Shown here one piece after another: positions 1-64,000 of a stretch of DNA of 64,000 nt. Positions within the stretch are counted from its first letter, which is position 1. Every line of letters starts with the position of its first letter. The notes under the pieces are model-generated. The model had not been told where the DNA came from, ran no database searches, and worked only from the letters and a program-made list of their open reading frames with translations. The stretch spans positions 310,001 through 374,000 of the forward strand of contig KE159810.1 in assembly GCA_000403495.2 (NCBI GenBank), read 5' to 3'. A program made the translations under genes and the position numbers. This DNA is from Lachnospiraceae bacterium 10-1 (GTDB taxonomy: Bacteria > Bacillota > Clostridia > Lachnospirales > Lachnospiraceae).

Positions 1-190
1 CATCAATATTCATAATACCGCCGGATTCGCTGGCATTGACCAAATCTACCTGCGTCTGCATGGTAAACTGGTCCGGCACCAGAAATAAAAAATTACGTTC
101 CGGTTCCTTCTTTGCCCAAGTTGTAATGTGTTGATGAAGCTGTCTGCTCTTTCCAGCCCCTGAACCCCCAAAATAAAACTGCAATCCCAT
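1..190 (-). CDS. addB: ATP-dependent nuclease AddAB subunit B, N-terminus (partial)
   Basis: Only the first 63 codons are in the window; the gene runs off the left edge. The protein starts MGLQFYFGGSGAGKS, giving a Walker A loop (GGSGAGKS) within the first 15 residues, followed by the FLVPDQFTMQTQ stretch typical of Clostridia AddB proteins. AddB partners AddA in the helicase-nuclease that processes double-strand breaks before RecA loading. AGGAGATATT immediately precedes the ATG at 190, which fixes the start. It lies 27 bp downstream of the HAD phosphatase gene on the same strand. The identification rests on the N-terminal motif alone, so the downstream nuclease domain cannot be checked. Confidence 0.85.
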   Translation of the reverse strand, partial: MGLQFYFGGSGAGKSRQLHQHITTWAKKEPERNFLFLVPDQFTMQTQVDLVNASESGGIMNID

Positions 191-217
191 AATATCTCCT
201 GTTATTTAAATCCTTAT

Positions 218-1027
218 CTATATGTATGGCACCATTTCTTTTACGGAATCAAAAATTAAATCAGGATATATTTTTTCTTTTTCTATGTCCTGAAGACTTG
301 CTTCTCCACTTAAAACCAAAATTCCCGTATAACCATTGTTTACACCTGCCGCCACATCCGTATAAAGCCTGTCTCCCACTATAGCAGTCTGCTCTTTTGA
401 CGTTCCGGCACGCTTTGCCAGATAATCCATAATATCCCCATTTGGCTTTCCTATAATATGATCCGGGAATCTGCCTGTAGAGGCATGAATGAAAGCATGA
501 ATTGCCCCTGCATCAGGAATAAATCCTGTTTCCGTAGGACAGTTATAATCGGGATGGGTAGAAATATAAGGAAGGCCTGCTCTTACCAGATCGCACACCA
601 TGCACATTTTTTCATAATTAAGCGTAGTGTCAAAACCTGCCACTACCACCTGTGCATTCCTGTCCCTTAAAGCAATTCCTTCTTCCTCAAACTCTGCTTT
701 TAGCAGCTCATTGCCAAGCAGAAATACCTTTTTTTCCGGGAAATTTCTTTTCAGATAGCTAATGGCTGCCTGCCCTGAAGTAACAATTTTTTCTTCACTG
801 ATTTTAAGCCCCATTCTTCCAAGCTTTTCCACATACGCCTGAGGATTTTTAGAAGAATTGTTGGTGAGAAACATATATTTCTTTCCTGCATTCTCCACTG
901 CCTTAAGAAATTCCTTTGCTCCGTCAATCCACTTTTCTCCCAAATAAATCGTACCGTCCATATCCAATGCATAACATGTGATATTTTTTAAAATTTTCTT
1001 ATCATCCCTGTTAACCTGAGGTATCAT
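218..1027 (-). CDS. HAD-superfamily (NagD/IIA-type) sugar-phosphate phosphatase
   Basis: This 269-residue protein has the four HAD motifs in order: LDMDGTIYLG near residue 22 (nucleophile Asp plus acid/base Asp), TNNSS near residue 57 (motif II), the lysine of GKPNGDIMDY near 193 (motif III), and GDRLYTDV near 219 (motif IV, Mg2+). The spacing with a large cap between motifs II and III is that of the subclass IIA (NagD, AraL, p-nitrophenylphosphatase) group, which dephosphorylates sugar phosphates and similar cytoplasmic metabolites. AAGGAG lies 10 nt before the ATG. It begins 14 bp after the aminopeptidase P gene and is probably co-transcribed with it. The natural substrate cannot be told from sequence. 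Confidence 0.88.
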   Translation of the reverse strand: MIPQVNRDDKKILKNITCYALDMDGTIYLGEKWIDGAKEFLKAVENAGKKYMFLTNNSSKNPQAYVEKLGRMGLKISEEKIVTSGQAAISYLKRNFPEKKVFLLGNELLKAEFEEEGIALRDRNAQVVVAGFDTTLNYEKMCMVCDLVRAGLPYISTHPDYNCPTETGFIPDAGAIHAFIHASTGRFPDHIIGKPNGDIMDYLAKRAGTSKEQTAIVGDRLYTDVAAGVNNGYTGILVLSGEASLQDIEKEKIYPDLIFDSVKEMVPYI

Positions 1028-1041
1028 GACCTGATTTCTCC

Positions 1042-2835
1042 TTACTCTATTTCTCTGGTAACTAACTTAAGCCATTTAAGCTCCTCCCCTTCAAAATAAG
1101 GCGATAATTTTCCAAAAACTTCTCTATGATACCTGTTCAGGCGTTCTTTATCCTTTTTTTCCAGCAAGGAGATATCTACTGCTTCCAGATCAATGGGCAC
1201 ATAGGTCAAATCTTCAAAATACATAAACTGCCCGTATTCATTCGCCTCTCCTTTTCGGCACAAAAGCTCATTTTCAATTCTGACTCCATGACTTCCTTCT
1301 ATATAAATGCCAGGCTCATCTGTTGTCACCATGCCTTCCTCAAGCACGGCATTTTGCTGATAATCCGGTATAAGTTTCCACCTAAAACCATTCGGCCCTT
1401 CATGAACATTTAAAAGATAGCCCACACCATGTCCTGTACCATGTTTATAGTCAAGTCCCTGTTCCCAAAATACTTCTCTTGCCCTGATATCAAGATTGAC
1501 GCCCCGGCATCCGTACAGGAATCTGGTGTCTTTCAAATTAAGCATAGCGCGCAGCACCAGCGTAAAATGTTTTTTCATCTCCTCTGTAAGAGGTCCTAAT
1601 GCAAAAGTTCTTGTAATATCCGTAGATCCTTCCAGATAATGTCCGCCGCTGTCCACCATAAGAAGTCCTTCCGGCTTTATCCGGGCACAGTTTTCCGGTG
1701 CCGCGCTATAATGAACAATAGCTCCATTGGCACCATAGGCACAGATCGTTGAAAAACTGGGCTCTATAAAATGCTCATTTTCCCTTCGAAGCTGTTCTAT
1801 ATATTCAGCGGCACTTACCTCTGTCATGTCCTGCTTTCCCACGTTCTTTTTGAGCCAATACATAAAACGGGTTACTGCAATTCCGTCTTTTAAATGAGCT
1901 TTCCTCAAATTCTCCATTTCTGTCTGGTTTTTCACTGCCTTCATGAGAGAAGTGGGATTTGGCCTGTCAACAATAATCACATCATCTGCAAGTTTACGTC
2001 TTAAAAAACAGCTGATTCTGGCCTTGCACAGAAGCACCTTTTGCTTATGAATATCTGACACATACTGATAAAAATCCTGATAAGAAAGGAGTGTGACATT
2101 ATTTTCCGCAAAATACTCCCACACTTTGCTCCCATCTTCCGTACATTCCTTTGCAAAAAGCAGTACCTGTTCCATTGTAATCACGCAAAATGCAAAAGCT
2201 ACCGGGCAGCTTTCCACATCATTGCCCCGAATGTTAAAAAGCCATGCAATATCATCAAGAGCAGTTAATATATGCATGGATGCCTCTTTTTCCTTCATCG
2301 CATCCCTTACTCTGGCAATCTTGGAAGCTGTGCTTTCCCCGCTGTAGCATTCTTCCAGTAAAAACACCGGATGATGCACAAGTGGCGGACGTTTTGTCCA
2401 TATCTCCTGTGCCAAGTCTTTCTCCCATATGATTTTGCCTTTTTTCTTTTTTAAAACCGTTTCATATTCATCTGCATCATCACCCATCACAACTTTTCCA
2501 TCAAACCCTAAAACTCCGCCTTCTTTAAGGCATTGATCCAGATATTGACTTATGGTAGGCACCCCTTCTTCCCCTGTTTTCATCAACTTGATACCGCTTC
2601 CGGAAAGCTCCTTTTCCGCCTGGATAAAATACCTGCCATCTGTAAAAAGCGCCGCACTTTCCAGATTCACCACCAACGTGCCTGCTGATCCGGTAAATCC
2701 GCTGAAATAATGTCTTACCTTAAAAAAATCACTTACATATTCACTGTCATGGTAATCTGAGGTAGGAATCAGATAACAGTCAATTCCTTCCTCTTTCATT
2801 TTTTCTCTCAATTTATATAATCTATCCTGTACCAT
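1042..2835 (-). CDS. Aminopeptidase P family (M24B) metallopeptidase
   Basis: The 597-residue length is that of the three-domain aminopeptidase P type, with two creatinase-like N-terminal domains (about 1-310) and a C-terminal pita-bread catalytic domain. The dinuclear metal ligands are visible in order: the two aspartates of VDSGGHYLEGSTDITR (about 393 and 404), the histidine of HGTGHGVGYLLNVHEGP (about 472), and the glutamates of TTDEPGIYIEG and RIENELL (about 506 and 521). Members remove an N-terminal residue preceding proline in the cytoplasm. The three-domain form is common in Lachnospiraceae. It is likely the first gene of a unit with the HAD phosphatase and addB downstream. Confidence 0.93.
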   Translation of the reverse strand: MVQDRLYKLREKMKEEGIDCYLIPTSDYHDSEYVSDFFKVRHYFSGFTGSAGTLVVNLESAALFTDGRYFIQAEKELSGSGIKLMKTGEEGVPTISQYLDQCLKEGGVLGFDGKVVMGDDADEYETVLKKKKGKIIWEKDLAQEIWTKRPPLVHHPVFLLEECYSGESTASKIARVRDAMKEKEASMHILTALDDIAWLFNIRGNDVESCPVAFAFCVITMEQVLLFAKECTEDGSKVWEYFAENNVTLLSYQDFYQYVSDIHKQKVLLCKARISCFLRRKLADDVIIVDRPNPTSLMKAVKNQTEMENLRKAHLKDGIAVTRFMYWLKKNVGKQDMTEVSAAEYIEQLRRENEHFIEPSFSTICAYGANGAIVHYSAAPENCARIKPEGLLMVDSGGHYLEGSTDITRTFALGPLTEEMKKHFTLVLRAMLNLKDTRFLYGCRGVNLDIRAREVFWEQGLDYKHGTGHGVGYLLNVHEGPNGFRWKLIPDYQQNAVLEEGMVTTDEPGIYIEGSHGVRIENELLCRKGEANEYGQFMYFEDLTYVPIDLEAVDISLLEKKDKERLNRYHREVFGKLSPYFEGEELKWLKLVTREIE

Positions 2836-2956
2836 TGCTTTCCCTGCCTTTTCTCTTTTATGTTTTTTATAACTTTCTTCTCAACTATTGTACCTCATTC
2901 TTTCTGTTCTGTCATGCAGTTCCGGACGCCTTTTGCAGATGTATTCCGCACACTTT

Positions 2957-3313
2957 TTATTTTTTCATTTTTGGATTAAAAATAAGACTTGCCAGATATC
3001 CAAAAATAAGCGCTGCGGAAGTGCCTACCGCCCCTGCCTTAAAGCCTCCCATAAACAATCCCATAAATCCCTCTTTATCTACTGCTTCTTTTACCCCTTT
3101 CATGAGTACATTCCCAAAACCAAGAAGGGGTACTGATGCGCCTGCACCTGCAAATTCCACAAAAGGCTGATAAGCGCCAAATACACTTATCAGTGCGCCA
3201 AGGCATACCAAAAGCACCATAATACGGCCAGGCATCATTTTTGTTTTTTCCATCAGGATCTGGACCAGTGCACAGATAAGTCCTCCTACCCAGAATGCAT
3301 TAAAATAATCCAT
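2957..3313 (-). CDS. spoVAE: Stage V sporulation protein AE
   Basis: This is a 118-residue integral membrane protein of the SpoVAC/SpoVAE family, with a glycine-rich membrane segment (FWVGGLICALVQILM), a central FAGAGASVPLLGFGN motif and a C-terminal helix. SpoVA proteins form the inner-membrane channel that moves dipicolinic acid into the forespore and out during germination. The ATG at 3313 is preferred over one 10 codons upstream because AAAGGAGG stands 6 nt in front of it. The gene is alone, detached from the rest of spoVA; spoVAA-AB, spoVAD and spoVAC lie 6, 21 and 31 kb away. A sigma-G-like promoter is proposed at 3348-3376. Confidence 0.92.
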   Translation of the reverse strand: MDYFNAFWVGGLICALVQILMEKTKMMPGRIMVLLVCLGALISVFGAYQPFVEFAGAGASVPLLGFGNVLMKGVKEAVDKEGFMGLFMGGFKAGAVGTSAALIFGYLASLIFNPKMKK

Positions 3314-3347
3314 GATAACCTCCTTTTTAACAGTTGTTTTCATGGAT

Positions 3348-3376
3348 TATTTTGTGTTGCTTTTTAAAATTTATAC
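3348..3376 (-). promoter_or_regulatory. Candidate sigma-G promoter for spoVAE
   Basis: Read on the minus strand, GTATA (3372-3376) is followed after 17 bp by CAAAATA (3348-3354). The Bacillus subtilis sigma-G consensus is GHATR, 17-18 bp, CATNHTA, so the only departure is A for T at the third position of the -10. The -35 lies just before the GH31 stop region, 35 bp upstream of the spoVAE start. This is inferred from pattern and from the similar arrangement before spoVAC. Confidence 0.4.
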
Positions 3377-5661
3377 TTTGATTTTGTTTTGACTAAGATC
3401 TGGCCATATTCCCGATAACCATAATGATTTTTTTCAATTTCTACCATTCCATCATGATTAATAAGCATGTACTCATTGTAAATACCTTCCTGGTACTTAA
3501 AATCCTCACCGTTGTCCTGATAATGAATGTAACTTCCTTCCCCAGGATAAGCTTCCAAAATCAAAAGATCATCCTTATCCCTTCCCACATGAGTTCTGAC
3601 CGGATATTTGGGGATAACCGCTCCGGCCTTTACATAAATAGGGCACACATCAAGAGGTGCGCTTCTAATAAAAAACTGTTCCCCTTTTTTTTCCTCGCCT
3701 GTCCAGTAATCATACCATTTTCCTTTAGGCAGATAAACCAGCTTTTCTCTTGCCCCCTGTTCCACCACAGGAGAAATTAAAAGCCGGTCTCCCAGCATAA
3801 ATTCATCATTCCGGTTTTTTACATTTTCATCCTTTTCAAACTCAAGTACCAAGGGGCGCATCATTGGAATTCCGGTAAGTTCACATTCCCGCATCAGGTC
3901 ATAAAGATAAGGAAGCAGCTCGTAGCGCAGGTTCATATATTTCCGGCTGACAGACAAAACCTCTTCTCCAAACTGCCAGGGCTCTTGTGCCTTACATCCC
4001 TTTGCACAATGATCCCTGAAAAGTGGTGAAAAACATCCCAGCTGTATCCATCTTGCAAACAATTCCGGCGTACAGTCGCTTCCAAAGCCGCCCACATCCG
4101 TACCAATAAAATTAAGCCCGGAAAGCCCTAAATTACACAATTGTGGAATTGCCATGCGGATATGGGACCATATACTGTGATTATCCCCTGTCCATCCTGT
4201 GGTGTACTTTTGAGATCCGCTGTAGCAGGCCCGGGTGATCACAAAAGGACGCTTCCCGGAAAATTCTTTCCAGCCTTCGTAAGTTGCTTTTGCCATATTG
4301 TGTCCGTAAATATTATGCATCTCCAAATGAGTGGATGGCTGGTCTTCGTCTGTAAATACCACCTCATCCGGCAAAGGGCCGCGAAAACTTGCAGGTTCAT
4401 TCATATCATTCCATACCCCTGCCACACCCATATCAATCAGGAATTTTTGCTTTTCCGCCCACCATGTGCGTACCTTGGGATTTCCAAAATCAGGGTATAC
4501 CGCGTCTCCCGGCCAGACTTCATTTACATAAACCTCTCCCTCCGGCGTCCTGGCAAAATAGCCTTCCTTTATCCCTTCCTCATATACCTGATAATCCTTT
4601 TCCACCTTTACACCCGGATCAATTATGGTAACAGCCTTAATTCCCATGTCCTTAAAATCCGAAAGAACCTTTCTTCCATCTTGATAGGTTTCCTGATTCC
4701 AGGTAAAAACTTTATAGTGATCCATATAGTCAATATCAAAATGAATGCAGTCACAGGGCAATTCATATTTTCTCATTTTTTTTGCAATGTCGCGTATTTC
4801 CTCTTCTGATTCATAGCCCCATCTTGACTGATGAAATCCTAATGTCCAAAGCTGCTGCATTGGAGATCTGCCTGTAAGATTCGTGTAACCTGTAAGCACA
4901 TCCTTAAGATTTTTTCCGGCTATGAAATAATAGTCTAAATTTCCCTTATCCGCACCAAACACATAATAATCTTCACTTTCTTTTCCCAAATCAAAATATG
5001 TCTTATTATGATTGTCGAAGAAAACGCCATATGCCCCCTTTTCTTTCAGCACCAGCATAAAAGGGATACTCTTATAAAGTGATTTAAAGTTATCTTCCTG
5101 TGGATCCGGATTGTCCGTATTCCACATTTCATAGGCATAATGCCTTTTATTCAGGCATCCCATTTTATCTCCAAGCCCATAAATGCAATCCTTCTTATCC
5201 AGTGCCCTGATTTCCTGCACCTTAAACCCTTTACTTCCTTCCCGGGCTGCATGTCCCTCCTTTTCAAGAAGCTCCGCCGCCTCTTTGCTGAGTGTATTCC
5301 CGCTTTTTCTCTCTCCCCGGTAAGCAAGGCTTAAAGGCATCCCTTTATCATCATAAAAGTCCACGCAAAACCCATCACTGACTATAGCAGTCATTTTATT
5401 CGTGCTAATAACAACTCCTGACTCTTCCCATGACACCCTTTCCAGTTTTTTCTGACACGCATTTTCTCCGGAATTAAGCCTTTTTCCAAGCTCTCCTTCA
5501 ATTGCCCTGGTTCGATGCCCCATACCATTATAGTCAATGAATACATTAAAAATATCTTCGGAAATCATTTCAAGGCAAGGCCTTACACCCTCATCTGCTC
5601 CCTCAAATCGGAAAAAAACCTTCCCGCCTTCTACCTGATATTCCGTTAGTTTTTTAAACAT
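3364..5661 (-). CDS. Glycoside hydrolase family 31 alpha-glycosidase
   Basis: The 765-residue protein has an N-terminal beta-sandwich, a TIM-barrel catalytic domain and C-terminal beta domains, the usual GH31 order. The nucleophile aspartate is in GVWNDMNEPASF (about residue 417) and the acid/base aspartate in TTGWTGDNHSIWSH (about 492). Family members cleave terminal alpha-glucosides, alpha-xylosides or sulfoquinovosides; no signal peptide is seen, so it acts on imported oligosaccharides. The ATG at 5661 follows GGGGAGG, so the 25 codons upstream that stay open are not translated. Its start overlaps the DMT transporter stop by 8 bp, implying translational coupling. alpha-Glucosidase is the likeliest activity, but substrate is not certain. 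Confidence 0.92.
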   Translation of the reverse strand: MFKKLTEYQVEGGKVFFRFEGADEGVRPCLEMISEDIFNVFIDYNGMGHRTRAIEGELGKRLNSGENACQKKLERVSWEESGVVISTNKMTAIVSDGFCVDFYDDKGMPLSLAYRGERKSGNTLSKEAAELLEKEGHAAREGSKGFKVQEIRALDKKDCIYGLGDKMGCLNKRHYAYEMWNTDNPDPQEDNFKSLYKSIPFMLVLKEKGAYGVFFDNHNKTYFDLGKESEDYYVFGADKGNLDYYFIAGKNLKDVLTGYTNLTGRSPMQQLWTLGFHQSRWGYESEEEIRDIAKKMRKYELPCDCIHFDIDYMDHYKVFTWNQETYQDGRKVLSDFKDMGIKAVTIIDPGVKVEKDYQVYEEGIKEGYFARTPEGEVYVNEVWPGDAVYPDFGNPKVRTWWAEKQKFLIDMGVAGVWNDMNEPASFRGPLPDEVVFTDEDQPSTHLEMHNIYGHNMAKATYEGWKEFSGKRPFVITRACYSGSQKYTTGWTGDNHSIWSHIRMAIPQLCNLGLSGLNFIGTDVGGFGSDCTPELFARWIQLGCFSPLFRDHCAKGCKAQEPWQFGEEVLSVSRKYMNLRYELLPYLYDLMRECELTGIPMMRPLVLEFEKDENVKNRNDEFMLGDRLLISPVVEQGAREKLVYLPKGKWYDYWTGEEKKGEQFFIRSAPLDVCPIYVKAGAVIPKYPVRTHVGRDKDDLLILEAYPGEGSYIHYQDNGEDFKYQEGIYNEYMLINHDGMVEIEKNHYGYREYGQILVKTKSKYKF

Positions 5662-6571
5662 AGTTTTCCTCCCCTTTCTTTTTCTTATCCGGTAGTTGCA
5701 CCAAAATAACTGCGCCAAAGACCAAGCCACATCCAAGCAGCTCCCTTTCGCTTAACGCCTGATCTAAAATCACCCATCCTGCCAGCATGGAAATTACCGA
5801 TTCCATTGATAAAATCAAAGATGCAACCGTAGGATCCGTATCCTTTTGGCCTACCACCTGAAGAGTATATGCCACGCCGCAGGACATAATTCCTGCATAG
5901 GCAAGAGGAATCAGACCGTCAATAAAATTTTGAAGAACTGGTTTTTCCACCAGCAAAGCAATCCCGCTGCAAATAACCCCTGCTGTCAAAAACTGAATGC
6001 AGGAAAGTTCTATCCCGTCTGTTTTAGGTGAAAAATAATCAATTACCAAAATATGAATGGAAAACAGGATTGCACAGATAAACACATATGCATCCCCCTT
6101 ACTTAATGCAAGTTTTTCACTCATGCACAGCAGGTACATGCCAAAAGCTGCAAGCAGCGCGCCAATCCAAACCTTTCCGGATACCCTTTTTTTCAAAAAA
6201 ATTCCCATAATAGGTACTATAATAATGTACAATGTGGTGATAAATCCTGCTTTACCTACTGTTGTATACTGAATCCCTATCTGCTGAAGAAGCGATGCAA
6301 AGCAAAGCACCAGACCGCAGCAGACCCCGCCCAGCACAGCGTTTTTTCCGTCTTTTTCTTTTTCCCATTTCTTTTGGCCTTCTGTATTTTGCTTTCCCCT
6401 GCGGAAAATTATCAAAGGCATAAGGACAACGCTTCCCATCAAAAACCTTGCCCCATTAAAGGAGCAAGGCCCCATGTAATCCATACCTACGCTTTGTGCC
6501 ACAAAAGCAACTCCCCATATAAATGCTGCCAAAAATAACAGAAAGCTGCTTCCTAATGCTGCTTTTTTCAT
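5654..6571 (-). CDS. DMT-superfamily transporter (EamA family)
   Basis: The 305-residue protein has about ten hydrophobic segments in two EamA repeats, starting with SSFLLFLAAFIWGVAFVAQ; the second half contains the typical SLILSMESVISMLAGWVILDQ helix pair. The family includes exporters and importers of amino acids, nucleosides, sugars and drugs, and the sequence does not say which is used here. A basic loop of about 20 residues follows the second helix. It lies between the shikimate-kinase-like gene (42 bp upstream) and the GH31 gene, whose start overlaps its stop by 8 bp. Confidence 0.88.
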   Translation of the reverse strand: MKKAALGSSFLLFLAAFIWGVAFVAQSVGMDYMGPCSFNGARFLMGSVVLMPLIIFRRGKQNTEGQKKWEKEKDGKNAVLGGVCCGLVLCFASLLQQIGIQYTTVGKAGFITTLYIIIVPIMGIFLKKRVSGKVWIGALLAAFGMYLLCMSEKLALSKGDAYVFICAILFSIHILVIDYFSPKTDGIELSCIQFLTAGVICSGIALLVEKPVLQNFIDGLIPLAYAGIMSCGVAYTLQVVGQKDTDPTVASLILSMESVISMLAGWVILDQALSERELLGCGLVFGAVILVQLPDKKKKGEENYV

Positions 6572-6613
6572 CTCTGTGTAAACCTCATTTCCATAAACGC
6601 TTTTTACTCAAAT

Positions 6614-7117
6614 CTATTTCCATTCTACCTGAGCTGCAATCAATTCCATCACATTTCTCAAATCAATACCGCTGCAGTCAACTGTAATGTCCGCATATTT
6701 CTCATAAAGAGGAGTTCTCTCCTCATAAAGCTCCCGCAGGCTGCTGCCTTTCTTTATCACCACACCACGCTTATGGAGATCTCCCAGCCGCACTTCCAGT
6801 TCCTCATAGGGCAGCTTTAAATAAACCACCGTCCCTGTTTTCTTAAAATGACGCATGGCTTCCTCTCCGTACACCGCGCTCCCGCCAGTGGCAATAACAG
6901 ACTTATCTGCCTGTATTTGTGCATTGATTTTATTTTCCAGTACAAGAAATCCTGCTTCCCCCAATTCTTCAATCAATTGGTAAAGCAATTTTCCACTTTG
7001 CTCCTGAATCACAAGATCGCTATCTATAAACTGAAAGCCCAGCTTTTTGGCAAGCACCACTCCTACCGTACTTTTGCCGGAACCAGGCATTCCAATTAAA
7101 ATAATATTATTTTTCAT
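6614..7117 (-). CDS. aroK: Shikimate-kinase-like P-loop kinase
   Basis: The 167-residue protein carries a Walker A loop (GMPGSGKST), the FIDSD motif whose second aspartate normally contacts shikimate, an ATGGSAVY segment and ERTPLYEKYAD, matching the RxPLY motif. In family enzymes the FRxxE motif supplies the arginine that binds the shikimate carboxylate; here the same place reads GFLVLE, so leucine replaces arginine, and the GGG loop is GGS. It may therefore phosphorylate something else. AAGGG stands 5 nt before the ATG at 7117; a GTG one codon earlier is the alternative. It starts 8 bp after ridA. No other shikimate gene is nearby, so the gene symbol is a family name rather than a proven function. 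Confidence 0.75.
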   Translation of the reverse strand: MKNNIILIGMPGSGKSTVGVVLAKKLGFQFIDSDLVIQEQSGKLLYQLIEELGEAGFLVLENKINAQIQADKSVIATGGSAVYGEEAMRHFKKTGTVVYLKLPYEELEVRLGDLHKRGVVIKKGSSLRELYEERTPLYEKYADITVDCSGIDLRNVMELIAAQVEWK

Positions 7118-7125
7118 CACAGCCC

Positions 7126-7503
7126 TTACTTCACCACCGCAATTACTTCCACTTCACACAGTACTTTTTTAGGAAGTTCCTTTACCGCAACGCAGCTTCT
7201 TGCAGGCTTTCCGGTAAAATATTTCTCATAAACACCGTTAAATGCTGTAAAATCATCCATTTCCGCTAAAAAGCAGGTGGTTTTTACCACATTTTCAAAA
7301 TCAGTTCCTGCCTCTTTTAAAATCTCGCTTACATTTTTCATTACCTGCTCCGCCTGAACAAGAATATCCCCCTGAGCAATCTGTCCTGTCTCGGGAACAA
7401 TTGGAATCTGTCCTGAAGCAAATAAAAATCCATTTGCAATGATTCCCTGAGAATAAGGACCAATCGCTGCCGGCGCTTTTTTCGTTGATACTTTAGTTAA
7501 CAT
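7126..7503 (-). CDS. ridA: RidA family enamine/imine deaminase
   Basis: The 125-residue length and sequence are those of RidA (YjgF/YER057c/UK114). Characteristic segments are AIGPYSQGI near the N-terminus, LFASGQIPI, and the pair PARSCVAV and CEVEVIAVVK, which hold the arginine and glutamate of the deaminase active site. RidA trimers hydrolyse reactive 2-aminoacrylate and other enamines produced by PLP enzymes such as threonine dehydratase. The gene sits 25 bp downstream of a small conserved protein and 8 bp upstream of the kinase-like gene, so it is part of the unit starting at 7756. Confidence 0.95.
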   Translation of the reverse strand: MLTKVSTKKAPAAIGPYSQGIIANGFLFASGQIPIVPETGQIAQGDILVQAEQVMKNVSEILKEAGTDFENVVKTTCFLAEMDDFTAFNGVYEKYFTGKPARSCVAVKELPKKVLCEVEVIAVVK

Positions 7504-7528
7504 AATATTTATCTCCTTTATCTTTTAT

Positions 7529-7756
7529 TTACTCAAATTCTGCTGTTACATAAAACCCGCGTTCGTTTTCAACAACCCGGATCACTTTGCCTTTTCGGGC
7601 AAGCATTCTTTCCCTGAACGGGACATTTCCCGACATGGCCAAAGCAGGATCAATGGTATAATAATAATTACTTGGAAGCAGACCTTCCGTCACTGTAATT
7701 TCATCCCCTTCCTTTAAAAGTCCGGGACGTTCCATTTTAAACTCCATCTGCCGCAT
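7529..7756 (-). CDS. Small conserved protein of unknown function
   Basis: This 75-residue soluble protein begins MRQMEFKMERPGLLKEGDEI and I do not recognise a named family. It has no membrane segment, cysteine pair or obvious catalytic motif; the middle (about 20-55) looks like a small beta-barrel with an RERMLARKGKVIRVV stretch. The ATG at 7756 follows GGAGG by 7 nt. A longer reading starting at 7807 is excluded because that codon would sit inside the -35 box of the gene's own promoter. It is first in the run of genes ridA, kinase-like, DMT and GH31. Confidence 0.7.
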   Translation of the reverse strand: MRQMEFKMERPGLLKEGDEITVTEGLLPSNYYYTIDPALAMSGNVPFRERMLARKGKVIRVVENERGFYVTAEFE

Positions 7757-7778
7757 ATGCAATCCTCCATACTTATCT

Positions 7779-7807
7779 ATTGTAATAGGCTTATTCAAAT
7801 TTTTCAA
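7779..7807 (-). promoter_or_regulatory. Sigma-A promoter for the 7756-3364 gene cluster
   Basis: On the minus strand TTGAAA (7802-7807) and TACAAT (7779-7784) are separated by 17 bp, a good vegetative promoter. The predicted transcript begins about 15-20 nt before the ribosome site of the 75-residue gene. Its -35 is only 5 bp from the -35 of the divergent promoter at 7813. Confidence 0.7.
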
Positions 7808-7812
7808 TCTAA

Positions 7813-7841
7813 TTGTTATTTTAAGAATTCTATCTTATAAT
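7813..7841 (+). promoter_or_regulatory. Sigma-A promoter for the EEP-family hydrolase gene
   Basis: TTGTTA (7813-7818) and a perfect TATAAT (7836-7841) are spaced by 17 bp and lie 47 bp before the TTG start at 7889. It is back to back with the minus-strand promoter at 7779-7807. Confidence 0.75.
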
Positions 7842-7888
7842 AATGAGTATCAAATAGATCAGCCTGAAGTCATAAGGAGAGATTTAAA

Positions 7889-8974
7889 TTGAAAAAAGTA
7901 CTTAAACGGATCATTATTATTCTATTAGTAATTGTTATTGCATTCGGTGCTTACGCAGGATATGTTTTCGGTGCCTACTACCGGCTGCCGGACAACTTGA
8001 CTCTTGAAGTCAAAAGAAATGGTGAGAATTCTCACTTTGACGAAGACTTTGCCCTCACTCCCGGCGATGCATATTTCATTATGACCTATAATATTGGCTT
8101 TGGCGCCTACCGGAAAGATTACAGCTTTTTTATGGACGGAGGAAAATCCTCCTGGGCAAAAGATGAAGAAAGTTTGATTGCTGCTGTCTGTGGAATGGGA
8201 GAAATCATTACGGATGTAAGCCCTGACTTTGTGCTTTTACAGGAAATTGATGTTGATGGCACCCGTTCTTACCATGTAAACGAACTGGAACTTTTAAACC
8301 AGTTTTTAAAAGGATATTATTATAATTATGCCCAGGCTTATGATTCTCCTTTTTTATTTTTCCCTCCCTGGGAGCCACATGGCGCAAATAAAAGCGGACT
8401 GGCAGTTTATTCCCGTGCAGAAATTACGGAAAGCATACGCAGAAGCCTGCCCATATCGGAATCCTTCAGCAAATTGGTTGATTTAGACAGATGCTACTCC
8501 ATATCCAGAATCCCCACTGAAAACGGACGCCAATTATGTATTTATAATGTGCATGCATCAGCTTACGGCGGAAGCGATGAAATAAGACAGGCGCAGCTTT
8601 CTACCCTTTACGGAGATATGGAAGCCGATTATGCAAAAGGTAATTATGTAATCTGCGGTGGTGATTTCAATCATAACCTGAAAGAAAATGACCAGGAAAA
8701 CGCACCGGAATGGGCCTATCCCTTCCCCCGTGAATCTTTACCGGAAGGCTTCCATATGGCTTTGGATGTTGTTTCACAGGAAGATAAAGGAGCAGTTGTC
8801 CATAATACCTGCCGCAGTGCCGAAACCCCTTACGATCCCCAGACCACTTATACAGTCACCTTAGACGGATTCATTGTTTCTGACAATGTCAGCGTCAATT
8901 ATTATCAGCACATGGACTGGGGGTATGAGTTCTCAGATCATGATCCGGTTTTAATGCAGTTTATATTAGAATAA
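7889..8974 (+). CDS. Membrane-anchored endonuclease/exonuclease/phosphatase-family hydrolase
   Basis: The 361-residue protein has an N-terminal membrane anchor (residues about 8-27, IIIILLVIVIAFGAYAGYVF) followed by an extracytoplasmic EEP domain. Catalytic motifs are visible in order: MTYNIGFGAY (Asn), LLQEIDVDGT (metal-binding Glu), NVHASAYG, GGDFNHNL (Asp/Asn) and the terminal SDHDPVLMQF (Asp-His). Members cleave phosphodiester bonds of nucleic acids, inositol phosphates or sphingomyelin; the substrate here is unknown. The start codon is TTG, 8 nt after AAGGAGA, and the coding frame has no earlier ATG. The gene is monocistronic, ending just before the sigma-G-like promoter of spoVAA. Confidence 0.88.
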   Translation: MKKVLKRIIIILLVIVIAFGAYAGYVFGAYYRLPDNLTLEVKRNGENSHFDEDFALTPGDAYFIMTYNIGFGAYRKDYSFFMDGGKSSWAKDEESLIAAVCGMGEIITDVSPDFVLLQEIDVDGTRSYHVNELELLNQFLKGYYYNYAQAYDSPFLFFPPWEPHGANKSGLAVYSRAEITESIRRSLPISESFSKLVDLDRCYSISRIPTENGRQLCIYNVHASAYGGSDEIRQAQLSTLYGDMEADYAKGNYVICGGDFNHNLKENDQENAPEWAYPFPRESLPEGFHMALDVVSQEDKGAVVHNTCRSAETPYDPQTTYTVTLDGFIVSDNVSVNYYQHMDWGYEFSDHDPVLMQFILE

Positions 8975-8976
8975 AA

Positions 8977-9006
8977 GAATAAAATCAGGTTAAAAAAGCC
9001 ATACTA
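8977..9006 (+). promoter_or_regulatory. Sigma-G-type forespore promoter for spoVAA-spoVAB
   Basis: GAATA (8977-8981), 18 bp, CATACTA (9000-9006) is an exact match to the Bacillus subtilis sigma-G consensus GHATR-N18-CATNHTA. It begins 2 bp after the stop codon of the upstream gene and ends 29 bp before the spoVAA reading frame. Position, sequence and the sporulation role of the downstream genes agree. Confidence 0.72.
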
Positions 9007-9035
9007 GCCTATATATTTTTCACAGAAAGAAAGAG

Positions 9036-9677
9036 ATGGTTAGAAACATGGCAAATTTGGTTTTGTATTTAAAAGCAGAACAAAATGCGGAGGTAATGGA
9101 AGAACACGTATGTGTCAAAGACATTGCCTCCCTTTATTGTGCAGATAAATCCGTCTGTGCAAAGGTAAAATCCCTAAAAATACACCAGTTTTATGAAAAA
9201 GATAAAAAACGTCAGGTAATCAGTATTCTGAAAGTGATACAACTGATTGAAAAAGAATGTCCCAATGTGAGTGTGGAAAATATTGGAGAAAATGCCACTT
9301 TGATTGAACTGATAAATGTAAATAAGCATAAAGGTCCTGTGCAGTGGCTTAAAATGATCTTTGTTGCCGCAATCAGCTTTTTCGGTACAGGCTTTACAAT
9401 AATGGCCTTTCATAATGATATAGGAATTAATGAAATTTTTTCCAAAGTTTATGAACAAGTCATGGGCTATTCTACCGACGGGTACAGTATTCTGGAAGTG
9501 TCTTATTCCATTGGGCTTGCAGCCGGCATTATCCTGTTCTTCAACCACATTGGAGGCCGGCGGATCACAAAAGATCCAACTCCCATCGAAGTGGAAATGC
9601 GTGTATATGAAACAGATGTGAATAAAGCACTGATTGAAACAGCAGACAGGGAGGGAAAGACAATTGATGTTTCTTAA
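9036..9677 (+). CDS. spoVAA: Stage V sporulation protein AA
   Basis: This 213-residue protein has a soluble N-terminal half (about 1-105; VLYLKAEQNAEV, IEKECPNVSVENIGENATLIEL) and a C-terminal membrane half with two segments (about 110-130 and 155-175), the SpoVAA layout. Its following gene is SpoVAB-like, as in the Bacillus spoVA operon. SpoVAA is a forespore inner-membrane component of dipicolinate transport. The start is uncertain: the ATG at 9036 and another at 9048 (MANLVLYLKAEQ) both have weak ribosome sites, and the second gives an N-terminus nearer the family. It overlaps spoVAB by 11 bp. Confidence 0.85.
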   Translation: MVRNMANLVLYLKAEQNAEVMEEHVCVKDIASLYCADKSVCAKVKSLKIHQFYEKDKKRQVISILKVIQLIEKECPNVSVENIGENATLIELINVNKHKGPVQWLKMIFVAAISFFGTGFTIMAFHNDIGINEIFSKVYEQVMGYSTDGYSILEVSYSIGLAAGIILFFNHIGGRRITKDPTPIEVEMRVYETDVNKALIETADREGKTIDVS

Positions 9678-10161
9678 ACAGATTTTTTTAGGCGCCTGTG
9701 GACTTAGCTTTGGACTTTTGGCCTCTGCCGGCGTATTTACCGTCTTAGTATCCGTAGGATTAATTCCAAGATTTGCCGGAAAATTTCATGTGGCAAAAAA
9801 AGTATTTTTTCTGGAAGAGGCCGTGGTATTTGGCACTCTGGCAGGAGGATTTTTCAGTGTATTTGGCAGATACGGAGAAATTGGAAAATGGATGCTTGCA
9901 AGGCAGCCATTTGGAGCTGATACGTCTATAATCTGGCAGTTTGCGGGAAGTGCTTTTTTATGTATGTTTGGATTGTTTGCCGGTATTTTTGTAGGGTGCC
10001 TTGCACTTGCAATTGCAGAAATGCTTGATTCCATTCCCATTTTTGCAAGAAGAATCAGCTTCCGGCATGGCATTGGACTGGCGATTGCCGCCACTGCTGC
10101 CGGAAAGCTGATCGGAAGTCTGATTTATTTTTCCAGAGAAATTTATTTATCGGGTATGTGA
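9667..10161 (+). CDS. spoVAB: Stage V sporulation protein AB
   Basis: This 164-residue protein has about five membrane segments with conserved glycine-rich turns (FGLLASAGVFTVLVSVGLIPRF, GTLAGGFFSVFGRYG, GIFVGCLALAIAEMLDSIP), matching SpoVAB in size and composition. It acts with the other SpoVA membrane proteins in dipicolinate uptake by the forespore. GGAGGG precedes either a TTG at 9664 or the ATG at 9667; both are in frame and the choice is not decided. Its 3' end runs 19 bp into the convergent lipoprotein gene on the other strand, so their transcripts are antisense to one another at the tails. Confidence 0.85.
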   Translation: MFLKQIFLGACGLSFGLLASAGVFTVLVSVGLIPRFAGKFHVAKKVFFLEEAVVFGTLAGGFFSVFGRYGEIGKWMLARQPFGADTSIIWQFAGSAFLCMFGLFAGIFVGCLALAIAEMLDSIPIFARRISFRHGIGLAIAATAAGKLIGSLIYFSREIYLSGM

Positions 10162-12176
10162 AATGTTTCGTTTATATAATTCTGTGCTCTGTTTTGAATA
10201 ACTCTGGCAGCCTCCTCCACCGGCTTTACACCTTCAAAATAAGCTGCTGCCTCTTCCTGTATAATGGTTATCAGTCCCTGGGAAACACCTGTGTCCATGG
10301 AATTTCCTATTTGCTCCAGCAGTCCTTTAAAATAATCTGCCTCTTTTTTTGTCACCGCATAATATTTTACAACCATATCGTCTATTTTCCAGCTTGTTTT
10401 ACTTCTTTCCTGAAGATTTCCCTCCTCATCTTCCTCATATTCTATTTCCATCTGTTCTTCACATAACATGTCAATTACACTTTTTTTAACCGGAATTCCC
10501 TGCGCACCGCTTCTTCCTAATTCCGCCTGCTGATCTTCTTCCAAAAGAAAACAAATAAACTGCCATACACCTTCTTTATTGTCAGACTGTTTATTCATTG
10601 ATAATACGGACACACATGGAAGCGCCATAAGTCCACACGCTCTGTCAGCCGGATATCCAATAATACGCACCTCATCCCCAAACAGATATTCATAATATTG
10701 AAAATCTGAAACAGATAAAAGCGAGGCTTCCATAAAGAGAATTTCACCATTTCTAACCTGCTCAAAACCAGCTTGTTTTTCTTCTCCGCCAAACCGGCCT
10801 GCCAACTCTAAAATCTGTAGAAAGGATTCCTCTTCAAAATGGCATTCCCCAGTTTCCTGATCTACAAATCTATCCATGTTTAACTGGCAGAGAGCCTCAA
10901 GCATTTTCCCTCTGTTAAATCCCTGCACCAATTTTTTATCACCATAATGCTCACTGTAAAGAGAGGTCAAATCCTCCAGCGCCCCCGCTTCTATCAGTGC
11001 AAAGTTCTCTTCTTCTGAAAAGCCTGCTCCTATGTCAAGAATATCCGGCGCATTTCCGGAAAGAATGTCCATACGGAGCGCATCCTTTGCCGCATTTATG
11101 TCCATACTGCCCTCAGTATACTGTTTCAGCTCAATATGGTACTGTGTATTCAGCTTATTAAATCTTACAACCTGGGCACAAAGTAAAGAACTGGGGTACA
11201 CGCATCCATAAGTGATGACCGTTTTTTCCGGAACGTTTTCCTTCTGCGTCTTTGTAAGTAAAGCCACTTCACATTCTCCCTGACTGTCATTCTGTACGGA
11301 AAAGACTGCAATTCTGCCATCCTCCAGCATCACAAAGCTTTGCAGGCAGGCACTGTTTATGTTACAGTCCGTCCAGCTTAAAATCTTATCCGGCTCTTCA
11401 TCCTTCACGTTGCATGCATAAAGTGCATCCCCCTGCGCATAGAGCAGTTCCGTTTCTACTCCCGACGTGTAAATCCCCTGTCCAAAATTAATATGACAGT
11501 CAGGATTTTTTACAGAAAATTTATCCTCATTTATTTCAGCAATTGTACCATTTGACATTCTTGCAAGCAGCAGGTTATCCTCTTTTGCCAAAAAGAGCGC
11601 TTCAATGCTCACTTCCATTTCCAATGTATTTACTAATTTACCTTCTGAACTAATCAGATACAGCTTCTTTTTGTCTCCAATGTAATAATTTCCCTGTCCG
11701 TCCCCTGCAAGGCTGCCCGCCTCAAATCCTGGAACATTCCTGAAAATCCCGGTCAAATCAAGACTTTGAAGTATACTGCCATCGGCAGACACCTTTTTTA
11801 ATTCAAATAACTCTAAGGTTTCATCATATTGACTGCATGCCAAAAGAAGATTTCCCTTTCGGTCACGTCCCATGCCGGTGATCCAGGCTTCCGCCGAAAT
11901 CCCTAAGTCAATTTCCACCGGTTCCCTCTGCCCTGCCTCAAGAAAAAACAACTGATCATTCTTCCCCTTTCCGCATCCAGCAAAGAAAACCCCTCCATTT
12001 TCGTCAAACACTGACAAATACGGTCTGCTGTCCCCCATATGGAAAATCTGATATTCTGCTATGTAAACTTCATTGCTGCTTTCTTCTGCTGCTTCTTCTT
12101 TCTTACCACATCCTGCAAGTAGAATAAGGCAGAGAAATAAAAACAATATTTTTGCTTTTCCTGTTTTTTTATTCAT
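10143..12176 (-). CDS. Lipoprotein with propeller-like N-half and solute-binding C-half
   Basis: The 677-residue protein has a lipoprotein signal (LFLFLCLILLAGCGKKEE), so it is anchored outside the membrane. Residues about 40-300 contain repeated short strands resembling a beta-propeller (GNLLLACSQYDE, GNYYIGDKKKLYLIS, NLLLARMSNGTIAEI). From about residue 322 (TYGCVYPSSLLCAQVVRFNKLN) to the end it reads like a family 1 extracellular solute-binding protein (DILSGNAPDILDIGAG, ALPCVSVLSMNKQSDNKEGVWQFICFLL). Two-part proteins of this kind occur in Lachnospiraceae, but their ligand is unknown. No permease or ATPase is adjacent, so it may sense or capture rather than import. Its C-terminus overlaps spoVAB by 19 bp tail to tail. 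Confidence 0.8.
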   Translation of the reverse strand: MNKKTGKAKILFLFLCLILLAGCGKKEEAAEESSNEVYIAEYQIFHMGDSRPYLSVFDENGGVFFAGCGKGKNDQLFFLEAGQREPVEIDLGISAEAWITGMGRDRKGNLLLACSQYDETLELFELKKVSADGSILQSLDLTGIFRNVPGFEAGSLAGDGQGNYYIGDKKKLYLISSEGKLVNTLEMEVSIEALFLAKEDNLLLARMSNGTIAEINEDKFSVKNPDCHINFGQGIYTSGVETELLYAQGDALYACNVKDEEPDKILSWTDCNINSACLQSFVMLEDGRIAVFSVQNDSQGECEVALLTKTQKENVPEKTVITYGCVYPSSLLCAQVVRFNKLNTQYHIELKQYTEGSMDINAAKDALRMDILSGNAPDILDIGAGFSEEENFALIEAGALEDLTSLYSEHYGDKKLVQGFNRGKMLEALCQLNMDRFVDQETGECHFEEESFLQILELAGRFGGEEKQAGFEQVRNGEILFMEASLLSVSDFQYYEYLFGDEVRIIGYPADRACGLMALPCVSVLSMNKQSDNKEGVWQFICFLLEEDQQAELGRSGAQGIPVKKSVIDMLCEEQMEIEYEEDEEGNLQERSKTSWKIDDMVVKYYAVTKKEADYFKGLLEQIGNSMDTGVSQGLITIIQEEAAAYFEGVKPVEEAARVIQNRAQNYINETFHIPDK

Positions 12177-12279
12177 ATCAATATTTCTTTCCCTTCTTTG
12201 AAAAGACGTGAAACTGATTCCATATAAACATCATACAATATTCTTTTATAAAACACTATACCAAACTTTTTTTGTAAAT

Positions 12280-12293
12280 ATATTGATCAATAT
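12280..12293. promoter_or_regulatory. 14-bp palindrome upstream of the lipoprotein gene
   Basis: ATATTGATCAATAT is a perfect palindrome 104 bp upstream of the lipoprotein start at 12176 and 13 bp from the terminator of the giant gene. It could be an operator, but no regulator is adjacent, and AT-rich palindromes of this length can occur by chance. Confidence 0.3.
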
Positions 12294-12305
12294 TGGAATA
12301 CAGGC

Positions 12306-12345
12306 AAAACAGTCAGTTGAGTAAAATGCTTCAACTGACTGTTTT
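12306..12345 (-). terminator. Rho-independent terminator of the giant surface-protein gene
   Basis: A perfect 15-bp stem (12306-12320 with 12331-12345) closes a 10-nt loop, with T-runs on both sides. It lies 23 bp beyond the stop codon of the 3628-residue protein and separates it from the lipoprotein gene. Confidence 0.85.
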
Positions 12346-12368
12346 TAAGAGGTTTTATAAAAAGTATT

Positions 12369-15300
12369 TTATACCTTTTTTCTCTTATGTCGGTATAAAA
12401 TGATGATCCCCGATGCCAATATCAGAATAACCACTGCCCATATAAAACAGCATATTCCAAGGAAAGTAGGACAAATGTGGCATAATCCGCATTTTCCATT
12501 GTTTTCCTCAAGTGTTCCTTCTCTCAAGGCTATCGCATAAGTGGAAAACAGGCTGGTCCGTATGGTAATCGTATCTTCTGCATCATCTAAATCTTCAAGC
12601 AGTGTATATTCTCCCTGATGAATGCGTACCACATAAAATTGACGGTTTTCCTTCTGCAGTTCCTTGGGAATATCAATTACAATCTCTACTTCCTCATTTG
12701 CTTTTGTAACAGGATTCCATTCTCCTTCCCCTACACGCATATACATGGTAATATCAATATACCTGTCAATGATCAGATCGGGAATTTCCTTTCTGCTCTC
12801 TTTTATTCCCTGTTCTGCAAGCACCCTGTCCTCCTGCGGTATCAGCTCGTCAACAGAATCCACATCAATTCGGATCTCTATCACTGCTCCCTGTGCAACC
12901 TGGTCAATCTCCTGTCCGGACAATACTGCATTGGCCACCACAACAGCATCGCTTACCCTGGCAGTACACTGTTTTTCATTTACATTATTTACCGTAACGA
13001 TTACACTGCCCTTATTTACCCAAAGTACCGTTGCAGCTCCTTCTCCATGTTCTGCTGTGTTTCCATCCTGTATCCCGTTTTCTGGTACAATTCTACCCTC
13101 TTTCACAACACATACTATGTCCCTTGTTTTTGTCCACGTCGCCTCATCTTTTATTTCTGTCTTTGAATTATCTTCTTTTTCATCTTCATTTTGATCTTTT
13201 CCATTTTGGATGGAAGTATCATTGGAAGAACTGTTGCTGCTGTCTGCTTCTATACCTGCACCTTTTTCATCAAGTCCTTTCTCTTTTGAATCATCCTCTC
13301 CATCCTTACTGTCTTTATCAGTTATGCCGGAAGGAGCTGCCGGATTTTGATTTCCATTTTCTGATGAACTGCCGGAAGAACTGCCTCCTGTATTTCCTTT
13401 CTTATCTTCTTCCTCATTGGCTTTGTCCTCTTGGGGATTTTTATATTCATCAATGCTTATTACCACAGTCTGAGAGGTAAAAGCTTGTCCGTCTGCTATA
13501 TAACGTACCTCATAATCCCCCGGCGCAAGTCCCGTAATGACTTTTTCATCTATCGAAATCCATTCTTTACTTCCAGCTTTTCGATATTCCATGCGTTCAT
13601 CTAAGTTTGTCAGTTTTCCGTCCTTTGCCCCTTTTGCACTCTCATGAACAGGAATTACGCCTGCGGGCGCCTTGGGACGGGGCGGCACTGGAAGTATCTG
13701 GGGATTACTGTTAGGAACAACTTCACTTCCCTGTTTTATAATTGTAATATTTTTGCCAAACCAGCTCTCTGAAATTGGAATTGTTCCTTCCGCAGACGCC
13801 GTAATCTTCTGGCCTTGAATCAGGTAAACTTCTCCTGCGGATAGTCCGGTCAGTTCTTCCTTCTCATAACCGATTCCTGCATTCGGCATGGCAGGGCGGG
13901 CTGTGACCTGAATTACCTGCGCCTCACTATCCATAGAATTTACTCCATCGCCTTTTTTCACAACACTGACTGAGCCGCCGGGCCATGTATCGCCAATGGG
14001 AATTTTTCCTTCCTTATCTGCTTTTACAGTTACCGACTCTCCCTGCCCGTCAGTTATCTCATACTCTGCATTTGGCACCAGACCTTCTATTTTGTCTTCC
14101 AGATAATTTACCTTTGCCTCCGGTTTGTTTTCCTGACCTTTTATTTTCACTGTCACCCCTTTTTGTGAAGTATTTCCAGCCTGGTCAACTGCGCTTATTA
14201 ACACATAGACTTCCCCTGCCCGTCCACCAAGACTTCCCAGGGTAAAGTTGTATTCCTTCTTTAAAGAAGCGTTAAAGTTTCCTTCCTGCTGCTGTTCACT
14301 TCCATTATTGATCTGCCAGAATACTCCTTTGATTCCAGAAGTAATAACCCCTTGTTCCTCGTCTGTCACCTTAATCAGCAGATTAGGGGCTGCCTCATAG
14401 TAATTTGTAGAAAGTTCCACACCTGCCGGCTGCGTGGCTGCAGTCGTATCTGTGGGGTAACAATCGGCCAAAATGGTAATAACCGGTGCATTGTCCTCCA
14501 CAAGCACGCCTCCGCCGCTTGCACCAACTGCCTTGGTATCTGACCTGTTTCCTACATAATCTACAGCAGTAATGCCGGTAATGCTTCCTTTATAATCCGG
14601 TGCAATAACAATTTCCGCTTCCACGCCTGCTGCATCTGTTTTCAGCTTAGCAGCCTTATTTTCTGTATTTCCATTTTCCGCTGTAAGGGTGTACTCCACT
14701 TTCTCCACACCGCTTCCTTCTTCCGTAACAGGAATCGTAATAATCAGACTATCCTTCTTTATGATCCAATTCCACAAACTTGTATAATCTTCATTATAGG
14801 ATATCTCTCCAAGCACTGGTTTGACAGCATCTAATCTTGCTGTTAAAGGTTTTGTCTGTGTTACATTGCCTGCCTCATCCACTGCCTTAAAAATATAAGT
14901 ATGCTCTCCTTCCAGAGTAATCGGATAAATTTCTGTAACAGGATCCTTCGTAGACTCTCCCGTTGCCATTCCATTCAGCAAATCATATTCTTCATTGTCA
15001 CACTTTACATACAACTCTGCCACACCTACATTGTCTGAATAAGTCAATGTAATGGAAAGCTGGGAATGCCATTTGTCCTCTTTTTTCCCATCTGACAATT
15101 CTGCTTTTATGACTGGCGCCACATTTTCCCGCCATTTTGCATACAATCTGACAGTAATGACGTTATTTTCCACCTGATAATTGTCTTTATCTATGCTGCT
15201 TCCTACCGCATCCTTTTCAAAATCCCACTCCTTAGTTAAGGCTGCATCCTGATACCATGCCACAAAATCATATCCTGCTCTTTGAGGTGTGGAAGGTGTT

Positions 15301-18300
15301 TTGATTAAGTTGTTATAATCTAAATTCTTTTGGGAAGCAAAATCACCTCCACCTGAATAGTTTAAGTCAAAAACTGCTGTAATCGTCACCGCACTTTCAG
15401 GGATTGTAATTTTTACCTCCTCCCCATGAGGAGTATCCTCTTTTGCCTTATCCCTTATAATAACTTCACCAGGCTCTAAATCAGTAATTACCTTATTATC
15501 AGGAACCGGCTCCCATGTTTTTCCTCCATCTGTGCTGTACTCCATGTCATCATGATCTACTTCTATTTTTATCTTGATTTCCGCATCACCAGCACCGGAC
15601 GATATTTCCGGCGTCAGTTCAATGTCTTTGTCCGGATCTAAACTTTCCGGACGCCCGGGAATCGTAAGTTCCTGTCCCTCGCTGTCACTTACATAAATGC
15701 CATCCCCTTTCTTTACAATTACAATCGTGGCATCTGTAAAAGCATCTTTCAGGGGAATTGTTCCATCTGCATCCGCTGTATAGATCTGTTTTTCCCCATC
15801 TTTCGGGCCTATTTCATAGGATGCACCTGGCACCAGATCAACAATCTTGTCCTCCTTGTAATCCACCTGTGCCTCCGGCGTCTTTTCCCGTCCTTTCACC
15901 CTGACAGTGACGCTTTGCTGTACGAAATTACCTGCATAATCTGATGCTTTTATCACCACCACAATAACGCCGGCTTCGTCAGTTAACGGTATCAGAAAAC
16001 TGTGATCCGTTTTCAGATTACTTTCAAATCCGTTTGTTACTTTATTTTCTTTTCCATCAAGATTATAGGTAATGCTCTTGATTCCGGCACTGATTTTGTT
16101 GCCATCTCCTGCATAAGAAGCATCCTCAATCTGTACATAAAGGGTAGGCGCCATGCCCTCCTCATAGTATTCTTCTGACAATTCTCCGCCTGCCGCAGGC
16201 TTTGAAGGATTGCTTAAATCTGCTTCCCGCACAGTAATCAGGGGCGGATGGTTTTCTACGATAATGTTTCCGCTATCCTTGCTCTGTGCTTCATTATCAG
16301 CCTGGTCAATACAGGTAATATTACTGATCCTTCCTTTCCAGTCAGCCTCCAGCAGAATTTCCGCCTTAAGTCCATCGGAACCCTTTATAAGTTCTGCTGT
16401 CTTTGTAACGCTCTGGCCTCCAAAAGGCTCAGCATCATAACGAATCTGCTCTGCACCGCTTCCTTCCTCTGTCACAGGAATGGAAATAATCAGTCTGTCC
16501 TTTCCTATAATCCAGCCTTCCATCTCTGTCTCTTTCTGTGCATAGCTGATATCTCCGATTACTGGCACCTGTGTGTCCAGCTTCACTGTAATTTTTTCCG
16601 TAAGGGCTTCATTTCCGGCTGCGTCCACTGCCTTAAACACATAAGTATGTGCTCCTTCCTGTAATGCAGTATAAACGCCGGATGCATTTTTCCCTGTTGG
16701 AAGCCCCTGTATCGTTGTAAATGCGCCTTCATCCACTGAAACCATCAGGCTGCTTACACCTTCATTGTCGGAATAGGTAAGAGATATCTTCGGCACATTA
16801 TCCGCCCCGAACCATCCTTTTTCATTTTCCTGTGCGGACAGCGCTGCCGCAAGCACCGGCTTTTCAATATCCTTCCAGCGGGCATAATACATTTTATTTC
16901 CTACATCTGTCTTTCCTACTACTGTTTGCTTTTCACCTGTATAAGAACTGCTTGTATACCAGCCGTCAAAAGTATATCCTTCCCTTTCAGGCACCGGCAG
17001 AGTAATCCCTGCTCCGTAAACGTAACTCTGTAAATTATCCTCCGGCATATATGGTGCTCCATCTATCTGATAATTCACCTGATAAGTATTGGCGCTCCAT
17101 TTTGCATAAAGTGTAATGTTTGCTTTTACTTGTACATTAAAATCAAAAGGATTTTCATACGCTTTGTCCGTATACCAGCCGCCAAAAGTATATCCTTCCC
17201 TGACAGGATCAGCAGGTTTCATCACCCTGCAGACAAGATTACTGCTATCGTCCCGCCATACAAGCTGAGAATCAAGAGCACTGCCTCCCTGACTGTTAAA
17301 AGAAATTTTATAAACATATCTGCTATATAAATTGCTTGTTTTCCCTGCATAGGTATAAATTCTGAATCTGTAAGTTCCTGCCTCAGTTACCTTTAAGTTT
17401 CCTGTCAGGCTTCCTGCATTCGTTCTTTCCGCCAGCTTAGCTGCCTGTTCTTCCGGAACTGTGCTCTGTCTTCCTGTCATAAATCCACCGGAAGTTCCCA
17501 GTGTGCCGGAAACCGCCGTAAAGGTAAATCCTTCTGATGCTTTTACACCTTCACTTGGACCGGTAACCTTTGAAATAGTCGGTGCAACTGCATCTCTTTT
17601 TATCAATTCTGAAAATCCGGATGTCTCATTTCCAGCATGATCCACTACCTTATAATACAGATACCATTCTCCATTGACTGCATGTGATGAACTCAATTCC
17701 CCTGCAGCTATCTGTGTCTGGCTGGCGTTTGTAAAACCGCTTGCCGGCACTGTTTTACTGTTAACCCATTTATACTGTACCGAACTAATACCGCTTTCTT
17801 CTTTTCCCTCTGCATCAAGTGGATCTGAAAACTCTATCCTGACTGGTACGCTGCCTGCGGTATACCAGCCATTTTCATTAGGCTCCATTGTAATGGTCAG
17901 TGCCACATTGGGTTTATTGGTATCAATATTGGATATAGTAATGCTTTCCTTTCCTATATTCCCATTGGTATCTGTTGCTGTTACCTCATAAGTTCCGTTT
18001 TCCGTAATTGAAAAGCTTCCTATGTACCCAGACTCCCCTTCCTTGTTGTAGGATAAATTGGATGAAGTGCTGCTTCCTTGTTTTTTCCACGTAATAGAAG
18101 CAATGCCTACCTCTTCATAAATGTTTACATCAATAAGAACAGGCTTATTTGTCCAGCTTTCATCTCTCTGGTATAAGCGCACTTCCGGCGGAACACCATC
18201 CATTCCGCTGGCTGTGATCGGACTGCTTTTCACCACATGGCCAACCGCATCACTGACAGTTACGTAATAAGTACCGGGGGAAGTAATGGTAAAAGTACCG

Positions 18301-21300
18301 TTCAGTGCAGTTGTAGCGGTTCCATCCGGAAGCTGAATTGTCGTTATCGTATTTCCATTTGCCACAACCTTATAAGAATAGGTATCTCCTGCCTTACTGC
18401 TGCCTGTCTTGGTCACCGTAATTGTAGGCATCTTCAGATTTACCGTATAGTTAATGGATGCCGACGCAGGACTTGTATAGGTATTTCCTGCCTGATCCGT
18501 TACCGTAACCTGCAATTTAAAGGTATAGTTATTTCCTGTCGTTCCAGGCGTTATTACCCGATAGGTTCCATCTCCATTAGACGAAAGTGTGGCATTAACC
18601 GTAGCCGAACTTCCACCATTTGTTGTTCTTGTCCACTTGCCAGTTACACTTTTAATGCCAGAGCCTCCCTGATCCGTAGGACTTATTGTCAATATTACGT
18701 TTTCACTATGCGTCGTATTTGATGGACCTTCAATTGAAACAGCAGGATTAACACGATCTATCTTGCTGACTACAATACTTTTCACTACCTTTTCACTTCC
18801 TGACGTAAGTGTAAAAGTATAGGTTCCATTTTCTGTTGCCGTATAGCTTGTACCGGAAACGGAAGCTGTACTCCCTGAAGGCGTCTTTACCGTTACGGAA
18901 GCTGTAGATGGAGTCTTTGTAAGGGTGATTGTTCTTGTACGCGCCCATGCACTGTTATCTGCCGCCAGCCCCAGCTCTGGTAGTGTCCCTGCAGTACTGC
19001 TAAAGCTAAAGCTCTTTGAAGCGCTTGCCATTTTCCCTGTGTCGTTATTTATTCCTCTTACATGAAGATACCATGTACCGGAGGTTTGTCTGGTAGTAAC
19101 TATTGCTCCCTTTGTGCCATTGAGCCATCCATTTACCGGCATAGAGCTGCTTGTACTCCAGGTATACTGCAAAGTATTGATATTTGTACCATTAATAGTA
19201 GCCTTTGCCGTTCCGTTTGCTATTTGGGTATTGGTAATGCTGACGCTGGGCTTCGTATTATTTACTGTAATACTTGCGGTGCCGCTTCCGCTGGATACAG
19301 TTCCGGCAGTATCACACATATCCTTAATATTGGCTCCATTTACTATACTGTTTATGGTCAATGTTCCTTGTGTATTTTCAGGCACTATCCCCTCAAAATA
19401 AAGCACATTGGTGTCGGCACCGCCTTTATATGCAATGTTACCCCATGTAGTAGCAATCGCCACGCTGGATAAATTACTGTTCTTAGAATCAACGATTTCG
19501 TCAAAAACTAAAGATACCGTAAATTTATCTCCAGGCTTATAGGTAACTGCTGCCATTGGCGCAATGCCTATTAGCTGAGGCTCTTTCGAGTCAAGCACAC
19601 AAGAATATCCTACAAGTGAATTCAGCTTCCAAACGTCTTTATCTGCTCCATGTGCACCAAAATGTACATGCACAGTTTCTCTGGCACTAAATAAAATATA
19701 GTCTTTTCCGTCCGGCCCCTTTACACTTTTGCTGTCATCTCTCCAATGTGTTGCAGCAAAATTGCTTCCGCCAGGAGCTTCATACGTACCGTTAATATCA
19801 TTAATGCATCCTGCCCACTTCTGCCCGGGTATGTTTATTGCTGCAGCACCCCCAACATAAAATCCTCCTCTTTGCGGTTCCTGATAACCAATCCAGCAGT
19901 CTGCATACCCCGCATTCTCTTTCGCTCCTGATAACACATAACGGTACCCCCATCCGGTGGCTGTATTTAAGGTATAAGCTCCGCCAGGAATAGTTCGGGT
20001 ATAATGTGGGTTTTCAGCGCCTCTGCTATGCCATAAATTTGTATAATTTTTATCTTTTCCACCATCTTCGGCGTTATCTGCCGGATCATTTACTGTAACC
20101 GTGGAGGAATAAACCCTGTCTTCTTTTACGTTATAAATGCTTCTGTCAACTACATAATTTCCATCCTTCGCCATGGTCCTTGACGCTCTGGTGGTGCTTC
20201 CCAATATACCACCGCCATCTATCCGATAAATTTCCACCTCGTATGTCCTGTCCGAATTGGAATAAGAAGTGGCCGGCTTGTTATTATATGCTGTGGTCAC
20301 TTTGTTTTCAGCGATCGTAATCGTCTTGCTGCTCTCTCCCTGATTAAAGGTAAGGAAAGATGCCTGATGAGTGAAATGTGTACCTCCAACTGCTGAACCG
20401 TTGACCGTGCGGAAATAAACCTTCTGGCTTCCATCAACGCCGCCGGTTCTCGTCACTGTAAAGGTATTGTTATTATTATTTTTAATGGTAAAGGTTCCAT
20501 AGGATTTTCCGTTGATGGAAAAGTCCTTCTGCCTGCTATAATAAATAGTTCCTCCTGCGGTAAGCACATATGCTCTGGCATAATAAGTAATTCCATCCAC
20601 AATTTGACTTGCAGCCACCTGAATCTGGCTATTTTTCGTTTTCACTGGCGTACTTGTACTGATCTGACCGTTGTTTAACTCCTTCGTAGGATTCTGCATA
20701 GCCCCCCAGACAAAGCCTGTCTCTGTAATGTTTTCCCCGCCAGTATGCACCAAAGTAGACTTTAACGTAAACTCATCTTTTCCTGTTACGCGGACCGCCG
20801 TAATCTCTGATAATTCCAGGGGCAGCGGCATTACAATAATGGTAAGAACCGCCTGTGCATCCGGACTTCCCGCCATCTTTGCAGTGTAGGTTACCTTATA
20901 AGTACCAGGAGTCGTGGTTTTTACTAAAGAACTGTTATAGCTTACCGTCCCGCTAGAACTCGCTATCTGGCTGCGGTACCATGTATCATCCAGTATACTG
21001 TCCTCCATAACAGAAACCGTTGCATCTGACAAAGCAACAGCCGCCTTCCTTGCCACCGTTGCCGCAATACTTCCTGTATCAGAAACACCGCCTTCCGGAG
21101 ATACCGCATAGAAATTCACATTTGTATTTCCCTCAGGGATATCCTCCGGTATTATCACCGGTATAGTAAATTTGCCCGTACTATCCGCTACAGCGCTGAA
21201 TTCTTCTCCTGCCACTTCCACATAAACCCTATTCCCCGGCTCTGCGGTTCCTGTAAAGGAAAACTGCTTTCCCGGAATAAGTATGGGATCTTTATTGCTG

Positions 21301-23255
21301 AGAACAGGTGTCTTTGGCGCTGCCGGCAGTTCTCCTACTCCTAAAAGAATATATCTGCTCCATCTTTGCCCTGGCTCTACCTGTCCGCTCCACGACCATG
21401 CTATACCGCTGTCTGATGTATAAGGCGTACTTTTATCTCCCAGATCGGTAAACATATTTCTATATGCTTCTGTATAAAAGCCATACCATAATGTATCCAC
21501 TGAAGATGCTACTAAATTGTACTTGTAGGAGTTTTTAGGCCTGCCTTCCATCAAAAGACCGCTTGCACTGCCCACCACCGGAGCTTGGTCATTGTTATCA
21601 ATCATAACGTCACCAGAGGAACCTATCTTAAAATTCTGAACGGATGAGCCCCTGTTTTCTACCGTATACTGTACCTTTACATATCTGCCATTAAGGGCCA
21701 GAGAAATATCTCTCCTGCCATACAGAGAATTTCCCATAGCCACATTTTCTGCTGCATTCCACAGCATCTGGCTTTCTCCATTTACAGAAGATGCCGTTCT
21801 ATATCCAAAGTCCCTATAGGTAGTCCGTATTTGCCTTCCTCCATCAATTCCTCTCACATTAAACAAGGCGCCGTTTGAATAATAGATATAATCGCTCTGC
21901 CCGGTATCTTCTCCATTTGCGGCCAGAGACATAATCCCAAAATCTCCCATCTGCCAGTCATCTTTGGCACAGGCTGTATAACGAATACCATCCTTTATTA
22001 CAATACATCTGAACTTATAGGTATACCATTCCTCCTTGCCTGCCACAAATTCCGGTTCATATTCAAACATCTCCTGCCAGTCTTCCCCTGTATAGACTTC
22101 CCATGAATAACTGTCATAGACATCCTTTAAATAATAAACCATGTGGGAAGAATTTTCCTCGTCATAGGGACGCACCAAAAGCTCTATTTTTCCACCATCT
22201 TCCGCGTCCAAAACAGTAATAAAAATCTGTGGCAGCGTAAGCCCCTGCATAAGTGTATACCCTTCCGGCAGCACCGGTGTAAAAACGTACGCTCCCGGTG
22301 TTTCCCCGTCATAAAGAGGCGCACTTTCCCATGTAATGCCTGACAGGACAATGGTTTCTTCCACAATCTGCGATGAAGTATTTTCTGAGCTCTCCTCATT
22401 ATCATAGGATGTGTCTTCTCCCCCTGTTATCAGGTCATTTTCACTAACCGTCTCCGTTCTCCTTATTTCCGTGGGGCGCAGACCAAACGGACGGGCATAG
22501 TTTACCTGCGCATTTACAGTAACTATATCCTTTGACAGTTCATTTATACCGGCTTCACCACTACTGTTTTCATTGTCTGCTTCCGCATCTGCGCCTTTGT
22601 CTTCCTGAGATTCGCTTGTCTGTGTGTTATTATTCTCATCAGAGTTATTTTCTCCTGAATTGTCCCCGTCAGTTCCTTCCGCACCTGGATTGTTTTCCCC
22701 TAAGCTGTCTTCACCAGTTCCTTCCGCTGTTTCCCCGCCGGAATTACTATCTTCCTGATTGTCTTCGCCGGAATTATTCTTATTTCCGTCGTCTTCTTCT
22801 CCGGAAAGATTTTCATCAGGGTTTTCTTCATTAGGCTCATCCCCGTCTTCGTTATTCTCACCTGAATCTTCTTCACCAGAACCAGTCCCCCCTAATTCAT
22901 CTTTTTCATCCGTTTTATCCTCATCCGGAGGAAAGGTTTCCTCCGGAAGCTTGTCCTCATCCTTTATTTCACCATCTTCACTATCTTCCACATCTTCTTT
23001 TTCCTGCTCCCTAAGCACAACTGCTTCTAGTGTATCCGGCAGATACAGTTCCTCTACAGGTGTTCCTAATAAAACCGTCTGATTGCTTACTTCATCCGGT
23101 AATGTCTGGAAAAATGCTATCTCCTGACTGTCCTCCTGCGCTGCAAGCACCCGAAACAGCCCCGGCATATCAGGCTGCTGCACAAATAAAATACTTAAAG
23201 CTAAAAAAACTGCCGTTATTCGGCATATTCCTCTTTTGCCTAGTAAATTTCTCAT
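12369..23255 (-). CDS. Giant repeat-rich cell-surface protein (3628 residues)
   Basis: A single intact reading frame of 10.9 kb. Residues 1-40 form a signal peptide ending near VLAAQ. Residues about 80-242 are an Asp/Glu/Ser/Asn/Gly-rich linker. The body contains many bacterial Ig-like modules, a Calx-beta-like module near residue 920 (FTIKNNNNNTFTVTRTGG), and InlB B-type repeats near 1980-2125 (two, EGYTFGGWYTDKAYENPFDF and EGYTFDGWY) and 2626-2711 (GYDFVAWYQDAAL). A block of about 410 residues is duplicated (about 2129-2539 and 2711-3122). A second acidic linker spans about 3270-3370. The C-terminus has a Cys-rich stretch (CGLCHICPTFLGICCFIW), a membrane helix and RHKRKKV, with no LPXTG. 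The start follows AAGGAG. It probably acts as an adhesin or surface scaffold; no enzymatic domain is recognised. Confidence 0.88.
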   Translation of the reverse strand: MRNLLGKRGICRITAVFLALSILFVQQPDMPGLFRVLAAQEDSQEIAFFQTLPDEVSNQTVLLGTPVEELYLPDTLEAVVLREQEKEDVEDSEDGEIKDEDKLPEETFPPDEDKTDEKDELGGTGSGEEDSGENNEDGDEPNEENPDENLSGEEDDGNKNNSGEDNQEDSNSGGETAEGTGEDSLGENNPGAEGTDGDNSGENNSDENNNTQTSESQEDKGADAEADNENSSGEAGINELSKDIVTVNAQVNYARPFGLRPTEIRRTETVSENDLITGGEDTSYDNEESSENTSSQIVEETIVLSGITWESAPLYDGETPGAYVFTPVLPEGYTLMQGLTLPQIFITVLDAEDGGKIELLVRPYDEENSSHMVYYLKDVYDSYSWEVYTGEDWQEMFEYEPEFVAGKEEWYTYKFRCIVIKDGIRYTACAKDDWQMGDFGIMSLAANGEDTGQSDYIYYSNGALFNVRGIDGGRQIRTTYRDFGYRTASSVNGESQMLWNAAENVAMGNSLYGRRDISLALNGRYVKVQYTVENRGSSVQNFKIGSSGDVMIDNNDQAPVVGSASGLLMEGRPKNSYKYNLVASSVDTLWYGFYTEAYRNMFTDLGDKSTPYTSDSGIAWSWSGQVEPGQRWSRYILLGVGELPAAPKTPVLSNKDPILIPGKQFSFTGTAEPGNRVYVEVAGEEFSAVADSTGKFTIPVIIPEDIPEGNTNVNFYAVSPEGGVSDTGSIAATVARKAAVALSDATVSVMEDSILDDTWYRSQIASSSGTVSYNSSLVKTTTPGTYKVTYTAKMAGSPDAQAVLTIIVMPLPLELSEITAVRVTGKDEFTLKSTLVHTGGENITETGFVWGAMQNPTKELNNGQISTSTPVKTKNSQIQVAASQIVDGITYYARAYVLTAGGTIYYSRQKDFSINGKSYGTFTIKNNNNNTFTVTRTGGVDGSQKVYFRTVNGSAVGGTHFTHQASFLTFNQGESSKTITIAENKVTTAYNNKPATSYSNSDRTYEVEIYRIDGGGILGSTTRASRTMAKDGNYVVDRSIYNVKEDRVYSSTVTVNDPADNAEDGGKDKNYTNLWHSRGAENPHYTRTIPGGAYTLNTATGWGYRYVLSGAKENAGYADCWIGYQEPQRGGFYVGGAAAINIPGQKWAGCINDINGTYEAPGGSNFAATHWRDDSKSVKGPDGKDYILFSARETVHVHFGAHGADKDVWKLNSLVGYSCVLDSKEPQLIGIAPMAAVTYKPGDKFTVSLVFDEIVDSKNSNLSSVAIATTWGNIAYKGGADTNVLYFEGIVPENTQGTLTINSIVNGANIKDMCDTAGTVSSGSGTASITVNNTKPSVSITNTQIANGTAKATINGTNINTLQYTWSTSSSMPVNGWLNGTKGAIVTTRQTSGTWYLHVRGINNDTGKMASASKSFSFSSTAGTLPELGLAADNSAWARTRTITLTKTPSTASVTVKTPSGSTASVSGTSYTATENGTYTFTLTSGSEKVVKSIVVSKIDRVNPAVSIEGPSNTTHSENVILTISPTDQGGSGIKSVTGKWTRTTNGGSSATVNATLSSNGDGTYRVITPGTTGNNYTFKLQVTVTDQAGNTYTSPASASINYTVNLKMPTITVTKTGSSKAGDTYSYKVVANGNTITTIQLPDGTATTALNGTFTITSPGTYYVTVSDAVGHVVKSSPITASGMDGVPPEVRLYQRDESWTNKPVLIDVNIYEEVGIASITWKKQGSSTSSNLSYNKEGESGYIGSFSITENGTYEVTATDTNGNIGKESITISNIDTNKPNVALTITMEPNENGWYTAGSVPVRIEFSDPLDAEGKEESGISSVQYKWVNSKTVPASGFTNASQTQIAAGELSSSHAVNGEWYLYYKVVDHAGNETSGFSELIKRDAVAPTISKVTGPSEGVKASEGFTFTAVSGTLGTSGGFMTGRQSTVPEEQAAKLAERTNAGSLTGNLKVTEAGTYRFRIYTYAGKTSNLYSRYVYKISFNSQGGSALDSQLVWRDDSSNLVCRVMKPADPVREGYTFGGWYTDKAYENPFDFNVQVKANITLYAKWSANTYQVNYQIDGAPYMPEDNLQSYVYGAGITLPVPEREGYTFDGWYTSSSYTGEKQTVVGKTDVGNKMYYARWKDIEKPVLAAALSAQENEKGWFGADNVPKISLTYSDNEGVSSLMVSVDEGAFTTIQGLPTGKNASGVYTALQEGAHTYVFKAVDAAGNEALTEKITVKLDTQVPVIGDISYAQKETEMEGWIIGKDRLIISIPVTEEGSGAEQIRYDAEPFGGQSVTKTAELIKGSDGLKAEILLEADWKGRISNITCIDQADNEAQSKDSGNIIVENHPPLITVREADLSNPSKPAAGGELSEEYYEEGMAPTLYVQIEDASYAGDGNKISAGIKSITYNLDGKENKVTNGFESNLKTDHSFLIPLTDEAGVIVVVIKASDYAGNFVQQSVTVRVKGREKTPEAQVDYKEDKIVDLVPGASYEIGPKDGEKQIYTADADGTIPLKDAFTDATIVIVKKGDGIYVSDSEGQELTIPGRPESLDPDKDIELTPEISSGAGDAEIKIKIEVDHDDMEYSTDGGKTWEPVPDNKVITDLEPGEVIIRDKAKEDTPHGEEVKITIPESAVTITAVFDLNYSGGGDFASQKNLDYNNLIKTPSTPQRAGYDFVAWYQDAALTKEWDFEKDAVGSSIDKDNYQVENNVITVRLYAKWRENVAPVIKAELSDGKKEDKWHSQLSITLTYSDNVGVAELYVKCDNEEYDLLNGMATGESTKDPVTEIYPITLEGEHTYIFKAVDEAGNVTQTKPLTARLDAVKPVLGEISYNEDYTSLWNWIIKKDSLIITIPVTEEGSGVEKVEYTLTAENGNTENKAAKLKTDAAGVEAEIVIAPDYKGSITGITAVDYVGNRSDTKAVGASGGGVLVEDNAPVITILADCYPTDTTAATQPAGVELSTNYYEAAPNLLIKVTDEEQGVITSGIKGVFWQINNGSEQQQEGNFNASLKKEYNFTLGSLGGRAGEVYVLISAVDQAGNTSQKGVTVKIKGQENKPEAKVNYLEDKIEGLVPNAEYEITDGQGESVTVKADKEGKIPIGDTWPGGSVSVVKKGDGVNSMDSEAQVIQVTARPAMPNAGIGYEKEELTGLSAGEVYLIQGQKITASAEGTIPISESWFGKNITIIKQGSEVVPNSNPQILPVPPRPKAPAGVIPVHESAKGAKDGKLTNLDERMEYRKAGSKEWISIDEKVITGLAPGDYEVRYIADGQAFTSQTVVISIDEYKNPQEDKANEEEDKKGNTGGSSSGSSSENGNQNPAAPSGITDKDSKDGEDDSKEKGLDEKGAGIEADSSNSSSNDTSIQNGKDQNEDEKEDNSKTEIKDEATWTKTRDIVCVVKEGRIVPENGIQDGNTAEHGEGAATVLWVNKGSVIVTVNNVNEKQCTARVSDAVVVANAVLSGQEIDQVAQGAVIEIRIDVDSVDELIPQEDRVLAEQGIKESRKEIPDLIIDRYIDITMYMRVGEGEWNPVTKANEEVEIVIDIPKELQKENRQFYVVRIHQGEYTLLEDLDDAEDTITIRTSLFSTYAIALREGTLEENNGKCGLCHICPTFLGICCFIWAVVILILASGIIILYRHKRKKV

Positions 23256-23364
23256 AAAATTTCTCCTTTATCCCTTCATGCGCACTTACTTTTGCACTTT
23301 TTAACTATTGTAAAAACCTCTATACTAACATATTATTATTTCAATTTTCAGTTTTCTACCTTAT

Positions 23365-23403
23365 GGGAAATAACGTAATATTTGGGGGAAATATCGTAAT
23401 ATT
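23365..23403 (-). promoter_or_regulatory. Pair of 18-bp direct repeats, LytTR-like operator
   Basis: Two 18-bp copies (23365-23382 and 23386-23403) match at 17 of 18 positions with a 21-bp period, two helical turns. On the minus strand each contains AATATTACG followed by A or T then TATTTCCC. LytTR regulators (AgrA, VirR, ComE) bind pairs of 9-bp sites about 12 bp apart, with cores such as TACGTT; the copies read TACGAT and TACGTT. The site lies 110-148 bp before the giant gene start, a suitable place for an activator. Confidence 0.5.
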
Positions 23404-23452
23404 GGGAAGAAAAATATGTATCTGGCTGTACAGATCGAAAAAAAGCAGATGA

Positions 23453-23492
23453 AAAAGGCAGCTCAGCCTGTGTCTTGGCTGAACTGCCTTTT
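23453..23492 (-). terminator. Terminator downstream of spoVAD
   Basis: A 16-bp stem with one mismatch (23453-23468 with 23477-23492), an 8-nt loop and, on the minus strand, a T-run after the stem. It is 30 bp after the spoVAD stop. The A/T runs on both sides allow it to work in both directions. Confidence 0.8.
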
Positions 23493-23521
23493 AATTGAAA
23501 TTTTTCAGACGAAATCTATTA

Positions 23522-24559
23522 CTATTTACAGCTTATCAGCTCCAGCGCATGTGCAATTCCCGGTATGCTCTGACCTTCGTTAAAGCTTGTTTTTGACAAA
23601 AGGGCGCCGGTAGGGACAAACAACACTCTTTTCCATTTTCCTTCCTCAAGCTGCTTTAAGATATAAGCTGACAGAGTTACCGCGCTGCATCCGCAGCCGC
23701 TGCCCCCTGCATGGGCGTCCTGACTTTGGTCATAGATTTCCATACCGCAGTCCATATGCACCTTGGAAATATCCATTCCTTTCTCCCTCATCATATCCCA
23801 AAGGGCCTTTTGTCCCACACTTCCTAAATCTCCCGTAATTATTTTATCATAATCAGAGGGCTTTCTGTCAAAATCTGTCAGATGCTGATGTATCGTATCA
23901 CAGGCTGCCGGCGCCATACATGCACCCATGTTCATGGAATCTTTCAGCCCGAAATCTACAATCTTTCCAATAGTAATACCGTCCACCATTGCCCTGTCCT
24001 TTTTTCCCTTTATGCTGCTTAAAACAAATGCACCGCTTCCGGTTACTGTCCATGTGGCTGAAAGGGGCCTTTGGTTCCCATAGCCCAAAGGAAAACGGAA
24101 CTCCTTTTCCGCACTTGCAAAATGACTTGATGTCACGCAGGCTGCATGTTCTGTCATGCCCCCGGCAATCATAATTACTGCCATAGACATGGAAAGGCCG
24201 CAGGTAGAACAGGCCCCGTACATTCCCACTAAAGGAATCTGAAAAGCGCCCAGCCCAAAACTGCTGGCAATGGACTGCCCCAGAAGATCTCCTGCAAACA
24301 AGTACTTAATCTCTTTCTTCTTCAATCCTGACTTGCCAATCGCAAGGGTAAGCGCTTCTTTTTGCAGTGTACTCTCTGCTTCCTCCCAGGTATTGCAGCC
24401 AAATTTATCATCTGCACCTACCATGTCAAAACAGTCGCCAAAAGGACCGGCGCCTTCCTTTGTACCAACTACAGATGCACTTGCTCTTATATAAACGGGA
24501 ACCGGCACCTTAATGCTTCTTTCTCCCTGCTCAAAAATCGCTCCCACTGTCGTATCCAT
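23522..24559 (-). CDS. spoVAD: Stage V sporulation protein AD
   Basis: The 345-residue cytosolic protein has a thiolase/FabH-like fold. Recognisable parts are YIRASASVVGTKEGAGPFGDCFD at the start, the GMYGACSTCGLSMSMA segment with the thiolase-position cysteine, GSGAFVLSS, and HAGGSGCGCSAVTLSAYIL near the end. SpoVAD binds dipicolinic acid and works with the membrane SpoVA proteins during uptake into the forespore. Full length against a family norm near 338. The ATG at 24559 follows GGAGG by 6 nt. It stands alone, between the giant surface protein and the GH13 gene, rather than between spoVAC and spoVAE as in Bacillus. Confidence 0.96.
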   Translation of the reverse strand: MDTTVGAIFEQGERSIKVPVPVYIRASASVVGTKEGAGPFGDCFDMVGADDKFGCNTWEEAESTLQKEALTLAIGKSGLKKKEIKYLFAGDLLGQSIASSFGLGAFQIPLVGMYGACSTCGLSMSMAVIMIAGGMTEHAACVTSSHFASAEKEFRFPLGYGNQRPLSATWTVTGSGAFVLSSIKGKKDRAMVDGITIGKIVDFGLKDSMNMGACMAPAACDTIHQHLTDFDRKPSDYDKIITGDLGSVGQKALWDMMREKGMDISKVHMDCGMEIYDQSQDAHAGGSGCGCSAVTLSAYILKQLEEGKWKRVLFVPTGALLSKTSFNEGQSIPGIAHALELISCK

Positions 24560-24588
24560 AAAAAACCTCCAGATGATTTACTTTTTGA

Positions 24589-24617
24589 TAGTTTTTCTCA
24601 TCCGGAGATTTTTATGC
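24589..24617 (-). promoter_or_regulatory. Weak candidate sigma-G promoter for spoVAD
   Basis: On the minus strand GCATA (24613-24617) matches the sigma-G -35 GHATR, and 17 bp later AAAACTA (24589-24595) matches CATNHTA at the last positions but not at the first and third. It is 30 bp upstream of the start codon. Its value is mainly the resemblance to the sites before spoVAC and spoVAE. Confidence 0.3.
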
Positions 24618-24630
24618 GTCTTACAATTAT

Positions 24631-26358
24631 TTATAATTGAAACACTTTCCCTTCTAATGCACCAAACAAAACCTTTTCACTTATCCTTTCTCCTGTGAGA
24701 AGATCCACAAGGCTCTCACAATTCAAGTTCTTGCAGGGAACCTCTGCGTTATGCATCCCATGATTGATTCCAACCAGAATTTTGTTTTCTTCAAAACTTC
24801 TTTCAAAAAAATAAATTTCTGCCTCCTCGTCCATGTAACGGGTGATAAATTCTCCTTTCCGCAAAGCTTCATTACTTTTTCTTAAACTTATCCATTTTTT
24901 TATTTTATGATATAATCTGCTTTCCCCATCTTTCCAAGGCATTGCCTTCCTGTAAGCATTTTCCGTTTCTCCTTCAATATAAGCCTCATCCCCGTAAAAT
25001 ATGGAGGGAATTCCCACCATCATAAGCATAAAAAACATGGCAAGCTCTACACTTTTTTTGTCCCCTCTGCAATGGCTTAAAAACCTTGGCACATCATGGG
25101 TGTCAAGAAAATTCATCTGCACCCTGTCTATACAGGCGGGATACCTCATCAACATCCGGTGGAGCTGCTGATCAAATTCCTTAACACTGATTTTCCTGTC
25201 CGCAAAAAAGTCCCTGCAAATATAAGAAAAAGGATAATTCATGGTAGAATCAAACTGATCCCCCATAAGCCAGCATTGTGCATCCTCCCAAATTTCGCCG
25301 ATCAAAAAAACTTCCTGCTTTATGGCGCAAACCTGCTGTTTAAATATTCTCCAGAATTCATGGTTTACCTCATTTGCAACATCCAGCCTCCATCCGTCTA
25401 TGTCCGCCTCCCTAATCCAAAACTGCCCCACACCGGCAAAATATGCGGCAACCTCCGGATTCCCCGTATTTAGCTTCGGCATTTCTTTCACATAAGCAAA
25501 AGCAGCATATTCTGGCGGATCTGTCAATAAAACCTTTTCCGGAAGCTGGTAAAACCAGTCATAGTAATCCGACTTTTTCCCATTTTTCAACACATCCTGA
25601 AAAGCCATAAATCCGGTGCCGCAATGATTAAAAACACCATCTAAAATCACCTTTATATTTCTTTCATGACAGGCTTGTACAAGGTGTTTTAAGTCTTCAT
25701 TGCTTCCAAAACAGGGATCTACCTGAAAATAATCAATAATATCATATTTGTGATAAGAAGCTGCTTTAAAAATCGGATTGAAATAAATACAATTAATCCC
25801 CAGGTTTTCAAGATAATCCAGATTTTCCTCCACTCCTTTTAAAGTTCCCCCTCTTTGAGATTTTGAGACTCCCTCTCCTCCAAGATCAATTTCTTTTACG
25901 CATTCTGAAAGGTTTCTTTTTCCGTTAGCAAAACTATCAGGAAAAATCTGATACATCACCGCATTTTGTGCCCATACAGGTATTTTTATAATATCTTCTC
26001 TTCTAATATATGGAAATTGAAAAAACTCAGTCCGGTTATCGGTAATCTCCCTGCGCAATCCTCTTCCATAATAAAAAAGACTTTCCTTTCCGTCATCTAA
26101 TGCAAAATAATAGCATACTCTTGTATACCTGTCTTTTATCACAGCCTCATAATAATCAAATAATTCATCACGGGCAGTTAACTTCATTTCTATTTTTTTC
26201 ACAGGAATCGGGTTTATGGGAGCCACCCGGTCCCCGTAAAATACACAGCATTTATTTAAATCATATTTTTCCGCCCGGAGCCTTATCCTTATAGTATGTT
26301 CATCTTCCGCATAAGCATACTCTGACAGCGGTATATGTAAAATGGCACATTTGTTCAT
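24631..26358 (-). CDS. Family 13 glycoside hydrolase (neopullulanase/cyclomaltodextrinase type)
   Basis: The 575-residue protein has an N-terminal CBM34-like beta domain (about 1-120), a TIM barrel and a short C-terminal beta domain. The four GH13 conserved regions are DGVFNHCG (about 242), GWRLDVANE with the nucleophile Asp (about 324), GEIWEDA with the acid/base Glu (about 354) and FLDTHDVPR with the third Asp (about 423). No signal peptide, so it acts on imported maltodextrins or cyclodextrins. It is the last gene of the malEFG-like unit, its ATG overlapping the permease TGA (ATGA). CBM34-containing enzymes typically hydrolyse alpha-1,4 and sometimes alpha-1,6 bonds in short oligosaccharides. 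Confidence 0.92.
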   Translation of the reverse strand: MNKCAILHIPLSEYAYAEDEHTIRIRLRAEKYDLNKCCVFYGDRVAPINPIPVKKIEMKLTARDELFDYYEAVIKDRYTRVCYYFALDDGKESLFYYGRGLRREITDNRTEFFQFPYIRREDIIKIPVWAQNAVMYQIFPDSFANGKRNLSECVKEIDLGGEGVSKSQRGGTLKGVEENLDYLENLGINCIYFNPIFKAASYHKYDIIDYFQVDPCFGSNEDLKHLVQACHERNIKVILDGVFNHCGTGFMAFQDVLKNGKKSDYYDWFYQLPEKVLLTDPPEYAAFAYVKEMPKLNTGNPEVAAYFAGVGQFWIREADIDGWRLDVANEVNHEFWRIFKQQVCAIKQEVFLIGEIWEDAQCWLMGDQFDSTMNYPFSYICRDFFADRKISVKEFDQQLHRMLMRYPACIDRVQMNFLDTHDVPRFLSHCRGDKKSVELAMFFMLMMVGIPSIFYGDEAYIEGETENAYRKAMPWKDGESRLYHKIKKWISLRKSNEALRKGEFITRYMDEEAEIYFFERSFEENKILVGINHGMHNAEVPCKNLNCESLVDLLTGERISEKVLFGALEGKVFQL

Positions 26359-27194
26359 CCTTTCACTCCTCCTGCCGTAAGTCCTGAAACCATATATTTT
26401 TGTATACAGAAAAAAATCACTAAAATTGGAAGAGACACCATAATTGCCGCTGCAGAAAAAAGCGGCCAGCTCCTGCTATAGTCATCTGCCTGTAACTGGT
26501 ACAATCCGCCTGCTAAAGTATAGCTGTTTTCACTGAGCATAAAGGTTGTGGCAAACAAATATTCATTCCATACAAAAATTAAAACCATAACTGATGTGAC
26601 AATAACTGCAGGCATGGCAAGAGGCATAATAATCTTCCACAACATTTTAAAATCACTTGCTCCATCTATTTTAGAAGCTTCTTCTATTTCTATTGGTATG
26701 GTGTCAAAGTATCCTTTCAGATTCCAGATGCTGAAAATACACATGCTTCCCGCATAAATAAGAATAAGCCCCGGCCTTGAATTAAGAAGCCCCATATTTT
26801 TAAACAGACGGAACAAGGCAAACATAGACAGAATCTGGGGAAAAGCATTTAACAATAACAACATATTAAGAACTGTTCTTCTCCCTTTAAACCGGTACCT
26901 GGAAAAGGCATATGCTGCCAGCGTGCCAAATGAAATGGCAGCAATCATGGTACCCACGCTTAAAATAATCGAATTTTTAAACCATAATAAAAAAGGCTCC
27001 TCCACAATAATCCTGTAATAATTTTCAAAGGAAGGCTTATCCGGAAACAAGGACAAGTCAGAGGATAATGCCCCGCCGCTTCCACTTAAGGAAAGTCCAA
27101 ACGCATAGAGCACGGGAATCATTCCCACAAAGCACAATATAATATAAAAAACGTGGAGGAACGTAAGCTGTATGGTTTTCTTTATTTTTTTCAT
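26355..27194 (-). CDS. Maltodextrin-type ABC importer permease (MalG-like)
   Basis: The 279-residue protein has six membrane segments and the EAA loop EEASKIDGASDFKMLWKIIMP, the site of ATPase contact in the MalG/UgpE family; the C-terminus YMVSGLTAGGVKG is typical. AGGAGG lies 6 nt before the ATG at 27194, while an in-frame ATG 11 codons earlier lies within the upstream permease gene. It overlaps the GH13 start by 4 bp. It pairs with the MalF-like permease (start 28081) and the binding protein (29400); no ATPase gene is present, so a shared MsmX-type ATPase elsewhere is expected. Confidence 0.9.
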   Translation of the reverse strand: MKKIKKTIQLTFLHVFYIILCFVGMIPVLYAFGLSLSGSGGALSSDLSLFPDKPSFENYYRIIVEEPFLLWFKNSIILSVGTMIAAISFGTLAAYAFSRYRFKGRRTVLNMLLLLNAFPQILSMFALFRLFKNMGLLNSRPGLILIYAGSMCIFSIWNLKGYFDTIPIEIEEASKIDGASDFKMLWKIIMPLAMPAVIVTSVMVLIFVWNEYLFATTFMLSENSYTLAGGLYQLQADDYSRSWPLFSAAAIMVSLPILVIFFCIQKYMVSGLTAGGVKG

Positions 27195-27196
27195 TT

Positions 27197-28081
27197 TTAA
27201 TCCTCCTTTATGCTCCGGTTTGTCCAAAGGGAAAATAAAATAATAATCCCAAATATAATTATGGATACTGCTGATGACAGACCATAATTGTTTGACACAA
27301 ATGCATTCTGATGGGCATAAGTAATAATTGTCTGCAGGCTTGCCCCTGAAAGCGCTCCCTTTTGCATAGTCAGCAGATAAATAATGTCAAACTGCTTAAA
27401 GGTTGTAAAAGTAGTCATGATTACCGCAGGCATAATCACCACCCGCAGGGCAGGAACCGTAATATGAAAATGCTTTGCCCAAAAACCCGCCCCCTCCATC
27501 TGGGCACTTTCATAACTGCTTTTATCTATGCTCTGAAGAGCACCATCTATGGTCATAATCATAAAGGGCAGCGCCATCCACAGGTTCAAAACCATACAGG
27601 ACAAAAATGCAGGCACATTTCTTGACAAAAAATTTACTTTTTCCAGTCCCATCGAAACCAAAACCTTATTAACCAACCCAAATTCCGTATTAAAAATTCC
27701 CACGCGCCACAAGAGAATCGAAATATAGGAAGGCATTGCCCAGGGAAACATAAGCAGTGTTTTATAAATCCTTCCGATTTTCAGTCCTTCCGTATTAAGT
27801 CCCAGAGCAATAAAGAAAGCGGCCGATACCTGAATCACCATATTGAATACTGTCCATAAAATTGTGGTAAGCAGCGCTGACAAAAATCCCGAATCCACCT
27901 TTGTGAGCGCCCTTGCATAATTGGAAAGCCCAATCACTTTAAAATCAAACCAATGATAAAGATTCATATTGGTAAGTGAAATATACCCTGTATATAAAAC
28001 AGGAAATACAATAATAATTGCGATCAATATCATTGCGGGCATACTCTGCAGCCAGGGTATCAGCTTTTTACGCTTCTTCAT
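27197..28081 (-). CDS. Maltodextrin-type ABC importer permease (MalF-like)
   Basis: The 294-residue protein has six predicted membrane segments, beginning WLQSMPAMILIAIIIVFPVLYTGYISLTN, and the EAA motif region SYESAQMEGAGFWAKHFHITVPAL. It forms the membrane pore with the MalG-like partner. The gene starts 17 bp after the binding-protein gene and ends 2 bp before the next permease, an operon arrangement. Substrate is inferred as maltose/maltodextrin from the adjacent GH13 enzyme; sequence alone gives only carbohydrate uptake. Confidence 0.9.
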   Translation of the reverse strand: MKKRKKLIPWLQSMPAMILIAIIIVFPVLYTGYISLTNMNLYHWFDFKVIGLSNYARALTKVDSGFLSALLTTILWTVFNMVIQVSAAFFIALGLNTEGLKIGRIYKTLLMFPWAMPSYISILLWRVGIFNTEFGLVNKVLVSMGLEKVNFLSRNVPAFLSCMVLNLWMALPFMIMTIDGALQSIDKSSYESAQMEGAGFWAKHFHITVPALRVVIMPAVIMTTFTTFKQFDIIYLLTMQKGALSGASLQTIITYAHQNAFVSNNYGLSSAVSIIIFGIIILFSLWTNRSIKED

Positions 28082-28098
28082 TGCTCTCCTCCTTATCT

Positions 28099-29400
28099 TT
28101 ACTGCATATCTGCAATTGCTGTCAATGCATCCTGCTGACAGCGTTCTGCTGCTGTCTTTACATCTTCTCCCGATTTATTAACTGCTGCAAGCAACCCTTC
28201 CGCAGGCCCCCACATAACGCTCATCTCCGGTATATTGGGCATAGGCTGTGCAGTTTCGGCTGTCTCTTTGATTGCAATAATCATCTCATTGGCTTCCACT
28301 TCCGGATTTGCATAAGCTTCCATATTGGCCGGCGCGCAGTTAGAACCAAGTGCAAGGGCTTCTCCAACTTCCCTCCCTGCCATTACCTTAAGTACCTGTG
28401 CAATAGCATCTTTCTTTTCATCCACTGCATGTTTTAAAACACCTACTCCCTGCACCCCTGAAAATGGAGCCAGTCCGTTCCCGTTAGGAAGCTTAAAATC
28501 AGATAACGACTTGATTCCCAGATCAATTCCTGCCTCTTTGATTCCTGAAACCAGCCAGGGACCGCCTATAATCGCCGCTGCCTTTCCTTCATTAAACAAA
28601 GTGGTTACCGTATTATAATCTCCGTCAGCCTGTAAAGCTGCAAATTTCTTATTGTATTCCACCGCTTCAATTGTCTGTGCAAGATTCAGTCCCGGCTGTC
28701 CGTTTTTATCAATAACAGCTCCTCCAAATCCATTAATAAAGGGCGCTACATTATATGCGGTGGAATGCTGGTTAACAACTGCATAGGTTCCTGCCCCTGT
28801 GTCTGTGTGTGCTTCCATATAAGCATATAATTCTTCGGTAGTTTCCGGCACTTCCCCTTCCCAAAGCGCTTTATTATACATAAACAAAAGAGTTTCAAAA
28901 TAAACCGGCATAAAGTATTGAACATCCTTATAAGTTCCCGCTTCTACCGTCATGGGAAGCAGTCCTGAAAACACATCTTCTCCTGCCACATCAGAAATAG
29001 GGGCTGCAATTCCCATCTCTACAAAGGTTCCTAACGTATCATGTGCATAAAAATACAGATCAGGTCCGTTTGCCGCATCATTTCCATATAGCTGCAGTTG
29101 ATCGGTAAGACCGCTTTTTTTCTCAAAAGATATGCTTATTTGTTGATCCTTTAATGCTTCATTCACCGTAGCTTCTATCTTTCCCATAATTGCCTCGTCT
29201 CCGTCATGCCATATTTTGACTTCCACAGGCTCTGTTTCTTCCCCTGGCACTTCTGTGTTTTCTACGGCCTCCACTGTATTTTCTTCTTCGGCGCCTCCTG
29301 CTTCCTGTGCTGTATCTGCCACATTATTCCTGCTGCCGCAGCCGGTAAGCATCCCTGCCGCAAGACATCCGCAAACTATCATACTCAATATCCTTTTCAT
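28099..29400 (-). CDS. Maltose/maltodextrin-type solute-binding lipoprotein (MalE-like)
   Basis: The 433-residue protein has a lipobox (LAAGMLTGCGSRNN), an acidic linker (about 30-60), and a family 1 binding fold: VEVKIWHDGDEA, NGPDLYFYAHDTLGTF, GKAAAIIGGPWLVSGIKEAG, LAPFSGVQGVGV and the terminal MSVMWGPAEGLLAAVN, all typical of MalE/MdxE. It captures oligosaccharide outside the cell for the two permeases downstream. GGAGG precedes the ATG by 8 nt. It is the first gene of the unit malE-malF-malG-GH13 and faces the divergent LacI regulator. Confidence 0.92.
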   Translation of the reverse strand: MKRILSMIVCGCLAAGMLTGCGSRNNVADTAQEAGGAEEENTVEAVENTEVPGEETEPVEVKIWHDGDEAIMGKIEATVNEALKDQQISISFEKKSGLTDQLQLYGNDAANGPDLYFYAHDTLGTFVEMGIAAPISDVAGEDVFSGLLPMTVEAGTYKDVQYFMPVYFETLLFMYNKALWEGEVPETTEELYAYMEAHTDTGAGTYAVVNQHSTAYNVAPFINGFGGAVIDKNGQPGLNLAQTIEAVEYNKKFAALQADGDYNTVTTLFNEGKAAAIIGGPWLVSGIKEAGIDLGIKSLSDFKLPNGNGLAPFSGVQGVGVLKHAVDEKKDAIAQVLKVMAGREVGEALALGSNCAPANMEAYANPEVEANEMIIAIKETAETAQPMPNIPEMSVMWGPAEGLLAAVNKSGEDVKTAAERCQQDALTAIADMQ

Positions 29401-29473
29401 ACTTATTTCCTCCTTTTTTAGGAAACTGCTTTCTTGATTTTCCTTTGATTTGTTATTTCTACATAGAATCAGT

Positions 29474-29485
29474 TAAATGCATTTA
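29474..29485. promoter_or_regulatory. 12-bp palindrome in the malE-like leader region
   Basis: TAAATGCATTTA is a perfect palindrome 74 bp upstream of the malE-like start, close to where a minus-strand -10 could lie after TTGAAA at 29504-29509. It may be an operator for the divergent LacI protein, but its core differs from the AGCGCT site near the regulator's own promoter. Confidence 0.3.
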
Positions 29486-29550
29486 CTGCTTATATACCTA
29501 TATTTTCAACTTTTATTTCACTTTTTGCAATCATTTAAATACACTTTTTA

Positions 29551-29579
29551 TTGACTTTGTTAGGAAAGCGCTATACTAT
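29551..29579 (+). promoter_or_regulatory. Promoter of the LacI regulator with an operator-like core
   Basis: TTGACT (29551-29556) and TACTAT (29574-29579) are spaced by 17 bp. Within the spacer, GGAAAGCGCTATAC (29563-29576) has the AGCGCT centre common to LacI-family and CcpA operators (TGNAANCGNTNNCA-like). This placement suits autorepression, or catabolite control by CcpA. Confidence 0.55.
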
Positions 29580-29631
29580 AAAAGTGATTTTAGATATGTT
29601 CACTATAGTTTTATCCCATCAGGAGGTTTTT

Positions 29632-30657
29632 ATGGCTGTTACAATAAGTGATGTGGCAAAGGAAGCCGGCGTTTCCATTTCCACCGTATCAAAGGTATTA
29701 AATAACTGGACCACTATTTCTCCTGCCACTACTGAAAGGGTACGGACAGTTATGGCCCGCCTTAACTATACTCCCAACGCCCGGGCAGTCAGCTTTGCAA
29801 GGCAAAATACCAGAAACATTGTCTATCTGACTGCACTAAGCAAAAATGAAGCCTACCGGAATCCTCATATGTTTGATATTATGTGCGGCGTCTACAGCCA
29901 GCTTGCCAAGTGCGGATATACGCTTTCTCTTGTGGACACCTCCGAAGATACATACCCGTGTGAATCCGTCTCCAGGGTTATTTCCCAGAAATGTGCTGAC
30001 GCTTTGATTGTACATGGCTCCGCTATTACCAAGCAGGAAACTGCAGATTTGATTTTATCCTCAGGATTTCCCCATATCATTATCGGACATCCGGGTTTTG
30101 ACAGCGCCCTTTGCTGGATTGACACCAATCATGGGCTTGCAGGACAGTACGCCGCCATGCATTTAATCAACTGTGATTACACAAAAGCCGCTTTTATTGG
30201 CGGACGGAAGACAGATGTTATTTCTAATCAGCGTTTAAAAGGTTTTATAGGAAAAATGCGGGATTATGGAATCCGCATTGCTCCTGAGTGCATTGGATAC
30301 ACCGATTCCGGCACTTTGGAAAGCTATCAGGCGGCTGAAAAAATGCTTCAGCTCCCTCCCTCCAAACGCCCTCTGGCTATTGTATGTGAAAACAGTTGTA
30401 TCGCAGTAGGCGTTTCCAGAGCAATCCACGACTGCGGCTTAAAGGTTCCTGACGAAATTGCTTTTCTTACCTTTGACTCTTTCCCTTACTCCGGCATTAT
30501 AGATCCTCCTCCCACCATTGTAGACATTGATGTCTATGATATGGGCGCCCAGGCAGGAGATATTATTCTGCGCAAATTGAAAAATCCCAGCCTGCTTGTG
30601 CAAAGCTATACCACCCTGCCTATGATTTTACAGGGCAAAACAACACATCCTATATAA
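29632..30657 (+). CDS. LacI-family transcriptional regulator
   Basis: The 341-residue protein has an N-terminal LacI helix-turn-helix (VTISDVAKEAGVSISTVSKVLNN, hinge helix near 50-60) and a periplasmic-binding-protein-like effector domain. The ATG at 29632 has AGGAGG 6 nt upstream and gives the canonical MAVTISDVA start; the 27 earlier open codons would run through the promoter. It is divergent from the malEFG-GH13 unit, so control of that unit by a maltodextrin-derived ligand is likely. An operator-like sequence lies in its own promoter. Confidence 0.93.
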   Translation: MAVTISDVAKEAGVSISTVSKVLNNWTTISPATTERVRTVMARLNYTPNARAVSFARQNTRNIVYLTALSKNEAYRNPHMFDIMCGVYSQLAKCGYTLSLVDTSEDTYPCESVSRVISQKCADALIVHGSAITKQETADLILSSGFPHIIIGHPGFDSALCWIDTNHGLAGQYAAMHLINCDYTKAAFIGGRKTDVISNQRLKGFIGKMRDYGIRIAPECIGYTDSGTLESYQAAEKMLQLPPSKRPLAIVCENSCIAVGVSRAIHDCGLKVPDEIAFLTFDSFPYSGIIDPPPTIVDIDVYDMGAQAGDIILRKLKNPSLLVQSYTTLPMILQGKTTHPI

Positions 30658-30659
30658 TA

Positions 30660-30692
30660 TAGAAAAAGCGTGGTGTTTTTACTCCACCACGC
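30660..30692 (-). terminator. Terminator overlapping the end of the SGNH hydrolase gene
   Basis: On the minus strand GCGTGGTG (30685-30692) pairs with CACCACGC (30668-30675), followed directly by TTTTTC. The stem includes the last codons of the hydrolase, so termination occurs within a few bases of the stop. Confidence 0.8.
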
Positions 30693-31728
30693 CATGTTCC
30701 AGCAAAAATTGTTTCCATATTTCATCATAGGCTCCCAGTAAATGAATCTGGTCAAAGGTATAATCCTCATGAAGATTTCCCTCTTCATCACAAACTACTT
30801 CGTTTACATCAATATAAAAAATCTGCTTATTGTCAGCTAATGTTGCAATTGCATTGTTTCTGGCATTAATATTGCTGTTATTAAAAATAGCATCTGAATT
30901 GCTCTTTTTCCCCGATACTCTCATAATACCCTGAATAAAAATCCTGGCATCCGGTTCCAATGCATGAATAGTATCCACTACTTCCGTATATTTCTCCATA
31001 AAATCTTCCGTGGTGCCTCTGCCCAGCTCATTGATTCCCACCATCAGATATATTTTTCCATAATCCTTATTAGAAAGTGCTTCTTCCACAGTTCCCTGCC
31101 CGTCAAAATTTTCCTCCATCACCTTATATATGGTAAGAGAAGTTTCGCAATAAAAGTCTGCGTGCTCTGACAAATCTGTATAATCACGAAGGCCGACTGT
31201 TCTGGAGTCTCCAATAAACAGTGCATCATCAAAATAGCTCTCATCTACTGTGGCAAATTCATATTCCGCCGCACGTTTTGTCCCTGCATCTCCGTAAATA
31301 TCTGCTGAAATATGATTTAAATATTCTTCATGCGTGCTTTCTCTAAGGGGCTCTAACCGTTCTAACGGTGCCTCTGGAACAGGTGTCGGCTCCGGTGAAG
31401 GTGTCGGTTTGGGAGATGGCGAAGGTGTTATGGCAGGAATGCCTTCCTCCCCCGGCTGATTCTCCCCGTCACTGCCTTCCTCTGAAAGTTCTTCGGTTTC
31501 CTGCACATCTCCCCGCGCCATTACTTCCTGATTTTCATGTATAAACAGCTCCCAAGGATATATGGCATCATTTATTGCTGTAAAAACAATTGATAAAACC
31601 GGTTTTTTCAGCGGATCATACTCCTGATCCGCATATATGGTTCTTCTTCCTGCCGCCCCCACAATTGTAAGGAGCACACCAATACTGATTAGTAAAATAA
31701 CAACAGGACATTTCTTTATAAACTTCAT
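30679..31728 (-). CDS. Membrane-anchored SGNH/GDSL hydrolase
   Basis: The 349-residue protein has one N-terminal membrane segment (about 8-26, PVVILLISIGVLLTIVGAA), a Pro/Thr/Ser/Glu-rich linker (about 90-125, with PSPKPTPSPEPTPVPE) and an SGNH domain. Catalytic blocks are LFIGDSRTVGL (Ser, about 174), MVGINELGRG (Gly/Asn), and FDQIHLLGA (Asp and His, about 329). Such proteins attached to AlgI/DltB-type acyltransferases move or remove O-acetyl groups on extracellular polysaccharides, as AlgJ/AlgX and PatB do. The MBOAT gene lies upstream on the same strand, separated by 266 bp that contain a repeat element. A strong terminator ends the gene. Confidence 0.85.
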   Translation of the reverse strand: MKFIKKCPVVILLISIGVLLTIVGAAGRRTIYADQEYDPLKKPVLSIVFTAINDAIYPWELFIHENQEVMARGDVQETEELSEEGSDGENQPGEEGIPAITPSPSPKPTPSPEPTPVPEAPLERLEPLRESTHEEYLNHISADIYGDAGTKRAAEYEFATVDESYFDDALFIGDSRTVGLRDYTDLSEHADFYCETSLTIYKVMEENFDGQGTVEEALSNKDYGKIYLMVGINELGRGTTEDFMEKYTEVVDTIHALEPDARIFIQGIMRVSGKKSNSDAIFNNSNINARNNAIATLADNKQIFYIDVNEVVCDEEGNLHEDYTFDQIHLLGAYDEIWKQFLLEHGVVE

Positions 31729-31771
31729 TTGTATTACCTATTTTCCCTTCAACTTGTAACTTTTCTTTAGA

Positions 31772-31998
31772 ATTTCCTTTGACATGCAGGCATGGTGCGT
31801 TTTTCTTCTTTTCTCTTCTCCACTACCCTAACAGTTCAGCCCCAGCCATTCGCAAAGACGGATGCTTCGCATCCTTCGCCGCTTCGCGGCTTTTCCTTTG
31901 CTTCATGTTTGGGCGCTCCGCTCAAACATATGATGATATTTCCTTTGACATGCAGGCATGTCACGTCCATATCATCATATGTTTGGCTGAACTGTTAG
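31772..31998. repeat. Intergenic element of nested inverted repeats with a 23-bp direct repeat
   Basis: A perfect 14-bp inverted pair (31828-31841, CTAACAGTTCAGCC, with 31985-31998) encloses a perfect 17-bp pair (31923-31939 with 31969-31985) and four smaller hairpins: GGATGC-TTC-GCATCC (31860-31874), GCCGC-TTC-GCGGC (31878-31890), a 10-bp stem with one mismatch (31906-31928), and GACATGC-AG-GCATGTC (31947-31962). A 23-bp direct repeat is perfect at 31772-31794 and 31938-31960. The right arm covers the MBOAT stop. No reading frame is convincing. It resembles REP or MITE-type mobile intergenic repeats; as RNA from either strand it would be heavily folded. Confidence 0.7.
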
Positions 31999-33371
31999 AA
32001 CTTCAAATACATAAACGGGTTGCCGGCGCTGATGGACAGGTGGTAAATCGAAAACCAGAAAATAATGACCAGCAGCAATATGACAATTAAACTTTTCTTG
32101 TGTTTTTCATAATACTCGAAAACCGCCGGTATACAGAGCAGGATGCCTGCTGCAAAGTAGATTCCATAGTTTTCTGCATATCTGATAATATCCTGAGAAT
32201 TTACCGCTATACCGGCTCCCCCAATAAATGGGAACAGTCTTCCAAAATAAATGCCAAGCTGCCATAAATCTGTAATAGCAAATATCACCCAGGTAAGGGG
32301 AATCAGTAATAGTACGTACAAGTTTCCGATTACCGGAATCTTTTGCAGTTTTTTTCCGTAAAACAGCTTTTCCAGTATAATGAAAAGACCAAGAACTACT
32401 CCCCATATTATAAAATTATAACCATTTCCATGCCAGATTCCGGTTAGAATCCAGACCAATGCAAGGTTAAGTATCAGCCTTCCCTTACTGCACCGGCTTC
32501 CGCCCATGGGAATGTATATATAGTCCTTAAACCAACTGCCCAATGTCATATGCCATCTTCTGTAAAAATCTGCAATGCTTTTTGCCGCATAGGGATGATG
32601 AAAATTTTCTATAAAATCATAACCCAGCATAACCAAAAGGCCGGAGGCCATCAGGGAATATCCCCAAAAGTCAAAGTAAAGACGTAAGGAATAGCCTGCT
32701 GCTCCAAACCAGGCCAATGGGGTAGATATGCTTTGAAATCCAATCATCTGCAGATCATTCCATAAAATCGCAAGACGGTCTGCCAAAAGCACTTTCATTC
32801 CCAGCCCTAATATAAAATATTTTAAGCCTTCTTCAAACTTCTCTAAGCTGCTGCTCTTTTCCCATCCAAATTCCCCTTCATTATAGCGCATAATAGGACC
32901 GGATGTCACTTGGGGAAACATAGTAAAATACAGTGCGGTGCTTCTCAACTTAGGCATGCTCCAGATCTCTCCCCGAAGAACATCTGCCTGAAAAGAAATC
33001 ATTTTAAAAATGTAAAAACTGATACCTAATGGAAGAAGCGCGCTGTCTGCAAAAGTTGCAAGTCCCTTAAAAACTGCAAGTACAAGTACATCAAAAATAA
33101 TTGTTCCAATTACCAGGCGCTTACGTTTTTTGTTCTGCCAATCCTGTACCAAAAAACCTTCTCCCAGTTTCCATGCCTGCCGCCCCAGCAAATAATTAAC
33201 CAGTGTGGTAAAAATAAGTACAAAAATAAAAACCGGCTCCCCAAAAGCATAAAAAATCAAACTGCCTGCCAGCAATGCAATATCCTTATATTTAACAGGT
33301 GTTGCAAAATATACAATTAAAAAAATCGGTAAAAACCGAAAAATAAATTCCAAACTGGAAAAACTTACCAT
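31995..33371 (-). CDS. MBOAT-family O-acyltransferase (AlgI/DltB type)
   Basis: The 458-residue integral membrane protein has about 11 segments. The conserved MBOAT histidines are seen in DFYRRWHMTLGSWFKDYIYIP (about 273) and LTGIWHGNGYNF (about 313). AlgI-type proteins pass acetyl groups across the membrane to exopolysaccharide or cell-wall polymers. With the membrane-anchored SGNH hydrolase downstream, it forms a probable O-acylation module. No dltA or dltC is adjacent, which argues against teichoic acid D-alanylation. Its last codons form the right arm of the repeat element. Confidence 0.92.
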   Translation of the reverse strand: MVSFSSLEFIFRFLPIFLIVYFATPVKYKDIALLAGSLIFYAFGEPVFIFVLIFTTLVNYLLGRQAWKLGEGFLVQDWQNKKRKRLVIGTIIFDVLVLAVFKGLATFADSALLPLGISFYIFKMISFQADVLRGEIWSMPKLRSTALYFTMFPQVTSGPIMRYNEGEFGWEKSSSLEKFEEGLKYFILGLGMKVLLADRLAILWNDLQMIGFQSISTPLAWFGAAGYSLRLYFDFWGYSLMASGLLVMLGYDFIENFHHPYAAKSIADFYRRWHMTLGSWFKDYIYIPMGGSRCSKGRLILNLALVWILTGIWHGNGYNFIIWGVVLGLFIILEKLFYGKKLQKIPVIGNLYVLLLIPLTWVIFAITDLWQLGIYFGRLFPFIGGAGIAVNSQDIIRYAENYGIYFAAGILLCIPAVFEYYEKHKKSLIVILLLVIIFWFSIYHLSISAGNPFMYLKF

Positions 33372-33514
33372 AACATTCCCCTGCTCTCATCATTTGAACT
33401 AATACACTCTGTTTTTTATTGTATCATTCCTACTTTAAAATCACAAGAATGTTCCCCAATTTTTCATACTCCTTATTATAAACTGTTTATACGGACAAGA
33501 TATTAAGAAGATAT

Positions 33515-33543
33515 GTATATTTGCAAAAAATGATGACAAACTA
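33515..33543 (+). promoter_or_regulatory. Candidate sigma-G promoter for spoVAC
   Basis: GTATA (33515-33519) matches the sigma-G -35 and, after 17 bp, CAAACTA (33537-33543) matches CATNHTA except for A at the third position. The spoVAE site (GTATA-N17-CAAAATA) shares the same deviation. It ends 42 bp before the start codon. Confidence 0.42.
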
Positions 33544-33585
33544 AACACAAAAAGAAGGATAAAAAGAAAGGAATCAAATAAAAAC

Positions 33586-34056
33586 ATGAGTGAACCTAAG
33601 AATCCAGAACAAAGAAATTTAGAAAAAGAATATGAAGAATATGTAAAAATGATTACTCCAACCCACAATCTGTACCTGCAGATGTTAAAAGCATTTATTG
33701 TGGGGGGGATTATCTGTGTAATCGGGCAGTTTCTTCTGAACTTTGCGGGAAACCGGCTGGGAATGGATAAAGAAATGGCCGGCAGCTTCTGCTCCCTTAT
33801 CCTTGTATTTGCCAGTGTTCTTTTGACGGGCCTGAATATTTATCCTTCCATTGTAAAATTCGGCGGTGCTGGAGCTTTAGTTCCCATTACCGGATTTGCA
33901 AATTCCGTGGCAGCGCCGGCTGTAGAATTTAAAAAAGAAGGCCAGGTATTTGGTATCGGCTGTAAAATATTTACCATTGCCGGTCCGGTAATTTTATACG
34001 GCATTTTTACCAGTTGGATACTGGGGTTATGTTATTGGCTGATCACGCTGCTATGA
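33586..34056 (+). CDS. spoVAC: Stage V sporulation protein AC
   Basis: The 156-residue protein is a SpoVAC-family membrane protein: a short cytoplasmic N-terminus with YVKMITPTHNLYLQMLKAF, then four membrane segments including VGGIICVIGQFLLNFAG, SLILVFASVLLTGLNIYP and FGGAGALVPITGFANSV, the motif shared with SpoVAE. SpoVAC is a mechanosensitive-type channel component needed for dipicolinate movement. AAAGGA lies 12 nt before the ATG. The gene is alone on the plus strand, its stop 5 bp from the convergent DUF6062 gene. A hairpin (34037-34062) spans both stops. Confidence 0.95.
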   Translation: MSEPKNPEQRNLEKEYEEYVKMITPTHNLYLQMLKAFIVGGIICVIGQFLLNFAGNRLGMDKEMAGSFCSLILVFASVLLTGLNIYPSIVKFGGAGALVPITGFANSVAAPAVEFKKEGQVFGIGCKIFTIAGPVILYGIFTSWILGLCYWLITLL

Positions 34057-34062
34057 TCAGCC
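34037..34062. terminator. Shared hairpin between convergent spoVAC and DUF6062 genes
   Basis: GGCTGATCA (34037-34045) pairs perfectly with TGATCAGCC (34054-34062) across an 8-nt loop and covers both stop codons. No T-run follows on either strand, so efficient termination is uncertain. Confidence 0.45.
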
Positions 34063-34823
34063 TACTTGCTCTGCTTGTAAACCGGATCTGCCGGATAACC
34101 GCCTTTTAATTTCTGCATTCCCCGCTGAATGGCATCTTTAGAGTTTTTCCAATCCGCATCCTTGTTCCGGTAGTCAAACTTCTCCACCAGCCAGCTTACA
34201 TCCTCCTGAAGACGCTCCATATTTTTTTCCATCAGCTCAAATACAGAAGAATAAAATTCCTTTTTTTCCTTATCGTTTAACCTGCTTTCCGCATATTCAC
34301 AAAGATCTCCAAAGTGATGCAGACAAAATCCCTTACTGCTTAGAATCCTCTTCTTAAAATCTTCATCCTTCTTAAACATAAAGAAAAAGGTATCCATATA
34401 TCTGTCATAAGTGTCTGCAAAACGCTTGCAGATATAGCAGGAATGCTCTTTTTCCTTAACCCACGCGCTAACAGAATTTTCCTGCTCCGCGCCTTTCTTC
34501 CGCATTCCCATAAAACCTGACCTGGAAGGAACAAATTTCTTAAACTGCTCTTTCATTTCCTTGTTAATCTGTATATAATGGGTTTTTAATATCCACCCGT
34601 TTCCAAGGGTATTGCCATAATCAAACATCTTTTTAAAATGCTCTCTGCAAAAGCCTGCCTTATCGGTAGCTTCACGCACATCGCTTTCCATATAGGAAGA
34701 ACCGGAGCCCAGCACAAAATCCAGCAGATCCTGTTCCACTTCTCTTTCTATAAAACAAAACGGACATTCATCACCTGCATTTACCGCATCATTTAAAGGT
34801 ATCGTATAAAGTGTTTCTTTCAT
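34062..34823 (-). CDS. DUF6062-type cysteine-rich protein
   Basis: The 253-residue soluble protein contains two similar halves, each a CxxC pair followed by a GFCxxHF motif: CPFC (20-23) with GFCREHF, and CYIC with GFCLHHF. The two sets could bind two metal ions or act in redox chemistry; this is inference from spacing. The family is known from Lachnospiraceae and has no assigned function that I can state. It starts 11 bp after the TetR gene, so the two are likely co-transcribed and the regulator may control it. Confidence 0.75.
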   Translation of the reverse strand: MKETLYTIPLNDAVNAGDECPFCFIEREVEQDLLDFVLGSGSSYMESDVREATDKAGFCREHFKKMFDYGNTLGNGWILKTHYIQINKEMKEQFKKFVPSRSGFMGMRKKGAEQENSVSAWVKEKEHSCYICKRFADTYDRYMDTFFFMFKKDEDFKKRILSSKGFCLHHFGDLCEYAESRLNDKEKKEFYSSVFELMEKNMERLQEDVSWLVEKFDYRNKDADWKNSKDAIQRGMQKLKGGYPADPVYKQSK

Positions 34824-34834
34824 TATGTACTCCT

Positions 34835-35437
34835 TTACTTATAACTAAGCTTTTTCACCATTTCCAGATAATGCTTTATCTCTCCAAAATAAATTTCCGG
34901 CTGAAAAAAATCATTTAAAAACTGCTCTCTCATAAGGCCGCTCATTGTATAATCAATCATTTTCGTAAGCAGTCCGATATCCGTATCCTCTTTAAATTTT
35001 CCAAGATCCGCTTTCTCCATAATTTCCGTATACTTCCTTGGAAGCACACTGCGCTTTTCCTCCGTTTCAAGAAGCGCTTCACTTACATTTTCTTCCTTGC
35101 CTTTATTTAGAAACTGCAGCATGTAAGGATAATTTTTCATTACCTGAAGCTCGGCCATCTTAATCTGCCCCAATAGCTCAAAATAATCTGTTTCTCTGGA
35201 GGATACACCGGTGGAAAGCTCTAGCAGCATATAACGCACACTATAATCGTAAATAAAAGCATATAAGCCAAGTTTGCTGATAAAATAATGAAACAAAAGC
35301 CCTTTGCTGATTCCGGCTTCTTTTACAATATCATCCGTACTGGCATGTCCATAGCCATTCATGGCAAAAATCTTTAAAGCAGCATTAATCATTCGATCCT
35401 GCTTTTCTTTTTTTAAATCAAAAAACTTCTCGTTCAT
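34835..35437 (-). CDS. TetR/AcrR-family transcriptional regulator
   Basis: The 200-residue protein has an N-terminal TetR helix-turn-helix (MINAALKIFAMNGYGHASTDDIVKEAGISKGLLFHYF, about 15-52) and a helical ligand domain. It is followed 11 bp later by the DUF6062 gene and diverges from the YtxH-like gene, so autoregulation and control of one of these neighbours is plausible. A short dyad GACT-N5-AGTC at 35467-35479 lies upstream, but its arms are only 4 bp. The ligand is not predictable. Confidence 0.92.
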   Translation of the reverse strand: MNEKFFDLKKEKQDRMINAALKIFAMNGYGHASTDDIVKEAGISKGLLFHYFISKLGLYAFIYDYSVRYMLLELSTGVSSRETDYFELLGQIKMAELQVMKNYPYMLQFLNKGKEENVSEALLETEEKRSVLPRKYTEIMEKADLGKFKEDTDIGLLTKMIDYTMSGLMREQFLNDFFQPEIYFGEIKHYLEMVKKLSYK

Positions 35438-35691
35438 AAATACCCCATATCCTTCTCACCCATATTGACTTTGCGAGTCGAATTTAAATATAGCATATTT
35501 GCACCCTTCATTCAATGACTTCTGGAAAACTAGTGCAGTTTTTTTTCTTACCTACCATATATTGTATGGCAATTTATTCATAAATTTTACCTGGTAAAAA
35601 ATTTACTAAATTTTTATACATATTCTCTTTTCAAATTCGCAGAATAGTATTAAGATATACTATATGATGAGCAACCGAAAGGAGTATATTT

Positions 35692-36201
35692 ATGTCCAAA
35701 AAATTTGGAAAATTTTTACTTTTCTCCGCCGCAGCCGGCGCTGCTGCTTATGGCGCATACCACTATTTCCAGACCAAAGATAACAATTCTTCCTCCAACA
35801 AGGCTGAGGATACTGATGATGATTTTGATGATTTTTCCGAAGATCTTGACGAAGATACAGAACAATCCAAGCCACGTTCTTATGTTTCATTAAATTTAGA
35901 TAAGGCTGAGGCAATTGCTTCAGAGGCCTTTCACAAAGCAAAAGGAGTGATTGCTGATTCTGTACAACAGGTAAAAGATACCGTAAAATCCGTTACGGAA
36001 AATCAGGGTTCTTCTGAAAACAGTTTTACGGACCTGACTGCATTAAATAAAGAAAAAGCTGCTGAAGAAGCAGACACCTCTTTAGAAAATGCTGCTTCAG
36101 CATCAGCAGACTCATCCGAAGCTGCCAGCACAGCAGAGGTTCCCGTTCAGCCAGAAGCTGCTGCTGAAAAAGTGGAAGAATTTTTTGATGACACAATATA
36201 A
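35692..36201 (+). CDS. YtxH-like membrane-anchored protein of unknown function
   Basis: This 169-residue protein begins KKFGKFLLFSAAAGAAAYGAYHYFQ, a short Ala/Gly-rich membrane segment like those of YtxH/gas-vesicle-type proteins. It is followed by an acidic stretch (TDDDFDDFSEDLDEDTEQ), an amphipathic helix with KAEAIASEAFHKAKGVIADS, and an Ala/Glu/Ser-rich tail, probably coiled and mostly disordered. No function is assigned. AAAGGAG precedes the start. The gene stands alone with a strong hairpin terminator. Confidence 0.7.
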   Translation: MSKKFGKFLLFSAAAGAAAYGAYHYFQTKDNNSSSNKAEDTDDDFDDFSEDLDEDTEQSKPRSYVSLNLDKAEAIASEAFHKAKGVIADSVQQVKDTVKSVTENQGSSENSFTDLTALNKEKAAEEADTSLENAASASADSSEAASTAEVPVQPEAAAEKVEEFFDDTI

Positions 36202-36212
36202 ATAGCCAGTAT

Positions 36213-36257
36213 AAAAGGCCTGTGTTCTCTAAAGATAGAGACTCCAGGCCTTTTTTA
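36213..36257. terminator. Bidirectional terminator between convergent genes
   Basis: AAAAGGCCTG (36213-36222) pairs with CAGGCCTTTT (36245-36254), with an inner stem in the loop. T-runs follow on the plus strand and, in reverse, on the minus strand. It ends both the YtxH-like gene and the MocR-type gene, whose stop lies inside it. Confidence 0.85.
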
Positions 36258-37701
36258 ATAGTTCAATTCCCGTTTCCAGTTCCTGCTTATCCAAGGCACC
36301 ATAGCCAAGAAGGACTGTACTTTTGAATAATGTATTTGTATTTCCTTCCCTTCCCATACAGGCATCCGAAATCCCATATGCTTTTATCCCATGCTTTAAA
36401 GCCGCCTCAAGAAGCTCCCTTTCCGGTATGCAGCTTTTACTGGACAATAAAATATGAAGACCGGCGTTTTCTCCGGAAATCGTAAATTCCTTTTCAAAAA
36501 AGGTAAGTTTGCTTAGCAGAAAATCATGCCGCTCCCTGTACACCTTACGCATTTTGTTCAAATAACGTTCAAAATATCCGTCCTTAATAAATTCATTTAA
36601 AATACGCTGGTCAATTCGTGATACGGTAGACGCATAAAACCCACAATTTTCTTTATATATCTTTAAAAGATCTAATGGCAGAACCATGAATCCAACACGA
36701 ATTGCAGGTGCAATTGATTTGGAAAAGGTTCCCATGTAAATCACCCGTCCATCTCTGTCAGATGCCTGCAAAGATGGAATCGGCTTTCCTTTATACCTGA
36801 ATTCACTGTCATAATCATCCTCAATCAGATACCTGTCCTCTTTTTCCATTGCCCATTTCAGCAATTCCATCCGCCTTCCAATAGGCATTACCACACCGGT
36901 GGGGTACTGGTGGGAAGGCATAACATAAGCAACCCTTGCATCTGTCATACGCAGCTTTTCTACGTCCATTCCATAAGCATCCATCGGAATAGCATCTATC
37001 TTATATGCAAAAGATTGAAATACCTGATAGGCACGTTTATAGGTAGGCTCCTCCATCGCAATGGGCACATGCCGCCCCAGTATTTTTTCAAGCAGCATAA
37101 ATAAATAATCGGTTCCAGCCCCGATAATAATCTGTTCCGGACGACAGTTCACCCCTCTGGAAGAATGAAGGTACCTTCCAATGGTTTCCCGCAGCCTTAA
37201 ATCTCCCTGTGCATCTCCAAGTGCAAACATTTCACTATTGGCATCTACAAGAATGCTTTTTGTGATTTTTTTCCATGTGGCATACGGAAAATCTTTAAGA
37301 CTTATGGCATGTGGAGAAAAATCATACTGTACCCTTTTCTCCTGTTGAGTAGTCAAAGAAGCTTCAACCTTATTTTCCAAAACACCTGCCCTGAGAGAAT
37401 CTGCATCTGCGTATACCGGTTTGTGCTCATCTTCCGGCAGATGAAACAAATCTTCCACATGACTTACAAAATATCCCTTACATGGTTTTGCCTCCAGATA
37501 TCCTTCTGCTGTAAGCTGTCCATAGGCAAAATCAACCGTACTCCTTGCCACCTGAAGATATTCCGCCAAAGAACGAGTTGAGGGAAGCTTCTCTCCTGCA
37601 AGAAGCTTCCCTTGTCTTATTTCATTTCTAATATACTCATAAATCTGTTGGTACAGACATTTTCCTTCCGTATCCGTAAGACGTATTGCCAGATCATTCA
37701 T
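36229..37701 (-). CDS. MocR-type (GntR/aminotransferase fusion) transcriptional regulator
   Basis: The 490-residue protein fuses a GntR winged helix (about 10-80, KLPSTRSLAEYLQVARSTVDFAY) to a fold-type I aminotransferase domain (about 110-490). The PLP lysine is in MGTFSKSIAPAIRVGFMV (about 327), with upstream AYVMPSHQYPTG and EDDYDSEFRY typical of the group. PdxR and GabR are relatives that sense PLP or amino compounds. Its ATG overlaps the stop of the DUF2225 gene (TAATG), so they are translationally coupled, and both probably come from one transcript. The target is unknown. Confidence 0.92.
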   Translation of the reverse strand: MNDLAIRLTDTEGKCLYQQIYEYIRNEIRQGKLLAGEKLPSTRSLAEYLQVARSTVDFAYGQLTAEGYLEAKPCKGYFVSHVEDLFHLPEDEHKPVYADADSLRAGVLENKVEASLTTQQEKRVQYDFSPHAISLKDFPYATWKKITKSILVDANSEMFALGDAQGDLRLRETIGRYLHSSRGVNCRPEQIIIGAGTDYLFMLLEKILGRHVPIAMEEPTYKRAYQVFQSFAYKIDAIPMDAYGMDVEKLRMTDARVAYVMPSHQYPTGVVMPIGRRMELLKWAMEKEDRYLIEDDYDSEFRYKGKPIPSLQASDRDGRVIYMGTFSKSIAPAIRVGFMVLPLDLLKIYKENCGFYASTVSRIDQRILNEFIKDGYFERYLNKMRKVYRERHDFLLSKLTFFEKEFTISGENAGLHILLSSKSCIPERELLEAALKHGIKAYGISDACMGREGNTNTLFKSTVLLGYGALDKQELETGIELLKKAWSLYL

Positions 37702-38561
37702 TAACCTGCATTTTTCTCCTTAATCTTTGCAATCAGCACTTCCTTCACATTCCTTGCCTTATCCTTCATACGGCTGGTCGCAGAAGGGGATACTAAAATA
37801 CCTGAAATTAATCTGGAAGAAATATCATACTGTTCAAATTCCATTGCCAGAACGGCAATCAGATATTCCACTGTCGACTCATCCATACCGCACATAGGGT
37901 AATTTTCGGACTGTCTCGCCGATAAAAATCCATCCAGCGCATTTTTTAAAAACTCTCTCTCCTGCTCTTTAAACTGGGCGCGTTTGGTGGAATAATCTGC
38001 CTCTTCTTTATCAAGCTTCTCAGCCATTGCACGCTGCAGCCAGCCTCCCTTTAAACAGATGTAGGCTTTTTCACTTGCCTTTGCATGTTTTACAATGGCA
38101 TTGGCAAGGCACAGCTTATATCTCTCAACAGCCTCTTCATAGGTATAGGTTTCTTTGTTCTGTTCCGTTTTCTGATAAGATTTGGAAATCGTATCTTTAA
38201 TTGCTTTAATCTGCCCTGCTGTCAATCCGCCAAAATAACGGCTAAGAGCAGCATAACCACATTCAGGACAAATGATTGCATCATACTTTAATGGTTCAAC
38301 ATGCTCATACACCGGGCGAAGATCTAAGTCTGTATGCAGCAGCTTTGCTTTGCCTGCCTTCATTGTTCTTACTTTAATCTTGCTGTCGCAAACCGGGCAT
38401 GCATAAGTTTTATCAAAAAGAAAATCTGCTTCATGCACTTCAGGCACCTTCTGCTTATTTGCCTGCTCTATTGCCTCTTTCTTTTTTTCCTCTTCGAATA
38501 CGTCCATGTTCTCCAGGTCCTTCAGACCTAATTTTTCCAATCCAGATAATAGTCCGGCCAT
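37701..38561 (-). CDS. DUF2225 family zinc-ribbon-like protein
   Basis: The 286-residue protein has a CPVC pair at 55-58 and a CPECGYAAL pair at 98-101, the paired knuckles of DUF2225, followed by an all-helical domain (about 110-280) resembling TPR-like repeats. The family occurs in Clostridia and Bacilli without a firm function. GAGGAAAAA precedes the ATG. The stop overlaps the next gene's start by one base, an unusual link of a DUF2225 protein with a MocR regulator. Confidence 0.88.
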   Translation of the reverse strand: MAGLLSGLEKLGLKDLENMDVFEEEKKKEAIEQANKQKVPEVHEADFLFDKTYACPVCDSKIKVRTMKAGKAKLLHTDLDLRPVYEHVEPLKYDAIICPECGYAALSRYFGGLTAGQIKAIKDTISKSYQKTEQNKETYTYEEAVERYKLCLANAIVKHAKASEKAYICLKGGWLQRAMAEKLDKEEADYSTKRAQFKEQEREFLKNALDGFLSARQSENYPMCGMDESTVEYLIAVLAMEFEQYDISSRLISGILVSPSATSRMKDKARNVKEVLIAKIKEKNAG

Positions 38562-38679
38562 TTTTTCCTCATTTCCGCACTGCCTTTTATTTTTCAGATC
38601 TGCTGCCGCAGTGCAGGATGCAAATCTGATTATTTGATTAAAACTATTTATTTCTACTCCCTGCTTGTTTATTGACGAT

Positions 38680-40383
38680 TCAGGCCTTTGGCAGTACGTA
38701 TGAACTCTTAAGTGATACTATCCTGTTAAAGACAAGCGCTCCCTCCTTAGAGTCCTTGGCATCCACGCAAAAATACCCCTGCCTTACAAACTGAAAACTG
38801 TCATATGCTTTAACATCTTTTAATGCCGGCTCTAAATAGCAATTCTTTAATATGGTAAGGGAATTGGGATTTAAGTTAAGACTTCCATCCTCATTATAAA
38901 CGCCCTTTTCCTCATCAATAATATTTTCGTAAAGCCTCACTTCCGCCTTAACAGCTTCTTTTGCCGGCACCCAGTGAATTGTCCCTTTTACCTTACGTCC
39001 GGTAAAGCCTGTGCCGCACTTTGTTTCCGGATCATAGGTACAGTGTACCACCGTCACCCTGCCATTTTCATCTTTTTCACAGCCGGTACAGGTTACAAAG
39101 TATGCATTCATAAGACGTACTTCATTTCCGGGGAAAAGACGGAAATACTTTTTCGGCGGCTCTTCCATAAAGTCATCCCGGTCAATGTAAAGCTCCCGGC
39201 CAAAAGGAACCTGTCTTGTGCCCATCTCTTCATTTTCAAGATTATTGGCCACTTCCAGCATTTCACTTTGGTCTTCCGGATAATTGTCAATCACCAGCTT
39301 GATGGGATCAAGTGCTGCCATCATACGGGGACGTTTCAATTTAAGATCTTCACGTATGCAGTATTCCAACATTGCATAATCTGCAGAAGCATTGCTTTTT
39401 GAAACACCGCACAAATCAACAAACCGTTTAATGGATTCCGGTGTAAATCCTCTTCTTCTTAAAGCAGCGATGGAAACCAGTCTGGGATCATCCCAGCCAT
39501 CCACGATTCCCTCTTCCACTAATTTCTTGATATACCGCTTGCCGGTCACCACATTGGTCAGGTACATTTTTGCAAATTCAATCTGCCTGGGTGGTCTTTG
39601 ATATTCCAGCTCTCTTACTACCCAGTCATATAAAGGCCTGTGGTCTTCGAATTCCAAAGTACAAATAGAATGAGTGATTCCTTCAATGGCATCCTCAATG
39701 GGATGGGCAAAGTCATACATAGGGTAAATACACCAGCGATCCCCCGTATTATGATGGGACATGTGTGCCACACGATAAATAATGGGATCTCTCATGTTAA
39801 TATTGGGAGACGCCATATCTATCTTGGCACGAAGTGTCTTTTCTCCGTCTTTAAATTCACCCTTTTTCATTTTTTCAAATAAAGCAAGACTTTCCTCGAT
39901 GCTTCTTTCCCTGTTGGGATCATTCTTACCAGGCTCGGTAAGAGTTCCCCTGTACTCCTTCATTTCTTCCGCAGTGAGATCAGAAACATAAGCTTTCCCC
40001 TTCTTAATCAGCTTAACAGCCGCCTCATACATCTGCTCAAAATAATTAGATGCAAAAAACAGCCTATCCTCCCAGTCTGCCCCAAGCCATTTAATGTCCT
40101 CCAAAATGGATTCCACAAACTCTGTCTTTTCCTTGGTTGGGTTCGTATCATCAAAACGCATGTTGAACTTGCCGCCATACTCTTTTGCAAGTCCATAGTT
40201 AAGAAGTATGCTTTTTGCATGTCCGATATGCAGATAGCCATTGGGTTCCGGGGGAAATCTGGTATGAACAGTATCATAAACACCTTCTTCCAAATCCTTA
40301 TCTATGATCTGCTCAATAAAATGTCTGGATACTACTGTTTTTTCTTCCTCCGGCTTGTTTTCGTTTGTTTCAATTTCACTCAT
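38680..40383 (-). CDS. glnS: Glutaminyl-tRNA synthetase
   Basis: The 567-residue class I synthetase has the [18 protein letters not shown] block (HIGH motif), the DDTNPxKE motif, and a DGWDDPRL segment characteristic of GlnRS, followed by the anticodon-binding beta barrels. It charges tRNA-Gln with glutamine directly. The KMSKS position reads VTGKR. The ATG at 40383 (MSEIETNEN) gives a family-like N-terminus but lacks a clear ribosome site; a GTG at 40401 is possible, and a GGAGG lies 43 nt upstream of the ATG. It lies after a GGDEF/EAL gene and before DUF2225 in the same orientation. GatCAB is also encoded in the window. Confidence 0.95.
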
Positions 40384-40481
40384 TGCTTTTACAAGGCCCA
40401 CAACACTTACAAATAATGGGCTTTACCTCCTACAGTCAGTTTCTATCATAACATTAGTAATCATAGCACAATCCCATGAAT

Positions 40482-43211
40482 TTATAAAGCAGAAATATGG
40501 GGCGTATATTTTTTTTCAAAGGCTTCCCTTTTCATGGGACGGTCAAAATAATATCCCTGCACCATACTAACACTCATTTCCGATAAAATCTTGTACTGCT
40601 TTTGTGTTTCCACACCTTCCACACACAAATTCACATTAATTGCCTCCGCCAGATCTCCTACCATTTTTATAAATGACTTGGCGTAAGCATCTCTGTCAAG
40701 ATCTTTGATAAAGCTTTGATCCACTTTGATTACGTCAAAAGGAATTTCCCTGATATGATTTAAAGAAGAATATCCTGTTCCAAAATCATCCAGCGCAATC
40801 CTTACCCCCAGACTTTTAATATTCTCCAGTATTGCCTTCATACGTTCCATATCATTGATGGCCAGGCTTTCCGTAACTTCAAGAGTAAGATTATGTGGAT
40901 TAATTCCGGTTTCCTTCACTGTGCGTTCCACAATTTCCACAATATCACTTTGAAGAAGCTGCACTACGGAAAGATTCACATTGACTTTATAATCCGGATA
41001 TCCGTTATCATTCCAGCACTTGCATATTTTACAGGCTTCATTCAGAACATAATTGCCAATTGGATTAATAAGTCCCAAATATTCCGCCAGGGGAATAAAC
41101 TCCGAAGGCGGTATAAACCCTAATTCCGCGCTGTTCCAGCGGATCAGCGCTTCTGCCCCTGTACATGGCCTTCCCTGTTTTTGAATATCAATAATTGGCT
41201 GAAAATATACCTCAAACTCCTGATATCCCCTAGCAGTGGCATCCCGCATATTCTTTTCCATATCAAGACGTTTGCCTGAGTTAGTTTCAATCTCATCAGA
41301 ATAATCAGCTACAGTGTTTTTCCCTCTTTTCTTGGCTTCATACATAGCAATATCCGCTCTTTGAATCAGCTCATGTACCGCACCATCAGCTGCCGGAAAT
41401 TCCACAACTCCCATGCTCATGGTACAGTAATAATCCGAATCCTTAAGAAACCAGGGCTTTTTAAAAATATCTTTAATGGAAGCGACAATGCGTTTCAATT
41501 TTTTAAATCTTTCAGGCGGTACGATAATTACAAACTCATCGCCGCCCACCCGATAACATGTATTTTCAATTCCTTCCACTCTCTGAAGGCTGTTGGAAAT
41601 TGCCTTAAGCAGTACATCTCCATACTGATGCCCCAGCCCTTCATTGATATGTTTAAAATCATCCAGATCAAGATAAAGCAGTGCACCTTTGCTTTTCGTC
41701 CTTTCAGCCTCATCTACATATTTTTCCAGATCCTTCTCACAGCACATCCGGTTATACAATCCGGTAAGAAGATCGATATAGGTCTGCTGTTCGCTCTTTT
41801 TCTGATACACCTTTTTTTCCGTAACGTCATATAATACACATAAATGGGCCAGCTTTCCATCCACCCATTTTACCTGAGTATGATAAAGATCATACCAGCG
41901 CTCTCTTGCAGAATGATAGATTTCACTGATTCCACTTTCCTGCTCAATGCCCTGCCTCAAAAATGTATCAATGCACCCTTCCCTAAGTTCCCTGTCAAAA
42001 GTATGCCGCATACTTTTATTGGCAAAAAGCTTCTCACCTGTCTCCGAATCGCTTACATAAACCGCACTTCCAATATTATTCAGGATTGTTTCCAGTGATG
42101 CAAAGGAATCTGCCAGTGAACTGTTCTGGGCATGCCTGGTTAATATACTCTGCAAAATTTTAACGGAATCATTAATAAATCTGATTTCCTCTATCTGCCA
42201 TGCCCCGGCATTATATGTTTTAAAAAAGCAGGCATAGCCTTTAACGCTTTTCCTTATCTCTACAGGGATAACTACAACCGCTTTTAAGCCAAGCTTGTCC
42301 ATTTGTGCTCTTTCCTGTTTGCTCCGCATGGCATCATAGGACAAAACAAGGGTTTTTTCTGTTTTAAAAAATTCACAGCTTTCCCCCTCTAAGCTTTTGA
42401 AAGACTCCCAGTCTGTGTTTTTTTCTTTCCACCCGGCTGTCAGTTCAAGCTTCTTTTCATCCGCCGGCTGACAATACACCCCTGCAAAACTCAGTTTCAA
42501 AAAAGCTCCCACTGTTTCAAACAGCTTTTGAATCACTTTTTCAGCAGCTTCTTCACTTTCAAGAAGCTGCATTATTTCTGTCAGTATTTCCCTGCGGTGC
42601 AGGCTCTCTTCCATCTCTTTCTGGGAGCAGCGGCTTCGTCTGCTCTGGGCCTGCGCGCTGATGATGTCCTGTTTATATCTGATCAGTTCATTCGAAGCGT
42701 CCCGCAAAGTGTCTGCTACTTTAGCAAACTGTTTTTCACTGATCTGGCTGTGAAACCCTTCAAGAGGCGCTTTTTCATACTCTTCCTCATCCTGAAAGTC
42801 TTCGATCACACCACACATAAGCCAATTGACCACCGGTTTTTGATCTGCTTTTGACGAAATCACCGCAAAGCGCAGATTGGGGTAATCTGTTGTTTCTATT
42901 GCCTGATCTTCAAGCCTGCTTTCTGATACACGAAGCAGCATCTCCCAAAATTGTTCCTTATTGATCAGGGCTTTTATTCTGTCAATCTCCTCCCTGTTCC
43001 CCTCAAACTCTGTCAGCGGATTTCCCATACTGTCCACGCAGCACATAAACACATTTGCAATATTACAAAAATGCTGCTGCCACTTTTCCAGTTCCTTCCC
43101 TTCCATCAGGCTCTGAAGCAGCGGCGCTGTTTCTTCCTGCTGTCTGACAGCATTTTTCAAATTATCCACAAACTCTGTACTCCCTTCCACATCCTCTGTC
43201 AATTCCTGCAC
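40482..43211 (-). CDS. Dual GGDEF-EAL cyclic-di-GMP protein with PocR-, GAF- and PAS-like sensors
   Basis: The 909-residue protein has an N-terminal PocR-like domain (about 35-165; FCNIANVFMCCVDSMGNPLTEF), a GAF-like region (about 215-365), a PAS region (about 370-490), GGDEF (YRVGGDEFVII, near 555) and EAL (AEALIRW near 684, with VNLSV, LEVTES, LDDFGTGYS, IKVDQSFI and EGVET). Both output domains keep their catalytic residues; no RxxD inhibition site precedes GGDEF. It could make or break cyclic di-GMP under redox or ligand control. The start is a GTG without a clear ribosome site, 11 bp after guaB; a later GTG is possible. Confidence 0.9.
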   Translation of the reverse strand: MQELTEDVEGSTEFVDNLKNAVRQQEETAPLLQSLMEGKELEKWQQHFCNIANVFMCCVDSMGNPLTEFEGNREEIDRIKALINKEQFWEMLLRVSESRLEDQAIETTDYPNLRFAVISSKADQKPVVNWLMCGVIEDFQDEEEYEKAPLEGFHSQISEKQFAKVADTLRDASNELIRYKQDIISAQAQSRRSRCSQKEMEESLHRREILTEIMQLLESEEAAEKVIQKLFETVGAFLKLSFAGVYCQPADEKKLELTAGWKEKNTDWESFKSLEGESCEFFKTEKTLVLSYDAMRSKQERAQMDKLGLKAVVVIPVEIRKSVKGYACFFKTYNAGAWQIEEIRFINDSVKILQSILTRHAQNSSLADSFASLETILNNIGSAVYVSDSETGEKLFANKSMRHTFDRELREGCIDTFLRQGIEQESGISEIYHSARERWYDLYHTQVKWVDGKLAHLCVLYDVTEKKVYQKKSEQQTYIDLLTGLYNRMCCEKDLEKYVDEAERTKSKGALLYLDLDDFKHINEGLGHQYGDVLLKAISNSLQRVEGIENTCYRVGGDEFVIIVPPERFKKLKRIVASIKDIFKKPWFLKDSDYYCTMSMGVVEFPAADGAVHELIQRADIAMYEAKKRGKNTVADYSDEIETNSGKRLDMEKNMRDATARGYQEFEVYFQPIIDIQKQGRPCTGAEALIRWNSAELGFIPPSEFIPLAEYLGLINPIGNYVLNEACKICKCWNDNGYPDYKVNVNLSVVQLLQSDIVEIVERTVKETGINPHNLTLEVTESLAINDMERMKAILENIKSLGVRIALDDFGTGYSSLNHIREIPFDVIKVDQSFIKDLDRDAYAKSFIKMVGDLAEAINVNLCVEGVETQKQYKILSEMSVSMVQGYYFDRPMKREAFEKKYTPHISAL

Positions 43212-43222
43212 AATCTGTTATC

Positions 43223-44680
<1,458 letters not shown>

Positions 44681-44724
44681 CTATCCTCCTGTAATATATA
44701 TTGCATTTTCTTTTGCTGCCTGAA

Positions 44725-45219
44725 TTAATCCTTAAACACCTTTCTGGGCGCCACGGTCTGCATTGCCTTAATCATCTCTTCATTTGGCTCGAAAATGACC
44801 TTTTTCTGCCCGTCATAGTAAAATACAAATCTTTTATCAGGTTGTTTCTCTTCTCCTGAACTGTAATCAACCGCCTTATCGCTTCTGTTCCTGAAATTAT
44901 CCAAATGCCAGGATTTTACCGGTGCCACAATTTCCATCTTGTCAAGGCTGAACACTGCAACTCTTTTACGCCTGCTTTTTGCCATGACCTTATCCACCGT
45001 AAGCTCCTTGTCCACGTAAAGATACTCATATTCCAAATCCGCATTCAGTGTAATAAAATAGGCTGCCACTCCGCAGATAACGCCGATTAAAAGCGCCGGA
45101 AGCAGTAAAAGCCCAATCAGTACAAAGAAAACTGCAAGTACGGTAAATAAAATTTTAAGGAACGCCATATACGCCGGAGTCTTTCTTTTTACAAGCCATT
45201 CTACATACGTTTCATTCAT
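44725..45219 (-). CDS. DUF6106-type membrane protein of unknown function
   Basis: The 164-residue protein starts MNETYVEWLVKRKTPAYM, has two adjacent membrane helices (about 24-60, KILFTVLAVFFVLIGLLLLPALLIG and GVICGVAAYFI) and a cytoplasmic beta-rich C-terminal domain (about 65-164). It resembles PH-like membrane proteins (YELEYLYVDKELTVDKV-type strand order). The function is unknown. An ATG four codons earlier (45231) is the alternative start; the family-like MNETYVE favours 45219. A good sigma-A promoter lies at 45277-45305, so it heads the unit with guaB. Confidence 0.7.
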   Translation of the reverse strand: MNETYVEWLVKRKTPAYMAFLKILFTVLAVFFVLIGLLLLPALLIGVICGVAAYFITLNADLEYEYLYVDKELTVDKVMAKSRRKRVAVFSLDKMEIVAPVKSWHLDNFRNRSDKAVDYSSGEEKQPDKRFVFYYDGQKKVIFEPNEEMIKAMQTVAPRKVFKD

Positions 45220-45276
45220 AATAATAACCATTTCCTTTCCATAACCTGCCCAAAAGGGTAAAAAGATACTTATATA

Positions 45277-45305
45277 ATAATATTATATTTTTTGAAAACT
45301 TTCAA
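45277..45305 (-). promoter_or_regulatory. Sigma-A promoter with overlapping palindrome before DUF6106-guaB
   Basis: On the minus strand TTGAAA (45300-45305), 17 bp, TATTAT (45277-45282). The -35 is the outer arm of a perfect dyad TTGAAA-AC-TTTCAA (45292-45305), so a repressor binding there would block polymerase. Confidence 0.6.
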
Positions 45306-45375
45306 GGAAATTGACAGTATTTAAAATGTTTATTCTTTTTTTATTTATTTTTAACAGAACCGGAGTTTTAGCGCA

Positions 45376-45404
45376 TTGACACTGTTTTGCAAAATCGTTA
45401 TGAT
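45376..45404 (+). promoter_or_regulatory. Sigma-A promoter for the 45459 gene
   Basis: Perfect TTGACA (45376-45381), 17 bp, TATGAT (45399-45404). The transcript would begin near 45411, 48 nt before the start codon. Confidence 0.8.
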
Positions 45405-45458
45405 AGATGTATGCGTCTTAGACCACTTCCGTTACAATATGGCTTTGGAGGAATTTAC

Positions 45459-46325
45459 ATGTCAGAAAAAGAGAAAAATGCCGCAGAATATCGGGGCGTC
45501 CGCGATGAAATCAGACAACAGCAGCTAAAAACAAGAGATATGACTTTAAAGGGAAAACTGAAATATTTCTGGGACTATTATAAAATCCACACTCTCGTAT
45601 GTATTCTTGTTCTTATCTTTATAGTGACTTTTATTCATGATATCGCTACGGCAAAGGACTCTGTTTTTTGCGCCTATATGTTTCATTCTTCACAGGTTTC
45701 CAGTGAAAGCCTGTCCTCCTCCTTTGCCGAATATGCAGATTTGGACACAGAAAATTATGAGTGTCTCATTGACACTACTATGAATATTTCCTTACGCACC
45801 TATACCCAGTATGATATGGCATCGTCCCAAAAGCTTGCAGCCTTGGTGCAGGCAGGTGATCTTGATACTATAATGATGGACTCCGATGTTTTTTATAATC
45901 ATGCTTTAAGTGAAATGTTTGTAGATTTAAGAACCATTTTCAGTGAAGAAGAATTAAGCAAATACAATGACTTTTTATACTACGTTGACCGCACGGAGGT
46001 ACTGCGCGCCGATGAAGATTCTTATTACGTTGATGATACGGATGAAATGAATAATATGAATGTTTCGGAAGATGAAGCATTGGAAGAAATATTTACAGAG
46101 GCAGAATCCCACCGTCATCCGGAAAACATGGAGGAACCTGTTCCTGTAGGTATTTATATGACAGATTCTCCTTTTGCAAGAAAAACCGGTGCCTATCAAC
46201 AGTCAGTGCCGGTCTTTGGAATTATCTCCACCTCTCACCGGACAGACACCGGAATGAAATATCTGGAATTTCTCTGGGATGAAAGCATTGACTTTTCCCA
46301 GATGCTAGAGTCAAATCTCTATTGA
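45459..46325 (+). CDS. Membrane-anchored protein of unknown function
   Basis: The 288-residue protein has a basic cytoplasmic N-terminus, one membrane segment (about 47-67, IHTLVCILVLIFIVTFIHDIA) and an extracytoplasmic domain containing DTTMNISLRTYTQYDMASSQ, AGDLDTIMMDSDVFYNHA and a C-terminal TGMKYLEFLWD. The order of these segments resembles a degenerate solute-binding fold, but no catalytic motif is recognised. GGAGG stands 7 nt before the ATG at 45459; an open frame 24 codons longer lies mostly in the leader and is rejected. It is monocistronic, with a strong promoter and its own terminator. Confidence 0.75.
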   Translation: MSEKEKNAAEYRGVRDEIRQQQLKTRDMTLKGKLKYFWDYYKIHTLVCILVLIFIVTFIHDIATAKDSVFCAYMFHSSQVSSESLSSSFAEYADLDTENYECLIDTTMNISLRTYTQYDMASSQKLAALVQAGDLDTIMMDSDVFYNHALSEMFVDLRTIFSEEELSKYNDFLYYVDRTEVLRADEDSYYVDDTDEMNNMNVSEDEALEEIFTEAESHRHPENMEEPVPVGIYMTDSPFARKTGAYQQSVPVFGIISTSHRTDTGMKYLEFLWDESIDFSQMLESNLY

Positions 46326-46334
46326 TATTTATAT

Positions 46335-46384
46335 AAAATCTGTCAGGCGGCTGTTAAGCAGGCACCTGGCAGATTTTCTTTTTA
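46335..46384. terminator. Bidirectional terminator between the 45459 gene and lysC
   Basis: AAAATCTGTCAGG (46335-46347) pairs with CCTGGCAGATTTT (46365-46377) with one mismatch, followed by CTTTTT on the plus strand. On the minus strand the A-run becomes a T-run downstream of lysC. Confidence 0.8.
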
Positions 46385-46392
46385 ATTGCTGA

Positions 46393-47712
46393 CTACAATT
46401 GTGATTCTACAAAAATATCATAGATTGATTTAATTGCGGTTTCAAAATCATCATTGGCCACTCCAATTATAATATTTAGCTCGCTGGAACCCTGATCAAT
46501 CATTTTCACATTTACATTTGCATGGGCAAGAGCAGAAAAGATACGTCCTGCTGTTCCTCTGGTGGATTTCATTCCCCGTCCAACTACTGCCACTAACGCT
46601 AAGTCTGCTTCGATGTCCACACTGTCAGGATCTGCAAGCCTGTGAATTGCAGAAACTACCTTTTGTTCTTTGTCAATGAACTCGTCCTGATGTACAAAGA
46701 CGGTCATGGTATCAATTCCGGAAGGCACATGCTCAAAGGAAATTCCATATTCCTCGAAAGCCTGCAGCACCTTTCTTCCAAATCCGATTTCAGAATTCAT
46801 CATTGCCTTTTCAATATTGACCGAGCAAAATCCTCTTTTTCCTGCAATCCCTGTAATTACATATCTTGACTTCTGGCAGGTGCTCTCTACAATCCAGGTT
46901 CCCTCGTCCTTGGGGCGGTTAGTATTTCTTATATTAATTGGAATCCCTTCTCTTCTTACCGGAAAGATTGCATCTTCATGGAGAACACTGGCGCCCATAT
47001 AAGATAATTCGCGCAGTTCTCTATAAGTAATTGTCTCAATTCCTTCAGGATTTTTGATAATTCTGGGATCAGCAACAAGAAATCCTGACACATCCGTCCA
47101 ATTCTCATATACATCGGCCTTTGCCGCTCTGGCAACAATAGAGCCTGTAATATCAGAGCCACCCCTTGAAAAGGTTTTTATCCGTCCGTCTTCATATGCT
47201 CCATAAAATCCGGGGATAACAGCACGGTCAGTTTCTGCAAGGCGCTTCTTAAGAATCTCGTTGGTAAATTCCGAATCAAAATCACCATTTTCTTTAAACC
47301 GGATTACTTCTGCCGCGTCAATAAACTCATACCCTAAGTATGCAGCCATAATAATTCCATTTAAATATTCCCCTCTGGAAGCGGCGTAATTTTCTCCTGC
47401 TTTCTCTTTAAAGTTCTTTTCAATCACTTTAAACTCATCCTTTAGAGAAAAAGAAAGGGAAAGTCCGTCAATAATTTCCTGATAACGGGCTGCAATTTCT
47501 GCAAGCGCTTTCTTAAAATCCTTTCCTTCTTCAGCCAGATGATAGCATGCATAAAGCATATCCGTCACTTTAATATCATCAGGAAACCTCTTTCCCGGTG
47601 CAGAAGGGATTACATAGCGCCTTTCAGCATCTGCATGAATAATATTCCCTACCTTTTTAAACTGCTCTGCACTGGCCAAAGAGCTTCCGCCAAACTTCAC
47701 TACCTTTTTCAT
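46393..47712 (-). CDS. lysC: Aspartate kinase
   Basis: The 439-residue protein begins KKVVKFGGSSLASAEQF (aspartokinase signature), with SRGGSDITGSIVA (about 183) and RIIKNPEGIETITYRELRELSYMG, then two ACT domains (about 295-439) ending SELNIIIGVANDDFETAIKSIY. It phosphorylates aspartate, entry to lysine, threonine and methionine synthesis, and the ACT domains imply feedback control. It is the last gene of the ACT/HTH-hom-proposed homoserine kinase-lysC operon, 24 bp after its neighbour. No lysine riboswitch precedes it. Confidence 0.96.
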   Translation of the reverse strand: MKKVVKFGGSSLASAEQFKKVGNIIHADAERRYVIPSAPGKRFPDDIKVTDMLYACYHLAEEGKDFKKALAEIAARYQEIIDGLSLSFSLKDEFKVIEKNFKEKAGENYAASRGEYLNGIIMAAYLGYEFIDAAEVIRFKENGDFDSEFTNEILKKRLAETDRAVIPGFYGAYEDGRIKTFSRGGSDITGSIVARAAKADVYENWTDVSGFLVADPRIIKNPEGIETITYRELRELSYMGASVLHEDAIFPVRREGIPINIRNTNRPKDEGTWIVESTCQKSRYVITGIAGKRGFCSVNIEKAMMNSEIGFGRKVLQAFEEYGISFEHVPSGIDTMTVFVHQDEFIDKEQKVVSAIHRLADPDSVDIEADLALVAVVGRGMKSTRGTAGRIFSALAHANVNVKMIDQGSSELNIIIGVANDDFETAIKSIYDIFVESQL

Positions 47713-47736
47713 AACTGTTATCTCCTCATGTAAACT

Positions 47737-48945
47737 TTATTTGCCCAAAAGTCTATCTATTATTGTATGCCCCAAAGGCACAAAATTACCACTTTCCATT
47801 GCTTCCTTTTCATTGTAATTCCAGCTTTCTTCCTTTGGAAATTCACTGTCATACAATAAATACGGCACACTGTCAGACGTATGGGTTCTCACCCGGATCG
47901 GCGTAGGATGATCCGGCATTACCAAAAGTCTGTAACTTACCCTGTCTTTATCAAGAAGCTTTGTGAGAGGCCCGATTACTCTTTGATCTAAATAGGTAAT
48001 GGCCTGCACTTTCTTTTCCACGCTGCCCTGGTGCCCCATTTCATCCGGTGCCTCCACGTGAATATATACAAAATCATAGCCATTTTGAAGTGCATCAATT
48101 GCTGCCTGCACCTTGCCTTCGTAATTGGTATGTAAACCTCCGTTGGCTCCTTTTACTTGTGCAACGCCCATGCCTGCACCTGCTGCAATCCCTTTTAAAA
48201 GATCTACAGCCGAAACCATCATACCTTTAAGTCCTGTTTTTTCTTCAAAAGAAGAAAGCAAAGGTTTGGTTCCTGCCCCCCAGAACCAGCAGCAATTGGC
48301 AGGATTTAGTCCTTTCTTTTTCCTCTCCTTGTTAATTGGGTGGTTTACCAAAATTTCATAGCTTTTCTTCATCATGTATAAAAGTGCAGGATCTTCCGGA
48401 AGGTACTGTCCTATCACCTGTCCAAGCACATCATGGGGCTGGGATAATTCAAGTACTTTTCCCTGATTCCAGATCAGGCAGTGGCGGTAACTGGTACCAA
48501 CGTAAAACTGATAAGTTTCATTCTCCAGTTCTTTTCTTACCGCTTCCAGAAGGACAGCACACTCTTCTGTACTGATCTCTCCCGAGCTGTGATCAATAAT
48601 TGTCTGTTCCTCAAAGGATGCCGCATCTTCTGAAATAGTTACAATATTACAGCGAAGCGCCACATCCGTATCCTTCATGGGTACTCCTATACTAAGTGCC
48701 TCTAAAGGAGACCGCCCCGAGTAAAAACGCCTGGGATCATAACCCAATACAGAAAGATTGGCAGTATCCGAACCTGGCTTCATCCCCTCCGGTATGGTAT
48801 GTACCATTCCAATTTCTGAGACTTTGCTTAATCTGTCAAGAGCAGGAGTATCTGCATAAGCAAGAGGAGTTTTCCCGTCCAGCTCTGCAACAGGCTCATC
48901 CGCCATCCCGTCTCCTAATACTACAACATATTTTCGTTCTGACAT
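47737..48945 (-). CDS. Phosphoglycerate-mutase-like protein, proposed homoserine kinase
   Basis: The 402-residue protein is of the archaeal-type cofactor-independent phosphoglycerate mutase family: VVLGDGMADEPV (metal site), KPGSDTANLSVLGYDP with the catalytic serine-type site, GRSPLEALSIG, and VMPDHPTPIRVRTHTSD. A subgroup found next to threonine genes in bacteria without ThrB has been proposed to act as homoserine kinase; the operon here (hom upstream, lysC downstream) fits this. GAAGGAG is 13 nt before the ATG at 48945; a start at 48969 would lie on the ribosome site. True mutase activity is not excluded. Confidence 0.85.
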   Translation of the reverse strand: MSERKYVVVLGDGMADEPVAELDGKTPLAYADTPALDRLSKVSEIGMVHTIPEGMKPGSDTANLSVLGYDPRRFYSGRSPLEALSIGVPMKDTDVALRCNIVTISEDAASFEEQTIIDHSSGEISTEECAVLLEAVRKELENETYQFYVGTSYRHCLIWNQGKVLELSQPHDVLGQVIGQYLPEDPALLYMMKKSYEILVNHPINKERKKKGLNPANCCWFWGAGTKPLLSSFEEKTGLKGMMVSAVDLLKGIAAGAGMGVAQVKGANGGLHTNYEGKVQAAIDALQNGYDFVYIHVEAPDEMGHQGSVEKKVQAITYLDQRVIGPLTKLLDKDRVSYRLLVMPDHPTPIRVRTHTSDSVPYLLYDSEFPKEESWNYNEKEAMESGNFVPLGHTIIDRLLGK

Positions 48946-48995
48946 CTTTATATCTATACTCCTTCTCATGGTTGAAAATGTTTTTCTTTTGACTT

Positions 48996-50198
48996 TTACT
49001 CTTCAATTCTGATCCGGCTGATAATTCCTACTTCCTGTGCCTTATCATTAAACTCTTTTTCCGTCATTTGATCCGTAACAAAAGCAAACTCGCCGGATAC
49101 ATCCGCCTCAATCACACTGACGCTTTCAAATACCTGAAGCGCTTTGCTTTCCTTTTCTTCTTCCACCCGCACAAAAAACCTGCGGCCTGCCTGTTCAATT
49201 CCGGTAAGCTCCACATCCTGATCGTCCCAGAAGCACATAATCACCTTACCGATATGTCTTGCACAATCCACCACATCCGATACCACCGCGCTTGCTGTCG
49301 GAAGCTTTCCTGCGCCTCTTCCATAGTACATGGAATCCCCCAGCATATTGCCATGAACACAGACCGCATTAAAAACATCATTTACCATGTAAAGGGGATG
49401 CTGTTTACTGATCATAAAGGGCGCTACCATTGCATAAAACTTTCCATCAGCCTCCTTGCTCTGTGCCAGCAGTTTGATGGTCTTTCCCATTGCATGGGCA
49501 TAAGCAAAATCGGTGGAAGTAATTTTTGTAATACCTTCCGTATAAATATCCTCATATTTCACATTTTTTCCGCACATCAAAGAAGAAAGAATTGCAATCT
49601 TACGGCAGGCATCATATCCTTCCACATCTGCTTCAGGATTTCTCTCCGCGTAGCCTTTTTCCTGGGCCTCCTTTAAAACTTCCTCAAAATCGGCGCCTTC
49701 CTTTTCCATCCTGGAAAGAATATAGTTTGTGGTTCCGTTCAAAATACCTGTGATTCCGTCAATTTTCTCTGCTGTTAAAGAATAATTTAACGGACGGATA
49801 ATAGGAATACCTCCGCCAACACTGGCCTCAAACAGATAATTACATTTATTTTCATGGGCAATTCTAATAAGTTCCGGGCCATGCACTGCCACCAGCTCTT
49901 TATTGGAAGTGCAGACGCTTTTTCCCGCCTGAAGCGCTCTCTTTGTAAAATCATAGGCAGGCTTTAAACCTCCCATAGTTTCACAAATAATCATGATCTC
50001 AGGATCATTTAAAATCAGCTCCACATCATGTACCACCTTATCTGCATAAGGATCCCCCGGAAAATCCCTTAAATCCAATATATATTTTATGTTGATCTCT
50101 TCACCGGATTTCTTATTAATTTCTTCCTTATTTTTTTCGATTACCTCTACGACACCGCTTCCTACCGTACCGTATCCCATAACTGCTACCTGAATCAT
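48996..50198 (-). CDS. hom: Homoserine dehydrogenase
   Basis: The 400-residue protein has the NAD(P)-binding loop MGYGTVGSGV (about 7-16), EASVGGGIPIIRPL, GILNGTTNYILSRM and the GYAERNPEADVEGYDACRK catalytic stretch, then a C-terminal ACT domain (about 335-395). It reduces aspartate semialdehyde to homoserine, the branch point to threonine and methionine. GGAGG lies 7 nt before the ATG at 50198, which itself lies 20 bp past the stop of the ACT/HTH gene. An in-frame ATG at 50231 overlaps that gene and is not used. Confidence 0.96.
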   Translation of the reverse strand: MIQVAVMGYGTVGSGVVEVIEKNKEEINKKSGEEINIKYILDLRDFPGDPYADKVVHDVELILNDPEIMIICETMGGLKPAYDFTKRALQAGKSVCTSNKELVAVHGPELIRIAHENKCNYLFEASVGGGIPIIRPLNYSLTAEKIDGITGILNGTTNYILSRMEKEGADFEEVLKEAQEKGYAERNPEADVEGYDACRKIAILSSLMCGKNVKYEDIYTEGITKITSTDFAYAHAMGKTIKLLAQSKEADGKFYAMVAPFMISKQHPLYMVNDVFNAVCVHGNMLGDSMYYGRGAGKLPTASAVVSDVVDCARHIGKVIMCFWDDQDVELTGIEQAGRRFFVRVEEEKESKALQVFESVSVIEADVSGEFAFVTDQMTEKEFNDKAQEVGIISRIRIEE

Positions 50199-50217
50199 CT
50201 GATTTCCTCCTATTGTT

Positions 50218-50682
50218 TTACGCCATTGCAAGTATTTTGACCTTTTTCACGCCCTTTTGCTGTTCCATAGCCTCAAGCATTTCCGATACATTTCCCGTAG
50301 TGGGAAGGGCCTGAACACTTAAGCTTAAGGATGCCACCCCATTAATGGGAATACTTTGATGTATGGTCAGAATATTAGCTCCAAAACCGGCAATAATCTT
50401 CAGCACATCTGACAAAAGCCCAGGTTCATCTTCCATCTGAAAAGTAAGTGTGATCGTGGTTCCTTTCGAATTTTCATGAAACTGAAAAATGTCATCCTTG
50501 TACTTATAAAAAGAGCTGCGGCTGATGCCAACCTGGTCAGCCGCCTCATTCACCGTATGCACCCTGCCGGTATCAAGGAGCTTTTTGGCTTCTACCACTT
50601 TTAAAAGCACCTCCGGCACTGCCTGTTCCTTCACAACAAAATAGTTCGTTCCCATTTTCCATACCTGCATAGCTTTTTGCAT
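50218..50682 (-). CDS. HTH and ACT domain protein (UPF0735/PheB-like)
   Basis: The 154-residue protein has an N-terminal helix-turn-helix (VNEAADQVGISRSSFYKYKDDIF, about 42-66) and a C-terminal ACT domain (about 75-150, TITLTFQMEDEPGLLSDVLKIIAGFG). The family is UPF0735, represented by B. subtilis PheB next to pheA. ACT domains bind amino acids. As the first gene of the threonine operon, it may be a ligand-sensing regulator of that operon. Start is uncertain between 50682 and 50655 (MGTNYFVVKEQ); both have weak ribosome sites. A 13/14 inverted repeat lies in its leader. Confidence 0.9.
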   Translation of the reverse strand: MQKAMQVWKMGTNYFVVKEQAVPEVLLKVVEAKKLLDTGRVHTVNEAADQVGISRSSFYKYKDDIFQFHENSKGTTITLTFQMEDEPGLLSDVLKIIAGFGANILTIHQSIPINGVASLSLSVQALPTTGNVSEMLEAMEQQKGVKKVKILAMA

Positions 50683-50707
50683 CTAAACAAACAACATATT
50701 CTCCTGA

Positions 50708-50756
50708 GACGAACAAATGTCTTTATATGTATCTCCATTGCGGACATTTGTTTGTC
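50708..50756 (-). promoter_or_regulatory. Inverted repeat in the leader of the threonine operon
   Basis: GACGAACAAATGTC (50708-50721) and GACATTTGTTTGTC (50743-50756) pair at 13 of 14 positions across 21 bp. The right arm starts about 11 bp after the -10 box, at the predicted transcription start. It could be a DNA operator or an RNA hairpin. No T-run follows, so it is not a simple terminator. Confidence 0.55.
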
Positions 50757-50766
50757 ACCGAGGGAT

Positions 50767-50795
50767 ATTGTATCATAATATCAACTAAATGGCAA
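50767..50795 (-). promoter_or_regulatory. Sigma-A promoter of the threonine operon
   Basis: On the minus strand TTGCCA (50790-50795), 17 bp, TACAAT (50767-50772). The transcript would start near 50760, about 80 nt before the first coding start. Confidence 0.7.
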
Positions 50796-50872
50796 GAATT
50801 ATTTCTCCTCTTGGGTTCAGCCATGCATGGTCGCAGCATTTCTACAACAACCTCCATAAGTGCTGCCGCTAT

Positions 50873-52054
50873 TTATAAGTAATTTTCAATCATCTGCTTC
50901 ATCTCCTCTAAGGAATGAAGTCCATCATAATTATAAGTCACTGCTTTTGATTCATCATACACCCTGGAAAGCTCTTTTTGATACTCTTCCCTGCTCATCT
51001 TTACCCCATTCCATTCATACTGATAAACAGGGTTTCCTTCCCCGTCAAACTGCACATTGCTGTTATCCTCCGCACCATAATAGCCGGATGCAACTGGTAT
51101 CAGCTCCCCACCGGACAATTGATACACCAGATCGTAATAATAGTCCATATTCCCCTCGGAATTACACAAAAGGTTTTCTCCCGGAATATAGGAAAAATAA
51201 AGCCTGTTTGTCTGGTTTACATGGACTTTGCCATCTGCATAGCAGACAATCCGGCATCCCGTAGCTTCATCATATCCCACCTCTGCAATCTGGGGAATTT
51301 CATTATCGCTTAGCTGAATCAATTCATATCCCTGATTTATCTCTGACACACACTCATTGGCCAAATAATCCAGATATGCCTGCTGCCAGGGCTCCAGTTC
51401 CTCCTGCGCTGCTTTTCCTGCTCCAATAAAATCTTTTGCAGATTCTGCCGTGATTGTGGTAAGGGCTGATCCTGCTGCCTCGGACATTTCTTTCTGGTAA
51501 ATAAAATTTCCTTCCGCCGTACCCTCATAATAGCGGACTGATGAATGGGGCTGTGCCGCCTGGGGGCCTGCCCCAAAATAATAGCTGATGATAATAATAA
51601 TATCATCATAGTTATCCTCATTATAATCTGTGAAGGAAACCGCTTCCACCCGGTCAAACATCTCCAGTCCCACATTTCCTTCGCTAACCCCTGGAAGCTG
51701 ACATAAAACCTGCTCCCCCTTTTCAATCTGAAAAACAACATCTGCAAGTGGATTTTCGGAAGTCTGTGGCTCATAAGAAGCAAATGTCACCTGTCCCAGA
51801 GGACGAAGGTTTACGTCAAAGGTCTGGTCTTCTATCCGCTCACCTTTTGGATTTTCTGCACCGCCTTCTTCATTACTGGTACCATTTTCCTGTTGTGACT
51901 GCTGTTCATCCCCTTCAACCATTTCCTGTTCCGCCGCCTCTTCTAATGGCGTAATTTCGGCCTTCACGCTTTCCGAAGAACCGCCGGTTAAACTGCAGCC
52001 GCACAGCACAAGGCACATTAAAACAGCAGATAAGAATCCTTTTCCCTTTATCAT
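50873..52054 (-). CDS. Lipoprotein of unknown function
   Basis: The 393-residue protein has a lipobox (LMCLVLCGCSLTGG), an acidic Gln/Glu/Asn-rich linker (about 35-75), then a mixed alpha/beta domain. TDYNEDNYDDIIIIISYYFGAG resembles an FG-GAP/EF-hand-like calcium loop as seen in VCBS-type surface proteins. No catalytic motif is seen. GGAGGAG lies just upstream of the ATG at 52054; 16 more open codons precede it without a ribosome site. It is monocistronic. Confidence 0.75.
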   Translation of the reverse strand: MIKGKGFLSAVLMCLVLCGCSLTGGSSESVKAEITPLEEAAEQEMVEGDEQQSQQENGTSNEEGGAENPKGERIEDQTFDVNLRPLGQVTFASYEPQTSENPLADVVFQIEKGEQVLCQLPGVSEGNVGLEMFDRVEAVSFTDYNEDNYDDIIIIISYYFGAGPQAAQPHSSVRYYEGTAEGNFIYQKEMSEAAGSALTTITAESAKDFIGAGKAAQEELEPWQQAYLDYLANECVSEINQGYELIQLSDNEIPQIAEVGYDEATGCRIVCYADGKVHVNQTNRLYFSYIPGENLLCNSEGNMDYYYDLVYQLSGGELIPVASGYYGAEDNSNVQFDGEGNPVYQYEWNGVKMSREEYQKELSRVYDESKAVTYNYDGLHSLEEMKQMIENYL

Positions 52055-52180
52055 TTTCTCCTCCTTTACCATTTTTTTAATTATGCAAGCTCCGTATCTC
52101 ATTTAAAAGGATTTTTTACAAATTTATCGTTTTATTTTCTTATATCAACAATTTTATTTCAAAAAATCTCATTTTATTGT

Positions 52181-52221
52181 AAAAGATGCTTTTTAACCTT
52201 TCAAGTCAAAAAGCATCTTTT
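52181..52221 (-). terminator. Terminator of gatB
   Basis: AAAAGATGCTTTTT (52181-52194) and AAAAAGCATCTTTT (52208-52221) form a perfect 14-bp stem with T-runs on both strands. It lies 24 bp past the gatB stop and can act in both directions. Confidence 0.9.
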
Positions 52222-52244
52222 TTCTTTTCCTATTAAAAACTCTC

Positions 52245-53675
52245 TTATAAAAGCTCCTTCAAAAGCTTGTTAATCATGCCTGGATCAGCCTTCCCTTTCA
52301 TCGCCTTCATGGTCTGTCCCACCAAAAATCCGATTGCCTTTTCTTTTCCGTTCCGGTAATCCTCCACTGACTGGGGATTATTGGCAATAACCTCTTCCAC
52401 GGTCTTTCGAAGGGCTCCTTCATCATTCACCGTCTTAAGTCCCTTTTCTTCCACATACTTTTCAGGATCTATATTCTGATCAAACATTACCTCGAAAACT
52501 TCCTTGGCTACTGAGCTGTTAATCGCCTTAGCATCCGTAAGGGAAATCAGTTTTGCAAGATTCTCCGGTGAAAAACGGATGTCCTCAGGATCCATATTAT
52601 TCTCTTTAAGGAGCCTTAATGTTTCCACCATCAGCCAGTTAGATACCTTTTTGGGCTGGCTGCCAAGGGCAACTGTCTGCTCAAAAATATCTGCCATATG
52701 TTTGCTTCCGGTAATAATCTGAATATCATATTCGGGAATGTCAAACTCTTTCTTATAGCGAAGCATCTTTTCTTCCCGAAATTCAGGCTGTTTTGCCCGA
52801 ATCTGATCAAGGAAAGCGTCATCCAGCATAATCGGCACCAGATCAGGATCCGGGAAGTAACGGTAATCCTGGGCATCCTCCTTACTTCTCATGGCATAGG
52901 ACTCTCCCTTATTGTCATCCCATCTTCTGGTTTCCTGAATCACCTTTTCTCCTGCTTCTAACAGATCAATCTGGCGTTCCCTTTCTCCTTCAATCGCCCT
53001 TGCAATGGCTTTGAACGAGTTTAAGTTTTTCATTTCCGTACGGGTGCCAAACGCCTCTGCCCCAACTTCCCTGATGGACAAATTTACATCCGCACGCATG
53101 GAGCCTTCCTGCAGTTTGCAGTCAGAGGCTCCCAAATACTGTATGGTCATCCGCAGCTTTTCCAAGTAGGCAATCACCTCTTCGGCACTGCGCATATCCG
53201 GTTCAGATACAATCTCAATCAGAGGAACGCCGGAACGATTATAATCCACTAAGGAACAGTCATCCCACTCATCATGAATCAGCTTGCCTGCATCCTCCTC
53301 CATATGAATTTCATGGATTCCAACATATTTTTTTCCATTTTCAGTTTCAATCTCCACCCTGCCATTTTGACAGATTGGAAGGTACAACTGGGAAATCTGG
53401 TAATTTTGCGGATTGTCAGGATAAAAATAATTCTTCCTGTCAAATTTACAATACTGGGTAATGGTACAGTTAGTGGCAAGTCCCACCGCCACTGCGTATT
53501 CCAGCACCTGCTTATTTAAAACAGGCAGGGAACCGGGCATTCCGGTACAGACCGGACAGGTATGGGTATTTGGTTCTCCCCCAAAAGCTGTAGAGCATCC
53601 GCAGAATATCTTGGTTTTCGTGGCAAGTTCCACGTGAACTTCCAGTCCAATGACAGTTTCATATTGTTTTGCCAT
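52245..53675 (-). CDS. gatB: Asp/Glu-tRNA amidotransferase subunit B
   Basis: The 476-residue protein has the GatB signature ETVIGLEVHVELATKTKIFC, zinc-type cysteines (CGCSTAF and CPVC), FDRKNYFYPDNPQNYQISQ, and a C-terminal helical YqeY-like domain (about 330-476). GatB binds tRNA and activates the misacylated end for transamidation. It follows gatA by 2 bp and is the last gene of gatC-gatA-gatB, with a strong terminator. Confidence 0.98.
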   Translation of the reverse strand: MAKQYETVIGLEVHVELATKTKIFCGCSTAFGGEPNTHTCPVCTGMPGSLPVLNKQVLEYAVAVGLATNCTITQYCKFDRKNYFYPDNPQNYQISQLYLPICQNGRVEIETENGKKYVGIHEIHMEEDAGKLIHDEWDDCSLVDYNRSGVPLIEIVSEPDMRSAEEVIAYLEKLRMTIQYLGASDCKLQEGSMRADVNLSIREVGAEAFGTRTEMKNLNSFKAIARAIEGERERQIDLLEAGEKVIQETRRWDDNKGESYAMRSKEDAQDYRYFPDPDLVPIMLDDAFLDQIRAKQPEFREEKMLRYKKEFDIPEYDIQIITGSKHMADIFEQTVALGSQPKKVSNWLMVETLRLLKENNMDPEDIRFSPENLAKLISLTDAKAINSSVAKEVFEVMFDQNIDPEKYVEEKGLKTVNDEGALRKTVEEVIANNPQSVEDYRNGKEKAIGFLVGQTMKAMKGKADPGMINKLLKELL

Positions 53676-53677
53676 CT

Positions 53678-55138
53678 TTATCTGTCCTCCTTTCTGCTAA
53701 ATGCACCTCTTATTTTTTCGTAGGTGTAAGCTGTCTGTATCAGCTTCTTTTCATTAAAGCAGTCCCCGATTAACTGCAGGCCGATGGGCAGCCCTTTAGA
53801 ATCTATGCCACAGGGCATGCTAAGCCCCGGCAGTCCTGCCAGATTCACAGAAATTGTATAAATATCTCCCAGATACATTTTAATGGGATCCGATAAGCTT
53901 TCTCCTAATTTAGGCGCTGTGGTGGGCGCCACCGGCCCTAAAATCACATCATACTTTGCAAATGCTTCATCAAAAGCCTTTTTAATCAATGCCTTTACCC
54001 TAAGAGCCTTCAAATAATATGCGTCATAATAGCCCGAGCTAAGTACAAAGCTTCCCAGCATGATCCTGCGCTTTACCTCAGGTCCAAAGCCCTGGGAGCG
54101 GGTTTTTTTGTACATATCGTGCAGTCCTTCATAATCTTCGGCACGGTATCCATACTTGATTCCGTCAAACCGCTCCAGGTTGGAGCTTGCTTCTGCTGCC
54201 GCAATAGTATAATAGGCAGGAATTGCATATTCCACCAGGCTTAAGTCAAATTCCTCCACTATGGCGCCTTTTTCCTTAAGCACCTCTGCTGCCTTAAGAA
54301 CCGCGTCCCGTACCTGGCCATCAAGCCCTTCTCCAAAATAATCCCTTGGGATACCGATTCTCATTCCTTTTACATCTTCCACCAAAGCAGATGTAAAATC
54401 TGTGTCCTGTCTTAAGACAGAAGTAGAGTCCTTCTTATCATGAGTGGAAATCACCTCCATAATTGCAGCACAGTCTGCCACATCCTTGCACAAAGGCCCA
54501 ATCTGATCCAGTGAAGAACCATAAGCAATTAATCCATAGCGGGACACCCTGCCATAGGTAGGCTTTAATCCCACCACACCGCAAAAAGAAGCTGGCTGCC
54601 GGATGGAACCGCCGGTATCCGAGCCCAGTGCATAAAAGCATTCATTTGCCGCCACCGCTGCTGCGCTGCCTCCTGAAGAGCCTCCTGGTACATGCTCATA
54701 GTTCCAGGGATTTCTCGTTACGCCATAGGCAGAAGTTTCTGTGGTAGAACCCATAGCAAACTCATCCATATTTGTTTTTCCTAAAATAACAGCTCCGGCC
54801 TTCTGTAAATTCAGTACTGCCTCTGAAGAAAAGGTAGGAACAAAATTATTTAATATTTTAGAAGAACAGGTGGTTAAAATTCCTTCGGTGCACATGTTGT
54901 CTTTTATGGCAACAGGAACACCGGCAAGGGCTCCTGTTAAAATACCTGCATCAATTTTTTTCTGTATTTCCTTTGCCTGGGCGAGAGCGCCTTCTTCATC
55001 TACTGTCACATAACAATTATATATTTCTTCTTTTGCATGAATTTGTGCAAGAACAGCCTTTACGGCCTCCAGCACCGTTACTTCCTTATTTTTAATAGCC
55101 GCTGCAAGTTGGCAGGCTGTCATATCAAGTATACTCAT
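53678..55138 (-). CDS. gatA: Asp/Glu-tRNA amidotransferase subunit A
   Basis: The 486-residue amidase-signature protein shows the Ser-cis-Ser-Lys triad in VPVAIKDNM (Lys), PGGSSGGSAAAVAA and GSDTGGSIRQPASF (Ser). It releases ammonia from glutamine for GatB. It starts 73 bp after gatC and ends 2 bp before gatB. Confidence 0.98.
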   Translation of the reverse strand: MSILDMTACQLAAAIKNKEVTVLEAVKAVLAQIHAKEEIYNCYVTVDEEGALAQAKEIQKKIDAGILTGALAGVPVAIKDNMCTEGILTTCSSKILNNFVPTFSSEAVLNLQKAGAVILGKTNMDEFAMGSTTETSAYGVTRNPWNYEHVPGGSSGGSAAAVAANECFYALGSDTGGSIRQPASFCGVVGLKPTYGRVSRYGLIAYGSSLDQIGPLCKDVADCAAIMEVISTHDKKDSTSVLRQDTDFTSALVEDVKGMRIGIPRDYFGEGLDGQVRDAVLKAAEVLKEKGAIVEEFDLSLVEYAIPAYYTIAAAEASSNLERFDGIKYGYRAEDYEGLHDMYKKTRSQGFGPEVKRRIMLGSFVLSSGYYDAYYLKALRVKALIKKAFDEAFAKYDVILGPVAPTTAPKLGESLSDPIKMYLGDIYTISVNLAGLPGLSMPCGIDSKGLPIGLQLIGDCFNEKKLIQTAYTYEKIRGAFSRKEDR

Positions 55139-55211
55139 CTATCATCCTCTTTTCCGCGCTGCATATTTGGCACAATCAATTTGCGTTTGCTCTGCTGTGC
55201 AAACCTGTTTT

Positions 55212-55505
55212 TCATTCAAATGTACGGGGAACCGTAAACATTCCGTTCTTTTCTCCCGGAGCATTTTTTAAAACCGCATCCCGCATGTCTTCATTGGTTA
55301 CTACATCCTCACGAAATACATTCTTTACCGGAAATACATGAGACATAGGCTCCACGCCCTTCGTATCCAGTTCCCCAAGCTTGTCAATATAGTCCAGCAT
55401 ACTTCCCATATCTTTTTTAGCCTGCTCTTTTTCCTCGCCTGAAAGCTCCAGCTTGGCCAGAATTCCAACATATTCAATGGTTTCATCAGAAATGATATTA
55501 GCCAT
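55212..55505 (-). CDS. gatC: Asp/Glu-tRNA amidotransferase subunit C
   Basis: The 97-residue protein matches GatC in length and in segments [21 protein letters not shown] and [20 protein letters not shown]. It stabilises GatA in the GatCAB complex. AAAGGA lies 8 nt before the ATG at 55505; an open frame 10 codons longer has no ribosome site. It is first in the operon gatC-gatA-gatB. GlnRS is also encoded in the window, so this complex most likely serves tRNA-Asn. Confidence 0.96.
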
Positions 55506-55744
55506 GTTTTTTCCTTTCTGCCTGTAAATTAGCACCTAAATTTTTCACTATCAATAATTTACTACTTTTATTGCCCTGTGTCCACTGTTTTCCTGTTTTG
55601 CCAATTTGTGTTCTTTTTATGCCTTTCTTGTACAAAGCACCTGCATCTATTGCTTTTTCTGCTTCCGGTTTGCTATCCTTAGTAAAAGCGTTCTTACAGG
55701 TGTGCTTAACATCCGCCACATAGCGCTTCGGAATGGAGGTAAAT

Positions 55745-56470
55745 ATGAAAATAATAAAAACAAAAAATTATGAGCAGATGAGCCGCGTTGCAGCCAATAT
55801 TCTTTCTGCCCAGATAATTATGAAACCTGATTGCGTTCTCGGGCTTGCTACCGGTTCAACCCCAATCGGCACTTATGACCAATTGATCAACTGGTACAAA
55901 AAAGGAGATATTGACTTTAGCGAAGTTACCACAATCAATTTGGATGAATACAAAGGTCTTTCCCCCGAAAACGACCAGAGCTATCGTTATTTTATGAATA
56001 CCCATCTTTTTGACCATATAAACATTGACAAAGATAAAACCTATGTTCCCAACGGATTAGAGCCTGATTCGGAAAAAGCATGTTCCGAATACGATCAGAT
56101 TATTAAGGCACATAGCGGAATTGACCTGCAGCTTTTGGGACTGGGTAATAATGGTCATATTGGATTTAATGAACCAGGTGACTCTTTTGAAAAAGAAACC
56201 CATTGTGTTTCTCTTACTGAGAGCACCATTGATGCCAATGCAAGATTTTTTTCTTCCATAGAAGAAGTACCTACACAAGCCTATACTATGGGAATTAAAA
56301 CCATTATGCAGGCAAAGAAAATCCTTGTGGTAGTCAGCGGCATTCAAAAAGCTTCCATTGTAAAAAAAGCATTCTTCGGTTCCATTACCCCTGAAGTTCC
56401 TGCATCCGTACTTCAGCTTCACAGAGATGTTACTATCGTTTGCGACGAAGAGGCGTTCTCTGCACTGTAA
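55745..56470 (+). CDS. nagB: Glucosamine-6-phosphate deaminase
   Basis: The 241-residue protein has GLATGSTPIGTYDQL (phosphate loop), INLDEYKGL (catalytic Asp), LLGLGNNGHIGFNEPG (catalytic His and Glu) and ends with the usual RDVTIVCDEEA. It converts glucosamine 6-phosphate to fructose 6-phosphate and ammonia, feeding amino sugars into glycolysis. GGAGG lies 8 nt before the ATG at 55745. No nagA is adjacent. It is divergent from gatC and converges with the response-regulator gene. Confidence 0.97.
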   Translation: MKIIKTKNYEQMSRVAANILSAQIIMKPDCVLGLATGSTPIGTYDQLINWYKKGDIDFSEVTTINLDEYKGLSPENDQSYRYFMNTHLFDHINIDKDKTYVPNGLEPDSEKACSEYDQIIKAHSGIDLQLLGLGNNGHIGFNEPGDSFEKETHCVSLTESTIDANARFFSSIEEVPTQAYTMGIKTIMQAKKILVVVSGIQKASIVKKAFFGSITPEVPASVLQLHRDVTIVCDEEAFSAL

Positions 56471-56504
56471 CCCAATACCTTATCTGTACTACAGACATAC
56501 AAAT

Positions 56505-56535
56505 AGCGGGCAGTCCGTACAGTGGACTGCCCGTT
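56505..56535. terminator. Hairpin between nagB and the convergent response-regulator gene
   Basis: CGGGCAGTCC (56507-56516) pairs perfectly with GGACTGCCCG (56524-56533) around a 7-nt loop, flanked by AT-rich but not continuous T stretches. It could end both convergent genes. Confidence 0.6.
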
Positions 56536-56539
56536 ACAT

Positions 56540-57379
56540 TTACATTTGATTTCTATATTCATTGGCCGAAATGCCCACTTGCTTTTTAAATACTCTGGAG
56601 AAATGCGCCATATCCAAAAATCCTACTTCATCTGCAATATCGCCAATCCGCAAAGCCGGATCTTTCAACAACTCCTTTGCTTTATTAATTCTGACTCCGT
56701 TTAATATCTCCGAAAAATTCTGCCCCAGATAACGATTCAAAAGCTTGCTTAAATGCCACTGACTTACATAGACCTGATCAGCCACATCAGAGAGTTTTAA
56801 CTTTTCTTTATAATTCTCTTCAATATATGCTACTGCATTCTTCACAATAAAGCTGCTTGCAGTACTATCCATTAATTCTTCCCCACTCAATGTTTGTGTA
56901 TCTTCTGTTTTACTGCCTGATGCCCCCCCTATTGTGGGATTTTCGTCTTTTTCTTTGGAAGAAAGCAGATTATTCTTGCTTTCTTCCAAAATATCAGACT
57001 CCAATTCTGCCAGTTTTTTCGTCATTACCCCTAAAGCCTCCATTAGTTCATCCATTTTAGAAGGCTTCAGCAGAAATCTTGCAACGCCCAGCCGAATGGC
57101 TTTCTGCGCATAATCAAAATCCCTGTATCCAGTCAATATTGCAACCTGTGCATTGGGAAACTCAGACTTAATTGCTGCGATCATGGTAAGCCCGTCCAGC
57201 CGCGGCATCTGAATATCTGTAAAAATAATATCCGGCTTTTCATTTCTAATCAGCGTAATTCCTTCCTCTCCGCTGAAAGCAACTCCTGCTACCACGCACT
57301 GAAAATTTCCCCAATTAACAGTTTTTTTCAGCCCCTCAACAATAATCGGCTCATCATCAATAATAACCACTTTATACAT
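56540..57379 (-). CDS. AraC-type response regulator
   Basis: The 279-residue protein has a receiver domain (about 1-120) with the acid pair IDDE, phosphoacceptor Asp 55 (IIFTDIQMP), and lysine of LLKPSK, a Ser/Glu-rich linker (about 125-170), and two AraC helix-turn-helix motifs (about 180-279, KLSDVADQVYVSQWHLSKLL and DIADEVGFLDMAHFSRVFKK). It is the cognate partner of the histidine kinase at 60811-62565 (YesN type) and likely activates the intervening ABC genes. GAGGGGGA precedes the ATG at 57379. A terminator-like hairpin separates it from the permease gene. Confidence 0.95.
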   Translation of the reverse strand: MYKVVIIDDEPIIVEGLKKTVNWGNFQCVVAGVAFSGEEGITLIRNEKPDIIFTDIQMPRLDGLTMIAAIKSEFPNAQVAILTGYRDFDYAQKAIRLGVARFLLKPSKMDELMEALGVMTKKLAELESDILEESKNNLLSSKEKDENPTIGGASGSKTEDTQTLSGEELMDSTASSFIVKNAVAYIEENYKEKLKLSDVADQVYVSQWHLSKLLNRYLGQNFSEILNGVRINKAKELLKDPALRIGDIADEVGFLDMAHFSRVFKKQVGISANEYRNQM

Positions 57380-57414
57380 AAAAATCCCCCTCACATACAA
57401 ATAACAAATGCCAA

Positions 57415-57442
57415 AAGGAAGGCCGCCTTTGCTGCCTCCCTT
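57415..57442 (-). terminator. Intra-locus terminator between permease and response-regulator genes
   Basis: On the minus strand AAGGGAGGC (57434-57442) pairs with GCCTTCCTT (57415-57423) with one G-T pair, then TTTTGG. It lies between the last permease gene and the response-regulator gene and would lower read-through. Confidence 0.6.
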
Positions 57443-57454
57443 AAGCTGTCTGTC

Positions 57455-58312
57455 CTAACCTTTTACTGCTCCTGCCGTCATACCCTTTATTATGTATTTC
57501 TGCAGGAAAATATATACGATAAGTACCGGTACAACTACCAATGTAACTGCTGCTGCCATCAAACCATAGTTGGTTCCTTCCTGAGATGTTAATTCATTTA
57601 ACAGTCTTGTGATTGCTCTCATTTCCGGTCTTCTTAAAAAGAACATCTGGGTAAACAGATCATTGTAGCTCCACAAGAAAGAAAAAATCGCTACTGTTGC
57701 AAAGGATGGTTTGGTAAGCGGTACAACTACTTTATAGAAAATCTGGAATACATTACACCCTTCCAAATATGCCGCTTCCTCCAGTTCTATTGGAAGCCCC
57801 CTGATAAATCCTGTTAATACTACAATTGCAAATGCCAGATTTCCTGCTATCTGCGGCAGAATTACGGAAAGCATTGTAAGCCCCCAACTGCTGGTATTGG
57901 CAATTCCCCACTTTGCTTCCATACTGAATACCGGAATAATAGTTGCAAATACAGGAAACATCATAGCGGCCATTACCAACGACTGCAAAGTTCCCTTTAA
58001 TTTAAAGCTGTAGCGAACCAGTGCAAAGGAAGCCATACCTGCCAGAATAACCACTGCCAATGCAACCACAGTTGAAATAAAAATACTGTTTTTGTATGCA
58101 CCAAATATATTTAAATTAGCAAATGCCTTTCTGTAATTTGCAAGGGTAAACAATTCTCCGGTAGGCAGCGAAAAGGAATTTGCCAGAATCTTATCCTTTG
58201 CCTTAAAAGAGTTCTGCACTACCCATATAATCGGATATATGGTGGTAAGCGACCAGAAAATCAAAACAATATATATAAAAATGGAGGATACTTCAAATTT
58301 TTTCTTTTTCAT
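57455..58312 (-). CDS. Carbohydrate ABC importer permease (MalG/UgpE type)
   Basis: The 285-residue protein has six membrane segments, the EAA loop EEAAYLEGCNVFQIFYKVVVP, and the terminal YIIKGMTAGAVKG. It forms the import pore with the partner encoded 14 bp upstream. The locus has a binding protein and a two-component system but no ATPase, so a shared ATPase is needed. The sugar is not determined. Confidence 0.92.
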   Translation of the reverse strand: MKKKKFEVSSIFIYIVLIFWSLTTIYPIIWVVQNSFKAKDKILANSFSLPTGELFTLANYRKAFANLNIFGAYKNSIFISTVVALAVVILAGMASFALVRYSFKLKGTLQSLVMAAMMFPVFATIIPVFSMEAKWGIANTSSWGLTMLSVILPQIAGNLAFAIVVLTGFIRGLPIELEEAAYLEGCNVFQIFYKVVVPLTKPSFATVAIFSFLWSYNDLFTQMFFLRRPEMRAITRLLNELTSQEGTNYGLMAAAVTLVVVPVLIVYIFLQKYIIKGMTAGAVKG

Positions 58313-58326
58313 TTTCTTTTCCTCCT

Positions 58327-59214
58327 TTAATAATCTTTCTCTTTGAAAATAGCGTTTACGATCTTGGATGTTGCAATACCAAGCACTACCAGCATAATCG
58401 CAAGGGTAGAACCGTAATCCACATTTTTAGCTTCCATTGTCTGATAGTACATATATGTACCAGTTAAGAAGGTAGTTTTCATAGGCATACCCTTCGGGAA
58501 CATGGTCCATGGTAAGTCAAATACCTTAAGGGCTCCAGTTACAGCCAGTACCACGCAGGTACAAATAACATTATGTAACAAAGGAAGAGAAATAAATCTC
58601 ACTCTCTGAAATCTTGTTGCTCCGTCAATTGACGCCGACTCATAAAGCTCCTCAGAAATATTATTTAATCCTGTAATTATTATTACAAAGTAAAATCCCA
58701 CATACTGCCACATAACCGGCAGCATCATTGTAACCAGGGCAAGCCCCTCTCCTTTCCAATCGGTAAGACTCGTCTTTCCTAATGATTCTAAAATTTGATT
58801 TAACATACCTTTGTCATAAAGGAAAATCAGGTTGAACATAAGACCTAATGCAGTTGCTGAAATTACGATGGGGAAGAAATATACCGTTCTGAAGAATTTA
58901 GCCCCTGCTTTAATATTATCTACCAAAAGTGCCAATATTAACGCAATTCCTACCTGACCTACAATTGTCACAATCATCATGATCAATGTATTTTTAAGTG
59001 ATGTTAATACCACCGGATCGTGTATCAATTCAACGTAATTTGTATACCAGGGATCATTCCATCTTCCAGTAGACTGTCCTAAATTCTTAATGTGCTGAAA
59101 GCTGTTTATAATATTCATAAAGAATGGATAAAACAGATACACCAACATAAAAAGAAATGCCGGAAGCAGGAAAATAACCAAAGGTTTTTTATTCTTATAT
59201 ATATTTGCACCCAT
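58327..59214 (-). CDS. Carbohydrate ABC importer permease (MalF/UgpA type)
   Basis: The 295-residue protein has six membrane segments starting LVIFLLPAFLFMLVYLFYPFF and the EAA region EELYESASIDGATRFQRVRFISLPLL. It pairs with the next permease and follows the binding-protein gene by 77 bp. The nearest relatives by layout are LplB/YtcP-type oligosaccharide importers. Confidence 0.92.
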   Translation of the reverse strand: MGANIYKNKKPLVIFLLPAFLFMLVYLFYPFFMNIINSFQHIKNLGQSTGRWNDPWYTNYVELIHDPVVLTSLKNTLIMMIVTIVGQVGIALILALLVDNIKAGAKFFRTVYFFPIVISATALGLMFNLIFLYDKGMLNQILESLGKTSLTDWKGEGLALVTMMLPVMWQYVGFYFVIIITGLNNISEELYESASIDGATRFQRVRFISLPLLHNVICTCVVLAVTGALKVFDLPWTMFPKGMPMKTTFLTGTYMYYQTMEAKNVDYGSTLAIMLVVLGIATSKIVNAIFKEKDY

Positions 59215-59291
59215 AACAGCTACCTCTCTTTGATAAATAGGGCCAGAGACTTTTGACCTCCGGCCCGTTTAGTTTAAATATTACTTTTTTA

Positions 59292-60695
59292 TTACTGTGC
59301 GTTCTGGTATGCTTCAAGACCTTCTGCTACCGCATCAACTGCTGAAACTCTTCCAGTTACGATTTCAGGCATTCCATCGAATGTAGATACTCTGCAATCC
59401 CCCTGGAAAATATCCTGTACTGCTCCTGTTAAGGAAGTTGCACCGGACATCATAGCCATAGCCTTAATCTGTAAAGGATTGAATACGGATTCATCAACTG
59501 CAGGTGCATTTTTAAGTCCGGATGCTGTGTGCTGTGCAAAGACAGGCACTACTTCATCAGAAGTCATATAAGATACAAAGCTGACTGCTGCTGCTCTCTT
59601 GTCGGGATCTTCCCAAGCCTTGGTTGTGATATAGTAACCCATTGAAAGACCGCCAACTAAATCAGTTGCTTTTCTGTCGCCCTGTCCGGGTACATAAGTT
59701 ACATCAAATTTTGCAAGTTTCTCTGCATCAAGGGTAGATGCATCTTCAGGATCAGACTGGCAGGCGCTTACGATACCGCCAACTTTCCAGGAACCATCAA
59801 TCAGGAATGCTGCTTTTCCGTCCATGAACATTGCAAATGTTTCATCATCAGTTGCTGATAATGTGTTGTCCGGGAAATATCCAGCTTCATATAAAGCCTT
59901 GATATCTTCCATACCTGCTACCCACGCCTGTCCCTGATCACTGTCTACAGATTCAGGAACTGTTAAATGAGTTGCTGGTGAGGTGTGATTAAAGATTGCA
60001 AATTCCCACCAGTAATGAGGAATGTTGCCAAGTGCACATGCAATAGGTGCATAACCTGCATCTTTGATCTTCTGGCAGTCTGCAAGGAACATATCCCATG
60101 TGTAGTCTGTACCAGGCATTGAAACGCCTGCCGCATCAAGAACTTCTGTGTTAACAAACATTGCTTCCCAGAATCCATTTACAGGCACTGCATACTTCTT
60201 GCCATCTACTAAAGAATCTACGATCAGATCATCATTCATATTGCCCGCATAGTCAGGATACTCTGCGCGGATATCGTCAATGGAAACCACCTTGCCAGCT
60301 TCGATAAAGCTGTTAGCGTCTGCTCCGTTGAAGAAGAATAATACGTCCGGTTCGGAACCTGTCTCAAAGTCGGTGATAACTCTTGTCTTAAATGTTTCAT
60401 CAGATGTAGCTGAAGTATCTGCTACTGTGTTGCCTGTTTCTGCACACCATGCTTCAACTGCTGCTTTGAAGTTCTGTGCGTTTCCATCTTCACCTGCGAA
60501 TGTTGTTGTTACGTTCAGTTCAACAGGATTAGGCTCTGCCGGTGCTTCTTCCTCAGGTGCTGCTGCCTCTGCCGGTGCTTCTTCCTGTGTTGTTTCTTCT
60601 GCCGGCTGATCACTACCGGTTTCTTTGCTTCCACATGCTGCCAGAGAAAATACCATAGCAGATGCTAAAACGAGTGCTAAAACTCTTTTCTTCAT
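59292..60695 (-). CDS. Carbohydrate-binding lipoprotein of an ABC importer
   Basis: The 467-residue protein has a lipobox (AMVFSLAACGSKETG), an acidic Ala/Pro/Glu-rich linker (about 25-55), and a family 1 solute-binding domain: LNVTTTFAGEDGNAQNFK, EPDVLFFFNGADANSF, GKAAFLIDGSWKVGG, and GLSMGYYITTKAWEDPDK. It binds a sugar outside the cell. Its own promoter lies at 60756-60784, downstream of the kinase gene; GGGAGG is 9 nt before the ATG. The binding protein probably accumulates in excess over the permeases. Confidence 0.93.
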   Translation of the reverse strand: MKKRVLALVLASAMVFSLAACGSKETGSDQPAEETTQEEAPAEAAAPEEEAPAEPNPVELNVTTTFAGEDGNAQNFKAAVEAWCAETGNTVADTSATSDETFKTRVITDFETGSEPDVLFFFNGADANSFIEAGKVVSIDDIRAEYPDYAGNMNDDLIVDSLVDGKKYAVPVNGFWEAMFVNTEVLDAAGVSMPGTDYTWDMFLADCQKIKDAGYAPIACALGNIPHYWWEFAIFNHTSPATHLTVPESVDSDQGQAWVAGMEDIKALYEAGYFPDNTLSATDDETFAMFMDGKAAFLIDGSWKVGGIVSACQSDPEDASTLDAEKLAKFDVTYVPGQGDRKATDLVGGLSMGYYITTKAWEDPDKRAAAVSFVSYMTSDEVVPVFAQHTASGLKNAPAVDESVFNPLQIKAMAMMSGATSLTGAVQDIFQGDCRVSTFDGMPEIVTGRVSAVDAVAEGLEAYQNAQ

Positions 60696-60755
60696 ACCTT
60701 TTGTTCCTCCCTTATAATTTGGTTTGAGATGTATGTGTGTGTTTCATCTGTACCT

Positions 60756-60784
60756 ATCATATAATATTTAGGGCTTAAGGTTAA
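60756..60784 (-). promoter_or_regulatory. Promoter of the ABC importer genes
   Basis: On the minus strand TTAACC (60779-60784), 17 bp, TATGAT (60756-60761), a good -10 with a poor -35. This is the pattern of an activator-dependent promoter and fits control by the AraC-type response regulator of the locus. Confidence 0.5.
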
Positions 60785-60810
60785 TGACTAGAGTTGTGGT
60801 TATTTGTCTT

Positions 60811-62565
60811 TTATTGTCTTTCTAAATTGTCTATTTTGACTATAATTGTGCTGACTGTATGGTTTTCATTGTTACTTTTGATGGTAAGTCCGCAATCTGG
60901 GCCGCAAATCATTTTAATTCTCTTGTTAACATTGCGAATACCAAGGCTCACGGAATGAAGTTCTTTTGTATCAGTGTTCAAAAGCTCCTCTATCTTTCGT
61001 TTGTCTTTCTCTGTCAGTATCCCATTATTTACTATTTCAATGAAAAGTTTATCCTCCCTTGCAAATATGGATATCTTCAGTTTTCCCTGCTTACGGAAAT
61101 TCAGCCCGTGCTCTATGGCATTTTCCAAAATAGGCTGTATAATCAGCCTTGGCACACGGACATATAAGTACCTCTCGTCAATTTCTTTAGTCACCTCAAG
61201 CATTTCACCAAAACGCTGGGACATAATATATAAATATGCATCTGCATACCCCATCTCCTCAGAAAGGGGAATCAGCTGCTCGCTCTTCCGGTTCATGGTA
61301 GCCTCCATCATTGTGGAGAGAGCTTCTATCATTGCACTTACTTTATAGTTTCCTGCCATTCTCACTTCCCAGTTAATGATCTCCAGGGTATTGTTCAGAA
61401 AGTGGGGATTGATCTGAGATTGCAGCGCCATAATATTGGCATCCCTTAAAGCCAGTTCTTCCAAATAGATTTTTTCAAACTGATATTTCAACTTGTCAGA
61501 CATGGCATTAAATGCTTTTCCCAAGTCTGCCAGCTCCTCATGCTGGGCAATTGCCTCAACATGATACCCGTAATTTTCCTTTTCGATCTCCCGGTATGCC
61601 ATTCTTAATGAATTAATAGGCTCGTTAACCCTTTGATGGAAAAATACAAAAATTATGACAATCAAAGGCACCATGAATACAATCAACATCCCAAGAAAAT
61701 ATTTTACTATTATGGTCTCATCCATAATTGCCGACTCATCAAGGGCTATCGCAAAAGCCACCCGGTGTCTTCCAATTTCAAGCCTCTTATAAACATATGC
61801 CCCATTTCTGCCATGATAGTAAACTGACCGTTCCATATACCTTTCCCTGATCAGATCTTTACAGGGATCTTCATCATAAACATGAAAAATAGAAGTTCCG
61901 TCAATAAAAACATCACCCTCGCTCCATCCCCATATTCCCTCAAGGCTTTCAAACATATTTCCCACATTTAATTCCATAATAATGACTGCAAATGTTTGAA
62001 ATGTGCTGTCTACAATATTTCTTATCATATAGATTCTGTCGTTAATATTGACAAACGCAATTCCTGTATCAAGTTCCTTGCTTATGTGGGCGATTTTTTC
62101 TTTTGCATAGGTATTAAATGCGGTTACATTTGCATAAGTATTGGTCCCCCTGTAAGCAGTGTAATAATTATCAGGATCATCTACAAAATATAACAGCGTC
62201 ATGTCAAAACTTTGGTTATAAGTATATTGCTGCCGGATAAACTGACTGACCTCCCGGTCCAGCTTCCGTCTGTCTCCATCAATTAAGTATGCTGCATAAC
62301 TGTCTTTGATCTGCGTCAGGTATGAGGACTCTTTAGAAGCTTCTATCGCCTCACTTAAACGAATCCGGCTGATTTCAATGGCTTTATCTGCCGAAGTCAC
62401 AATCGTATCCTCAAGCTGGTTATTCATTCTGTCCGATATAAAAAAGAAAATGATAAAAAAAGTAAATAAAAGCGGTAAAAACCAGCACGTCAACAGCATA
62501 AGCACCATGCTCCACCGCAGTTCTTTCCTTTTTTTAATTCTCTCCATAAACATGCCCTTTCTCAT
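60811..62565 (-). CDS. YesM-type sensor histidine kinase
   Basis: The 584-residue protein has two membrane segments (about 22-46 and 290-312) flanking an extracytoplasmic sensor of about 240 residues, a HAMP-like linker, and a kinase domain of the His_kinase/HATPase type. The phosphoacceptor His is in MALQSQINPHFLNNTLEIIN (about 387) and the N box in PILENAIEHGLNFR; a GIRNVNKRIKMICG G-box follows. It signals to the AraC-type regulator at 56540-57379 and is first in the locus. Alternative start at 62547 (MERIKKRK) has AAGGG upstream; at 62565 an AAGGA is well placed. Confidence 0.95.
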   Translation of the reverse strand: MRKGMFMERIKKRKELRWSMVLMLLTCWFLPLLFTFFIIFFFISDRMNNQLEDTIVTSADKAIEISRIRLSEAIEASKESSYLTQIKDSYAAYLIDGDRRKLDREVSQFIRQQYTYNQSFDMTLLYFVDDPDNYYTAYRGTNTYANVTAFNTYAKEKIAHISKELDTGIAFVNINDRIYMIRNIVDSTFQTFAVIIMELNVGNMFESLEGIWGWSEGDVFIDGTSIFHVYDEDPCKDLIRERYMERSVYYHGRNGAYVYKRLEIGRHRVAFAIALDESAIMDETIIVKYFLGMLIVFMVPLIVIIFVFFHQRVNEPINSLRMAYREIEKENYGYHVEAIAQHEELADLGKAFNAMSDKLKYQFEKIYLEELALRDANIMALQSQINPHFLNNTLEIINWEVRMAGNYKVSAMIEALSTMMEATMNRKSEQLIPLSEEMGYADAYLYIMSQRFGEMLEVTKEIDERYLYVRVPRLIIQPILENAIEHGLNFRKQGKLKISIFAREDKLFIEIVNNGILTEKDKRKIEELLNTDTKELHSVSLGIRNVNKRIKMICGPDCGLTIKSNNENHTVSTIIVKIDNLERQ

Positions 62566-62591
62566 TTTGTATTTTCCTTATATTATAAGTA

Positions 62592-62630
62592 TAGCAGGAA
62601 AGAATTGTTGTTCGCAATCCTATCCTGCTA
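62592..62630. other. Hairpin between the phosphohexomutase and kinase genes
   Basis: TAGCAGGA (62592-62599) pairs with TCCTGCTA (62623-62630) with an inner ATTG/CAAT stem. No T-run follows, so a terminator function for the phosphohexomutase gene is uncertain; a TATAAT-like box lies right next to it at the start of the kinase gene. Confidence 0.35.
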
Positions 62631-62648
62631 CTTTCCTCCTGCTATTTC

Positions 62649-64000
62649 TTACAAGCCTAAAAATTCTTCGTAAATCCTGCAGACCTCTACCGCCTGGGCA
62701 GCCTCCGGCATTTCACAGAAAATTCGAAGAAGCGGTTCGGTGCCGGAAAATCTGCATGTCACCCATCCACCGTTTTCAAAGTAAACTTTACTGCCGTCTA
62801 AATAAGAGAATCTGTCTATTTTGAAAGGAAGTTCGGGCAGCTTCTTATCCTCCAAAAGTACTTTTTTAATGCGGTCTTTCTTTTCCTGATTAAATTTATA
62901 ATCTCTCTCTTCCATATAAATTTTGCCGCATTCAGCTTCAATATCATTAAAGATTTCTGAAAGTTTCTTTCCTGTAACCGCAATCATTTCCACCAAAAGA
63001 GCGGCTGCATAAATGCCGTCTTTCCCTTTGATATGCCCCCGTACCGTAAGACCGCCTGAGGACTCACCGCCGATCACCGCGTTTGTGGCATACATTTTTG
63101 CAGAAATATGTTTAAACCCTACGGGTACCTCATAACACTTTTCTCCAAAATTTTCCGCCACTTTATCCAGCATATGTGTGGTACAGATATTGCGGACAAC
63201 AGGTCCCTGCCAGCCTTTATACTTCACAAGATAATAATAAAGCAGTACTAAAATATCATTGGGATGTAAAAATCTTCCCGTATCATCAATCACGCCGATT
63301 CTGTCCGCATCTCCGTCCGTAGCCACGCCGATATCACATTTTTTATCAATCACATAATTTTGAAGCTGCCGAAGAGTAGATGCAGTAGGCGCCGGCAGCT
63401 TTCCGCCAAATAAAGTATCATGTCTCTCATGAATGGTTTCCACATCACACCTTGCAGTAAGCAGGATCGTCTTTAAGGAAGTTTCGCTTACTCCATACAT
63501 GGGATCTAATGCCACCTTAAGTCCGGCTTCCCTGATTTTTTCCATATTTACTGCCGCAATAATATTATCAAGATACTCATTTAAAGGATAGATTTCCTTA
63601 ATCAGCCCCTTTTCCAGAGCTTCTTCATAATCCATTTCTTCCGTAGGAATATCTGTAACGTCCTTAATATAGTTTTCAATATCTTCCGTCTGCTTTTCAT
63701 CTGCGTCACGTCCTCCGGCCGTAAACACCTTAATTCCATTATATATTGCCGGATTATGACTTGCCGTAATCATCATTCCATAAGGAAATTCATGTTTCAT
63801 TACATAAAACATAACTAAGGGTGTAGGTGCCGACTTATTGATCAGGTAGGCAGTAATCCCTTCCTTTGCAAATACCTGTCCTGCCCACTGCATGGCCTCT
63901 TTTGAAAGAAATCTTCTGTCATAGCCAAGTACAATTCCCTTATCCGCAACTCCTTCCACACGCATTTTATCAACCAATGCCTTGGCTAATATCTGAATGT
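62649..64000 (-). CDS. Phosphoglucomutase/phosphomannomutase family protein (partial)
   Basis: The 5' end runs past the right edge; 450 codons are visible. The four phosphohexomutase blocks are present: TASHNPAIYNGIKV with the phosphoserine, DGDADRIGVID (Mg2+), VIGGESSGGLTVRG (sugar-binding), and CRFSGTEPLLRIF (phosphate-binding). The reading frame stays open to base 64000 with NIQILAKALVDK-like sequence upstream of the first internal start, confirming truncation. It interconverts hexose 1- and 6-phosphates, for glycolysis and envelope sugar synthesis. Exact substrate preference is not certain. Confidence 0.93.
   Translation of the reverse strand, partial: IQILAKALVDKMRVEGVADKGIVLGYDRRFLSKEAMQWAGQVFAKEGITAYLINKSAPTPLVMFYVMKHEFPYGMMITASHNPAIYNGIKVFTAGGRDADEKQTEDIENYIKDVTDIPTEEMDYEEALEKGLIKEIYPLNEYLDNIIAAVNMEKIREAGLKVALDPMYGVSETSLKTILLTARCDVETIHERHDTLFGGKLPAPTASTLRQLQNYVIDKKCDIGVATDGDADRIGVIDDTGRFLHPNDILVLLYYYLVKYKGWQGPVVRNICTTHMLDKVAENFGEKCYEVPVGFKHISAKMYATNAVIGGESSGGLTVRGHIKGKDGIYAAALLVEMIAVTGKKLSEIFNDIEAECGKIYMEERDYKFNQEKKDRIKKVLLEDKKLPELPFKIDRFSYLDGSKVYFENGGWVTCRFSGTEPLLRIFCEMPEAAQAVEVCRIYEEFLGL

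Follow-up and report, generated by a model that had tools for sequence, protein, structure and literature searches.

As a rule, spoVA is regarded as a forespore operon that is conserved, and the question raised by the 64-kb stretch of gut-bacterial DNA analysed here (the window) is how such an operon came apart and whether its pieces may still work together. In the window, the spoVA genes form four separate units on both strands that span 31 kb (Table 1), with spoVAC inverted relative to spoVAD and spoVAE. It is likely, in our judgement, that an ancestral operon was dissolved stepwise and that the four units would be co-expressed from their own sigmaF/G-type promoters, with the channel retained.

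The positions and strands which a sequence-only reading had assigned to the five genes, in four units over 31 kb, were confirmed by profile matches, and the set is complete as it had claimed: all five genes were matched, and all five frames are full length and without internal stops. The core genes AC, AD and AE encode SpoVAC, SpoVAD and SpoVAE(B) homologues, as judged from Pfam matches above the cut-offs together with NCBIfam matches, of which TIGR02838, TIGR02839 and TIGR02845 fall slightly below their equivalog cut-offs. Relatives of spoVAD with solved structures are 3lma and 3lm6, and the spoVAE frame stays open up to an ATG at 3343. Neither AA-AB-AC-AD-AE nor AC-AD-AE, the contiguous co-directional orders by which one co-transcribed operon would be recognised, is present in the window. 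The complete genome sequence set (4.57 Mb in 24 contigs, 100% complete, 0.8% contamination) yielded two matches to PF03862 and one each to PF07451, PF12164 and PF13782, all of them inside the window. Due to the fact that only single copies are present, no second or intact spoVA operon was found in the searches of the window's genome.

Table 1. Features of the window that are relevant to the spoVA units.
Feature	Coordinates	Strand	Description
spoVAE	2957..3313	-	SpoVAEB-type membrane protein, 118 aa from ATG at 3313; PF03862 1.4e-36; TIGR02839 4.7e-37 (126.8 bits, cut-off 131.1)
AE-unit promoter-like site	3347..3376	-	GTATAA-N17 spacer-CAAAATAA
GH31 alpha-glucosidase	3364..5736	-	PF01055 1e-125; between EamA and AE
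EamA transporter - shikimate-kinase-like kinase - RidA - o92 block	5654..7807	-	
Endonuclease/exonuclease/phosphatase-family gene (EEP)	7889..8974	+	PF03372 9.8e-13
AA-AB-unit promoter-like site	8977..9007	+	GAATAA-N18 spacer-CATACTAG
spoVAA	9036..9677	+	PF12164 1.6e-26
spoVAB	9634..10161	+	PF13782 3.2e-30; overlaps spoVAA
Insertion between AB and AD	10143..23255	-	Lipoprotein and giant surface protein
677-aa solute-binding-like lipoprotein	10143-12176	-	Weak match, 26.1 bits (cut-off 26)
3628-aa surface protein	12369-23255	-	List_Bact_rpt, Calx-beta and Ig-like domains
spoVAD	23522..24559	-	PF07451 4.6e-138; PRK08304 454 bits (cut-off 402)
AD-unit promoter-like site	24588..24617	-	GCATAA-N17 spacer-AAAACTAT
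Maltose/maltodextrin-type block	24631..30657		Upstream of AD promoter site; GH13, MalG-like, MalF-like, substrate-binding protein (-); LacI-type regulator (+)
GDSL hydrolase	30679-31728	-	PF13472
MBOAT acyltransferase	31995-33371	-	PF03062
AC-unit promoter-like site	33515..33544	+	GTATAT-N17 spacer-CAAACTAA
spoVAC	33586..34056	+	PF03862 1.5e-44; TIGR02838 155 bits (cut-off 164)

The broken state is shared by the whole genus and is not peculiar to this locus. Among 23 other genus genomes, not one has AC just upstream of AD; both genes share a contig in 21, on opposite strands in 20 of these, and lie on different contigs in the remaining 2, while a single genome (G007) has AC just downstream of AD. 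Regional proximity of the units, as proposed earlier, is kept within the window but only partly beyond it: AE and AD were found on a shared contig in only 11 of the 23 genus genomes, and in G007 they lie deep inside different contigs. Gene order was also compared across Lachnospiraceae, where the AC|AD break recurs: AC and AD are adjacent in 48 of the 121 genera with both genes among the matches listed, the best PF03862 hit being taken as AC. spoVAA was found in 129 of 200 sampled genera of the family. In the 15 genomes from other families of the order that hold both genes, AC is always adjacent to and just upstream of AD, and AE is adjacent as well in 12 of the 15. Judged by these outgroups, the ancestral state is the intact order and not the split one.

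The ancestral operon was one intact cluster, as the sequence-only reading assumed, but probably a larger one than it assumed, namely spoIIAA-spoIIAB-sigF-small ORF-spoVAA-AB-AC-AD-AE, as suggested by gene order in present genomes. An intact sigF-AA-AB-AC-AD-AE order was found within the family (L170) and in another family (L185), and of the two loci compared from other families, L184 has all five spoVA genes side by side but no sigF next to them. Intermediates among the relatives support the proposed break-up of the cluster through insertions and inversions, one after another: AD|AE is the sole broken junction in L228, both AC|AD and AD|AE are broken in L130, and an AA-AB-AC piece stands apart from sigF in L038. 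The first insertion was probably the o92-RidA-kinase-EamA block, named after a 92-aa ORF (o92) for which no family match was found in profile searches; it would have entered between AD and AE. DNA would then have entered between AC and AD, and the AA-AB-AC piece would have left sigF. Finally, AC may have inverted, and AA-AB with EEP in front may have landed between AD and the o92 block. The o92 block occurs in 32 of the 47 rows that make up a clade supported at 99/99, and in none of the 17 remaining rows; a genus-like clade received support 100/97 in the same tree, which was built from 64 hand-picked rows out of 208. The proposed order of the steps is based on extant mosaics; the branching of L228, L130 and the L038 group is not fixed by the tree. 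Within the genus, EEP stands upstream of AA-AB as its partner, and the order EEP-AA-AB recurs among relatives. The maltose block, the giant surface-protein insertion and the inversion of EEP-AA-AB would be further additions in the window.

Upstream of every unit lies a -35/-10 sequence of the sigmaF/G type, sigmaF and sigmaG sites not being told apart, and these promoter-like sites are conserved within the genus. We take them to resemble the sigmaG consensus. One report describes the C. difficile sigmaG consensus as closely resembling its B. subtilis counterpart (PMC3789822). Sites were scored with a two-box weight matrix that was built after inspecting alignments; a rigid sigmaG regular expression missed most sites and was dropped in its favour. 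The four unit sites are the top four sigmaF/G-like sites in the 64 kb, in the order AA-AB, AD, AC and AE. When the unit's gene, the window and the nearest relative (L003) were excluded from training, the ranks in the 64 kb were 3 for AC, 4 for AE, 5 for AA-AB and 6 for AD. The held-out AUC versus control upstreams was 0.968 for AC, 0.992 for AA, 0.998 for AD and 0.998 for AE, and held-out upstreams scored above the 99th percentile of shuffled versions of themselves in a fraction of 0.69 for AC, 0.85 for AA, 0.86 for AD and only 0.31 for AE; these tests are not fully blind because the alignments of all four units had been inspected before the motif seed was chosen. Upstreams of ssp genes, which were meant as a positive control, had a median score of 8.4 (shuffles: median 3.8, 99th percentile 17.5), and one ssp-locus analysis took in 17 of 23 ssp loci. 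Rfam searches of the window and of two ssp loci gave no hit that reached the gathering score. On this sequence basis we predict that the unit sites are active and are recognised by sigmaG (or sigmaF).

Such sites are often located at break points. In the family set outside training, a site was found upstream of 41 of 71 split versus 0 of 48 linked AD genes (counted as genera), 12 of 15 versus 3 of 64 AC genes and 5 of 9 versus 3 of 103 AE genes; gaps were start-based, and loci with too little contig were counted as undetermined. As background, a site was found for 19 of 516 other genes whose intergenic upstream sequence is 100 bp or longer. Among the split genes of the family sample, no site reached the threshold for 30 of 71 AD, 3 of 15 AC and 4 of 9 AE genes, and in L038-L082 it was present at only 20 of 42 AD and 17 of 26 AE genes. 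Outside the genus spoVAA departs from the pattern, as its separation from sigF showed no association with a site in the family sample (3 of 20 split, 9 of 46 linked). With kinship taken into account, support for the association is modest: for AD, 10 independent pairs on supported branches gave a mean of 5.6 in the same direction and 0 in the opposite one (median p 0.031, range 0.008-0.5 across pairings), and independent pairs were not significant for AC (median p 0.125), AE (a single pair) or AA (median p 1). We give an even chance to the proposition that in Lachnospiraceae AC|AD underwent many parallel breaks and that breakage was coupled to the origin of new forespore promoters immediately upstream of the genes left orphaned. 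If true, an obligate channel complex would have been turned into autonomous units of one or two genes each, and the spoVA genes of the family would represent a natural replicated experiment in operon break-up. Less likely, though still a serious candidate, is that the sites upstream of AC, AD and AE predate the breaks and that only breaks at such sites were fixed: a few linked genes do carry a site (in the family sample AE 3/103 and AC 3/64, besides AC in L038), against which stands its absence from all 48 linked AD genes, even if a short-lived intermediate could have escaped sampling.

Most of the genes lying between the spoVA units match unrelated families. The GH31 alpha-glucosidase gene is present in only part of the genus and varies among relatives. 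Among 80 loci mapped to a distance of no more than 10 kb from AD, a match over 40% of the giant surface protein was found only in L003, directly downstream of AD. The maltose block occupies the identical place in L012 and is missing from L003. Of the 35 loci L003-L037, 31 have the pair of GDSL hydrolase and MBOAT genes (30679..33371) upstream of AD. The intervals beside AD carry varying cargo, including ABC transporter, cyclase, sugar transferase and restriction genes (10 ORFs from 5 of 8 intervals were scanned, and 7 of the 10 matched Pfam at 1e-10). DNA therefore seems to enter there easily, and reassembly of the pieces by horizontal transfer, rather than rearrangement of a resident operon, might be suspected; it is improbable in view of the single copies of all five genes, the identities to relatives, which for AC, AA and AE drop roughly in step with those of AD, and the graded series formed by the intermediates.

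Stepwise dissolution of a resident operon leaves the question of function, which the sequence-only reading had thought probably retained. All five genes are under purifying selection, with pN (0.02-0.23) far below pS (0.38-0.83) when stop-to-stop frames were compared, which agrees with that expectation. Also present are an ssp (SASP) gene and, besides sigF, a second factor of the SigF/SigG group. Since each orphaned unit would start behind its own sigmaF/sigmaG-type promoter sequence, co-expression of the four units in trans by a forespore sigma factor is the most likely prediction, and the broken cluster likely keeps working. The proteins would then assemble the usual channel, with AC and AE in the membrane and AD on the cytoplasmic face, which would load dipicolinic acid into the forespore and release it at germination. 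In Bacillus, the SpoVA proteins are reported to form a DPA-transporting complex (PMC13059800). Neutral decay, in which the scattered genes would be relics of a lineage losing sporulation, finds some footing in the family, where 64 of 200 sampled genera are without a PF03862 match among the matches listed and spoVA genes therefore do get lost; for this lineage it is highly improbable given five intact reading frames, pN well below pS for each of them, the sigF and SASP genes and the promoter-like sites conserved in the genus. An assembly or annotation artefact, conceivable as most relatives are draft genomes or MAGs, is very unlikely to the point of being negligible because several independent assemblies share the same backbone, with inverted AC before AD and EEP-AA-AB after AD, among them IMSAGC_005 (L011) and 1XD21-87 (L004), which are not marked as MAGs.

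A whole genus thus appears to run spoVA as separate units, and its relatives suggest the order of breakage. This offers a concrete test case for operon dissolution without loss of function, in which the promoter may have come before or after the break, and contiguity is unsafe for calling sporulation capacity in gut MAGs. No open-licence PMC text pairing the spoVA operon with Lachnospiraceae was found, and other literature may describe the split; an Epulopiscium paper touches on spoVAD, Lachnospiraceae or sporulation genes (PMC3416734).

Compared with known systems, the split spoVA is a new arrangement of a known system with putative promoters. The B. subtilis spoVA operon has homologous AA, AB, AC, AD and AE genes and is located downstream of spoIIA; sigF followed by spoVA is also found in many intact Lachnospiraceae, whereas here four units lie on both strands over 31 kb, apart from the sigF operon. 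The clostridial spoVAC-AD-AE operon, which in C. difficile comprises CD0773-CD0775 and is sigmaG-dependent (PMC3789822), shares the core channel proteins and a forespore-type promoter sequence; here, in contrast, a separate promoter-like site precedes each of AC, AD and AE, their neighbours are unrelated genes, and AA and AB are present too. With regard to gene order, the locus resembles operon destruction in general. There, operons are lost by insertion and rearrangement while the genes are kept, and insertions and inversions likewise broke the operon here; what differs is that one developmental operon appears to have been broken in parallel, with living intermediates and a promoter-like site at many of the break points.

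All five genes, spoVAA to spoVAE (hereafter AA to AE), were full length, matched the expected Pfam families and lay where the sequence-only reading had placed them, in four scattered units; AD also matched the solved structures 3lma and 3lm6. The window (C11:310001-374000) belongs to a genome of 4.57 Mb rated 100% complete, across which PF03862 gave two profile matches and PF07451, PF12164 and PF13782 one each, every one inside the window, and no second, intact spoVA operon was found by these matches. The sigF gene is located on a separate contig (C1:962841), behind two ORFs which we take to be spoIIAB and spoIIAA; their counterparts in L170, a locus of the same family, were identified by models. 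Compared with five to eight relatives, the five genes had pN values of 0.020-0.226 vs pS values of 0.38-0.83 (pS near saturation for most), and the proteins are therefore under purifying selection.

The proposal that insertions and inversions had broken the operon was right in kind but too local, since the broken state is genus-wide. AC and AD share a contig in 21 of the 23 other genus genomes (different contigs in G014 and G023), on opposite strands in 20 of these 21, and in none of the 23 is AC just upstream of AD or does AE adjoin AD; AE is on the contig of AD in 11, at a nearest distance of 4.9 kb. In G007, AC follows AD on the shared strand at a distance of about 0.2 kb; its loci L034 and L249 show AC directly downstream of AD with DUF6062 and TetR genes, and neither EEP (an endonuclease/exonuclease/phosphatase-family gene; EEP, o92, o169 and GDSL are our names) nor AA, AB or AE was present in the retrieved region. 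Other families of the order were represented by 16 genomes: one was without a spoVA match, and AC and AD were adjacent in the remaining 15, with AE also adjacent in 12 and on another contig in 3.

The family was sampled with 200 genomes, one per genus. Among the matches listed, AC and AD were both placed in 121 genera: adjacent in 48, on different contigs in 40, less than 50 kb apart in 31 (including the genome of the window) and more than 50 kb apart in 2. The AD regions retrieved for 125 genera showed AC-AD linked in 48, unlinked in 71 and undetermined in 6, the figures for AD-AE being 103, 21 and 1, respectively. AA exceeded the cut-off in 129 of the 200 genera; of these, 120 also had AC listed, and in 94 AA immediately precedes AC on the same strand. 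The link between sigF and AA was determinable in 66 genera, with a further 59 undetermined, and was present in 46. In L125, L127 and L183 a complete AA-AB-AC cassette is inverted beside AD and divergent from it, which is a different route of break-up.

Extant loci range from intact to dispersed. L170 carries an uninterrupted run of spoIIAA, spoIIAB, sigF, a 62-aa ORF and AA to AE. Two loci from other families were examined: sigF is linked to the five-gene run in L185, and the run is present without sigF beside it in L184. L228 retains sigF-AA-AB-AC-AD, its sole break being a block of o92 (a 92-aa ORF), RidA, kinase and EamA genes ahead of AE; L130 is similar, with AC and AD additionally several kb apart; L038 has AA-AB-AC without sigF ahead, followed by MBOAT-GDSL-AD-o92-RidA-kinase-EamA-AE. 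The genus backbone, whole in L241-L246, reads o169-TetR-DUF6062-AC(inverted)-MBOAT-GDSL-AD-EEP-AA-AB-o92-RidA-kinase-EamA-(GH31)-AE-M24 peptidase. Relative to this order the window has an additional maltose block ahead of AD (shared with L012, absent from L003, the nearest relative), a giant surface gene, with a relative in L003, and a solute-binding-like gene after AD, and an inverted EEP-AA-AB segment; EEP is on the strand of AD in 22 of 22 relatives showing it, the L003 locus ending before EEP.

A careful SpoVAD phylogeny built from 64 selected rows contained a clade of 47 rows (support 99/99) comprising all 32 rows with o92 and 15 without it in the retrieved flank, and o92 was found in none of the 17 rows outside; the genus-like rows formed a clade of 24 (100/97). 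Because the branches among L228, L130 and the L038 group were not separated, the early steps were placed in order by inference from extant mosaics. A second tree, made with FastTree from 208 SpoVAD rows, has many weak branches (10 of 31 independent AC-AD pairs were on supported ones); the fewest changes on it, counting breaks and fusions alike, were 31 for AC-AD, 15 for AB-AC, 16 for sigF-AA and 6 for AD-AE.

Within the genus, species differ in the cargo of the intervals next to AD (oligopeptide-type ABC transporter, CHASE2-cyclase, sugar transferase, restriction genes), and in some members (e.g. L033, L035, L036) neither AA-AB nor AE was present within the 10 kb retrieved downstream of AD; the remaining closeness of the pieces thus suggests a dispersal still under way and would not require selection. 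The giant surface protein (List_Bact_rpt, Calx-beta and Ig-like domains) adjoins a 677-aa solute-binding-like lipoprotein, MBOAT and GDSL are possibly an O-acylation pair, and the kinase of the o92 block had NF040667 (homoserine kinase) as best model, at 173 bits, below the cut-off of 197.

Features in the window and in the SASP locus L105
Feature	Coordinates	Strand	Occurrence
Giant surface protein, 3628 aa	12369-23255	-	Over >40% of its length matched only in L003 among 80 mapped loci
MBOAT acyltransferase and GDSL hydrolase pair	30679-33371	-	Upstream of AD in 31/35 loci L003-L037 and in L038
o92-RidA-kinase-EamA block	5654-7807	-	Between AD and AE; marks a large Lachnospiraceae clade
SASP-leader inverted repeat	L105:1702-1786	-	Same place in 16 other genus ssp loci (17/23 aligned)

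Alignment of the regions upstream of each unit across genus-like loci revealed G(N)ATA followed after 16-18 bases by an ACTA/AATA-type -10 element, clearest for AD and AA, a pattern resembling the sigmaF/sigmaG consensus. According to PMC3789822, the C. difficile consensus closely resembles the B. subtilis one, and spoVAC-AD-AE is listed there among the sigmaG operons. A two-box matrix was trained on three units and tested on the fourth against control upstreams and own shuffles; its seed pattern was picked after viewing all units, and the held-out tests are therefore not fully blind. AUC against control upstreams was 0.968 for AC (n=29), 0.992 for AA (20), 0.998 for AD (36) and 0.998 for AE (13), and the fractions of upstreams exceeding the 99th percentile of their shuffles were 0.69, 0.85, 0.86 and 0.31, respectively; among controls a single M24-peptidase upstream passed the shuffle threshold, in one of four tests. 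The four best sites on both strands of the window, itself in the training set, were those of AA (18.2), AD (17.9), AC (17.3) and AE (15.9), the next scoring 14.3; when training excluded L003, the window and the unit in question, they ranked 5, 6, 3 and 4. Upstreams of ssp, the intended promoter control, had an NNATA-N17-ATACTAT-like best match 128-179 bases upstream of the scanned end in 13 of 23 loci, with scores not above the 99th percentile of shuffles. Upstream of the ribosome-binding site, the leader of the single SASP gene contains a conserved, putatively hairpin-forming inverted repeat (consensus CTTCAGGATAAGC ... GCTTATCTTGAAG), and no Rfam match was found in the two loci searched.

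The matrix, trained on genus-like loci only, was then applied to the family sample with a score of at least 10 defining a site. With kinship ignored, sites accompanied genes parted from their upstream operon neighbour for AD (split 41/71 vs linked 0/48, Fisher p 8.5e-13), AC (12/15 vs 3/64, p 3.6e-9) and AE (5/9 vs 3/103, p 4.8e-5), and no association was found for AA and separation from sigF (split 3/20, linked 9/46). The genus-like loci, mostly training loci and all split, had sites at 20/21 AA, 27/29 AC, 35/35 AD and 12/13 AE; in L038-L082 these were present at 20/42 AD and 17/26 AE, and AC of L038 carries one while linked to AB. After shuffling, 2.8-4.0% of the split upstreams in the family set passed; so did 25 of 854 other genes in the same loci (19 of 516 where the intergenic upstream was at least 100 bp). 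Independent pairs on supported branches numbered 10 for AD, with averages of 5.6 in the same direction, 0 opposite and 4.4 without difference (median p 0.031, range 0.008-0.5), and 6 for AC (median p 0.125); there was one only for AE, and 5 for AA gave no signal.

Stepwise break-up of the operon, with units coming to stand behind their own predicted forespore promoters and being co-expressed in trans, is our best explanation and a likely one, our confidence having been lowered slightly because of the weak held-out share of AE and the L184 locus. The genome carries sigF, one SASP gene and a second SigF/SigG-group factor (310 bits to the SigF model, the only model compared). Judged from sequence, the simplest reading is that a forespore sigma factor would coordinate the scattered units in trans, and contiguity would thereby be dispensable. 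The channel model outlined in PMC13059800 places AC and AEb in the membrane and AD at the cytoplasmic face. Here a known spoVA system occurs in a new arrangement whose history is informative.
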